DNA of 40,114 nucleotides from a virus. Under the pieces are notes generated by a model that saw only the letters and a program-made list of their open reading frames with translations, ran no database searches and was not told where the DNA came from. Made by a program: the position numbers and the translations under genes. Shown piece after piece: positions 1 through 40,114 of this stretch (position 1 is the first letter of the stretch; the number at the start of each line of letters is the position of its first letter). The stretch covers positions 1 through 40,114 of the IMG/VR virus record IMGVR_UViG_3300045961_000189. The stretch is one strand, 5' to 3'.

Positions 1-413
1 GTGAAGATAAACCAAGAAAAACAACTGATAAATTTACAGTAAAAAGTATTATAGAAGAAGAGTTTGATGCTCCTGTTAAAACTGCTGTTAAACCTTCGAT
101 AGTACAAGAGAAAAAGAAAGAGGTTCCTGTGCCCCCACCAAAACAGAAAGTTACAAAAATTGCAGAAAGCAAACCATTTGAACCTCCTAAGAAAAAAGTT
201 TCACAACATCTAACAGAAGAAGAAATGAGAAAGAAGGTAGACCTTGATTTTATTAAGAAATATATGACAAAAGCTGGAAGTAAAAATCCCGTTGTTCAAG
301 AAATTATCCTTAATAATGCTAGAGTTGCAGCAAAGAGTGGAGATCCAATTAAGATTCTAAAAGAGGTAATGAAAATTTTACAGAAACCAACGAATACAAA
401 TAAAAGAGGGTAA
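1..413 (+). CDS. Hypothetical protein, 5' end cut by the window edge
   Basis: The frame is open from the first bases of the window (first full codon at position 3) to a TAA at 411-413, giving at least 136 residues. A GTG at 129 lies inside a Pro/Lys-rich run and has no ribosome binding site, so it is an internal valine codon rather than the start. The visible part has a charged, low-complexity N-terminal stretch rich in Lys, Glu and Pro, then a predicted helical domain of about 70 residues ending in a basic tail. No family is recognised. It is 2 bp from the next gene, so it belongs to the same operon as the DUF5675 and holin-like genes. The function is unknown. Confidence 0.8.
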   Translation, partial: EDKPRKTTDKFTVKSIIEEEFDAPVKTAVKPSIVQEKKKEVPVPPPKQKVTKIAESKPFEPPKKKVSQHLTEEEMRKKVDLDFIKKYMTKAGSKNPVVQEIILNNARVAAKSGDPIKILKEVMKILQKPTNTNKRG

Positions 414-415
414 TA

Positions 416-874
416 ATGCCAGAAGATGAAAAGAAAAAGGAAGAGGAAAAAGACCCTATCTATGTTGAGCTAAGAAGGGAAAGAATGAGCGATCATGGAA
501 CGGAAGGTCTTCTACTAGCTCCAGGATTTTCATGCTATACTTTAGAACTTCCTTGGAGAGACAATAGATCAAATGTATCATGTATTCCGATGGGCGATTA
601 CAAATGCGAATTAAGAAGGTCTCCAAAATTTGGTTTTACATATTGGGTTAAGAAAGTTCCAAAAAGAGAATATATTCTTATTCATTCAGGGAACTTTGCT
701 GGAGATGTTTCTAAAGGGTGGAAATCTCATGTAAATGGTTGTATTTTATTAGGATTACAAATGGGAGTTATACAAGGACAACGAGCAGTTCTTAATTCAA
801 AAATTGCAGTAAGACGATTTATGGAATCTATGGGTGGAGAAAAATTCACTCTTAGAATTTCAGGAGGGGAATAG
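416..874 (+). CDS. DUF5675 family protein
   Basis: This 152-residue protein has a charged N-terminal extension of about 15 residues followed by a typical DUF5675 domain. The visible family signatures are TLELPWRDN, the SCIPMGDY segment, SPKFG, the IHSGN motif and the VNGCILLG motif, followed by a short helix. The length fits the family, which is common in phages and prophages, but its activity is not established. The conserved His in HSGN and Cys in GCILLG are candidate active-site residues. It lies 2 bp upstream of a holin-like membrane protein, so a role in lysis or cell-wall processing is plausible by context only. It ends with TAG, which shows that TAG is used as a stop here. Confidence 0.85.
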   Translation: MPEDEKKKEEEKDPIYVELRRERMSDHGTEGLLLAPGFSCYTLELPWRDNRSNVSCIPMGDYKCELRRSPKFGFTYWVKKVPKREYILIHSGNFAGDVSKGWKSHVNGCILLGLQMGVIQGQRAVLNSKIAVRRFMESMGGEKFTLRISGGE

Positions 875-876
875 GT

Positions 877-1500
877 ATGCTATGGGAAACTATACTTGGT
901 GGTGTAACTGGAATAATTGGAACAGTTCTAACAAGTTATATCAACTATAAACAAAAGAAACTTGAATACGATCATGAAGCAAAAATGATCGAGTTAGAAA
1001 CTAAGGCTATGTTAGCTGAAGCTGAAGCTAATATCAAAATAACAAAAGCTCAGGTAGAAGGAGCTATAGAATTAGCAGATGCATCTGCATATATAGAAAG
1101 TCAAAAACAAGGAAACAAAAATCTGTTCGATGTTAAATGGATTGATAAGTTATTTGCTGTTCAAGGAGGGCTTGGAAGATTCTTTGCAATTCCAGCTGCT
1201 GTAGTTATTGCTATTTTATTCGGAATGATTGACTGGCTAAAAGGATTTATGAGACCAGGTTTAACAATTTATTTAGTTGCTTTAACAACATATCTTACAT
1301 TTGTTTCTTATAACATTTTAACAAAATATGGTGGAACAGATATTACAACAGAACAAGCAGTTGAAATTTGGAATGACGTTGTAACCATTATTATATATTT
1401 AACTGTCTCTGTTGTTACATGGTGGTTTGGAGACAGACGTACAGCAAAATTCTTAGCTCAATTTGGAGCAAAGAGAAAAGGCATCAAAATAGATGCTTAA
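877..1500 (+). CDS. Holin-like membrane protein
   Basis: This 207-residue protein has a hydrophobic N-terminal segment (about residues 3-24), a charged Glu/Lys/Ala-rich helix likely to form a coiled coil (about 25-85), and three further hydrophobic segments (about 103-123, 127-148 and 167-187), ending in a basic tail. This layout resembles the three-TM holin families of phages and gene-transfer agents. It follows the DUF5675 gene by 2 bp, with a good ribosome binding site in the end of that gene (AGGAGGGG). A holin role in timing lysis is inferred from topology and position. An ordinary virion or host-membrane protein cannot be excluded. Confidence 0.65.
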   Translation: MLWETILGGVTGIIGTVLTSYINYKQKKLEYDHEAKMIELETKAMLAEAEANIKITKAQVEGAIELADASAYIESQKQGNKNLFDVKWIDKLFAVQGGLGRFFAIPAAVVIAILFGMIDWLKGFMRPGLTIYLVALTTYLTFVSYNILTKYGGTDITTEQAVEIWNDVVTIIIYLTVSVVTWWFGDRRTAKFLAQFGAKRKGIKIDA

Positions 1501-1516
1501 ATAATTGGAGGATGAT

Positions 1517-2089
1517 ATGAGTTATTCAATTTCTACTTTAAAAATTGCTTTGGGCATTTCAGTAACTGAAAATAAGAAATTAACCAAGGAACAAAAAGTA
1601 AAGGTACTTGAGTTTATTCAGAATGGAACAGATTCACAAGTTCAACATTTAGCATTAACAGGAGAAGTTAAGAAAGTATTTACAGAAGCAGAAAAGAAAC
1701 AATTACAGGAAAAAATTGAAAGTAGTAAGTTAATTAAAGAACAAATTTTAACTGAAGGTCCTGTTGGAAGTATTTTAGGAATGATGATTTTTACTCCTTT
1801 TATTTGGGCAGCATGGAGAACAATTGCAGGTTTGGTTAGTTCAAAAAGAAGAAAGTGTGGAATGTATAGAATTTCAGAAGAAAGAGATAAATGTATAGAT
1901 AGAGTAAATATTTTTGAATATCAGAAAAAAATTGATGTAATCAATAAAGCTGCTAAAGATTGTCCAAAAAATAAAGATCCAAAAAGATGCCAAGCTAAAC
2001 ATGATTATGCTTTAGATAAAATGAAAGCAAAATTAAAGAAGGCAGAAGATAAATATAAAATGAGATGGGGGCAAGCAGCAGTAAAATAA
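1517..2089 (+). CDS. Small membrane protein with C-terminal four-Cys module (paralog A)
   Basis: The start is ATG 1517, with GGAGG at 1507-1511; a TTG at 1505 in the same frame overlaps that binding site and is rejected. The 190-residue protein has an N-terminal helical domain (about 20-75), one transmembrane segment (about 82-108) and a basic C-terminal helical region with Cys114, Cys126, Cys149 and Cys158. The spacing C-x11-C-x22-C-x8-C and the KDPKRC signature match the proteins at 20289-21071 and 21091-22365, so the three are paralogs. The N-terminal domains also share a pattern (F-I ... L-A-L-x-G-E). No known family is recognised. The cysteine spacing suggests a helical hairpin held by two disulfides, which is inference. 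Confidence 0.85.
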   Translation: MSYSISTLKIALGISVTENKKLTKEQKVKVLEFIQNGTDSQVQHLALTGEVKKVFTEAEKKQLQEKIESSKLIKEQILTEGPVGSILGMMIFTPFIWAAWRTIAGLVSSKRRKCGMYRISEERDKCIDRVNIFEYQKKIDVINKAAKDCPKNKDPKRCQAKHDYALDKMKAKLKKAEDKYKMRWGQAAVK

Positions 2090-2106
2090 GAAAGGAATTT
2101 TTATAA

Positions 2107-2667
2107 ATGTACAAAGAGAAAATAATAGAACTACTACAAAACAATTTGAGTGAAAGAGCTTTTAAATTATGGCAAGGAATAAATTCAATTGTTCCTGATA
2201 TTTGGGATAGACCAACATCATCAACTGGAAAACATCATAAGAAATTGAATGGAGATATTCCAACACAAGCAGAGCATGTTTATCAAATGTTATATTCTGC
2301 TTCTAAAATTATACAATTATTTGGAATAGATAAGATGACCCAAGAATCAGATAAAATTTTGTTGGCTATCGCTATGCATGATATTCTCAAATATGGTGAC
2401 ATGGGAAGCAGACCATACACAGATAATTGGCATGATAAGAAAGCTGCCGACATGATTGCATCGAACAAAGAAACCTTCTTGAAGATTCTAACAGAAGATC
2501 AATTTTTCACAATGGAAGAAGCTGTTAGATTTCATTCTGGAAGATGGAGTACGGATGCAAAGAATAAAACATTCACATGGAAGGAATATAATCCAGAAAC
2601 ACTATTCACACATATGCTCGATATGATGAGCACATATGATTTAATTCAAACAGATGTGAGGGAATAA
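2107..2667 (+). CDS. HD-domain metal-dependent phosphohydrolase
   Basis: This 186-residue protein carries the ligand set of the HD superfamily: His57 (AEHVYQM), His91-Asp92 (AMHDILKYG), His109 (NWHDKK), His143 (RFHSGRW) and a distal Asp172 (HMLDMM). The segment before the first His (PTSSTGKHH) resembles the entry of other HD hydrolases. Such enzymes cleave phosphoester bonds in nucleotides, cyclic nucleotides or nucleic acids using bound metal. The exact substrate cannot be read from the sequence. The gene sits between a small membrane protein and structural genes, 3 bp from the next start. A nucleotide-metabolism or anti-defence role is possible but not shown. Confidence 0.85.
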   Translation: MYKEKIIELLQNNLSERAFKLWQGINSIVPDIWDRPTSSTGKHHKKLNGDIPTQAEHVYQMLYSASKIIQLFGIDKMTQESDKILLAIAMHDILKYGDMGSRPYTDNWHDKKAADMIASNKETFLKILTEDQFFTMEEAVRFHSGRWSTDAKNKTFTWKEYNPETLFTHMLDMMSTYDLIQTDVRE

Positions 2668-2669
2668 AA

Positions 2670-3266
2670 TTGACAATAGCATCAACTATAGTCATTCCTG
2701 AGTTACAATATTGGATCAATAAATTTATTGTAAATTCTACGGTTAATAAAAATGGTGTTCATACTCCGTCAGCTCTTGATCCTCTATATCTTCCACAAAA
2801 ATCTTTTATAGAAATGCTATTCAATGATGATTATTCGTGGGATGAATATAAATATATTTACAAACAAAAAGAAAGAGGATCTTGGCCAACACCAATTTCT
2901 GTAAGACTTAATCTATATCCAGCATCTGCAAAGTATTATGAATTATCAACTGATTCAACTGGGGAAAATTTATTTCTATTACAAGCAGATGATTTGACTA
3001 TGTTAAATGCACTATTGTCTTATAGAGTTGATGCTACATCTGTTACGATTTTTGATTCAACATCTGGAATTGTATATGAGGATTTGTCTACTCCATTATC
3101 TAAATTGATCTATTTATATTTAGATCTAAAAGTAAATGAAAACTTTTCAAGGTATGATAATACAACATTGGTCTCTCAGGGAACCCTTCTTGAAACATTT
3201 TACGAACTTTATGTGCTAGACCAATTCTTCAATTCTACGACAACTCAATTTTTAACTCTTGGGTAA
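2670..3266 (+). CDS. Putative baseplate/tail structural protein
   Basis: This 198-residue protein has a TTG start at 2670, with GAGGG about 7 bases upstream overlapping the end of the HD gene; no ATG lies near the 5' end. It has no recognised family. The composition is typical of a phage structural protein: many Tyr, Ser, Thr and Asp, no cysteine and no membrane segment. It lies 13 bp upstream of the 702-residue baseplate-to-fibre protein in the same operon, so a part in the baseplate or fibre attachment is inferred from position only. Confidence 0.7.
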   Translation: MTIASTIVIPELQYWINKFIVNSTVNKNGVHTPSALDPLYLPQKSFIEMLFNDDYSWDEYKYIYKQKERGSWPTPISVRLNLYPASAKYYELSTDSTGENLFLLQADDLTMLNALLSYRVDATSVTIFDSTSGIVYEDLSTPLSKLIYLYLDLKVNENFSRYDNTTLVSQGTLLETFYELYVLDQFFNSTTTQFLTLG

Positions 3267-3279
3267 CTGAGGATACAAG

Positions 3280-5388
3280 ATGGCTTTCTATAATAAATAT
3301 AGTCCTGACGAGCTGCTATGGCTTCTATTACGAGCAGCTAGCGGAGAAGAGGTTCCTGAATTAACAGAATCATTAAATTCTCTTGCTAAATCTGAAAGAG
3401 CGTTGACTGATCTTTTCTTTGCAAAAGTAATTGATCAACAAACATTCAATACTCCAGACTATCAAAGATTTAGAAAGCTACTAGTAGATTGGATTTCTGC
3501 ACATAAAACAATTACAGCAGCATCAACAAAAATGGCAGACCCAAGAGGTATGACAAATGATGATCTTGACGAGTTATTTAGAAGTTTTGGATTCAATTAT
3601 TCAACATCATTAAAAGGACCAACTTCAGACCCTCTAGCACAAAAAGTTAATCTATTTCTAGACCTTGTTAATCTATATAAGAAAAAAGGAACACCACAAG
3701 CTATCTTCGAAGTTCTTCAATATTATGGTGTTACACAAGTTGATATTTTCGAATTCTTTTTACAGTTTGATAAAACCCTTGCATTGATATTCAAGGGAGA
3801 TGTAATCACAGGTTCAACAATAAGTCCTACATCGTTAATATATCCTTATGATACATTAACAGTAGATGATCCACACTGGCTTTTAACAGAAGCACAAATC
3901 AGAAATCTTCATTCAACATTAAAAATAAACCTTCCTTCAAAGACAAATTATTTAGGAGTAAGACCTGTTGCTACAGCAGATGGTCCAGAGTTTTCTATTT
4001 ACAGTAGATTGATTCAAGATCAGTATTACGACTATAGATTCAGAGGAATACTCCCACCTGAAAATGCAGAAATTTCAATGATTGGAGAAGTTCACTCATT
4101 ATTAGAACTTCATTTATCTACTCTATATGTATTTCAAAAATTATATGGAGTAGGATCATTTGGTGATCAATTTTCTTGCTATGATGGAACATCATCTGTT
4201 GATAATGTTACAGATATTATTGCAGAGTATAATGAAATAAACATAAGACCTAGCGCATTATATACTGGTGGAGCAAGAATACATAGAGAAGTTCTATTAA
4301 GAGAATACTACGATAAATTCTGTAGGCTAACTCCAAGAAATTTCTTACAAACACCGATTGATCCTACAACTGTTCTTAATGAAATTGACTCAACAATTAT
4401 TCCAAAAATAGATGATCTTACTGCATCTTTGGAAGAAATTTTATTTGTAATGTTGAAAGATATAGCCAACTGGATTAGAAATAATGTTGGTTATGGTTTC
4501 ATCAATTTTGGTTTTATTATCTTTGGTCTTGATGCTTTCTTCTCAGACTTAAAACAGGTTATCAATTTCTTCAAACCATATCGTGCAAGATTATTATTCT
4601 TAGAAGCTCTTCAAGTTAAAAGCCCATTATTTGAATCAATCAATATTGAAGAAGAATGGGAACACTATCCGGAAGAAATCGTGCATGATCACATAGTCGC
4701 GGACAGTCATCCATGCTGTGTTGAAAATGTTGATGAAATAGACGCGACCGCGCATATGTGTTTTGATTCAACTGCTACATATCATGCAAGAGAATTTTTT
4801 GATTGTGGAAGTTGGTTTGACATTGGAGCTGTTACAGATAACAATAGAGAACTGTTTATAGAAGTTGATGAAATTCGTGATGAATATGTAAAATGTAGAT
4901 ATGATAGCACCGCTGTAATGACTCATAACTTGATAGATGGAACTAGTGATCCAACAATCTTTATGCCAGGCGATAGTACAGCAGAAGTTGTAATTCCTGG
5001 TACAACATCAACAGTTCTAACAACATCAGGTTTAGGAGATTTTGATTATGGTGGTTGCTTTGATAATATGCATGGGTTTGAGGTTGTATATATTACTGTT
5101 GAACAAGTATCCTCTAGTTCATCAAGTTCAACATCATCAAGTTCTTCCAGCTCTGCTAGTGAGGCCCAATTAACTGCTGATATTGTATGGGGTCAAATTA
5201 GCGATGCTGATGAACCTGTAATGAAAACATTTGATACAAACTGGACTCAAACAGATGGTGGAACAGAAGGAACTGGAAACACAGAAAAACTTTTAGTTTA
5301 CAATGGTGGAATTGGGGAATCAGAAATTTGGAATTTAGGCTCTGGTCCAGCTAGAGTTATTTTAGATAAATATCAACAAGGAGAATGA
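3280..5388 (+). CDS. Baseplate-to-fibre protein, gpI-like N-terminal part, poly-Ser linker
   Basis: This 702-residue protein has an N-terminal half with the segment KKKGTPQAIFEVLQYYG (about 134-150). This resembles the 'kGTp.ai..vl' motif of P2 gpI-type tail proteins, which join baseplate wedge and fibre. The middle (about 470-590) is rich in Cys, Asp and His and repeats the tetrapeptide DSTA three times. A poly-serine linker (about 611-629) precedes a short C-terminal beta-rich domain. Its stop codon overlaps the ATG cluster of the next gene (ATGATGATG). The likely role is structural, anchoring the adhesins that follow. The assignment rests on one short motif and on position. Confidence 0.65.
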   Translation: MAFYNKYSPDELLWLLLRAASGEEVPELTESLNSLAKSERALTDLFFAKVIDQQTFNTPDYQRFRKLLVDWISAHKTITAASTKMADPRGMTNDDLDELFRSFGFNYSTSLKGPTSDPLAQKVNLFLDLVNLYKKKGTPQAIFEVLQYYGVTQVDIFEFFLQFDKTLALIFKGDVITGSTISPTSLIYPYDTLTVDDPHWLLTEAQIRNLHSTLKINLPSKTNYLGVRPVATADGPEFSIYSRLIQDQYYDYRFRGILPPENAEISMIGEVHSLLELHLSTLYVFQKLYGVGSFGDQFSCYDGTSSVDNVTDIIAEYNEINIRPSALYTGGARIHREVLLREYYDKFCRLTPRNFLQTPIDPTTVLNEIDSTIIPKIDDLTASLEEILFVMLKDIANWIRNNVGYGFINFGFIIFGLDAFFSDLKQVINFFKPYRARLLFLEALQVKSPLFESINIEEEWEHYPEEIVHDHIVADSHPCCVENVDEIDATAHMCFDSTATYHAREFFDCGSWFDIGAVTDNNRELFIEVDEIRDEYVKCRYDSTAVMTHNLIDGTSDPTIFMPGDSTAEVVIPGTTSTVLTTSGLGDFDYGGCFDNMHGFEVVYITVEQVSSSSSSSTSSSSSSSASEAQLTADIVWGQISDADEPVMKTFDTNWTQTDGGTEGTGNTEKLLVYNGGIGESEIWNLGSGPARVILDKYQQGE
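5107..5160 (+). repeat. Poly-serine linker coding repeat 1
   Basis: This stretch codes for a near-continuous Ser run with one Thr, in the 702-residue baseplate-to-fibre protein. The serines use both codon families (TCN and AGY) in mixed order, so this is a protein-level homopolymer and not a pure DNA microsatellite. It separates the main body from a small C-terminal domain and probably acts as a flexible linker. Confidence 0.8.
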
Positions 5389-5390
5389 TG

Positions 5391-7769
5391 ATGAATATAG
5401 TTCAATATAGAACAGCAGCAGACGATATTTCAATTACTAGTCTGCCTTGGACTACATTAGACCCGCCTTATAATTTTACAAGTCTTGGTTATGTCCAATT
5501 AAGAGTTCTCCCTGTTGCAGCAGCAAATATTATTGCTTGTTCAGATAATGTTCTTTTTGCAAAAGTAAATGACGATAGAACTTATAGTGGTGGTGCAGAA
5601 GGAGGTGCTACAGGAACTGGTACAGATTTTGGAACACCTATAGCATTGAACCCTAGTCTAAAAGTAGTTGATTCAGAAGCAACTCCTTTTACTTATATAG
5701 CAACAAAAAATGATAGAGTATTAGCAATTGATTCAACTGGAACAATGTATTTTTGGGGAACATCTGATTACGGAGAACATGGCACAAATTACACTTGGAA
5801 TTATGGAGAAGCTGTTACTCAATACACTACAACATCTCCGGTATTAGGACCAACACAAGGAAAATTAGATGGAGTATTTGTTCCTATAACATGGAGTAGG
5901 GTAGCTCTTGGTTCTAACTTTGCTATAGGTCTTGATACAGATGGAAGAATATGGGGATGGGGAATTGATACATACGGACAAACAGGTGTAAATATAGATC
6001 AAGGTCAAGCTGGTGATGATATATGGCCATATCCTGTTGCAATAGATTCTACAAAAACAGATTGGATTTATATTGATGCTGGAAATGAAACAGCAGGAGC
6101 TATTGATTCAAATGGGCATGTTTATATGTGGGGTAGAAATAATAATGGATTATTAGGGCAAGGATTAACAGAAGGAGAATTGGCATATTCAAAAGTTCCT
6201 CTATATGTAAGTATATCATCTTTCATTGCGGAAGAGGTATTTGTAAGAAGTACATTTGTATTAGCAAGAAGCTCAAATAATATTTATATGCGTGGATGGG
6301 GAATCAACTCAGTTGGAATGATGGGAACATTGATAACTTCTTTGACTCCTGCATGGGTTACCACTTATCTTGATAAAGGTGGAAAATATGCAATAGGGGA
6401 AAATCATGGTTTATGTACAGACGAATGTGGTAACATATTTTCATTTGGTTTAAATACAGGCGGAGCTCTTGGTACTGGAAATACAAATTCTTCTTATTAT
6501 TCTATTGGTTTTAGAACTGTAGTGTTTGTAGGAGAAGGAGATTTTGATCTTGAAACAAGACATTTTGTAGATATATTTGCTGGTGATGGAATTAGTATGG
6601 CATTAGATGATTCAGGGAGAGTATATGTTTGGGGTAATATACAAGATGGAAGTTATACACAAGTATATTCTCCTTTACAATGGCTTATTGGAAATTTTAT
6701 GCCATCATCATCTTCAAGTTCATCATCTAGTTCATCATCTTCTGTAAGCGATACTGCTGTTGAAGAAGATGGAATTACATTTAGAACTAATCAAGGAGAA
6801 TTCCCTTGGGTTCTACAAGACTCTGTAACTAATTCTCCGGGTTATGCTTTTAAAGCTCAAGTTTCATTAGAAATGGCAAGAGCTAGACTAGTACCAGATA
6901 TTCAAGGACCAGGCGTAGCATCATTTTATTGGAAGACGTTTACATCTGATCAAGGTTATAATCAATTAGCTTTATATCTAACAGAACAAGATTATTACGA
7001 TAGAGATCCTTATGATTCTATATCAGGGGATTGGGATTGGGATCCATATATTGTAGAAATAAATGCAGATCAAAAAATAATAATTGCATTTGAAAATGAT
7101 TATGTATATCAGTTTCCTGATGATGTTGCTTATGTTGATGATTTTACATTTAGTGTAAGTTCAAGTTCTTCATCTTCAAGAAGTAGTAGCTCAAGCTCTA
7201 GATCATCTAGTTCTAGTTGTCGTTCGTCTAGTTCTAGTTGTAGATCTAGTTCTAGTTCAAGTTCAAGTAATAGAGCTGTTCTAGTTAGTTATTCAAGTTC
7301 AAGTTCATCATCTTGTAAAAGCTCAAGTAGTTCAAGTAGTTCATCAACTACAATGAGTACAATAGTCTATGAAAGTGAAACATATGAAATAGTAGGGACA
7401 GTTATTGTAGATACAAGTGTTTATTATTCAGCTCCAAATTCTTTAAGAATTCCAAATACTGTTTCTGGTGGAAAAACTTTAGCACAAAGATATATAACTG
7501 GACCTGGTATTTTAAGTTTTAGATGGGTAATGATTCCTTACGATTATTGGGGAGATTGTGGAATAAAATTTCAGATTGATGGAAGAACAATTCTTACTGT
7601 GTATGGCCAAACATCTTGGCAGACAGGACTTCCATTGTGGGAGCAAAGAACAATCGAAGATTTTCCATCAGGAAGTCATTTGGTTACATGGCTTGTTGTT
7701 GGTGCAGGAACATATTGGAGTGGACCAAATTACGCATATATAGATGATATTGTATTCACACCAACTTAA
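5391..7769 (+). CDS. Tail adhesin with RCC1-like repeats, poly-Ser linkers and two jelly-roll-like domains
   Basis: Three tandem ATGs lie at 5385, 5388 and 5391; the third has the best spacing (7 nt) from AAGGAG at 5378-5383. The roughly 792-residue protein begins with about five RCC1-like beta-propeller blades, seen as repeated G-x-(I/M/V)-(W/Y)-x-W-G motifs such as TMYFWGTSDYGEHG and RIWGWGIDTYGQTG. A poly-Ser linker (about 440-455) leads to a beta-sandwich-like domain containing GPGVASFYWK and ending in YVDDFTF. A long Ser linker with interspersed Arg, Cys and Lys (about 588-655) leads to a second such domain with GPGILSFRW and YIDDIVF. The two beta domains look like duplicates. The likely role is a distal tail fibre or receptor-binding adhesin. 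Confidence 0.75.
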   Translation: MNIVQYRTAADDISITSLPWTTLDPPYNFTSLGYVQLRVLPVAAANIIACSDNVLFAKVNDDRTYSGGAEGGATGTGTDFGTPIALNPSLKVVDSEATPFTYIATKNDRVLAIDSTGTMYFWGTSDYGEHGTNYTWNYGEAVTQYTTTSPVLGPTQGKLDGVFVPITWSRVALGSNFAIGLDTDGRIWGWGIDTYGQTGVNIDQGQAGDDIWPYPVAIDSTKTDWIYIDAGNETAGAIDSNGHVYMWGRNNNGLLGQGLTEGELAYSKVPLYVSISSFIAEEVFVRSTFVLARSSNNIYMRGWGINSVGMMGTLITSLTPAWVTTYLDKGGKYAIGENHGLCTDECGNIFSFGLNTGGALGTGNTNSSYYSIGFRTVVFVGEGDFDLETRHFVDIFAGDGISMALDDSGRVYVWGNIQDGSYTQVYSPLQWLIGNFMPSSSSSSSSSSSSSVSDTAVEEDGITFRTNQGEFPWVLQDSVTNSPGYAFKAQVSLEMARARLVPDIQGPGVASFYWKTFTSDQGYNQLALYLTEQDYYDRDPYDSISGDWDWDPYIVEINADQKIIIAFENDYVYQFPDDVAYVDDFTFSVSSSSSSSRSSSSSSRSSSSSCRSSSSSCRSSSSSSSSNRAVLVSYSSSSSSSCKSSSSSSSSSTTMSTIVYESETYEIVGTVIVDTSVYYSAPNSLRIPNTVSGGKTLAQRYITGPGILSFRWVMIPYDYWGDCGIKFQIDGRTILTVYGQTSWQTGLPLWEQRTIEDFPSGSHLVTWLVVGAGTYWSGPNYAYIDDIVFTPT
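6703..6744 (+). repeat. Poly-serine linker coding repeat 2
   Basis: A run of about 14 serines is encoded by TCA, TCT and AGT codons in mixed order. It separates the RCC1-like propeller from the first beta-sandwich-like domain of the adhesin. Confidence 0.8.
7154..7347 (+). repeat. Long Ser/Arg/Cys linker coding repeat 3
   Basis: This stretch codes for about 65 residues, mainly Ser with regular Arg and Cys interruptions including two SSSSSCR heptads, plus a short non-repetitive break (about 7273-7293). The 15-mer TCTAGTTCTAGTTGT occurs exactly at 7206-7220 and again at 7227-7241. The Arg and Cys codons differ from AGY/TCN Ser codons by single bases, so they could be drift from Ser or selected positions. 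Confidence 0.8.
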
Positions 7770-7782
7770 GAGGTAAAAAATA

Positions 7783-9798
7783 ATGAGATTAGGGGATGTT
7801 GTTTTAAAATTAGGAAGTAGTTCTTCCAGTGCTTCTAGTTCTGTTACAGGCTCTTTGGGATCTGTTCTCCTAAATTTTGTATGTGAGATTGATCTAGATT
7901 ATATTTATGACCTTATAACAACATCCGATGGAAATTATTTAGCGGCTTGTACAGCTGGTTATGCTTATAATGCTTTAGTTAAATTTAACAAAGATAGAAT
8001 AATATGGGCAAAGGCTTTTAGAATTAAACATGAAGGTCCATATGGAGAAGGGGGATTTGTTTCAGAAATAGATGGAGCATATTATATGACCCATAAATAC
8101 TGGACTGATACAGAAACATACAGTTCAGCAATGATTTATAAGATTGATGTAAATGGAAATGAGCTTTGGCATAGAAGTTCTTATAGTTGTTGGGCAGACG
8201 ATTTTCCAAGAGGAATTATTGAATCATTTGATAGTACATCAATAATTTGGTTTTTTAGTTATTATGATGGAGGCGGAGATTTTAGTGGTGGTTATACGCC
8301 TGTATTTTATAAATTAGATAAAGAAACAGGAGATACAATTTGGGTTAAAGGAATTGCAAATGATGGGTATGGAGTTTATATACAATTAATAAAAACAGAT
8401 GATAATAACTATATGGTTGGTCATAGTTTAAGACCAAATTATAATATGGATTGGTTATATAATGGCACTGTTAATTATCAACCTATGTTAATAAAAATGG
8501 ATAGTGATGGAAATAAACTTTGGGCAAAACATTATTATAGAAAAAATCTCCGTATAACAGATATTATAACTTCATTAAAACAAACTGCTGATAGTGGATA
8601 TATCGCTTTAATAGATGCTGTATCTGGTCCAATGTTTGGTCCATATATTTATGATACTCTTGTATTAAAAGTTAATTCTTCTGGTGTTCCTGAATGGTGT
8701 ACTAAAATAGAAGATACAGGAGCACAAGGAAATTATTTTGATGATGTTCCATGTAAAATTCATGTTATGGATGATGGATATGTATTTATATGTTATGATG
8801 CTTCTGGTGGGCAATACAATCTAATAAAATTGAGTCTTACTGGAAGTTTTATTTGGAGAAGAAAAATAGATACTTCTGATTTAGATATGGGAGATATTTT
8901 TGATGCAACAGTTGAAATGAATGATAATGGATTTGTAATACACGGACTAGGAAGTGGAGAATTTGGACAATTAGCTTTAGTTTTATTTCAAACAGATTTT
9001 GATGGAGAACTTCCTGGTTGCCCGTATATATTAGATGGAACATCAACTAATATAGTAGAAGGATATGTTTCAGAAATTGTTTATGAGACAGCTTATATAA
9101 ATATAATAGATGCAACTTATTTATGGACTTTTGAACAACCTACAGCTACAATAGATTTTGATTTAGTATTATCTAATATATGTTCAGGAGTTACTCTTGG
9201 TTGTAGTGAATATTTTAATGGAACAGATGGAAGTTCATTTACATCTGATGTATTATATCATAGTTATAATACAGGTGTTCAACCAACTATTCAATATAAT
9301 AGTTTACAATTTATAGCAGATTCTAGACATGACTATACAACAACATTCTCATATTTAGGAGAATTTGAAGCTTATATTTCTTTTGAAGTTAATAATAGTA
9401 AAACTCCTACTGGAACAGGAAACTGGGTATCTTTTGAAACAGAAGAAGGAGATACTTGGGTTTCTTATACATTTGGTAATACTCATAACCCACCTGAAAC
9501 TGCTTATTATGAAGCAGATGGATGGGATGGGGGAAGTAACTGGTTTTATGATTATGTTCAAACAACAGATGTTTATGGAAAATTAAAAATAAAACGTGAT
9601 GCTAGTAATAATGTATATGTTTCTTATTGGAACGCAGGATCAAATCGTTGGGAATGGAATGGAGATACAAATGGTTTATTAACTGAAAATGTTTCTGGCG
9701 CATATACATTATTGTTTGATTGTTTCCTAACAGATGGAAGTATATTATCTATAAATGAATTTGTTACAATTAGTGGTTGTGGAAACATATCGTCATAA
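7783..9798 (+). CDS. Tail adhesin with PQQ-like beta-propeller and LamG-like C-terminal domain
   Basis: This 671-residue protein begins with a short poly-Ser segment (about 12-21) and then a propeller of repeated blades of the form 'hydrophobic-x-K-x-(D/N)-x-x-G-x-x-x-W', for example KIDVNGNELWH, KLDKETGDTIWVK and KMDSDGNKLWAK. These PQQ/WD-type blades span roughly residues 30-420. The C-terminal part (about 470-665) is beta-rich and resembles a laminin-G/concanavalin-like carbohydrate-binding fold. It follows the RCC1-type adhesin by 13 bp and has AGAGG upstream of ATG 7783. A host-recognition role at the fibre tip is likely; the ligand is unknown. Confidence 0.7.
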   Translation: MRLGDVVLKLGSSSSSASSSVTGSLGSVLLNFVCEIDLDYIYDLITTSDGNYLAACTAGYAYNALVKFNKDRIIWAKAFRIKHEGPYGEGGFVSEIDGAYYMTHKYWTDTETYSSAMIYKIDVNGNELWHRSSYSCWADDFPRGIIESFDSTSIIWFFSYYDGGGDFSGGYTPVFYKLDKETGDTIWVKGIANDGYGVYIQLIKTDDNNYMVGHSLRPNYNMDWLYNGTVNYQPMLIKMDSDGNKLWAKHYYRKNLRITDIITSLKQTADSGYIALIDAVSGPMFGPYIYDTLVLKVNSSGVPEWCTKIEDTGAQGNYFDDVPCKIHVMDDGYVFICYDASGGQYNLIKLSLTGSFIWRRKIDTSDLDMGDIFDATVEMNDNGFVIHGLGSGEFGQLALVLFQTDFDGELPGCPYILDGTSTNIVEGYVSEIVYETAYINIIDATYLWTFEQPTATIDFDLVLSNICSGVTLGCSEYFNGTDGSSFTSDVLYHSYNTGVQPTIQYNSLQFIADSRHDYTTTFSYLGEFEAYISFEVNNSKTPTGTGNWVSFETEEGDTWVSYTFGNTHNPPETAYYEADGWDGGSNWFYDYVQTTDVYGKLKIKRDASNNVYVSYWNAGSNRWEWNGDTNGLLTENVSGAYTLLFDCFLTDGSILSINEFVTISGCGNISS

Positions 9799-9809
9799 GG
9801 AGATTAAAT

Positions 9810-10139
9810 ATGGAACTTATAAATGTTTGTGAAGTAAAAGCTATCATAAGTGGAGTTACATATACAGAAATAGTTGATGATGATATAGACTCCATCAATG
9901 AAGCATTAAAAAATATGGGAATAGAAAATAAAACTAATTCTGATCCTTCATCTGATATAAAATTTTTGAAAAAAATGAGAAAGAAATATAAAGATTTAGA
10001 AGATCTAGAAATTCAAAAATTTTCTCAGGATACTGAAACATCAGACCTCTATATAGTTACAAAATTAGAAGATTACAATGTTAGAAATGTATTAAAAGAT
10101 ATAAGACAAAAAGAAAAAAGAAGTCATAAAAAATTTTAG
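9810..10139 (+). CDS. Hypothetical protein, possible adhesin accessory factor
   Basis: The start is ATG 9810, preceded by AAGGAG at 9797-9802; an earlier in-frame ATG at 9777 lies inside the adhesin gene and has no binding site. The 109-residue protein is charged. Its N-terminal half looks like a small alpha/beta domain and its C-terminal half is a Lys/Glu-rich helix ending in a basic tail. No family is recognised. It is the last gene of the plus-strand operon, directly after two adhesins, a position often held by fibre-assembly chaperones; that role is only a guess here. Confidence 0.7.
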   Translation: MELINVCEVKAIISGVTYTEIVDDDIDSINEALKNMGIENKTNSDPSSDIKFLKKMRKKYKDLEDLEIQKFSQDTETSDLYIVTKLEDYNVRNVLKDIRQKEKRSHKKF

Positions 10140-10202
10140 TTTTAATCCAAACAAAAAAGTTGAAAACTCTGTAAGTCAACAATGAGATGCCATTTTAGAA
10201 AT

Positions 10203-10216
10203 TAAGAACAAAAAAA
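10203..10216 (+). promoter_or_regulatory. GAACAAA leader element upstream of the phosphoesterase gene
   Basis: The 103-bp gap after 10139 is A-rich and contains TAAGAACAAAAAAATAAA, one of six copies in the window of an RGAACAAA motif followed by an AT-rich stretch. It lies about 37 bases before ATG 10243. Nothing else is seen in this gap. Whether the motif is a promoter part, an RNA element or just a common leader sequence is not known. Confidence 0.35.
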
Positions 10217-10242
10217 TAAAACAAAATCATTGGAGGGATTGA

Positions 10243-11454
10243 ATGATTCTATATCCAGGTCTCAAAGAATTTACGAAAGAACAGATTTTGAAAGGGCTTG
10301 AGTCAAGAAAAATTTATGACTTAGCACAAAGAATGTATGGGTATGAAAGCAATATTAGAGCTTTTTACAAGTATATAGCAAAGATAAAAAAGACATTGAC
10401 ACATTCTGAGTTAGAAGCATATGGAGAAGACGAACAAAGTATAGAAGAAAAGTTCATTACTATTCTTGAAAAAAGAAAGACTGTAAGAGGTGATGATCTT
10501 TGTGAAGAGTTGGGAGTTTCTCCATCAGAAATATATGATTTGATTAAAGATTTTAGAAGTAAAGGTTATGAAATTATCATGGATGAAAAGCGTGTTATGC
10601 TAAGCCATGAAGTTCCATCTCAAGGAAAAGTATTTGACTCTTCATTGGAAACAACTGAGATTGTTTTTGGTATTGCTTCTGATTTACATTTCGGTTCAAG
10701 ATCCTGTCAGATTACAGCTCTTAATGAATTTGCTTTACTATGCGAGAAGAAAGGTGCCAGATATATTTTTACACCTGGTGATGTTCTAACAGGCTATAAT
10801 GTTTATAAAGGACATCAGTTTGAAGTATATGCACTATCGGCAGAAGAGCAAGAACAATCAGCTATTATTAATCTTCCAAAAGGTCGTTTTGAATGGTATA
10901 TGATGGGAGGTAATCACGACTATTCTTTTATTAAAAGTGGTGGGCATAATCCTATATTAGCTATTGAAGCACAACGCCCTGATGTTCATTATGTTGGTTT
11001 TGATGAAGTTGATATTCCTATTCTTCCTGGTGTTGATATGAAGCTGTGGCATCCATCAGGTGGTGTTCCATATTCTCTATCTTATCGTATGCAAAAGGCT
11101 GTAGAACAAATTGCTTATTCTGAATTAGCTAAAATTTGTTGGAATAAAAAAGAGAAGCCAACTCTTCGTTTTCTATTGTGTGGTCACCTTCATGTTCAAG
11201 TACAAGCAATGTTTGGTGGAATTTTTGCAGCTCAATGTGGAACATTTGAAGGTCAAACAAATTATCTTACAAGAAAAGGTTTGAGCCCTCATGTTGGTGG
11301 ATATATTGTTAAAGCAGATATTAGAAAAAAGGATGGAATTATTTTAAACTTTGAAGCTAAGTATTATATGTTCCCTGATGAAATTAAAGATGATTGGAAA
11401 AACTACAACCATACACTTCCAGAAACCAAAAAAATGAAACCTTTATTCTCATAA
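10243..11454 (+). CDS. Metallophosphoesterase with N-terminal winged-helix-like domain
   Basis: This 403-residue protein starts at ATG 10243 with GGAGGG upstream. The C-terminal two thirds is a calcineurin-like phosphoesterase with all the metal motifs: Asp147-x-His149 (SDLHFG), Asp180 (PGD), Asn224-His225-Asp226 (GGNHDY), His270 (LWHPSGG) and His315-x-His317 (CGHLH). The N-terminal part includes a predicted winged helix (about 68-120; DLCEELGVSPSEIYDLI fits the recognition region), as seen in phosphoesterases that act on DNA. A nuclease or phosphatase acting on nucleic acid is likely, but the substrate is not known. It stands alone, with a leader of 103 bp and a strong terminator after it. 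Confidence 0.9.
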   Translation: MILYPGLKEFTKEQILKGLESRKIYDLAQRMYGYESNIRAFYKYIAKIKKTLTHSELEAYGEDEQSIEEKFITILEKRKTVRGDDLCEELGVSPSEIYDLIKDFRSKGYEIIMDEKRVMLSHEVPSQGKVFDSSLETTEIVFGIASDLHFGSRSCQITALNEFALLCEKKGARYIFTPGDVLTGYNVYKGHQFEVYALSAEEQEQSAIINLPKGRFEWYMMGGNHDYSFIKSGGHNPILAIEAQRPDVHYVGFDEVDIPILPGVDMKLWHPSGGVPYSLSYRMQKAVEQIAYSELAKICWNKKEKPTLRFLLCGHLHVQVQAMFGGIFAAQCGTFEGQTNYLTRKGLSPHVGGYIVKADIRKKDGIILNFEAKYYMFPDEIKDDWKNYNHTLPETKKMKPLFS

Positions 11455-11460
11455 CTTCTT

Positions 11461-11495
11461 GGGGAAAGGATAGACCCTCAATCTATCCTTTCCCC
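11461..11495. terminator. Bidirectional rho-independent terminator
   Basis: A perfect 14-bp inverted repeat (GGGGAAAGGATAGA and its complement) encloses a 7-base loop, with TTTCG following on the plus side. It lies between the convergent phosphoesterase gene and the minus-strand gene at 11502, so it can stop transcription from both sides. Confidence 0.85.
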
Positions 11496-11501
11496 TTTCG
11501 T

Positions 11502-11759
11502 TCAGATGTTCAAAGGGTATTTCTTTTCATGAACCTTCGGTTTCATGATCCTTTTTCCGATGCAGTAGAAGAGCCACCCCAATGCGGAGAATACGAACAA
11601 CTTGAAGCTGTAGATCAAGATGAGTGCGAGAATGAATATCCCGGCGACTAGCATCATCGCTTTGTGGGAATTCGGATGCTGATTGAACCAATTCACACCC
11701 TTCTCAATTCTTTCCGATGTTTCGTTGATCGTGACTGCCATTTTCTTTTTTTCTTTCAT
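11502..11759 (-). CDS. Small membrane protein
   Basis: This 85-residue protein starts at ATG 11759, with GGGGAGGG about 5 bases upstream. A polar N-terminal part is followed by two adjacent hydrophobic segments (about 34-52 and 53-68) and a basic tail. No family is recognised. It is the last gene of a minus-strand group (12389 to 11502) that has visibly higher GC than the tail genes. The group is probably accessory or early-expressed, with a role in the host membrane; this is inference. Confidence 0.75.
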   Translation of the reverse strand: MKEKKKMAVTINETSERIEKGVNWFNQHPNSHKAMMLVAGIFILALILIYSFKLFVFSALGWLFYCIGKRIMKPKVHEKKYPLNI

Positions 11760-11770
11760 ACGACCCTCCC

Positions 11771-12097
11771 CTAGTTTCTGGTTAGAATAACGATAGCTAA
11801 TCCAACTAGAGCCATTACTGCAACGACGATGGTTGTGATGTTGATGGGATTTCTCTTTCCGGGTGCGTCATCTACTTCATAGGTCCTCGCCCCATGAATG
11901 TAGGCCCAAGCCTTATCGACTCGGGTTTTGAATGCTGCGAAGTGAATCATTTCCTGTGCTGCTTCGCTGCTTCCCTTTTCGGTTTTAACGTATTTCAGAA
12001 ATTCCTCTTTCCGATCAGCGACAGGAATACCTTTGATTATTTCAAACTTTCCAAAACTTCCGGATCCGACGACTACACCATCCTCTTCAATAAGCAT
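11771..12097 (-). CDS. Small C-terminally anchored membrane protein
   Basis: The protein has 108 residues, with ATG at 12097 and GGAGGG about 5 bases upstream. The soluble N-terminal part (about 1-80) is followed by one C-terminal transmembrane segment (about 86-105) and a very short tail, the layout of a tail-anchored protein facing the cytoplasm. No family is recognised. It overlaps the upstream zinc-ribbon gene by 11 bp and is followed after 11 bp by another membrane protein, so the three are one operon. Confidence 0.75.
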   Translation of the reverse strand: MLIEEDGVVVGSGSFGKFEIIKGIPVADRKEEFLKYVKTEKGSSEAAQEMIHFAAFKTRVDKAWAYIHGARTYEVDDAPGKRNPINITTIVVAVMALVGLAIVILTRN

Positions 12098-12389
12098 GTT
12101 GACCCTCCTGCAAAGGATTAATAAAACCCATCATGATCTTCCAGTCGTACAAGTCTGCTTTACACCTGTTACATTTCCAACCTCCGCCAGGTTTGTCAGA
12201 CTTCTGACAAAGATTGGAGTCTATCGGTTCACCGCAACGCCAACAGACCGAATCGTAATGAAAGGTCATTGGTTCGGGGTCATCACAATACATACATGCC
12301 CATATTGTGATTCCACCCCCACAATCTTCAACTAGAAACATACTACACTTACAATCTGGGCATAATGGATCTTGCTCATGTTCACTCAT
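12087..12389 (-). CDS. Small zinc-ribbon protein
   Basis: This 100-residue protein starts at ATG 12389 with AGGAGG 7 bases upstream. It has four CxxC knuckles: Cys10-Cys13, Cys32-Cys35, Cys49-Cys52 and Cys73-Cys76, plus Cys15 and Cys61. These could form two zinc ribbons in series. Such phage proteins often bind nucleic acid or host proteins, but no target can be read here. It is the first gene of the 12389-11502 operon; a tRNA gene on the same strand lies about 24 bp upstream. Confidence 0.8.
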   Translation of the reverse strand: MSEHEQDPLCPDCKCSMFLVEDCGGGITIWACMYCDDPEPMTFHYDSVCWRCGEPIDSNLCQKSDKPGGGWKCNRCKADLYDWKIMMGFINPLQEGQHAY

Positions 12390-12412
12390 GTAACTGCCTC
12401 CTGTAAATTAAA

Positions 12413-12496
12413 TGGTGGGGAGTGGTGGAGTTGAACCACTCGCATCCGCCGATCATTATGCAACGAGTTTACAGCCCGCCGACCGGAACACTCCCC
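12413..12496 (-). tRNA. tRNA-Tyr (GTA) with shortened D arm
   Basis: On the minus strand a 7-bp acceptor stem (GGGGAGT with ACTCCCC) pairs perfectly and is followed by a discriminator A and an encoded CCA (12415-12413). The anticodon loop is CTGTAAA (12474-12468), anticodon GTA, on a 5-bp stem with two G-T pairs. A long variable arm (12462-12441, stem GCAT/ATGC) fits class II tRNA-Tyr. The T arm has loop TTCAACT and a stem with one A-C mismatch. Only 10 bases lie between acceptor and anticodon stems, so the D arm is at most 2 bp with a 4-base loop. It may be functional, minimal or decayed. Confidence 0.7.
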
Positions 12497-12519
12497 AAAT
12501 TAAGCAAGTTCAAATCTCA

Positions 12520-12538
12520 TCAATAATTAATATATATA
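12520..12538. promoter_or_regulatory. 19-bp AT-rich divergent-junction element, copy A
   Basis: TCAATAATTAATATATATA lies between the minus-strand tRNA/zinc-ribbon group and the plus-strand gene at 12637. It is identical to copy B (13970-13988) and matches copy C (19295-19313) at 17 of 19 bases. The resemblance to T4-type late promoters (TATAAATA) and its place at a divergent junction suggest a phage promoter, perhaps two-way. It is followed by GGAACAAAC at 12542. The rest of the 12497-12636 interval holds nothing else recognisable apart from the binding site AAGGAGAA before 12637. Confidence 0.6.
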
Positions 12539-12636
12539 ATTGGAACAAACAAAATGAATACATTTCTATGTATTCTAATCCAACAGACTTTAAGAAATTA
12601 CAAGGATTTAGTCTGTATCCTTGAAGGAGAAGAGCC

Positions 12637-13455
12637 ATGACTTACAAAGATCAATTCGTTGCAGAAGTAAAAGTAAATGGTAAGATTTTAAGAGTTAGAA
12701 ACGATGAAGTTTTCCTTCCTTTTGGTAGCGAATACACCTTGCTACTAAAAAATCTAAATTCCAAAAGAGCCTCTGTTAAAGTATCTATTGATGGGTCCGA
12801 TGTTCTGGATGGTCATTCCGTAGTAGTTGGTCCTAACCAAACTGTAGAATTAGAAGGTTTTCTTAGGGGAAATGCTGCGAAAAATCGCTTTCGATTTATT
12901 AATAAATCCAGAGAGATACAGGAACATAGAGGTGACAAAATCGAAGACGGACTTATCAGAATAGAATTTGCGTTTGAAGAAAACAATCCTCTATTCGATA
13001 TTACACATCATCACTATTATTACCATCATGATTATAACCCATTTGGACCTGTATATAGAGGAAGTGATTTTACATTTGGTTCTTATAATGTTGGTTCATC
13101 TGGAGCTAGAGGATTATCTGGTGATATTTCTACTGCATCTGTAGGAAGTGCAACTAGTAAAGGAATTGGAGAAGTAAATGCTTTCTATTCTTCTGTTCAA
13201 GAAAATTCAGCTCCTTTAGCAGATGAAGGTATTACTGTAAAAGGTTCTGAAATAAATCAATCATTTACATATACTTCAATGGGTAGATTAACAGAATCTA
13301 GTGTTATTGTTATCAAGTTAAGAGGTGATACACAAACAGGTACTCAAGTAACTGTTCCTTTAACAGTAGAAAGAAAACTTGAGTGTAAAACCTGTGGAAG
13401 AAAATCATCATCAAATTCTAAATTTTGTTCAAACTGTGGGACATTTTTAGAATAA
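12637..13455 (+). CDS. Hypothetical protein with C-terminal zinc ribbon
   Basis: This 272-residue protein has AAGGAGAA upstream of ATG 12637. The N-terminal half (about 1-120) looks like a beta-sandwich domain, and the phrase GLIRIEFAF closes it. A His/Tyr-rich segment follows (about 121-134), then a Gly/Ser-rich region, a second beta-rich stretch, and a C-terminal zinc ribbon with Cys250, Cys253, Cys264 and Cys267. It stands alone on the plus strand between two minus-strand groups, with its own upstream AT element and a hairpin terminator after it. A virion-surface or DNA-independent structural role is possible; no family is recognised. Confidence 0.75.
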   Translation: MTYKDQFVAEVKVNGKILRVRNDEVFLPFGSEYTLLLKNLNSKRASVKVSIDGSDVLDGHSVVVGPNQTVELEGFLRGNAAKNRFRFINKSREIQEHRGDKIEDGLIRIEFAFEENNPLFDITHHHYYYHHDYNPFGPVYRGSDFTFGSYNVGSSGARGLSGDISTASVGSATSKGIGEVNAFYSSVQENSAPLADEGITVKGSEINQSFTYTSMGRLTESSVIVIKLRGDTQTGTQVTVPLTVERKLECKTCGRKSSSNSKFCSNCGTFLE

Positions 13456-13475
13456 AAAGAAGTAGTTAGAATCTG

Positions 13476-13514
13476 GATGGGATCGTATGCCTCAACATAC
13501 GATCCCATCTTTTT
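13476..13514 (+). terminator. Rho-independent terminator
   Basis: A perfect 14-bp stem (GATGGGATCGTATG and complement, 13476-13489 with 13496-13509) encloses a 6-base loop and is followed by five T. It ends the 12637-13455 transcript. The convergent small minus-strand gene stops at 13513, inside the T tract. Confidence 0.9.
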
Positions 13515-13689
13515 ACGCCGGGTAAGGAGAAGCTGCCGGAAGTGGAGGTAGGTCTCTTGCACAAACTTTCTCTTTGCAAGTCTCGCAGATAGAGTGTGAA
13601 ATCAATAGGGTACCTGGGGTCACATCCGCTTCTTTATCTTTGATATGACACCCACACCAAGCACAAACAACTTGCATGACAACCTTCAT
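13513..13689 (-). CDS. Very small zinc-finger protein (58 residues)
   Basis: This short gene is supported by a clear ribosome binding site (GGAGAG, 5 bases upstream of the ATG at 13689-13687) and by overlap of its ATG with the TGA of the upstream gene (ATGA coupling). The product has Cys9-x2-Cys12, Cys14, and Cys35-x2-Cys38 in the pattern CAWCGCHI ... SHSICETC. This resembles the short Zn motif 'CxWC ... (S/T)HGICxxC' seen in many bacterial regulators. The C-terminus is Pro/Ala-rich. The likely role is zinc binding; its target is unknown. GC is clearly higher than in the tail genes. Confidence 0.75.
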   Translation of the reverse strand: MKVVMQVVCAWCGCHIKDKEADVTPGTLLISHSICETCKEKVCARDLPPLPAASPYPA

Positions 13690-13931
13690 TGTTTCTCTCC
13701 TATTTTACTGTAGTTAGTTGGGAACAACGGTCGAGGGTTTTTATCAGTTGACCTCCAAAGAACCATACCAAAAACCCTTTGCCCTTTAAGACCACGCTCA
13801 TGTTCATCTGAAACTATTAGGAATTCATCAATTCCTTTTATTTCTTCTGCTTCTTCGACGGCATCCTGAACTCCAGGATACCCTTTGATCAAACTCATTT
13901 CTCCCTTTAATTTTCCATAAAGATATACCAT
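13686..13931 (-). CDS. Small hypothetical protein
   Basis: The start is ATG 13931 with GGAGG 6 bases upstream; the TTG at 13943 in the same frame overlaps that site and is rejected. The 81-residue product is soluble, with an acidic helix (about 25-38) and a basic C-terminus. No family is recognised. Its TGA overlaps the ATG of the 58-residue zinc-finger gene, so the two are translationally coupled. It is the first gene of a two-gene minus-strand unit that starts at a divergent junction carrying copy B of the AT element. Confidence 0.7.
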   Translation of the reverse strand: MVYLYGKLKGEMSLIKGYPGVQDAVEEAEEIKGIDEFLIVSDEHERGLKGQRVFGMVLWRSTDKNPRPLFPTNYSKIGEKQ

Positions 13932-13969
13932 ATCATCCTCCAATAAATAGGTTAAAGGATTCTATTATT

Positions 13970-13988
13970 TCAATAATTAATATATATA
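13970..13988. promoter_or_regulatory. 19-bp AT-rich divergent-junction element, copy B
   Basis: This copy is identical to copy A at all 19 bases. It lies 39 bp from the minus-strand start at 13931 and 82 bp before ATG 14070. GAGAACAAAATA follows at 14017-14028. It is probably a promoter for the plus-strand gene, and perhaps also for the minus-strand unit. Confidence 0.6.
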
Positions 13989-14069
13989 GCAAAAATTGCT
14001 AACTTGTAGTCTTTTTGAGAACAAAATAGAAAATAGGATCTTCCATCTGAGGTATAAGGGATTAAAACT

Positions 14070-14765
14070 ATGGAGAATAAAAAAGAAACATTACAGTTCC
14101 AAATTAAAGATTATTATGGAGACAGTTGCTTATCTGACTCTTTTAGTAGAAAAAGAAAAGTCGATAGAAAACCCCAAGGGGAAGTTCATATATTTGAAGT
14201 AACAGATCAAGGGCAGAAAAAACTATTACATAAAAGCAATTTAGTTGTTTATTTGGGTAGAGAAGTTTTAGCTCAAAGTTTCTTACGAGCTGCAAATGGA
14301 TTAGGTGGAACAGATTACAAGGATGAGTTTCTAACTTGGTTTGGTCTAGGAAGTGGTGGTGTTCTTCCTGCTGATCCTCTCAACCCAATCCCACCAAACA
14401 ATCAAAATACAGAATTAGATACAAATGTTATGATCAATGCTGCTGATGCTTCCTGCGCTGACTACCACATCACCGGGGTAGATGCTGATTATCCAGTTAC
14501 AGGGTTCTATAAGCATCCATTTGATCAAGTAGATTACGAAACTGATCCAGATAACGATGATAGTTATATTATTGCAAAGATTACAATTTCTATTGGAGTT
14601 GACGACGCAAACGGAAATCAGATAAGTGAGGCGGGTCTATTCACAGCTTCTTCTAGAGATGGAGCATGGGCAGGACCATTCCATTTATTTTCAAGAGTTA
14701 CTTTCCCAACGATTGTTAAAACAGTAGATAGACGATTAGTATTTATTTGGTATTTGTATTTCTAA
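14070..14765 (+). CDS. Phage virion structural protein, unknown class
   Basis: This 231-residue protein begins at ATG 14070 with AAGGGA about 8 bases upstream. The N-terminus is charged. The body has several stretches typical of a conserved large-phage structural protein: a NLVVYLGREVLAQ helix, a WFGLGSGG turn, an ISEAGLF strand-turn, and a C-terminal FSRVTFPTIVKT segment ending in the hydrophobic WYLYF. The length, the absence of membrane segments and the place directly upstream of the tail sheath gene suggest a tail or baseplate component. The exact part cannot be named. Confidence 0.7.
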   Translation: MENKKETLQFQIKDYYGDSCLSDSFSRKRKVDRKPQGEVHIFEVTDQGQKKLLHKSNLVVYLGREVLAQSFLRAANGLGGTDYKDEFLTWFGLGSGGVLPADPLNPIPPNNQNTELDTNVMINAADASCADYHITGVDADYPVTGFYKHPFDQVDYETDPDNDDSYIIAKITISIGVDDANGNQISEAGLFTASSRDGAWAGPFHLFSRVTFPTIVKTVDRRLVFIWYLYF

Positions 14766-14855
14766 AGGAATTTTATTTTAGACCTGGTGAGAAAGGACTC
14801 TGTATCTTAGAGATTAATTTATTAGAGAATATAATTTTATTCGGAGGAAACTACC

Positions 14856-16832
14856 GTGGCTAATGTTTCACCAGGTGTCTATACGAAGATTATAGACCTA
14901 TCAACTTATGTACAAGCAGTTCCATCAACAATTGGTTTTGCTTGCGGATTAACAAGAAAAGGAAGAGATAATGAGTTAGTATTCGTAGGATCCCGCTCAG
15001 AATTCATTACAGAGTGGGGGGAACCAAATGTAAACGATTATGGAAAGAATTACGGACAAGGCCCTTATATCGCCTATAACCATCTAGGAGAATCAGGAGC
15101 ATTGTATTGGATTAGATGCCTTCCATCAGATGCAGCTTATGCAAATCTAAGAATTGATACAAGATTAGCAAGTGCAGATGCAACAGCATCAATATCAATT
15201 ACATATGTAGATGCAGTTAATACAATTGATGAAATTAAAACAGGGTTAGAAGTTAGTGGTGATACTCAACCATTGTGTTACATCTATCCAATTGGAAGAG
15301 GTGACTATTACAATGCATTGGGTATTAGATTTACAGAACATTCAAATCCAACATTGAGTGGAGTATATGTCCTAGATATATACGAAAGACAAGCTGATGG
15401 TTCGGATGTTATTATTGAATCATTCGAAGTTTCATTTGATCCATACGCAACAGATGTTTCTGGTGACTCAATTTTCATCAGCTATGTTCTAGCAACATAT
15501 TCATCAGTTCTAAGAGCAGATATGTTGAAGTCAAACGGTTTCTATACATCAGGTTATGATTTGATTGTTAGATCATATGATAAAGAAATCGGTGCGATTA
15601 CAATTAACTCAACCGATGGTACTGCTTCATTAACAGATAATAAACAAGATTTTTCTGATTGGGATAAAGACCCAGAATCAGGAAATTCAAATTACGTTCT
15701 AATTGTAAAAGATGCAAGAGGAACAGAAATTTGGGGATGGATGGGTGCTGCAGGTGGAACAGAAAATGATACCGTCAATATTTTCAATGAAAGAAATCTA
15801 ACCACAGCAAGTCAAAATTGGAATGGTGATACAGCCAATTTTGATTACAACTCAACAATCACATATGATGTTAAGAAAGCAAAAGCAAGTGTAGCAACTG
15901 CATTTATATCATCTGAACCAGCTCCTTTGAAGAAAGGGTCTGAAGGTTCTCTAAGAAATGCTGAAGGAACAGTAGATCCTACAACAGCAGAAAATTTACT
16001 AGAACAAGCATATTCTGGATTACTAGTAAGCACAACAGGTGATTATGTTGATGATATTATGGATACCGATTTAGTTTACTTCTCAATCGTATATGATGCT
16101 GGTTATCCATCAGATGTTAAAACTGCTATCAGTACACTTTGCAATACCAGACGTGACTGTGTTGGAATTATGGACAATGGAGATAATGCTACATTCAATC
16201 TAGCTATTTCAAGAAGAACATCAGTTCATACATTCAACAATTACTATGTTTCACTATATGAATCATTTAACAAAATTTCCGATGCTTTCTCAGGAAATGA
16301 TATTTGGGTTTCTCCCGTATATCATCTATCATACTTACTACCAAGAAATGATAATGTTGCAGAACTATGGTTTGCAGCAGCAGGTTTTAACAGAGGAGCA
16401 ATTGAATCAATTAAAGAACTAAGATTCAATCCAAGATTGAGTCAACGTGATCAAATGTATCTAAAACAACTAAACCCAATTTGTAAGTTCTCAGCAGGTT
16501 ATGTTGTTTGGGGACAATTAACATCACAAACAAAACCAAGTGCTATGCAAGATTTGAATATCGTCAGACTTGTTCTATATTGCAAGAAAGCAATTGAACA
16601 ATACTGCCGTAACTTCATCTTTGAGCAGAATGATCCTATTACATGGGGTCAAGTAAGTGGTGCAATTACAGACTTCCTAGAAGTAGTTAAGAATAGACGT
16701 GGTTTAGATAATTATTCAATTGATGTTGGTGCAACAGAATACGAAAAGAAAACCAAAACATTCCATGTCAATGTAACATTACAACCAACCAGAGTTGTAG
16801 AAAAGATTGAGTTGAATTTCTACATCAGATAA
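14856..16832 (+). CDS. Tail sheath protein
   Basis: This 658-residue protein uses a GTG start at 14856 with GGAGG at 14842-14846. The N-terminus VSPGVYTKIIDLSTYV followed by PSTIGFACGLTRKG is typical of contractile sheath proteins. The C-terminal third holds the conserved sheath core: LNPICKF, an RLVLYCKKAIEQYCRNFIFEQND helix region, and a final strand region with KTKTFHVNVTLQPTRVVEKIEL, where neighbouring subunits exchange strands. The protein forms the outer contractile cylinder around the tail tube. A bidirectional terminator follows. The tail tube gene is not adjacent but lies about 2.7 kb further on, beyond an antisense cassette. The 90-bp gap before the gene shows no clear promoter. Confidence 0.95.
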   Translation: MANVSPGVYTKIIDLSTYVQAVPSTIGFACGLTRKGRDNELVFVGSRSEFITEWGEPNVNDYGKNYGQGPYIAYNHLGESGALYWIRCLPSDAAYANLRIDTRLASADATASISITYVDAVNTIDEIKTGLEVSGDTQPLCYIYPIGRGDYYNALGIRFTEHSNPTLSGVYVLDIYERQADGSDVIIESFEVSFDPYATDVSGDSIFISYVLATYSSVLRADMLKSNGFYTSGYDLIVRSYDKEIGAITINSTDGTASLTDNKQDFSDWDKDPESGNSNYVLIVKDARGTEIWGWMGAAGGTENDTVNIFNERNLTTASQNWNGDTANFDYNSTITYDVKKAKASVATAFISSEPAPLKKGSEGSLRNAEGTVDPTTAENLLEQAYSGLLVSTTGDYVDDIMDTDLVYFSIVYDAGYPSDVKTAISTLCNTRRDCVGIMDNGDNATFNLAISRRTSVHTFNNYYVSLYESFNKISDAFSGNDIWVSPVYHLSYLLPRNDNVAELWFAAAGFNRGAIESIKELRFNPRLSQRDQMYLKQLNPICKFSAGYVVWGQLTSQTKPSAMQDLNIVRLVLYCKKAIEQYCRNFIFEQNDPITWGQVSGAITDFLEVVKNRRGLDNYSIDVGATEYEKKTKTFHVNVTLQPTRVVEKIELNFYIR

Positions 16833-16842
16833 TTTAGTCAAA

Positions 16843-16884
16843 AAAAATAGCTGCTTGGGGATCAAACCTCAAGCAGCTATTTTT
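16843..16884. terminator. Bidirectional rho-independent terminator
   Basis: An 18-bp stem with one G-T wobble and a 6-base loop is flanked by A on the left and T on the right, so it can end both the sheath transcript (plus) and the radical SAM cassette transcript (minus). Confidence 0.9.
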
Positions 16885-16888
16885 CTCC

Positions 16889-17443
16889 CTATAGGGATTT
16901 AGATTCTTCTATTGCCTCTTCAAAATCGACAATATTCTTAATTGTATTTTCTACGAATTTGGCTCGCAAAAGATTAAGAACATTTGTTATATTAACTACA
17001 AATAATGGTCTTCCATTATTTCTTGCTTCATCATGCATATCATCATAACCATCTTTGCTCATCGTCGTTCTCATTTTACATCTTTCTATATAACTCAAAA
17101 AAGTTTCTTCGCTTTCTTTGTAGAATACTTCTGACTTAACTTCTGCACCGCTAAACGATCTTTTTGCTTCTGTATTATTAACTATAAAACCAAGACCTTC
17201 CAAAATTTTTAAGGAATAAAAAGTTGCAATTGCCGCTCTTTTTGTTCCTGGTGTCATAGTCAAAAAATCGTTGCATTGGTATAACATAAGATAATTTTTA
17301 ATTTGAGCAGAATCAACTCCCTTTGCACTTAAGATCACCATGTCAATATCTATAAACCCATCGAAATTAAAATCTTTTGGAATGGCAACATATTCATTTA
17401 AGAAAATTAACTGTGGTATTTGTTGATGGATAATTGTGAACAT
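16889..17443 (-). CDS. Hypothetical protein, last gene of the radical SAM cassette
   Basis: This 184-residue protein starts at ATG 17443 with GAGG about 5 bases upstream, 6 bp after the end of the preceding gene. No family is recognised. It has no membrane segment and no pair of closely spaced cysteines. Near the N-terminus (about 23-34) the segment DFNFDGFIDIDM resembles a calcium-binding loop of the EF-hand/dockerin type, but a single short match is weak. It is probably co-expressed with the radical SAM enzyme and could be a partner or substrate, or unrelated. Confidence 0.7.
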   Translation of the reverse strand: MFTIIHQQIPQLIFLNEYVAIPKDFNFDGFIDIDMVILSAKGVDSAQIKNYLMLYQCNDFLTMTPGTKRAAIATFYSLKILEGLGFIVNNTEAKRSFSGAEVKSEVFYKESEETFLSYIERCKMRTTMSKDGYDDMHDEARNNGRPLFVVNITNVLNLLRAKFVENTIKNIVDFEEAIEESKSL

Positions 17444-17449
17444 TTTACC

Positions 17450-18004
17450 TCAATGATGGCTAATTGTTATGTGTGGTAGTTTTCTAAAAGTGTACCCTGT
17501 TTCATAACCATGTTCTAACTCACTACCTTCTTGAGAGTTATCAGAAAATTCAAATTTATATAGAAATCCTTCTGGATTTCTTTTTAAAAAGTCAACCGTG
17601 TATTCTTTTGCATAAATTTTCTTTTTTAAATCTTTTTCTTTCCATACTGCTTCTCTCCATAATGGATTATTAAATGCTTCTGAGTAATTACTATATCTTC
17701 TTTCTGCATGCTCTACTTCAAAACTTCTTTGACCAAATCTTCTTCTTCCCTCTATCTTATCTTCTATTTCTTGAATATATCCTCTTTCAACTTCTTCACC
17801 AACAAATTTTAAGATTTTCTTTATTTGGCTTTGAATAAGAGGAATTGGTACTTGATCTTTTATTTGGGCAAATACTCTTTTGGCTTTCCATTCTGGTTGA
17901 ACAAAACCAGAAACTTCCTCAAGAGTTTTAACTTGCATTGGAAATATAACAATAAAAACAGAACTACTTGAATTTGTTACAAAATCAGTTTTTACTTTCA
18001 TCAT
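17450..18004 (-). CDS. Protein with N-terminal DFVTNSSSS motif, coupled to radical SAM gene
   Basis: The ATG at 18004-18002 overlaps the TGA of the radical SAM gene (ATGA), and a second ATG follows immediately at 18001-17999. The 184-residue product begins with MMKVKTDFVTNSSSSVFIVI. From memory, an N-terminal motif of the form (K)x(K/R)xDFVTNSSSSSF recurs in otherwise different hypothetical proteins of bacteria and phages; its meaning is not established. The rest is Lys/Glu/Arg-rich and probably helical (about 60-130), with a beta-rich C-terminus rich in His near the end. The coupling suggests that enzyme and protein act together. Confidence 0.75.
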   Translation of the reverse strand: MMKVKTDFVTNSSSSVFIVIFPMQVKTLEEVSGFVQPEWKAKRVFAQIKDQVPIPLIQSQIKKILKFVGEEVERGYIQEIEDKIEGRRRFGQRSFEVEHAERRYSNYSEAFNNPLWREAVWKEKDLKKKIYAKEYTVDFLKRNPEGFLYKFEFSDNSQEGSELEHGYETGYTFRKLPHITISHH

Positions 18005-19011
18005 ACCCCCGCAGGACAAGTGTTCCTTTTCTTCAAAAGAATTTTTCTTGCCTTCATGAATATTTCTGAATTATCCCATACATCTTTTATTGTTTTATCT
18101 GTAATAGAAACCCCTTCTCCCATATTACAAAAACTACATGGCATCATTCTCATAGTAGGGCTAATATATGCTGACATTCTTGATGCCTCACAAGTATCAA
18201 GAGACATTTTTTCTGCCTCTGTAAGAGAAGCAATAAACTCGCAATAATAGTTTACTAAACAACTATCCATCCCAATTTTAAATGGAAGTGGTTTTTCTTG
18301 AACTTCTTTTATAGCTTGGGATAAAAGATTGATTTGATATGCGGTAGGTTTTAGATCAGCCATTTGTTCAGCTCTTCCTCTTTGTTTAAACAGAAGAAAG
18401 ACAACCGCATTTAATCTTTTAAGATCAACCTTTCCTTCCCAAATGTCTTCTCCTTTTAAAAGAGAAATTGCATGATCGAATGTTTGTTTTGAGAAAACAA
18501 AATGAATGTTTGTTTTAACCTCAGAATCCATAAACATTTTCAAAGCGTCGTATGTAAATGGTTGATAATAGTTGGAAATTGCAACAGCTCCACAATATCG
18601 TTTTGATAAATCTACTTCTTCTTGAGTTAAATCTCTTCCACTAGTTGTATAGTTAGGAACAACTCTGTTGTGTTTTGCATACATCAAAAACTCTTCAAAC
18701 TGAGGGTGTTTGTTTGGGTCCCCTCTTCCACCTAAAGCAACCTGGTTTGTATGGTGTTTAATTTGATCAATAATCTTAATAAAATCAGCTATATCCATGT
18801 GGTCTTCTTCTACATCCCCTTGATAACAGATTGGGCATTTATTATGACAATGCCCCATAATTCCAATATCAATTAGAGATGGGAGTTTCAAACTGAATGG
18901 ATCTGGTTTTCCTTCAACTCCAGATAGAACTTCAAAACCAGTCTTTGTGCAATACCCTAGAAAATAATCATTGTCCACATAGATTTTGTCAAAAACTAAT
19001 TTCTCTTGCAA
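18001..19011 (-). CDS. Radical SAM enzyme with SPASM-like C-terminus
   Basis: The start chosen is TTG 19011, with GGAGG 5 bases upstream; an earlier in-frame TTG at 19053 lies inside the preceding gene and has no such site. The 336-residue protein has the Cys55-x3-Cys59-x2-Cys62 signature (GHCHNKCPICYQ) that binds the [4Fe-4S] cluster, and GGRGDPNKHP, the GGE-type SAM-binding motif, near residue 95. The C-terminal part carries more cysteines (MDSC, YYC, DTCEASR, MMPCSFC, NTC) in SPASM-like order, suggesting an auxiliary cluster. Such enzymes often modify peptides. It is not adjacent to other metabolic genes. Confidence 0.9.
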   Translation of the reverse strand: MQEKLVFDKIYVDNDYFLGYCTKTGFEVLSGVEGKPDPFSLKLPSLIDIGIMGHCHNKCPICYQGDVEEDHMDIADFIKIIDQIKHHTNQVALGGRGDPNKHPQFEEFLMYAKHNRVVPNYTTSGRDLTQEEVDLSKRYCGAVAISNYYQPFTYDALKMFMDSEVKTNIHFVFSKQTFDHAISLLKGEDIWEGKVDLKRLNAVVFLLFKQRGRAEQMADLKPTAYQINLLSQAIKEVQEKPLPFKIGMDSCLVNYYCEFIASLTEAEKMSLDTCEASRMSAYISPTMRMMPCSFCNMGEGVSITDKTIKDVWDNSEIFMKARKILLKKRNTCPAGV

Positions 19012-19012
19012 T

Positions 19013-19249
19013 TTATCCTCCCATTTTTTTTGATATATAGTCAAGAATATCAAGTAGATACAATGACCTAATTAAAACAATAATTGCCATGATAGGAAAC
19101 CATAAAGATGTTCCACCAAAAAATAATGGCAATACAACAAATAAAATAAGATAAGATAATCCTAAAGCTCTTCTACTTAACGCATCTATTTTCCAATTTA
19201 AAACCAATAAATAATATACCGGACTGAAGCTAATACTTTTAATACTCAA
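19013..19249 (-). CDS. Small membrane protein, first gene of the radical SAM cassette
   Basis: This 78-residue protein has a TTG start at 19249 with AGGAG 6 bases upstream. It has two strong hydrophobic segments (about 29-45 and 48-68) and a possible weaker one at the N-terminus. No family is recognised. Its stop codon is 1 base from the TTG of the radical SAM gene, so the two are tightly coupled. A membrane anchor or partner for the cassette is possible. Confidence 0.7.
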   Translation of the reverse strand: MSIKSISFSPVYYLLVLNWKIDALSRRALGLSYLILFVVLPLFFGGTSLWFPIMAIIVLIRSLYLLDILDYISKKMGG

Positions 19250-19294
19250 TTCTTACTCCTTTCTTTCTTCAAAAAAATTGAATTTCTTCACTCT

Positions 19295-19313
19295 TCAATT
19301 ATTTATATATATA
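19295..19313. promoter_or_regulatory. AT-rich divergent-junction element, copy C
   Basis: TCAATTATTTATATATATA differs from copies A and B at two positions. It lies 45 bp from the start of the minus-strand radical SAM cassette and 72 bp before ATG 19386 on the plus strand. TAAGAACAAAATG follows at 19349-19361. It is the third of three divergent junctions in the window, and all three hold this element. Confidence 0.6.
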
Positions 19314-19385
19314 GCATTGAGGTAATAAACCGAGATCTTTGGAAATATTAAGAACAAAATGTAAATTATCTATCGGTGGGCTTTT

Positions 19386-19577
19386 ATGAGATTAATAGAT
19401 TTTTACTTAGAATATATACAAAAAAATGATGAATCTTTTTCGGTGGATTCATTCCCACAAAAACAAATAATTATTAAGAAGAAAAAGAGGACCATAGTTT
19501 CGGAACAAAATACAAATGACAGTTACATAATGAAAAATAGGAGATCAATTTTGGAGGTTTTAGAAAATGGCTATTAA
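19386..19577 (+). CDS. Small hypothetical protein upstream of tail tube
   Basis: This 63-residue, Lys-rich product begins at ATG 19386; the upstream GGTGGG is a weak binding site. It ends 11 bases inside the tail tube gene, whose own ribosome binding site (GGAGG, 19552-19556) lies within it. No family is recognised. It could instead be an untranslated leader, so the gene call is tentative. Confidence 0.45.
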   Translation: MRLIDFYLEYIQKNDESFSVDSFPQKQIIIKKKKRTIVSEQNTNDSYIMKNRRSILEVLENGY

Positions 19578-20277
19578 GAATTCATTTGCCAACGTACCAA
19601 ATAATAGACTTAACAGAAATTTTGGTGGAACTGTAACAGGAATAGCTGATCCTTATATTACCGGGTATCACTTTGTTTATTTTGCAAAAATTCCTACACA
19701 GTTGCCAAAGTACGCTCTACTACCAGATGTTCAAACAATCACAAATCTTTTAGCAGGAGCTTGCTTATCAGTAACCCCACCTGGCGGAACTCTAAATAAA
19801 ATCGAGTTCACAGGATTGGGAGGAATCAAATGGGCAGTACCAGGAAACATTGATTATGGTAATTCAGTATCAGTTAAGTTCTTAGAATTCTCAGGAACAC
19901 CAATCCTAAACATTTTCCACGGTTGGGTTAAGATGATCAGAGACTACAGAACAGGTACTGCAAATCTAACTGGAAATGATTACACCAAATCATTGTATTC
20001 ATGTGTTATGTATTACTGGACAACACAACCAGATGCAAAGACAGTTGAGTATTATGCTGCATATGACGGTGTATTCCCAACAAAAGATCCACAAGATTTA
20101 TTTACAAGTGATGTAGAATCAATCGGAAGACTTGATCCAGAAATCGAGTTCAATGTCGATTATCTATGGCATGAAGATTGGGTTAAAACAAAGTGCCAAG
20201 AGTTAGCAGAGCAAGTATATGCAATTAAAGCAAACGTAATTGAAAAGTATGGGCAAACAGTAGCTTCAGCAACCTAA
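19567..20277 (+). CDS. Tail tube protein
   Basis: This 236-residue protein starts at ATG 19567 with GGAGG upstream. Segments typical of T4 gp19-like tube proteins are VSVKFLEFSGTPILNIFHGW and the following MIRDYRTG, with a further YYAAYDGVFP strand near the C-terminal third and the acidic end of a beta-barrel (EIEFNVDYLW). The subunits stack as hexameric rings to form the inner DNA channel of the tail. It belongs with the sheath gene functionally, although a minus-strand cassette separates them. The two genes that follow encode unusual cysteine-tailed membrane proteins. Confidence 0.92.
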   Translation: MAIKNSFANVPNNRLNRNFGGTVTGIADPYITGYHFVYFAKIPTQLPKYALLPDVQTITNLLAGACLSVTPPGGTLNKIEFTGLGGIKWAVPGNIDYGNSVSVKFLEFSGTPILNIFHGWVKMIRDYRTGTANLTGNDYTKSLYSCVMYYWTTQPDAKTVEYYAAYDGVFPTKDPQDLFTSDVESIGRLDPEIEFNVDYLWHEDWVKTKCQELAEQVYAIKANVIEKYGQTVASAT

Positions 20278-20288
20278 AGAGGATAATT

Positions 20289-21071
20289 ATGTTTATTCCA
20301 GAAAATTACAACCCTTACGACTCGCTATTATTTGATATGGCTTGTCGTGAGAGTTTATGTCTTATGGTTGATTTATCTTCCGTTCCTCATAAGAAAGAGT
20401 TAAAAAGATATATAACAAAAGAAGCATCCTCTTACGAAGTTCTATCTTTTGTTATTGGAAATCAAATGCCTAAAGAAAATCATACCATAGAAGATGAGAG
20501 ATTATTATTTGAACAATTCAAAACAATGTTATTGATTAACAAAAATGAAATAAGTCCATATATAGGAGAGAGTGTTATTCAAGAGATAATTTCAAATGTT
20601 GACACTCTCTCTATTCTTACGGAAGCAGATGCAGCAAATCCTCAACTTATGACCGGAGTTGGAAACACAGCCGTTAAGGCATTAGCAGGAAGTACTATTG
20701 CTATGTCTATAAGACATTTTTTTATGTCACCAATGTCTGCTGGTGTTGCTGCATTGGTTGGAAAATTATCAACAGCAATAGCAGGGCTAGGTGTTGCTGC
20801 CCTTGTTGCTCTCATGGCTTATGCTAGTTATAAAGTTTATAAAAACTTTTTATCTAAAGCAGCTAAGGCTTGTTCTGATAAAGAAGGAACAGAAAAGAAA
20901 ATGTGCATGAAAGAATTTGAGATTCAGGGGATTAGTGCACAACTTGCTGATATGAGAAAAGGTCTTTCTGCTTGCAGTAAATCAAAAGATCCAGAAAAGT
21001 GTCGTGAAGCATTAAACAAAAAGATGCAAAAAGTCAAAGAAAAATTAGATAAAGCAAGAACCAACATTTAA
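20289..21071 (+). CDS. Membrane protein with C-terminal four-Cys module (paralog B)
   Basis: This 260-residue protein lies 11 bp after the tail tube gene, with AGAGGA as binding site. An N-terminal helical domain (about 15-110) is followed by a hydrophobic stretch with one or two membrane segments (about 130-180) and a basic helical C-terminus with Cys195, Cys206, Cys229 and Cys238. The spacing C-x10-C-x22-C-x8-C and the signature KDPEKC place it with the proteins at 1517-2089 and 21091-22365. The position among tail genes suggests a virion or ejected protein that meets a membrane, but no family or function is known. Confidence 0.85.
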   Translation: MFIPENYNPYDSLLFDMACRESLCLMVDLSSVPHKKELKRYITKEASSYEVLSFVIGNQMPKENHTIEDERLLFEQFKTMLLINKNEISPYIGESVIQEIISNVDTLSILTEADAANPQLMTGVGNTAVKALAGSTIAMSIRHFFMSPMSAGVAALVGKLSTAIAGLGVAALVALMAYASYKVYKNFLSKAAKACSDKEGTEKKMCMKEFEIQGISAQLADMRKGLSACSKSKDPEKCREALNKKMQKVKEKLDKARTNI

Positions 21072-21090
21072 TTTAGGAGAGGAAAATAAA

Positions 21091-22365
21091 ATGATTATTC
21101 ATGAGCGTTTAAATTTAACAGAATCAATTCAATTTTTGATCTGCATGAGAAGAGCAGTTGCTGAAGCTGTTTGTAAATCAAATCAGTTATCAGATATTCA
21201 AAGAGTTAATTTGAGAAACTTTGTATTGAAGGAAGCATCTGATTATGAAATAATGAGCCTAGCTTTAAATGGAGAACTTCCTGATAAGAAATATGATTCA
21301 AATGCAGAGTTAAGACTGTTCAGTAATCTAAAGGAAGCTATTTATGTAGATTACAAAGAGCTATCAGAAGCTCTAGACGTTGATGTTCTACAAACAATTA
21401 TTTCAGAAATTGGACCAATTCATCCAATTACATCTACTGCCCTTCCTGTTCTAGAACATTATCTTTCAGAAGAACCAATGTCAGATGATGAAGGTGATCC
21501 TGAAAAGGTAAGAAAAGCAACATCCGCAATTAAGAATTTTGTAAAGGATGCTGGTGAAGCATTAGATAAGGGAACAGCAAAAGCAGCAGATAAAGCAAAT
21601 GAACTTGGAGCTAAAGCAAAGGCTGCTATGGCAGATCCAGAATTCAGAAAAGATTTACAAAACTGGATGAAAGAAAAAGGAGCTGATGCACAAGCCGCTC
21701 TAAAACATTTCAAAGACAAACTACAAGGATATCATGCAAAGAGTCAAGACTATGGTGCAAGACATCCCGAAGCAAGACCAAAGACTGATCTTAAAGGCGA
21801 TGTTGAACACGCTGTTGGTAAAGCTGTAGAAAAAGGAAAAGAAATTGCAGGCAAAGCAGTAGAGAAAGGAAAAGAAGCAGTAGGTGCTGCAAAGAAACTT
21901 GCAAAAGATCATGATGTTGAAGGAAAGGTTGCAAGAGGTGCCGAAGCTGTTGCTAGTAAAGCAAAAGGCGCATATAACCAAGCAAAAGAACTTGCTGGAA
22001 AACCTGCTGGAGAAACAATTGCTAAAGGTGTAGAAAAAGCACATCAGGCATACGAAAAAGGAAAAGAGTATGCTGGAACAACTGGTGGTGCTGCTCTAGC
22101 TGCAACTGCTCTAGCTGGAATGGCTGCATATGGTGCTTCCAAAATTTATAAGAGATTCTTCTCTCAAGCTGCAAGAGCATGCTCAGGAAAATCAGGTGCT
22201 CAAAAAACAGCTTGTATGCAACAATTTAAAGTAAAGGCAGCACAAGCTAAAGTTCAAAGCCTAGTTAGATCAAAGGCAACTTGTAAGAAAGCCAAAAATC
22301 CACAAAAATGTATGGCTGCTATTGACGCAGAAATTCAAAAAGCAAAAGCAAAGTCTGGAAAATAA
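21091..22365 (+). CDS. Long membrane protein with C-terminal four-Cys module (paralog C)
   Basis: This 424-residue protein has GGAGAGG upstream. Its N-terminal domain (about 1-120) aligns with that of paralog B (FVLKEASDYEIMSLAL against YITKEASSYEVLSFVI). A long Ala/Lys/Glu-rich helical middle (about 150-320) follows, with imperfect 11-residue repeats such as KAVEKGKEIAG and KAVEKGKEAVG that recall LEA or apolipoprotein-like amphipathic repeats. A short hydrophobic segment (about 328-345) leads to Cys364, Cys375, Cys398 and Cys407, again C-x10-C-x22-C-x8-C with KNPQKC. The middle is an insertion compared with the paralogs. The function is unknown. Confidence 0.85.
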   Translation: MIIHERLNLTESIQFLICMRRAVAEAVCKSNQLSDIQRVNLRNFVLKEASDYEIMSLALNGELPDKKYDSNAELRLFSNLKEAIYVDYKELSEALDVDVLQTIISEIGPIHPITSTALPVLEHYLSEEPMSDDEGDPEKVRKATSAIKNFVKDAGEALDKGTAKAADKANELGAKAKAAMADPEFRKDLQNWMKEKGADAQAALKHFKDKLQGYHAKSQDYGARHPEARPKTDLKGDVEHAVGKAVEKGKEIAGKAVEKGKEAVGAAKKLAKDHDVEGKVARGAEAVASKAKGAYNQAKELAGKPAGETIAKGVEKAHQAYEKGKEYAGTTGGAALAATALAGMAAYGASKIYKRFFSQAARACSGKSGAQKTACMQQFKVKAAQAKVQSLVRSKATCKKAKNPQKCMAAIDAEIQKAKAKSGK

Positions 22366-22401
22366 TTTAAACTAAAAAGCGAATAGAAAGGAGATAGAAT
22401 T

Positions 22402-23181
22402 ATGTTTCAAGGTTTTAATATTGCGCTCCCGGAGTACGAAGTAATAACACCACAAACAAATCTTTCTTATACTGTTAGATCAATGACAGTTCAAGAAGAA
22501 GAAAGATTAAAAGGAAGTTTGCTTACAGCAAACAAAATCACAGAGCATTTAAATAAATGTTTGTTTGAATGTTTAGTTAAGAAACCAGAAGAAATTACCT
22601 CATATGATGCATGGATGAAGAATACAACTTTAAAAGATAGAGATGCACTTCTATATGGTTTGTATCATATCACATATGAGGAAATAAGAAACTACGACAT
22701 TAGTTGTGGTTCGTGTGGCAAGAATTATTCTGTTACAGTAAAAGCATCTGATACATTCAATTATAATCCCTATCCACAAAATGATATTTTAACAAAAAAT
22801 GTTACTGTTCCTTTAGAAATGTTAAAAGGAGTTTTCGTAGTTCTAAGACAACCAACATTATTTGATGAAAGTGTTGCATTTAAAACTATTGCAACAACTA
22901 ATACAGATATGTTGATTGAAACTCTTATTATTAAATCAATTATGCAGAACTCTGAAACAGGTGGGGATAGCAAGATTTATTCAGATAGGGATGATATTAT
23001 GGATGCTTATAAAACACTTCCATCCAAGGACAAGAGAGAGGTTTACAAGGCTTACAGAGATAACTTTGGTCAATATGGAATTAATCTATTGATGAAGGCT
23101 TCCTGTATTCATTGTGATAATGTCGAAGACATTAACCTTGATCTTGTAGCCAATTTTTTTCGCATGGTGTACGCGGTTTGA
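22402..23181 (+). CDS. T4 gp26-like baseplate / tail assembly protein, zero-frame product
   Basis: This 259-residue protein has AAGGAGAT upstream. The pattern (N-terminal ALPEYE, the phrase LKDRDALLYGLYHITYEE, then a CGSC knuckle at Cys102-Cys105 and a second knuckle CIHC at Cys235-Cys238) is that of the T4 baseplate protein family found in many large myoviruses. The two CxxC pairs probably bind one zinc. It sits between the tail tube and gp25-like genes, where tail assembly chaperones are often found. Near its 3' end the codons AAT TTT TTT CGC form a probable +1 frameshift site leading to a longer product (see next entry). Confidence 0.75.
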   Translation: MFQGFNIALPEYEVITPQTNLSYTVRSMTVQEEERLKGSLLTANKITEHLNKCLFECLVKKPEEITSYDAWMKNTTLKDRDALLYGLYHITYEEIRNYDISCGSCGKNYSVTVKASDTFNYNPYPQNDILTKNVTVPLEMLKGVFVVLRQPTLFDESVAFKTIATTNTDMLIETLIIKSIMQNSETGGDSKIYSDRDDIMDAYKTLPSKDKREVYKAYRDNFGQYGINLLMKASCIHCDNVEDINLDLVANFFRMVYAV

Positions 23182-23368
23182 TAAAGTAAACGAGTACCGC
23201 GAGATATTGGAGAAAAACATTTTCACCGGAATGGAAATGGGGAAAATGTCTTATACCACCATTGTTGAAATGCCAGTTAAAAGATTTAACAATTACTTAA
23301 AATGGAAGTCAGACTTTGAGGAAGAAAAACGTAAGATAATAGATGAGGAAATTAAAAAGAGGAAATAA
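23162..23368 (+). CDS. +1 frame extension of the gp26-like gene (probable programmed frameshift)
   Basis: After TTT_TTT (23155-23160) the +1 frame begins GCA TGG and stays open for 68 codons to a TAA at 23366-23368, four bases before the next ATG. An upstream TAG in this frame at 23148-23150 means it cannot begin far upstream. The first ATG inside it is at 23237 or close by, leaving only about 44 codons and a poorly placed binding site. The encoded segment has VEMPVKRFNNYLKW and a charged coiled-coil end, with good protein character. Slippage of tRNA-Phe from TTT to TTC, next to the rare CGC codon, would fuse it to the gp26-like protein (about 321 residues). Separate translation from an internal start is the alternative. 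Confidence 0.65.
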   Translation, partial: AWCTRFDKVNEYREILEKNIFTGMEMGKMSYTTIVEMPVKRFNNYLKWKSDFEEEKRKIIDEEIKKRK

Positions 23369-23371
23369 TAC

Positions 23372-23794
23372 ATGGCCAATCTTTTGGATAGGTTTCGTAA
23401 AAATGTAGTTGGTTCTAAAAAGAAAATTTACGATTATCTTCCGAAAATTTCTCCTAGTGGTGACTTCAAAAGAATTGAAAATATAAATGTAATTATTTCA
23501 TCATGGAATAATATTTTACAAACACCAAGAAGAACTTATATTCACGATCCTGAATTTGGTAGTGATCTTCACAAGATGGTTTTTGAACCTGCCGACCAAA
23601 TGACTCTTGATAGAATAAAAGAAGAAGTTGAATATAGGATAAGATTATACGATGATCGTGCTACAATTGAAAAAATTGAGGTATCATTTCTTCCAAACAA
23701 AAAAGGTGCTAACTTAAAAATTATAGTATCATATCAAGGAGAGAAAGGAACCCTTACTCTTAAATTTGATGATACAACAATAGAGACTGTATAA
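23372..23794 (+). CDS. Baseplate wedge protein, gp25/GPW-like
   Basis: This 140-residue protein shows the gp25-like pattern: SSWNNILQTPRRTY, then DPEFGSDLHKMVFEPAD, where the FGSDL and FEP motifs are the family hallmarks, and a YRIRLYDDRATI helix-strand region. The length is usual for the family. The protein is a wedge component that starts sheath assembly on the baseplate; older names call it a lysozyme, but catalytic activity is doubtful. GAGGA precedes the ATG. The gene ends in TAATG overlap with the next gene. Confidence 0.92.
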   Translation: MANLLDRFRKNVVGSKKKIYDYLPKISPSGDFKRIENINVIISSWNNILQTPRRTYIHDPEFGSDLHKMVFEPADQMTLDRIKEEVEYRIRLYDDRATIEKIEVSFLPNKKGANLKIIVSYQGEKGTLTLKFDDTTIETV

Positions 23795-24438
23795 TGCAAA
23801 ACTATCAAAGAGTATATGGTTATATACATGATTATCAAAGATTAATATATGATTTTTATAGTAAGCATTCCGTTTCTTTTTTAACAACTTATTATCATAT
23901 AAATCCTGAAAGTACAATTTGGGAAGATGAAAATTTGTTTGGTGGTGCATACGAAAAAGTAGGAAGCTTATCAGGTGTTAGATGGGATAAGATACTTTTA
24001 CTTCCTGTTTATTTTCCAGATGAAATTACAACCGCATTTGATGGCCAAGATATTGGTTATATAAAAGAGAATGAAATAACACTTACTATTCCAAGCACAT
24101 ATGGATTCACTCCATTGCCAAATGATAAAATAAAATTAGAGCAAGATTATCTAAGACCATCTAATAATGTATATCCAATTTTCTCAGTTACTGGAGTTGA
24201 AAAATCTACAAATGCAGATAGATTATTTTGGAAACTTAAATGCGAAATAGAACAAAGTGTCACAGAAACTCAATTAAATCTTCAAGTTATAAATTCTTAT
24301 GTTTTCTTTGAGTATGATAAACAAATTCACACTATGGAAAATACAGAATTTATGACTAGACTATTGAAGAAAAGTGAAACATTAAAAACTGCTGCACAAA
24401 ATTTATTTGATAAAAATAGTGGACTCTATTTTATATAA
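23794..24438 (+). CDS. Putative baseplate wedge protein
   Basis: This 214-residue protein starts at the ATG overlapping the gp25-like stop by one base. No family is recognised with certainty. It has an N-terminal helical part (YQRLIYDFYSKH) and a beta-rich middle and C-terminal part. Its place between the gp25-like and gp6-like genes is where wedge proteins such as gp53 occur in T4-type phages, so a wedge role is inferred from position. Confidence 0.75.
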   Translation: MQNYQRVYGYIHDYQRLIYDFYSKHSVSFLTTYYHINPESTIWEDENLFGGAYEKVGSLSGVRWDKILLLPVYFPDEITTAFDGQDIGYIKENEITLTIPSTYGFTPLPNDKIKLEQDYLRPSNNVYPIFSVTGVEKSTNADRLFWKLKCEIEQSVTETQLNLQVINSYVFFEYDKQIHTMENTEFMTRLLKKSETLKTAAQNLFDKNSGLYFI

Positions 24439-24449
24439 GGGTATAAATA

Positions 24450-26930
24450 ATGGCAACTACAACTCAATCTACTTCTTCACAGATATTTAAATCTAGAGAT
24501 CAGATTAGAACGCAAATCACTAATCTGATGAAAGAGTATTTAGAATTAGAAAATCTAGATCCGACTAAATCATCTACCATTGCTTACTTTATTGAAATTT
24601 TATCTACCCTTACGAGTAACATTTTATTCTATCAAATTTCTGCTTATAAAGAATTCTTTTTAACAAAAGCCCAATTGCCAGAGTCTATTTATAACCTTGC
24701 ATCATTTCTAGGATATAACACAAGAGAAGCTGAACCATCTGAGGTGTATGTTCACTTTACAATTCCATTTGGTTTTTCTGATCCTAATACTGAATTCACT
24801 CTTCCAGAGGGATATAAAGTTTCTGCTGATAATACAATTTTCTTTTCTACATATTATATAACAAGAATAAATGTTACGAACAATACAAATGTTACTGTTG
24901 TCGTTACAGAAGATAACAAAGTATATAATATGCCAGTTTTTATTGATAGTGAAACTGCGACATTTTCATTTGATCTTCCATTCAGACAATTTAAAACAGA
25001 AGAGCAAGAATTCAAAGTTCCAGATGATCTTAGAACATATCAATTTTATACAGCAGATGTTCCATTCACAGGAAAAGTTTCTACAATAGAAGTAACAGTT
25101 ACGCCACCAGGTTCTTCTGCTGCTGAAATATATACAGAGTATTCAAGCCTTTATTTGATGGATGAAAATACAAAAGGATTTGTTAGTAAAAGAGTAACAA
25201 CTGGAGTTCAATTATCTTTTGGAAATGGTTTAATTGGTTATCAACCTCCACCTGGTTCTACAGTCAATGTATATCTTCAATTAACAGATGGTGCTGATGG
25301 AAATGTTATTTCTGGTTCTATTAAGAATGGAGATCGTATTTATACTCAAACAGATTTGGGAGTTACACAACAAGTTCAATTTGAGGTTGTCAACTCTTCT
25401 CCAGCAATAAATGGTCGTGATGAAGAATCTCTTGAAGAAGTTAGAAGAAATGCTATTGCAAATATTACTGCTCTTGAGAGATTAGTAACGGAAAACGATT
25501 ATATCAATGCAAGTGCTATCATTGATAATTCTCCATTGAGTCCAAACTCTTTGCCTGTATTGAAAAGATCAGATTTAAAAACAAATGAAATAGCTTTGTT
25601 TTCAACTATATTATTTGAGAATGAAATTGTACCAACTAGAAATCTTTACTATACATTCACAGATACATATATTCCAAGACAAACACTTTTAACATATGGT
25701 GGTGAGGAATACTATACTGTATTTGACATGGAGATTGATTCAGTAAATACTTCTGCTTCTTACACATATATAATGTATGAGATTGAGCAATTTCCAGCTT
25801 TAATAACAAGTTATGGTTCTGAATATAATATGTATGCCGATCTTATCAGAGTAGAAAAAAGTGGAAATGCTGCAATTATTAGTTTAAGTTATCAAGCCAA
25901 TGAAGTTGATTCTGATAGTGTTACTTGTGAGATGGAAATAACAAAAACAGGATCAACATATGATATGGTTCATGATTCAACTGCAAGTATATTCGTGGTT
26001 AATATTCCAAATTATAGAGTTCTTCCAAAAGGAGAAATCACATATAACTTTACATTAACTCATCCAGTTGAAGGTCCTATTGGTCAATATTCTGCAACAT
26101 TTATTTTTAGACAGGATTTAAGTGACTTTGCTATGTCTAATGTTGTGGCTAGTGATTCTACAGGTTTCATTGTTTATGATATTCCTACAGTTAAGAAAAC
26201 TTATTATGATGAAATTACAGCAAAGGATTTTGAACAAACTGTATTACAACAATTGCTTTCAACTTTAACATTCAAAGATTATAAAATGGCAACTGATTTT
26301 GTCAACTTTAAATTTGCAAATACTACAGGGCTGATGAATAATATGCAATTGAATGAGGTTGATATATTACCTGTTGTTGATATTATAGCCGATCCTATGG
26401 AAGCATTTGGAGCTGAACCAGGAGATAGATATATCATTAGAAAAGGTATAAATGAATTTGCAAATAAAGAAGATCAAATTGCAACTGTTTCTGATTCAAC
26501 AGCAATGATTTTTGTATATACAGAACCAAAAACAGAACAGATGGTTTATGTTACAAATAAAGGACAAAAGTATATAATGTCTGATATTGGATGGATGGTT
26601 CCAGAATATCAAATTCCTTTACAGATAGAACTTGATGTTTTCAAAACTTCTGAATATACTGGATCTAGAGCAGAACTTGCAACCGCAATAAGAGAATCTT
26701 TAGTTGAATCATTCTCGGATAGATTTGGTATTAATATTGAGTTGTATAGATCAGAGATAATTGATGTTGTTCAAGAAGTAGAAGGTGTAGAACATTGTCG
26801 TTTAATCAAACCAGAATCAAGTATATTTTTCAATTTTGATATAGATAATTTGACACAAGAAGAGTTGTTACAATATGGACCAGAATATGTTTATTTTGAT
26901 ACAGACTCTATAACAATAAGGATCTACTAA
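24450..26930 (+). CDS. Baseplate wedge protein, gp6 / J-like
   Basis: This 826-residue protein has the features of the T4 gp6 / baseplate J group: an N-terminal helical region with FIEILSTLTSNILFYQISAY, followed by FLTKAQLPESIYNLASFLGY, then beta-sandwich domains, the marker RNAIANITALERLVTENDY around residues 330-350 and a C-terminal domain near VQEVEGVEHCRLI. The protein forms the ring that joins wedges in the baseplate. It also contains several short DST(A/G) beta-turn motifs also seen in the 702-residue fibre-linked protein. Its stop overlaps the next ATG (TAATG). Confidence 0.9.
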   Translation: MATTTQSTSSQIFKSRDQIRTQITNLMKEYLELENLDPTKSSTIAYFIEILSTLTSNILFYQISAYKEFFLTKAQLPESIYNLASFLGYNTREAEPSEVYVHFTIPFGFSDPNTEFTLPEGYKVSADNTIFFSTYYITRINVTNNTNVTVVVTEDNKVYNMPVFIDSETATFSFDLPFRQFKTEEQEFKVPDDLRTYQFYTADVPFTGKVSTIEVTVTPPGSSAAEIYTEYSSLYLMDENTKGFVSKRVTTGVQLSFGNGLIGYQPPPGSTVNVYLQLTDGADGNVISGSIKNGDRIYTQTDLGVTQQVQFEVVNSSPAINGRDEESLEEVRRNAIANITALERLVTENDYINASAIIDNSPLSPNSLPVLKRSDLKTNEIALFSTILFENEIVPTRNLYYTFTDTYIPRQTLLTYGGEEYYTVFDMEIDSVNTSASYTYIMYEIEQFPALITSYGSEYNMYADLIRVEKSGNAAIISLSYQANEVDSDSVTCEMEITKTGSTYDMVHDSTASIFVVNIPNYRVLPKGEITYNFTLTHPVEGPIGQYSATFIFRQDLSDFAMSNVVASDSTGFIVYDIPTVKKTYYDEITAKDFEQTVLQQLLSTLTFKDYKMATDFVNFKFANTTGLMNNMQLNEVDILPVVDIIADPMEAFGAEPGDRYIIRKGINEFANKEDQIATVSDSTAMIFVYTEPKTEQMVYVTNKGQKYIMSDIGWMVPEYQIPLQIELDVFKTSEYTGSRAELATAIRESLVESFSDRFGINIELYRSEIIDVVQEVEGVEHCRLIKPESSIFFNFDIDNLTQEELLQYGPEYVYFDTDSITIRIY

Positions 26931-28042
26931 TGAAAGAAATACTTGGAAAAGTAAAATTAAATATTGGTCAATTAAAAAGTTTAGTAGTAAGATATGCCGG
27001 CGATGAATTATCTGGACTATCAGAACCTTGCTATTATCCTAAAACAAAGAAACCATATTATGATTTTTTAGATGTTCTTGGTCTAAGTGAAAAAGATGTA
27101 AAAGAGTTTATTAAGAGAACATATAAGGGAACAAAAGCGGAAACATTTTCTATTGTTAATGAACCCTTCACAAATCTTCTTTTGATAATAATGTATATAT
27201 TTGCTAGCCATCGAGACAAATCTGGCTTCTCTTATTCAATGGTTTATTTCAACATCATGCATTATTCTAGATTAATGAATAAACAAATCCAGTATTGTAA
27301 TCCTGACATATTTAGATATACATTAGAAAACATAACCAAGACACATTTATTTTCAAGAGAAAGAACTATATCTAATGCAGTATATTTCTTATCAAAAGAG
27401 TATGAGAGAAAATATTTTATTGATATTCAGAAGTGGGATGTAGAAAGAATAATTGCTTTTATTCAAGAGAGCAGAACAAGACTTTCACAAAGTATAAAGA
27501 GTTTTGCAGAAATTTATTATAAGGCACATGGAACTGGAAGCTCAATTAAAACACAAACAGATTTTTCAGATGATGAAGCAAATGCATATCAATATCAGAC
27601 AAATGAAAGAGGAAAAGCAAAAATAGAAGAAGTAATAAGAAAACTATCTGTGTATAAAATCGTTGATATGAAAGCTCTTAATGACGCAAAAAATTTAAGT
27701 AAAATAAAATCAATAATTGCTGATACTATTGTAAAAGAACTTATAGATGTATCTCATACAGAAAAGGTTAGAATGGTTTTATATATGTTTTTAAAAGGAG
27801 TTGAAAATTCTACTGATTTATGTGGTAGTAATTTTATTCCATATGTGAAAAAGTTAATGGCTATTAAAAGAACTACTGCTGCAGTTTATTTTAAAGGAAT
27901 GATTGAAAGTTTATTAACAGATATTTTAAAGAAAACAAATCTATATTCACAATACCAATCCTACACAAGTCAAACTCAATTTATCATCAATACATTTCTA
28001 GCATATTATATAACAATGTATTTGAAAAATAGTACTTGTTAA
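26930..28042 (+). CDS. Large-phage structural protein, unknown
   Basis: This 370-residue protein begins at the ATG overlapping the gp6-like stop; AAGGA lies 7 bases upstream. It is mostly helical with many Tyr and Lys residues, and one hydrophobic helix (about 84-95) that is probably buried rather than a membrane segment. No family is recognised. It is the last gene of the plus-strand baseplate operon and ends directly against the stop of the minus-strand gene, with no space between them. A tail or baseplate role is inferred from position. Confidence 0.75.
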   Translation: MKEILGKVKLNIGQLKSLVVRYAGDELSGLSEPCYYPKTKKPYYDFLDVLGLSEKDVKEFIKRTYKGTKAETFSIVNEPFTNLLLIIMYIFASHRDKSGFSYSMVYFNIMHYSRLMNKQIQYCNPDIFRYTLENITKTHLFSRERTISNAVYFLSKEYERKYFIDIQKWDVERIIAFIQESRTRLSQSIKSFAEIYYKAHGTGSSIKTQTDFSDDEANAYQYQTNERGKAKIEEVIRKLSVYKIVDMKALNDAKNLSKIKSIIADTIVKELIDVSHTEKVRMVLYMFLKGVENSTDLCGSNFIPYVKKLMAIKRTTAAVYFKGMIESLLTDILKKTNLYSQYQSYTSQTQFIINTFLAYYITMYLKNSTC

Positions 28043-29233
28043 TTATTCAGTTCCTATTTTAAACCCGCCAGGAATTTGATTTATAATTGAATCCGCAACA
28101 CTTTTAATTCTATCGCTAACTCTTTGTGATATTGGAACTTCTCCACCTTCATCTATTCCTGTATTACTAACAGAGCCTGGTAAGTATCTAGTTTCCGGTG
28201 GATAATCTATTTCTGATACTCTTCCATTAACATCTGATATTGGTTGAACGGCTTTTGTTTGTTTTAGATTTTCAATATAACTTAATACTGTTGGTCTGCC
28301 AGGATTTGCTCTAGATACTAACATACTATTGAATAAACTTCCCATATCAATTCTAACATCGACAAGTGCTAATTTTTGATTCATAGCAATCTGTTGTTGA
28401 TCCCCACCTTTAACAACTGTAATATTAGAAATAAAACCAGGGTTTAAACTATATATACCAGGTGAAGTTATCTTGTGAATAAATGGCCAGTTATAAGATA
28501 ATGTGTCTTCTGAAATAGGAACTCCTAGAATTAATATAGCTGCAATTGGTCCGATAATATATTTTTCTGTTGCTTCTTCACTTGCTGGATTTGGGTTGTA
28601 TAATCTAATTGTCATTGTATATGATGGTTGAAATGTACTGTTTTTCCAAAGCATAGGAAAATCAATTCTACCACCTGCCATTAATTTATCTACTAATTGT
28701 AAACCTTTTCCTCCTGCGAGTGGAGCTATAATACTTGCTGCCATATCTCTTGCTTTTTCAAGACCACCACCTAACATATCACCTGCTGTTCCACCAATTC
28801 CTTGTCTTACAAGACCAGGCAATTTACCTGCCATTCCAGACATTGATTTTACACCCATAACTTGTGCAAGAGAAGCTGCACCTTCTGATGCTATATTTGT
28901 CATTGATTGAAAGAAATTTTCTCCGTATTCATTTGCAAATGTATCTGTAGGAAAATTATCCGCAACATAAGCTAGAGTTAGATTTTCATTATGGATTGAG
29001 GATGAAAGTTCAAAGCCATGATTTCTTAGCATATCATGATATTGTTTAAAAGCTCTTCCCATAACAAAGTAATCTGCACCCAATTTAAAGTTTGGTGTTC
29101 CTGGTTCTATATGGACTATAGGCATTGAATCTTTTAAAACCTGATTTGTCTTGGCATTGGCCATATCACCACTTCCTTCTGTACTTGAAAAATCAGGTGG
29201 CATACCAGGAATGAAATCTATTTTTACAGTCAT
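28043..29233 (-). CDS. Putative tail-tube/baseplate structural protein (gp48/gp54-type candidate)
   Basis: This 396-residue protein has GAGAGG upstream of ATG 29233. A disordered N-terminus (about 1-40) is followed by a mixed domain, a Gly/Ala-rich segment (about 130-185), and a well-ordered beta domain with TIRLYNPNP, GPIAAILILGVPIS and the strand region LVDVRIDMGSLFN. The layout and the place next to the tape measure gene suggest a baseplate-tube junction protein such as gp48 or gp54 in T4. Family membership is not certain. The stop codon touches the convergent plus-strand stop with zero spacing and no terminator. Confidence 0.7.
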   Translation of the reverse strand: MTVKIDFIPGMPPDFSSTEGSGDMANAKTNQVLKDSMPIVHIEPGTPNFKLGADYFVMGRAFKQYHDMLRNHGFELSSSIHNENLTLAYVADNFPTDTFANEYGENFFQSMTNIASEGAASLAQVMGVKSMSGMAGKLPGLVRQGIGGTAGDMLGGGLEKARDMAASIIAPLAGGKGLQLVDKLMAGGRIDFPMLWKNSTFQPSYTMTIRLYNPNPASEEATEKYIIGPIAAILILGVPISEDTLSYNWPFIHKITSPGIYSLNPGFISNITVVKGGDQQQIAMNQKLALVDVRIDMGSLFNSMLVSRANPGRPTVLSYIENLKQTKAVQPISDVNGRVSEIDYPPETRYLPGSVSNTGIDEGGEVPISQRVSDRIKSVADSIINQIPGGFKIGTE

Positions 29234-29246
29234 GTTTTAACCTCTC

Positions 29247-32200
29247 TTAATAAAGAGTATCCCCTCTCATTACTAACAACGATTCTCTAGCTGAGTTGAC
29301 AAAGCTATTAAACTTTCCACCACTATTATTGACAACATTTTGTGTTGTTTGTGTTACAGAATTTGCAACAGTTGTTGCAACATGCCCAGCTCCTTGTAAC
29401 ATTCTGTTTCCTGTTTCTTTTGCAGACTCTCTTAAATCTTTTGTCTGTTCATCTATCTGCCCCATAATTGCTTCAGCTGGTCCCATGACTTCAGCCATAG
29501 CATTTTTGAAAATCTCATGTCTTTTCTCAAATGCCTCTGTTGTATATTCCATTACTTCTGTACCTTTTTCAATGGCCATTTCTGATATTTCTGCAAACTT
29601 TGGTTGTAAATATCTTTTTGCTTCTGAATATTGTTCTTCTGCTACAGATGCAATATTTTTAGCTGTAGCTACAACAATATTTTTTGCTTCTTTTGATGCA
29701 TCTACCATTGCATCTAAAATTTTTTCTGGTTTTGATTGATATTGTTCTTGAAATTTTTTATAGTTAAATGCTTGTTGTTCTTCTGTTAGAACTTTTCCAT
29801 TAACACTCATAAATCTCAAGAAAGATTCTTCTCTTCTTCTTGCATATGCTTCAACATCTTCAAAAGGAAGTGCTCCTCTCATTGCCCAATTACTATTCAT
29901 CCATTTAGATCTCATTTCTCTAACTTGATCAGCTCCATAAATAAGATACTTATCAAGATTTTGAGACATATACATTCTTTGAGCTTTTTCTATTGAATCT
30001 AGATAACCAGATCCAACAAATCCAACATCCCCAGCTTGAGACCCTAAAGATGATCTTAATGCCAACTCTTGTCTCTTTCTATAGTCTTCTATACTTCCAG
30101 TTCCACCAGCAACCTGTTTTGCTAAATTTTGTGAATAATTAGCTGATTCTTTTTCATCTAATTTTCTCTTTACTCCTTGAACTCTTTCATCTAACCAACT
30201 TTGAATTTTTGCTCCTAACCCTAAATCTTCATTTATATATTTTCCAATTTCCCATCCAAGCCCTGCTGCTGCGGCAACCATCAATCCTTTACTTGCAAAT
30301 CCTAAAATTGATGGAAGCATTTTTATAAGATTTGGACCAAAGTTTTTAAGAGCAGATAATATACTAGAGCCAATTGCTGATATTGGTTTCATTGCGTATT
30401 CTACAACCTTTGTAATTATTCCGCCTTTCTTAAACATTCCTAAGAAGTTCCAGAATCCCCACTTTACACTTCTTCCTACAAGACTTCCTGCTCGCTTTAT
30501 AATTCCTCCAAGAAATCCACCTTTTCCTCCACCACCTTTTCCTCCAAGCAACCAACCAAGTAGAGGACCAAGAAGACCAAATATTCCACCACCAAGAGAA
30601 CTGAATAACCCTCCAATTCCTTTGAAAATATTTCCAATACCACTACTAGCGAAACCAAATAATGATCCTAAAATTCCAGTAATAGTTCTTCTTTTTTCTC
30701 TTCTATTTATCTCTCTTAATTCATCAACTGTATCTTTGCTATAACCTAAAAGTTTTGGAAATCCTCTTCTCTTATGTAAAACAAGATCATAATAATCTCT
30801 TTGACTTGAGATCATTTTTCTCATTACTGGATTCTTTGTACCACCAAGACCAGCTTGTAATAATGGATGGGCATCTAGTTCTTTTTGTCTTTTTGATGTT
30901 GTTAATTTATACCATAAATCTTTTGGTTTTGATAATAGATCATAAGTTAATGCTTTTCTTAATCCACTTGTTTTAACACCAAAGATTTTTTCAATACTAA
31001 GTAGAGTTCCTTTGGTTATCCATTCAACAGGTTTTGTTATAACTTTTCTTAATATACCAAAGATTGTAAACCCTCCACCGCCTCTTGATATATCTGGAAT
31101 AGCTGGATATTTTATACCTGTTACATATGTTGATAAATCACGAACTGCTTGTGCTGTTGCTTTCGTATATAGAATGATGCTATCAAGACGAGACATTTGT
31201 TGAGCATATGTTAGACCAAGAGTTGAATTAACATTTTCAAGAATGTTCTTGCCTTTTGGAAGGTCTGCCCAATATCCTCTATTGACTCTCCATCTACGTG
31301 TTCCAAATTTATATATTGCTCTTAGTGGAGCGAAAATCATTTTGAAAGGACCAGTTATGATTTTCTTGAAAAAAGATACTGTATTTACAAACCCTCTGAA
31401 TACAGAATTCTCCATCATTGAATCCCACATTCTTCTAAAGAAACTAGGACTGTCTTGTTCGTATAATGCACGCTCAATTGATTGAACAAGTTCTACCATT
31501 CTATCTTGATAGGACATTGATCTAGCTTTTCTTGCAACTCCTCCAATGTTTTCATACCCAATTGTTTCTTTGAATACTTTGGCTTGAACTTTTGCAAGTC
31601 TGTTTGCAAATGCTTCTTGATTTTTCTGATTTGCTTTTATATACTTATCAACTGGCATTACAACTTCTGCCGCATGGAGTTTGGCGACACCTGCTTTTCT
31701 TACAAGACCACCACGAGCCATATGTGGCAGGTCGTATTCATCTTTCTTTCCCTTTCTTGAAAATCGAAGTTTTCTGAATACGGTTCCAAACATATTAGAA
31801 ATAGAAGTTGTAATTTTTTCTTTTGCTTTTCTGAAAACATCAGTCTCCATAAATTTGGCTGCGAAATAACCAAATATAGGGCTTGTTCTGGATAATGCCA
31901 TTGCTACAATATTTTGTTTATTATAATTAATATCCCTTCCTACTGCACTTGCATAATCTCCAATTGCATCTTTTGTAGCTTTAGCTGTTGCAACAGTTAC
32001 ATTTGTTATCCCGTTACTTAACGCACCTATTGTATCCCCTAGTCTTGCAAGAACTGAGTTTATTGATTTATGGACTTGCTCTAAATCTTTATCTTCAGCT
32101 TTATCTTCTAGTGTTCTTTTTGTTTCTCTAACCTTTTTATTAACATTCTTTTGCATATTAGAAATTGTTTTAGAAACATTACTTACTTCACTAACTCTTT

Positions 32201-32282
32201 CATCTAGAAGATCAGCGGATTTTGTTAAACTTCCATAAACTTTTTTTCCTTTCGTTGTTGGATCAATAGGTACTTTTGCCAT
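29247..32282 (-). CDS. Tail tape measure protein
   Basis: This 1011-residue protein has GAGG upstream of ATG 32282. It has long charged helical N- and C-terminal parts, the marker HMARGGLVRKAGVAKLHAAE followed by VVMP (about 187-210), and a hydrophobic, Gly-rich central region with several membrane-like segments (about 540-690), the usual order of tape measure proteins. The C-terminal helical part (about 880-1000) is amphipathic. The usual relation of about 0.15 nm per residue predicts a tail of roughly 150 nm. It lies between the gp48/54-type gene and the HExxH protein and is translated after a gap of 10 bp. Confidence 0.92.
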   Translation of the reverse strand: MAKVPIDPTTKGKKVYGSLTKSADLLDERVSEVSNVSKTISNMQKNVNKKVRETKRTLEDKAEDKDLEQVHKSINSVLARLGDTIGALSNGITNVTVATAKATKDAIGDYASAVGRDINYNKQNIVAMALSRTSPIFGYFAAKFMETDVFRKAKEKITTSISNMFGTVFRKLRFSRKGKKDEYDLPHMARGGLVRKAGVAKLHAAEVVMPVDKYIKANQKNQEAFANRLAKVQAKVFKETIGYENIGGVARKARSMSYQDRMVELVQSIERALYEQDSPSFFRRMWDSMMENSVFRGFVNTVSFFKKIITGPFKMIFAPLRAIYKFGTRRWRVNRGYWADLPKGKNILENVNSTLGLTYAQQMSRLDSIILYTKATAQAVRDLSTYVTGIKYPAIPDISRGGGGFTIFGILRKVITKPVEWITKGTLLSIEKIFGVKTSGLRKALTYDLLSKPKDLWYKLTTSKRQKELDAHPLLQAGLGGTKNPVMRKMISSQRDYYDLVLHKRRGFPKLLGYSKDTVDELREINRREKRRTITGILGSLFGFASSGIGNIFKGIGGLFSSLGGGIFGLLGPLLGWLLGGKGGGGKGGFLGGIIKRAGSLVGRSVKWGFWNFLGMFKKGGIITKVVEYAMKPISAIGSSILSALKNFGPNLIKMLPSILGFASKGLMVAAAAGLGWEIGKYINEDLGLGAKIQSWLDERVQGVKRKLDEKESANYSQNLAKQVAGGTGSIEDYRKRQELALRSSLGSQAGDVGFVGSGYLDSIEKAQRMYMSQNLDKYLIYGADQVREMRSKWMNSNWAMRGALPFEDVEAYARRREESFLRFMSVNGKVLTEEQQAFNYKKFQEQYQSKPEKILDAMVDASKEAKNIVVATAKNIASVAEEQYSEAKRYLQPKFAEISEMAIEKGTEVMEYTTEAFEKRHEIFKNAMAEVMGPAEAIMGQIDEQTKDLRESAKETGNRMLQGAGHVATTVANSVTQTTQNVVNNSGGKFNSFVNSARESLLVMRGDTLY

Positions 32283-32292
32283 TATGATACCT

Positions 32293-33174
32293 CTATATCA
32301 TTTTTATTACTTGCTTGATTTTTGGGTCATCTGGTTTTAATTCTGCTAAAACACAAATGACTTCTGATACAGAATACATTTCTTGAAATGAAGTTGTTAC
32401 ATTATTCTTTGCATTAAAAGCTAACTCATATGCTCTAGTTAATGCTCTAAATATATCAACGTAGTTTCCATATATTTTAGTGAATGTCGAAAAACTATAT
32501 AAAGAAACTTTAGTTGCAGTCATTATATCTGTAATCTTCTTGATAAATGCTTCTCTATCGAGAGTTGTAATTGATTGAAATTCGTTCTCTAATAATCCAG
32601 CATATGCTCCTAACTTATTTGTAAGCTGAATATGTTTCCCCTCAAATGAAGATAGAAAATTGACAATTTTATCAACATCAAATTTATCAGTATTTAGTTT
32701 GAATATTCCCATAAAAGCATTTTTGTAATAATCATGTAGATATGTTTTCGTTATAGAAATAAATTGATTCAAATGTAAAGAAGAAGCCAAATGCATACAT
32801 TCGTGCATTGTTGTTGAAACTAACTTATCATTTGATGCAGTTCCAATTGGTGATATGTTATTATCAATAAGAATATAAACTTTCTTTTTATCCTGATGAT
32901 AGAAAGCCATTATAGCAGTTTCTTCAAATTCACCAAAAAATTTATGCCTTAGAAAACTGAATATTCCTTTACTTTTATAACAAGGAACAATCAAGTTTCT
33001 TTTTTTAACTAGATCATCAATTTCATTCGCTATATCAGAACCACGTCCTGACCTTTTAAATGCTTCTATAAAATTATCTCTTAAATTTATTGATGAATAT
33101 AATTTAACTCCATCAACAGTATCTACTACATCAAGGCTTACTGGTAGAGAAAATATTTCTTTAATTTTTTTCAT
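32293..33174 (-). CDS. Zinc-metalloprotease-like protein (HExxH)
   Basis: This 293-residue protein contains His124-Glu-Cys-Met-His128 in the segment TTMHECMHLASSLH, a zinc-protease active-site motif lying in a predicted helix after a strand (KKVYILIDNN), as in gluzincin-type peptidases. The third zinc ligand is not obvious; several Glu residues in later helices could serve. The rest is helical. It sits between the tape measure and terminase genes (gaps of 10 and 5 bp), so it is probably made late and may process a virion protein. It differs from the serine-type prohead protease of T4. Confidence 0.7.
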   Translation of the reverse strand: MKKIKEIFSLPVSLDVVDTVDGVKLYSSINLRDNFIEAFKRSGRGSDIANEIDDLVKKRNLIVPCYKSKGIFSFLRHKFFGEFEETAIMAFYHQDKKKVYILIDNNISPIGTASNDKLVSTTMHECMHLASSLHLNQFISITKTYLHDYYKNAFMGIFKLNTDKFDVDKIVNFLSSFEGKHIQLTNKLGAYAGLLENEFQSITTLDREAFIKKITDIMTATKVSLYSFSTFTKIYGNYVDIFRALTRAYELAFNAKNNVTTSFQEMYSVSEVICVLAELKPDDPKIKQVIKMI

Positions 33175-33179
33175 CTTAT

Positions 33180-34847
33180 TTACTCTCTAAAGAATTTTAA
33201 TGTGTCAATAAAATTACTTTCTCTTTTTGGATCTTCTATACTTTTCTTAGCATAATTTAAAATGTCTCTATCATTGAATCCAACTGTATCTTCTAACTCC
33301 ATATTTAATGCGACAATATCCAACATCTCTCTTGCGATATTTTCGTATTTTGGAGAATTTAGAAGCATTGGTGGATCATACTTTCTAACATAAAATGCTA
33401 CAGCAGCAGACATAGCTAAGTCGTCTGTACAACCTTTATCTGCTTGAACCTTTTCTCCCTTTGCAACAAGACCTGTTAATTCAAGAGCTAATCTTTCAGA
33501 TTTAACGCAGTTTGGAAATTGAGTTATATAAGAATACAATGCATCAATCATCAATGGTCTTGTTCTCATATTAGTTGATATACCAGGAAGTAAAGTATTA
33601 ACTCCTCTTTTTTCTTTGTATAACATGAAAGAATATTCGCTGGCATTCAAGTATTCAACAACTTGGTTTCCATATGAGTTTGATTCTATTATCAATATAC
33701 CTGGATACTCTGCTATTGCAACCTTTACAACCTTTTCAAAATCTAAGACTTTTAGTTTTCCTTGAAACTCCCAAACTTGATCTAGAGTTTCATAATCCCA
33801 TATTGTAATTGCTGACTTATCAACTCCATGTTCAGGAGCGGTGTCAACTCCAACCATATAAGTTCTTCCCGGTATTGGATCTGAAAACCTCCAGATTTCA
33901 CCACCGAATAGTTTAAGAACTTGAATTGGTTTTACAATTCCATCCTGCATCTTTTCAACTGTATCTGCCTCAAAGAATGAACCTTCAGAAGGCAAGAATT
34001 TAAGATCCAATTCCTGTGCAATCTTTCTAGGATCATTTCCAAACAATCTACATTGAGTTTGATACCACTCAGGATCATTTGCTAACTCTGGAATCATCTT
34101 CCAATGGATAACAAATGGTTCAAAAATATCATCCTTAGAAACAGACTTAATGTATTTTTCAAAATACCATTGACCAACTCCCATAGTTTTATTAGGAGTT
34201 GAAAGAACAACTGTTCCGTATGGAATACCATATTCTCTAGCAGCTTTTTGGTTAGTTGATAGAGCAGGAACAAGTGAAGTCCAAGCAGTATCAATGTGAT
34301 GAATGAACGCTGCTTCGTCAATAACTAGAAATGTAAGAGCCTTACCACGAAGGGTCTTATCTGGAGCATTTGGATTTACAGGAGAAGCATATACTTTACT
34401 TCCATTTGTAAGAATAAATGATTGCTCAGTCTTCTTTGCGAATCCTCTACTAACTATTCCTTTAGGAGGTTTCATCCAGTCTGGAAGTTTTTCTATCATT
34501 CCTCTGATAGCTCTAGCAAAGTCTGTAGCTTCTTTTCCATCCTTTGAAATAATTCCGATTACTACGTTATCATGAAAAACTGCTAACCATGCAGAATAGA
34601 CTTGAACAATTGTTGAGATTCCAATCTGACGACTCTTTAGGACTAGGCCATAATGTTTTTTCTCAATTAAATCAATAAGATCAAGTTGTTTACGATATGG
34701 TTTGAATTTTCTATCACCGCCGGGTAATTCCAAATATACAAAGGTCTTAGCGAAGTATATGAAATCATTTCGACATTTTAGAAACTCGGTTACATATTCG
34801 TTCGCTAATGTTTTTAAATGTGCGCTTATTTCTTTCTTTTTAGCCAT
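33180..34847 (-). CDS. Terminase large subunit
   Basis: This 555-residue protein has the T4 gp17-type order. The ATPase Walker A variant is in LKSRQIGIST (about 70-79), Walker B in LVIDEA (about 174-179), and motif III in VVLSTPNK (about 213-220). The nuclease half has Asp335 (GVDTAPEHG), Glu388 (LIIESNSYG) and Asp475-Asp476 (GCTDDLAMS) as metal ligands. The protein cuts and pumps DNA into the head. AAGGAG precedes ATG 34847. The leader before it carries GAGAACAAATAAATATAAGG. The small terminase subunit and the portal are not seen in this window. Confidence 0.96.
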   Translation of the reverse strand: MAKKKEISAHLKTLANEYVTEFLKCRNDFIYFAKTFVYLELPGGDRKFKPYRKQLDLIDLIEKKHYGLVLKSRQIGISTIVQVYSAWLAVFHDNVVIGIISKDGKEATDFARAIRGMIEKLPDWMKPPKGIVSRGFAKKTEQSFILTNGSKVYASPVNPNAPDKTLRGKALTFLVIDEAAFIHHIDTAWTSLVPALSTNQKAAREYGIPYGTVVLSTPNKTMGVGQWYFEKYIKSVSKDDIFEPFVIHWKMIPELANDPEWYQTQCRLFGNDPRKIAQELDLKFLPSEGSFFEADTVEKMQDGIVKPIQVLKLFGGEIWRFSDPIPGRTYMVGVDTAPEHGVDKSAITIWDYETLDQVWEFQGKLKVLDFEKVVKVAIAEYPGILIIESNSYGNQVVEYLNASEYSFMLYKEKRGVNTLLPGISTNMRTRPLMIDALYSYITQFPNCVKSERLALELTGLVAKGEKVQADKGCTDDLAMSAAVAFYVRKYDPPMLLNSPKYENIAREMLDIVALNMELEDTVGFNDRDILNYAKKSIEDPKRESNFIDTLKFFRE

Positions 34848-34860
34848 TGGACTCCTTATA

Positions 34861-34874
34861 TTTATTTGTTCTCA
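34861..34874 (-). promoter_or_regulatory. GAACAAA leader element upstream of terminase
   Basis: On the minus strand TGAGAACAAATAAA lies about 14 bases before ATG 34847, in the 36-bp gap between hub and terminase genes. It is one of six copies of the RGAACAAA motif found upstream of genes in the window. It is too close to the start codon to be the -10 of that gene, so an RNA leader role fits better here. Confidence 0.35.
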
Positions 34875-34883
34875 GTTTAAAAC

Positions 34884-36164
34884 TTATTCCAAAGTTCTAT
34901 TGGTTCTAATTAGTGTTAGTTTAGCGTTCGATTCAAACTCTCTCTTTCCTCGTTGAAAAGATAAATCAGTTGAAGATAAAATATATCTCCCCTGAAAATC
35001 TTTCATATTATCAATAAGACTAAAGAACCCTATTGAATCTCCGGTATTTAAAAGCGGCAATAGAAAAACATTTCTTTCTAATGATATAACTATGCTTGAT
35101 AGATCAGATAAAATTCTAGACCAATTTGCATTTATATGTGTTTGAGTTTCTTCGTAACCAGTATGATCTTTAAAGAAAGCTATTCTACTATCAGTTTTCA
35201 ATGTTTCTTTATCATAGTAAATTGTCTTTCCCATATAACCAATTCCATAATCCCTTGCAAAAGTTTCAGTTGTTATATCTAATTTATGATATAGTTTATT
35301 ACTTGGTTTAACAATATGGATCATTCTTGGACCAAAGATACTAAAGGCTGTATTTCCCTTATAATTTGTTTCTATATTTCGATATGTATAATAGAGATAG
35401 CTTCCTGCTTCAGATTTCCCAGTAGATTCTTTAAACAATTCTTCTGCTCCAGAACCAGATGCTAACTGTCTAATTATTGCCAGGTTAGATGTTTTAACTC
35501 TGGATGTTAAATTTTTTACATATATTTTTGGTTGTGGTTTATCTTGTAAACATAAGAAAGAAGACATTCCATTAAACAATCCAAATGTCTTATCAAGATA
35601 CCTTAAAGCCTGATAGAACGTCATAGGAGGGATTAACACCTGATCTATGACTTCCGTATTGGCTCCATTAGAATCGTAGTCTAGGGTAGCTCCTAGACGC
35701 CTTGCCAGATCATTTATAACAGATTGCAAGGTCATTCCTATATAAACACCATTGACATAAGTATTCATTAGTTTAAATGGTTCTTTACATACAGTTGTTA
35801 TTTGAACTGCACTTCTATCTTTCATTGTTGTTTGAGAATTCATTTGGCTTTTCATTTCAATATCATACTGTGCAGAAACATACATTAAATCCATTTCTAT
35901 TTGTTCGTCGGGAACTCCAGGTGCTGTATCTTGAAAATGTCTTATTGTGAATTTTAATGGAGTCTGTCCATATATTTTATTTAGAATCAAATCATTAGGA
36001 TCAACAAATAATGTAATGATTACACTAACATATGGGATTTCTATAGAGGACATTATATTAACTTGCATTATATCGCTAGATAAGTCTATATCCTCAATTT
36101 TTAACTCAAAGTCATATGTTCGGGATGGCACCCAACTTCTTTCGACTTCATCATCTGATCCCAT
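34884..36164 (-). CDS. Baseplate hub protein, gp27-like
   Basis: The start is ATG 36164 with GGAGAGG 8 bases upstream; the TTG at 36200 in the same frame lies next to the terminator hairpin and is rejected. The 426-residue protein has an N-terminal beta-barrel-like part (about 15-130) and the segment LQSVINDLARRLGATLDYDS followed by IPPMTFYQALRYLDKTFGLF, typical of gp27/VgrG-type hub proteins. The C-terminal part is another barrel-like region with the strand GRYILSSTDLSFQRGKREF. It forms the hub that links baseplate and tube. GGAACAAAATATA lies in its leader. Confidence 0.8.
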   Translation of the reverse strand: MGSDDEVERSWVPSRTYDFELKIEDIDLSSDIMQVNIMSSIEIPYVSVIITLFVDPNDLILNKIYGQTPLKFTIRHFQDTAPGVPDEQIEMDLMYVSAQYDIEMKSQMNSQTTMKDRSAVQITTVCKEPFKLMNTYVNGVYIGMTLQSVINDLARRLGATLDYDSNGANTEVIDQVLIPPMTFYQALRYLDKTFGLFNGMSSFLCLQDKPQPKIYVKNLTSRVKTSNLAIIRQLASGSGAEELFKESTGKSEAGSYLYYTYRNIETNYKGNTAFSIFGPRMIHIVKPSNKLYHKLDITTETFARDYGIGYMGKTIYYDKETLKTDSRIAFFKDHTGYEETQTHINANWSRILSDLSSIVISLERNVFLLPLLNTGDSIGFFSLIDNMKDFQGRYILSSTDLSFQRGKREFESNAKLTLIRTNRTLE

Positions 36165-36186
36165 ATTAAAAACCTCTCCAGTTTTT

Positions 36187-36199
36187 ATATTTTGTTCCA
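36187..36199 (-). promoter_or_regulatory. GAACAAA leader element upstream of hub gene
   Basis: On the minus strand GGAACAAAATATA lies 23 bases before ATG 36164, just after the terminator at 36202-36241. It is one of the six copies of the RGAACAAA motif; its place directly after a terminator suggests that transcription or RNA processing restarts here. Confidence 0.4.
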
Positions 36200-36201
36200 A
36201 A

Positions 36202-36241
36202 AAAAATTAGGGGTTGTAGTTTATTTCAACCCCTAATTTTT
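36202..36241 (-). terminator. Rho-independent terminator
   Basis: A 15-bp inverted repeat (core AGGGGTTG with CAACCCCT) encloses a 10-base loop, and in the minus direction a run of eight T follows. It ends the minus-strand transcript of the 37165-36251 gene and separates it from the hub gene. Confidence 0.9.
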
Positions 36242-36250
36242 CTAACTATT

Positions 36251-37165
36251 CTAATACCTTTCGATAGCTTTTAGAGTATCCAACATTCTTTGTGGAATAA
36301 CAAGCACTGATTCAGCAGCGTTTTCCATCATTCTTCTTACATTAATGTTTGGATGCATACTTGCATATTTGATAATAGAAACAAACATTTGCCAAGAGGT
36401 TGGTAAGCTACCAGCTGGATTTCCAACTGTCATTTCTTGAAGTATAGCTTTAACATCGTCTGCTTTTCTTTTTCCAATACTTTCAAGAACATCCAGCGTT
36501 CCAAGCATTTGTTCTTCTGTTAATCTGGTATTAAAACTGTTTCTTATAACGTCTGTAATATTTTCTCTAAAACTGGTCACATATGCAGTTACTGATTCTC
36601 TAACAGTTGTATCTACAGATGCTAGATGAACCATTCGCATTTCTCCAAGTTTAAATCCATAAATAAGACGTTGAGTATCATGCATAAAAGATATACCATA
36701 AGATACACTTGCAGCCTTTGTTCCATTGTAGCCATTCTGAACAATAATACAAGGAAGAACATCCCCAGCTTCACGAACTTCTACCGTGCTTGATAGAAGA
36801 ATATCATTTCGAAATTTCGATAGATCGAAAGTAAGATTTGGATATTCATGTGATACCTCTAGTGAGCCAGAAATGATGGACTGTTTAATAGAATTAACAA
36901 GAGTTTGATTTCCAACAAACTGATACTCTTCTGATACTTTTCCTATGTACAAATATTCTGTCATTCCATCTCGTTTTGAGAATACTGCAATTACAGGAAT
37001 TATTGTTCCATCTGTTTGATGAGGTGGTTCTGGATCTTCTTCAACAAAACCACATTGTGCTTGTCTATAAATAACCTCCGAATAAATATCTGAGTATGAG
37101 TACAACCCTTTGTAGGCTCCGGATATATTCAACCCCATTGCTTGTGCTCTTTCACGAAAACTCAT
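36251..37165 (-). CDS. Hypothetical protein
   Basis: This 304-residue protein has no recognised family with certainty. The middle has a strand-turn region (PCIIVQNGYNGTKAASVSYG) and a His/Leu-rich segment, followed by a helical C-terminal third (RLTEEQMLGTLDVLESIG). The NGYNGT phrase faintly recalls phage and plasmid DUF932-type proteins, but this is not enough for a call. Its ATG overlaps the stop of the upstream gene (ATGA), and a terminator follows, so it ends an operon that also holds the methyltransferase-like gene. Confidence 0.75.
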   Translation of the reverse strand: MSFRERAQAMGLNISGAYKGLYSYSDIYSEVIYRQAQCGFVEEDPEPPHQTDGTIIPVIAVFSKRDGMTEYLYIGKVSEEYQFVGNQTLVNSIKQSIISGSLEVSHEYPNLTFDLSKFRNDILLSSTVEVREAGDVLPCIIVQNGYNGTKAASVSYGISFMHDTQRLIYGFKLGEMRMVHLASVDTTVRESVTAYVTSFRENITDVIRNSFNTRLTEEQMLGTLDVLESIGKRKADDVKAILQEMTVGNPAGSLPTSWQMFVSIIKYASMHPNINVRRMMENAAESVLVIPQRMLDTLKAIERY

Positions 37166-37581
37166 TCTTTCACCTCAAAATTTTTTAGTCCTTTAATTAT
37201 TCCTTCTCTAACCGAATATTTAATCAACTCTTTAAACATATTGTTATCCATATTATATATTTCAGAAAAAGATCTTGCAGCCATTTCAGAAGCTATATCT
37301 ATAATTTCTGATATATCACTTTTAAAAAACATTCCATCAGAACCAGATACTCTAAGACTATGTTTGTGTGAACCTTGTTGTATTGCTGTAACTATAGCTT
37401 CATCCCTCTTTATACCGGGGATATTAGAAAATTCTCCATTACGGTCTTTTATTACCGCAATCTTGTTTCCCTTAACTAAAATTACAGCATCAGCTACTTG
37501 TATAGCTCCTAGTTCAACAGAATCTTTATAATAAGTATGATCATGATTATGAGTTGTATGTGTGTGAGATCCTATATTCAT
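37162..37581 (-). CDS. Hypothetical protein with His-rich N-terminus
   Basis: This 139-residue protein begins with a His cluster (HTHTTHNHDHTYY) that could bind metal, followed by a small beta-rich domain with KGNKIAVIKDRNG and a C-terminal helix. No family is recognised. It overlaps the downstream gene by 4 bases (ATGA) and shares one base with the upstream methyltransferase-like gene (TAATG), so all three are translated together. Confidence 0.7.
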   Translation of the reverse strand: MNIGSHTHTTHNHDHTYYKDSVELGAIQVADAVILVKGNKIAVIKDRNGEFSNIPGIKRDEAIVTAIQQGSHKHSLRVSGSDGMFFKSDISEIIDIASEMAARSFSEIYNMDNNMFKELIKYSVREGIIKGLKNFEVKE

Positions 37582-38195
37582 TATACCCTCTCAAATATTG
37601 CCCTCAAATAAATATCCCTGCCATCAAATTTAAATGGTTCTATATTAACTGTTTTAAATCGTTTTTCTAATCTAAAGAATTTATCTAAACGATCTACAGT
37701 CCAAATAGATGCATGAGGGCAAGAAGGTTCATTTAAAAGTTCTGTTGTTAAAACAATATTATGTGCTTCGAAAACTTTTGAGTCTACATTTTCATTCAAT
37801 ATCATTTCTGCTAATTTTCTATAATTGGGAACGATAATGTCAAGACCAGATCCTGGATCTGTTACTGTTGATAGCAAATATATAAAAAATAAAACTTTAT
37901 CAAATGGAACATGCTCAAGAAAACGATAGATTGTTACTACATCAAACTTTATTATAGTTCTGGAAAGAAAATCGTATATATCTGCTTGACAATAGTATTC
38001 TACATTTCTTTTTGATGAATCTATTGTATCTCTCCAATATAACCAATTTCTTTCAATTTCATGTGAAAGGGTATTACTATAATAAGAAGAGTCTAAATTA
38101 ACAAGAAACGCCTTATCTGGTTTTCCGTTAATATCAAACAATGGTTTTAGTTTTCCACCTGCTAAATTCAAAACTGTTATTGGATATGTTGGCAT
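37581..38195 (-). CDS. Class I SAM-dependent methyltransferase-like protein
   Basis: This 204-residue protein begins with TVLNLAGGK, close to the glycine-rich SAM loop, then FLVNLDSSYY with an acidic residue at the expected place for binding the ribose. Later segments are FDVVTIYRFLEHVPFDKV and DIIVPNYRKLA, resembling the 'fD.v....vLeHv' and 'l.i.vPn' strands of class I methyltransferases. The SAM loop is not canonical (GxGxG is reduced), so activity is not certain. The target is unknown. GAGG precedes ATG 38195. Confidence 0.7.
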   Translation of the reverse strand: MPTYPITVLNLAGGKLKPLFDINGKPDKAFLVNLDSSYYSNTLSHEIERNWLYWRDTIDSSKRNVEYYCQADIYDFLSRTIIKFDVVTIYRFLEHVPFDKVLFFIYLLSTVTDPGSGLDIIVPNYRKLAEMILNENVDSKVFEAHNIVLTTELLNEPSCPHASIWTVDRLDKFFRLEKRFKTVNIEPFKFDGRDIYLRAIFERV

Positions 38196-38196
38196 T

Positions 38197-38931
38197 TTAC
38201 CTCACATTCTCAAACACGATGCTTTTCGTGAATGGTTCTATGTAGTGTTTAAAGTAAAAATCTTTATCAATATCATTTGTATCTATAATCTTTAAAACAT
38301 TTTCTGATACTTCCATTTCACCATACTCTTTTAATATAACTTTAAATTTTCCATTATGTGCTGGAATTCCAAATAGCTTTCCATTTGGTGAAGTATAAAA
38401 TGAAATTTTTATTCTGTGTAATTGACTGAATATTCTTTCTTTATTTGAGTATCGTATTTCACATATTTGCCTGTATATACTATCTAACTCAGAATATTTA
38501 TGTGATACTCCTTTAACTGTAATCTCCTTTGTGTGAGTATCCATCGCAAGATATTTATTTCTTTCAATTGAACAAATGAAGATTACAAATTGTGATCTTA
38601 GGTCAAGAGGAAGGGATTGCAGATTTCTATAAAGAAGGGTTCGTTTTGTTATAAAACCATCATATTGTCTTAGAATTAATTCATCTTCTTTTACATTGTT
38701 TCTAAGAAGATATTCATCAATTATTGATCGAGTTGTTTCTCTCAATTTACTTGTTAAATCTGGGTTGTTTTTCATCAGCTTGCCGATATAAATATTTCTT
38801 TCTTGTTTGTTTGTTTCATCGACTCCGGATAAATTATACCCTAGCTTCTTCATTATATTGTAGTGGCAAGCTGAAAGATCATACGAATATACATCTCTCA
38901 TTATTACTGGGTATTTATTATTTATTTTCAT
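38197..38931 (-). CDS. Hypothetical protein with polymerase-palm-like motifs
   Basis: No family is recognised with certainty for this 244-residue protein. The N-terminal part has YSYDLSACHYNIMKKLG (Asp18, Tyr24), which resembles motif A of family B DNA polymerases (DxxSLYPSI-like). This is followed by a basic helix (about 42-54), a TTRSIIDEYL helix and LILRQYDGFI with Asp91, where motif C would be expected. The order and spacing are compressed compared with a real polymerase, and a second catalytic Asp in motif C is missing. The C-terminal half is beta-rich. The leader has only a weak binding site. The polymerase link is a hypothesis. Confidence 0.6.
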   Translation of the reverse strand: MKINNKYPVIMRDVYSYDLSACHYNIMKKLGYNLSGVDETNKQERNIYIGKLMKNNPDLTSKLRETTRSIIDEYLLRNNVKEDELILRQYDGFITKRTLLYRNLQSLPLDLRSQFVIFICSIERNKYLAMDTHTKEITVKGVSHKYSELDSIYRQICEIRYSNKERIFSQLHRIKISFYTSPNGKLFGIPAHNGKFKVILKEYGEMEVSENVLKIIDTNDIDKDFYFKHYIEPFTKSIVFENVR

Positions 38932-38949
38932 AAATTATCCAGATTGAGA

Positions 38950-38972
38950 GGGGAGTGAAAAAATCACTCCCC
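38950..38972. terminator. Hairpin, possible terminator
   Basis: A perfect 9-bp stem (GGGGAGTGA with TCACTCCCC) encloses a 5-base A/T loop in the 49-bp gap between two minus-strand genes. The minus-side tail is TCTCAATC, which is only weakly T-rich, so termination may be partial. Confidence 0.6.
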
Positions 38973-38980
38973 TTCTTAAG

Positions 38981-39739
38981 CTATTTCAATAACTCGGTTA
39001 TAACAAAATCTACTTGAAGATGATGATTAACATCCATAATATCTTCTTGTTTTCCGACTAACCATTTGATTGCATCACCAACTGTATTTAAACCATCAAT
39101 TACTTTTGTGCTTTGCTTATATAAAAGCATAAGAGTTTCTTTATTAAGCTCAGAACTCATTTTAGCTGGAATGTCATATGGACATTGTTCAGCTTCAAAG
39201 AAATCATCACTTCTCTTTACTTTCTTTGTTATATAAGGAACCAATACGCCATCATGTAGCTGACACAATGTAACGATTAGCCCAGTTCTAATTATATAAT
39301 TTTTTAACAAGCATCTAAAAGATTCACCTACATATTCTTGAACAACTCCGAACCCGTGCTTGTAAGGATCCATCTTTATTCCAGGTAGATCGACAATTGG
39401 ATGCACATCAGCATCTTCAAACATCTTCAATTCTCTTGTATCTCCAACTCCGGTTGCAACTGTAAATACAAGAGTTTTAGATGAATCAACTCCTTTCAAT
39501 GACAATCTTACACGATTAATATTTGTAAATTTTTCATGATTTCTTTCAAACCATTCTGTCAAATTTGCAACTGGAATGAAATTTTTTACAGTTGTTGAAA
39601 CAGAAGATGTTGTCGCTACAGGTGCTGTTTCTTCAACAGGTGCTTCTGGTTCTACTTTAGGAAGATCAAGTTGTTCTTCCGAAACCATTGGTGGAGTTGT
39701 TCTTTGTGATCTAATCATCGAAGCTAGATTTTCATTCAT
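38981..39739 (-). CDS. Hypothetical protein with Pro/Thr-rich N-terminus
   Basis: This 252-residue protein has a disordered N-terminal region (about 1-50, rich in Pro, Glu, Thr and Val) followed by a folded domain with mixed strands and helices (LTEWFERNHEKFTNINRVRLSL and beyond) and a C-terminal helix. No family is recognised. An AAGGAG lies about 12 bases before ATG 39739, rather far, so the exact start is less certain. A hairpin follows the gene. Confidence 0.7.
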   Translation of the reverse strand: MNENLASMIRSQRTTPPMVSEEQLDLPKVEPEAPVEETAPVATTSSVSTTVKNFIPVANLTEWFERNHEKFTNINRVRLSLKGVDSSKTLVFTVATGVGDTRELKMFEDADVHPIVDLPGIKMDPYKHGFGVVQEYVGESFRCLLKNYIIRTGLIVTLCQLHDGVLVPYITKKVKRSDDFFEAEQCPYDIPAKMSSELNKETLMLLYKQSTKVIDGLNTVGDAIKWLVGKQEDIMDVNHHLQVDFVITELLK

Positions 39740-39755
39740 TAGCTCAGGGTCTCCT

Positions 39756-40114
39756 TTATTCTTCGCAGGACTCTTTCCATTTCTTCATGTCCTCTGCGGC
39801 ATTATTTCTCCATTGATTTGTGTTAATGTTTGTATATGCTTCAAGCGCAGAACCTGCTAGAGCGAATATTTTAATAAGCTCTTCGTAAGCTGCAACTGGA
39901 GCTGTTCCATCATCTTGCCCAGCCTCTCTACAAGATACGAGCCAAGGAGGCATTTCTTTTGTCCATTTTCCAGAATATGCTGAATTTGCTTTGTCTAAAT
40001 AGTGTTGAATAATCAAAAGAAAACTGGCTAGATTTAAAGAGTTTAATTGACCATATTCTCCAAATACCATTTTCTCATATTGTCGTTCTTTCAGATATAG
40101 TTGAACTACTTCGT
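39756..40114 (-). CDS. Hypothetical protein, 5' end cut by the window edge
   Basis: The frame stays open from the ATG at 40070 upstream to the right end of the window, where it codes for the coherent segment VVQLYLKERQYEKMVFGEYG. The ATG at 40070 has no good binding site, so it is probably internal and the real start lies outside. The visible 118 residues include LASFLLIIQHYLDKA, a Trp/Pro segment KEMPPWLVSC, and an Ala/Leu-rich helix. No family is recognised; similar short proteins of large phages are usually unnamed. Confidence 0.7.
   Translation of the reverse strand, partial: EVVQLYLKERQYEKMVFGEYGQLNSLNLASFLLIIQHYLDKANSAYSGKWTKEMPPWLVSCREAGQDDGTAPVAAYEELIKIFALAGSALEAYTNINTNQWRNNAAEDMKKWKESCEE

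Follow-up and report, generated by a model that had tools for sequence, protein, structure and literature searches.

We report a family of phage proteins whose C-terminal part is a basic, predicted helical hairpin with four cysteines at nearly fixed positions. The carriers found are all large, uncultivated T4-like viruses of microbes, often with multiple copies. Three members (proteins 1 to 3, Table 1) are encoded in the window, the whole stretch of 40,114 nucleotides analysed here (IMG/VR record IMGVR_UViG_3300045961_000189). The family is undescribed and its module unusual, its genomic logic is clear, and its role is probably a familiar one, played in large phages by accessory proteins of the virion or the membrane. 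The explanation that we consider best, with a probability of roughly 0.4, is one by analogy: the members may be accessory proteins carried in the virion, like the internal proteins of T4, and delivered to the host envelope. Conserved, widespread and nameless, the family marks accessory slots whose position in the head and tail clusters of large T4-like phages is fixed.

An earlier note on this DNA had pointed to three open reading frames with shared cysteine spacings, and the observation as a whole was confirmed. Protein 1 has C-x11-C-x22-C-x8-C and proteins 2 and 3 have C-x10-C-x22-C-x8-C, and at the last two cysteines the three proteins agree exactly in the arrangement C3-x-K-x-K-[DN]-P-x-[KR]-C4. 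Searched with a degenerate DNA pattern that encodes C-x22-C-x8-C and the enclosed K[DN]Px[KR], the window gave three matches, each at one of these genes, against 0 in 100 shuffles. The C-terminus of protein 2 matches that of protein 3 at E 2.6e-18 (38%) and that of protein 1 at E 5.6e-5; the N-termini of proteins 2 and 3 match at E 6.9e-10, and in profile-profile comparison the short N-domain of the group of protein 1 matches the N-domain of the others (Prob 94%, E 1.2e-7). By these comparisons the three proteins are homologous, beyond a common cysteine pattern.

Table 1. Positions of the four-Cys proteins, their parts and their neighbours in the window, and of N-domain paralogs without cysteines at other loci.
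Feature	Position	Strand	Basis or remark
Protein 1 (190 aa), site C copy	1517..2089	+	short N-domain, weakly hydrophobic helix, four-Cys hairpin
Protein 1 short N-domain, residues 5-48	1529..1660	+	profile comparison and AlphaFold2 (AF2)
Protein 1 TM-like helix, residues 94-114, C1 at its end	1796..1858	+	AF2; weak hydrophobicity
Protein 1 four-Cys hairpin, C114/C126/C149/C158, helices 121-146 and 155-184	1856..2068	+	DNA pattern and AF2
Protein 2 (260 aa), site A copy 1	20289..21071	+
Protein 2 N-domain, residues 9-114	20313..20630	+	AF2
Protein 2 TM-like helix, residues 169-194	20793..20870	+	AF2 and hydrophobicity
Protein 2 four-Cys hairpin, C195/C206/C229/C238, helices 200-231 and 235-258	20871..21062	+	DNA pattern and AF2
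Protein 3 (424 aa), site A copy 2	21091..22365	+
Protein 3 N-domain	21103..21435	+	E 6.9e-10 to protein 2
Protein 3 Ala/Lys/Gly/Glu-rich linker, residues 131-335	21481..22095	+	composition
Protein 3 C1 to C4, C364/C375/C398/C407	22180..22311	+	DNA pattern
Tail tube gene, left border of site A	19567..20277	+	PHROG 45, 2e-5; synteny
gp26-like baseplate gene, right border of site A	22402..23181	+	PF12322; synteny
gp25 and next (gp53-position) gene	23372..24438	+	site B between them, empty; genes overlap at 23794
Holin-like gene, left border of site C	877..1500	+	weak PF09682 match below cut-off; synteny
HD-domain gene, right border of site C	2107..2667	+	PF01966, just over Pfam cut-off; synteny
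Cys-less N-domain paralog, L070	7163-7945
Cys-less N-domain paralog, L076	7157-7915
Cys-less N-domain paralog, L081	6677-7600
Cys-less N-domain paralog, L083	7150-7920
Cys-less N-domain paralog, L085	3496-4224
Cys-less N-domain paralog, L129	6023-6805

The description of a three-member family proved far too small, since searches of IMG/VR returned well over 100 relatives. A scan of the whole of IMG/VR with the C2-C3-C4 pattern matched 62 stretches, and C1, which was absent from the search pattern, was present 8, 10, 11 or more residues upstream of C2 in nearly all of them. A profile search gave 86 confirmed relatives, the best 80 of which were kept. In a census over the loci the spacing (10,22,8) occurred 88 times, (8,22,8) 20 times, (12,22,8) 15 times, (11,22,8) 9 times and (14,22,8) 8 times, with few others, where the 22 and the 8 were imposed on the pattern-found loci and not on their paralogs or on profile-found loci. 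The last two spacings are nearly fixed in the family and the first loop spans 8-14 residues. The note had proposed a profile search for conservation of the cysteines in homologs, and 154 modules out of 161 distinct ones retained all four; when sampling was anchored on the tail tube gene and not on the cysteines, 49 of the 57 uncut members had the pattern. The view that the proteins belong to no named family was likewise borne out. No Pfam, PHROGs or NCBIfam profile family covers the four-Cys proteins, and Foldseek comparison with PDB and BFVD gave nothing at E<=1e-3. Four members used as tblastn queries against the INPHARED phages matched no cultured phage, protein 1 alone as query for related loci retrieved no relative, and a literature search found nothing on such a phage family.

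Of the large contigs tested, 9 of 15 had the T4-type MCP (PF07068) and 8 of 9 the S77 prohead protease (PF03420); the window is a fragment without head genes. By its MCP and terminase the lineage belongs to the T4 superfamily. No cultured phage with the same gene arrangement was found, and the nearest cultured relatives differ from gene to gene, being Staphylococcus jumbo phages for the tail tube (about 28%), AR9/PBS1 for gp26 (22%) and a Flavobacterium phage for terL (31%). The GTDB genomes contained one matching contig, of 211 kb, filed under a Woesearchaeota MAG (KatS3mg002), and this contig is probably a misbinned phage because T4-type MCP, S77 protease, sheath and tube are all found on it. 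The large phage contig L137 is BPGB01000002.1, filed, probably through misbinning, in the GTDB MAG Candidatus Woesearchaeota archaeon KatS3mg002.

The common layout proposed in the note stood as regards the N-terminal helical domain and the basic four-Cys tail, and the membrane segment is convincing in protein 2 only. The TM-like helix is Ala-rich and weakly to moderately hydrophobic, with Kyte-Doolittle 19-mer values of 1.46, 1.96 and 1.19 in proteins 1, 2 and 3, respectively, and a family median of 1.55 (above 1.6 in 42%). Family members are probably membrane-seeking. The C side is basic, with a net charge of +10 to +16 in proteins 1 to 3. An Ala/Lys-rich middle is usual in the family, with a median of 121 residues between the domains (n=88), so the idea that one copy had gained a long Ala/Lys/Glu middle was reversed: protein 3 is typical and protein 2 unusually short.

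AlphaFold2 was run with family alignments on proteins 1 and 2, and the module was predicted with pLDDT mostly 84-96. In both models the TM-like helix is followed by a turn, helix A, a second turn (residues 232-234 in protein 2) and helix B. C1 ends the TM-like helix, C2 lies in the first turns of helix A and C3 at its end, and C4 lies in the first turns of helix B; the hairpin turn falls inside C3-x8-C4, not between C2 and C3. The helical hairpin expected in the note was accordingly predicted, and the cysteine pairs that it had assigned, C1-C4 and C2-C3 as in an analogue of twin-Cx9C proteins, were not. A helical tail with two cysteine pairs at spacings of 10/11 and 8 does recall such proteins, but this reading is now very improbable. 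C2 and C3 sit at opposite ends of one predicted helix, 23 residues and about 34 Å apart in both models (axis length, not S-S distance), which makes their pairing impossible within one chain, and prolines are nearly absent between them (10 of 3439 residues, columns 43-67). The joint loss and gain of cysteines also speaks for C1-C2 pairs. C1 and C2 are lost together in the members L074|8265 and L119|7923, and in L134/L009 members, which keep the outer pair; one member in L013 has lost C3 alone. Extra cysteines four residues before C1 and four residues after C2 were seen in 39 of 170 modules, always both and never one of them, giving six-Cys variants with CX3C-x(8-14)-CX3C across the first turn. 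This co-occurrence reflects only about two changes on the tree, and the Fisher p of 2.7e-28 was for that reason withdrawn as independent evidence. Disulfides C1-C2 and C3-C4, favoured by the model geometry and by joint gain and loss in few independent events, are a well-supported inference. At six loci N-domain paralogs with a hydrophobic segment and without cysteines stand immediately upstream of another family member (Table 1), and the staple is thus not always needed.

The minus strand of the window at 16889-19249 holds a radical-SAM/SPASM-like enzyme (18001-19053), a partner beginning MKVKTDFVTNSSSS (17450-18019) and a third gene, with matches in the region to PHROG 7293 and 7397 (function not annotated). 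The radical-SAM gene is found between sheath and tube in reverse orientation in many relatives and is missing there in others. Maturation of the cysteines by this enzyme was considered and rejected, since loci without the gene between sheath and tube (L069, L076, L081, L083 and L085) keep the cysteines.

Copies of the family recur at four sites. Site A lies between the tail tube and gp26-like genes, site B between gp25 and the gene in the gp53 position, site C between holin-like/DUF5675 and HD genes, and site D in the head-core region from portal to MCP. The window has two copies at site A, one at site C and none at site B; in relatives, site B copies often carry two modules. The tail tube, HD and holin-like neighbours named in the note were recovered, the last by a weak match, and the tail tube was found to border only one of the four sites. 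The setting among virion and morphogenesis genes was upheld, with copies among both head and tail genes. Contigs of 62-312 kb carry 1-9 copies, most of them in tail clusters and not in the head cluster. Within the portal-MCP interval, L094 has five copies, L058 two and L143 (MAG contig) one, and the order at site D of L094 is portal, four-Cys protein, acidic protein, three four-Cys proteins, S77 prohead protease, four-Cys protein and MCP. A lone N-domain-like protein without TM-like helix or hairpin is found at site A in L053 (5911-6222) and L229 (5280-5555). Elsewhere in the window, three large genes at 3280-9798 with long serine runs (SSSSSS) adjoin conserved tail genes, and possibly encode fibres or adhesins in which low-complexity serine stretches act as linkers.

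Two copies follow the tail tube gene in the window, as the note had it, and this site is empty in about half of the tube-anchored relatives. Family members were found in 35 of 67 complete tube-gp26 intervals, a count that missed a few occupied intervals which a later analysis recovered. Where site A is empty the tube-gp26 gap is mostly 34-102 bp, and where site B is empty the gap between gp25 and its neighbour is usually 3 bp; contigs with an empty site A may have copies at other places. As the flanking genes abut without an insert in many relatives, the family is an accessory cassette with preferred slots and not a core part of the tail, and an obligatory tail component was rejected on the same empty sites. 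Variable copy number together with empty sites in relatives is likewise more in keeping with accessory proteins than with a core part.

The placement of the copies also bears on two other explanations. T4 head assembly begins on the inner membrane through gp20 and YidC (PMC9026906), and copies of the family adjoin portal and core genes as well as tail tube and hub genes. The proteins could on these grounds be membrane-anchored assembly factors outside the virion, the N-domain tethering proteins of the portal, core or tail hub to the inner membrane and the stapled hairpin serving as anchor. We regard this as possible but rather unlikely, for a platform would not be expected to have 1-9 copies and, in many close relatives, to leave sites A and B empty. 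Were the strongly basic C side to cross the membrane, it would moreover break the positive-inside rule, and with the C side kept in the cytoplasm no disulfides would form. Presence or absence between abutting genes, tandem paralogs, variable linkers and a site C copy next to a holin-like gene would suit late membrane morons, which would act in the host membrane on superinfecting phages, lysis timing or host physiology and draw merely late expression from the structural operons. Expression alone does not explain the recurrent placement in head-core and tail clusters, and no similarity to known exclusion or lysis proteins was found in Pfam, PHROGs or NCBIfam; such a role seems unlikely.

A morphogenesis-linked accessory role is favoured by the placement in head-core and tail clusters, the basic, putatively stapled tail, the flexible linker and the variable number. 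The charge behind the TM-like helix is strongly positive, which speaks against ordinary insertion that leaves the hairpin outside, and the putative disulfides argue against a hairpin kept in the reducing cytoplasm. The two would be reconciled if the proteins were stored in the virion and entered from outside. On the preferred reading of virion carriage, the proteins would be made late from cassettes inserted among structural genes. The N-terminal helical domain, usually followed by a flexible Ala/Lys-rich linker, may be a docking domain that takes the protein into the prohead core or the tail and so into the virion. The proteins would then be delivered to the host envelope along with the DNA, where the Ala-rich TM-like helix and the very basic hairpin behind it, both turns putatively stapled by C1-C2 and C3-C4 disulfides, may insert in the inner membrane or lie on it. 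In a further reading, which we consider improbable, paralogs of the head and tail clusters would be ejected together and assemble a disulfide-stapled helical conduit or tether in the host envelope; if true, this would be an expandable, mix-and-match ejection apparatus specific to this lineage of contractile-tailed giant phages.

The T4 prohead core contains gp21, gp22, gp67, gp68 and basic internal proteins, many of the last being ejected (PMC9026906). Internal proteins of the T4 type have a capsid-targeting peptide at the N-terminus, which the prohead protease cleaves. YLxxLxED-like N-terminal peptides were seen in some head-cluster and short members, and capsid-targeting-like N-termini in L057, L039, L058, L094 and L035. 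Across the family a capsid-targeting regex matched 5 of 92 members, compared with 24 of 398 annotated phage genes and 8 of 1113 other ORFs, which is not significant, and the motif was rejected as a family-wide trait. An acidic protein of the head cluster has a T4-like capsid-targeting start in L058 (6321-7325), L094 (1197-2201) and L035 (8648-9670), reading SYQQLLKEA where T4 has TYQEFIAEA. This start suggests that the capsid-targeting signal is conserved in the lineage.

If the proteins are ejected, they would show the delivery of membrane-active, disulfide-stapled proteins through a contractile tail; if they are not, the family points to virion assembly tethered to the membrane. With the site map and the profile, genomes and genes for a direct test are easily chosen.

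Phage periplasmic disulfide proteins, among them the T4 RI antiholin, are membrane-linked, bear disulfides and have a late gene context. The family resembles them as phage proteins with a putative membrane link and a putative disulfide, and site C adjoins a holin-like gene; on the other hand, no similarity to them was found and most copies are not near lysis genes. Like the family, the T4 internal proteins (IPI-III, Alt) and gp67/gp68 are basic accessory proteins, and in genomes with T4-type MCP and S77 protease some family members are encoded within the portal-protease-MCP interval. In contrast, no sequence similarity to these T4 proteins was found, the T4-type N-terminus MKTYQEFIAEA is absent from the window proteins, and the T4 internal proteins lack the TM-like helix plus four-Cys hairpin of the family, whose packaging is putative. 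Twin-Cx9C (CHCH) proteins share with the family four cysteines in a small helical region and spacings near 9. They have two antiparallel helices with two cysteines on each (PMC3848088), nine residues apart, whereas in the family a single helix runs from C2 to C3, and the neighbouring helices bear C1 and C4. The alpha-hairpinins, plant peptides in which a loop connects two antiparallel helices with the motif CX3C...CX3C (PMC7191063), have an arrangement that is found in the 39 six-Cys modules and not in the window proteins, a likeness for which homology is not claimed. Compared with alpha-hairpinins, the first helix in the family is the TM-like helix, and most members have the inner pair only.
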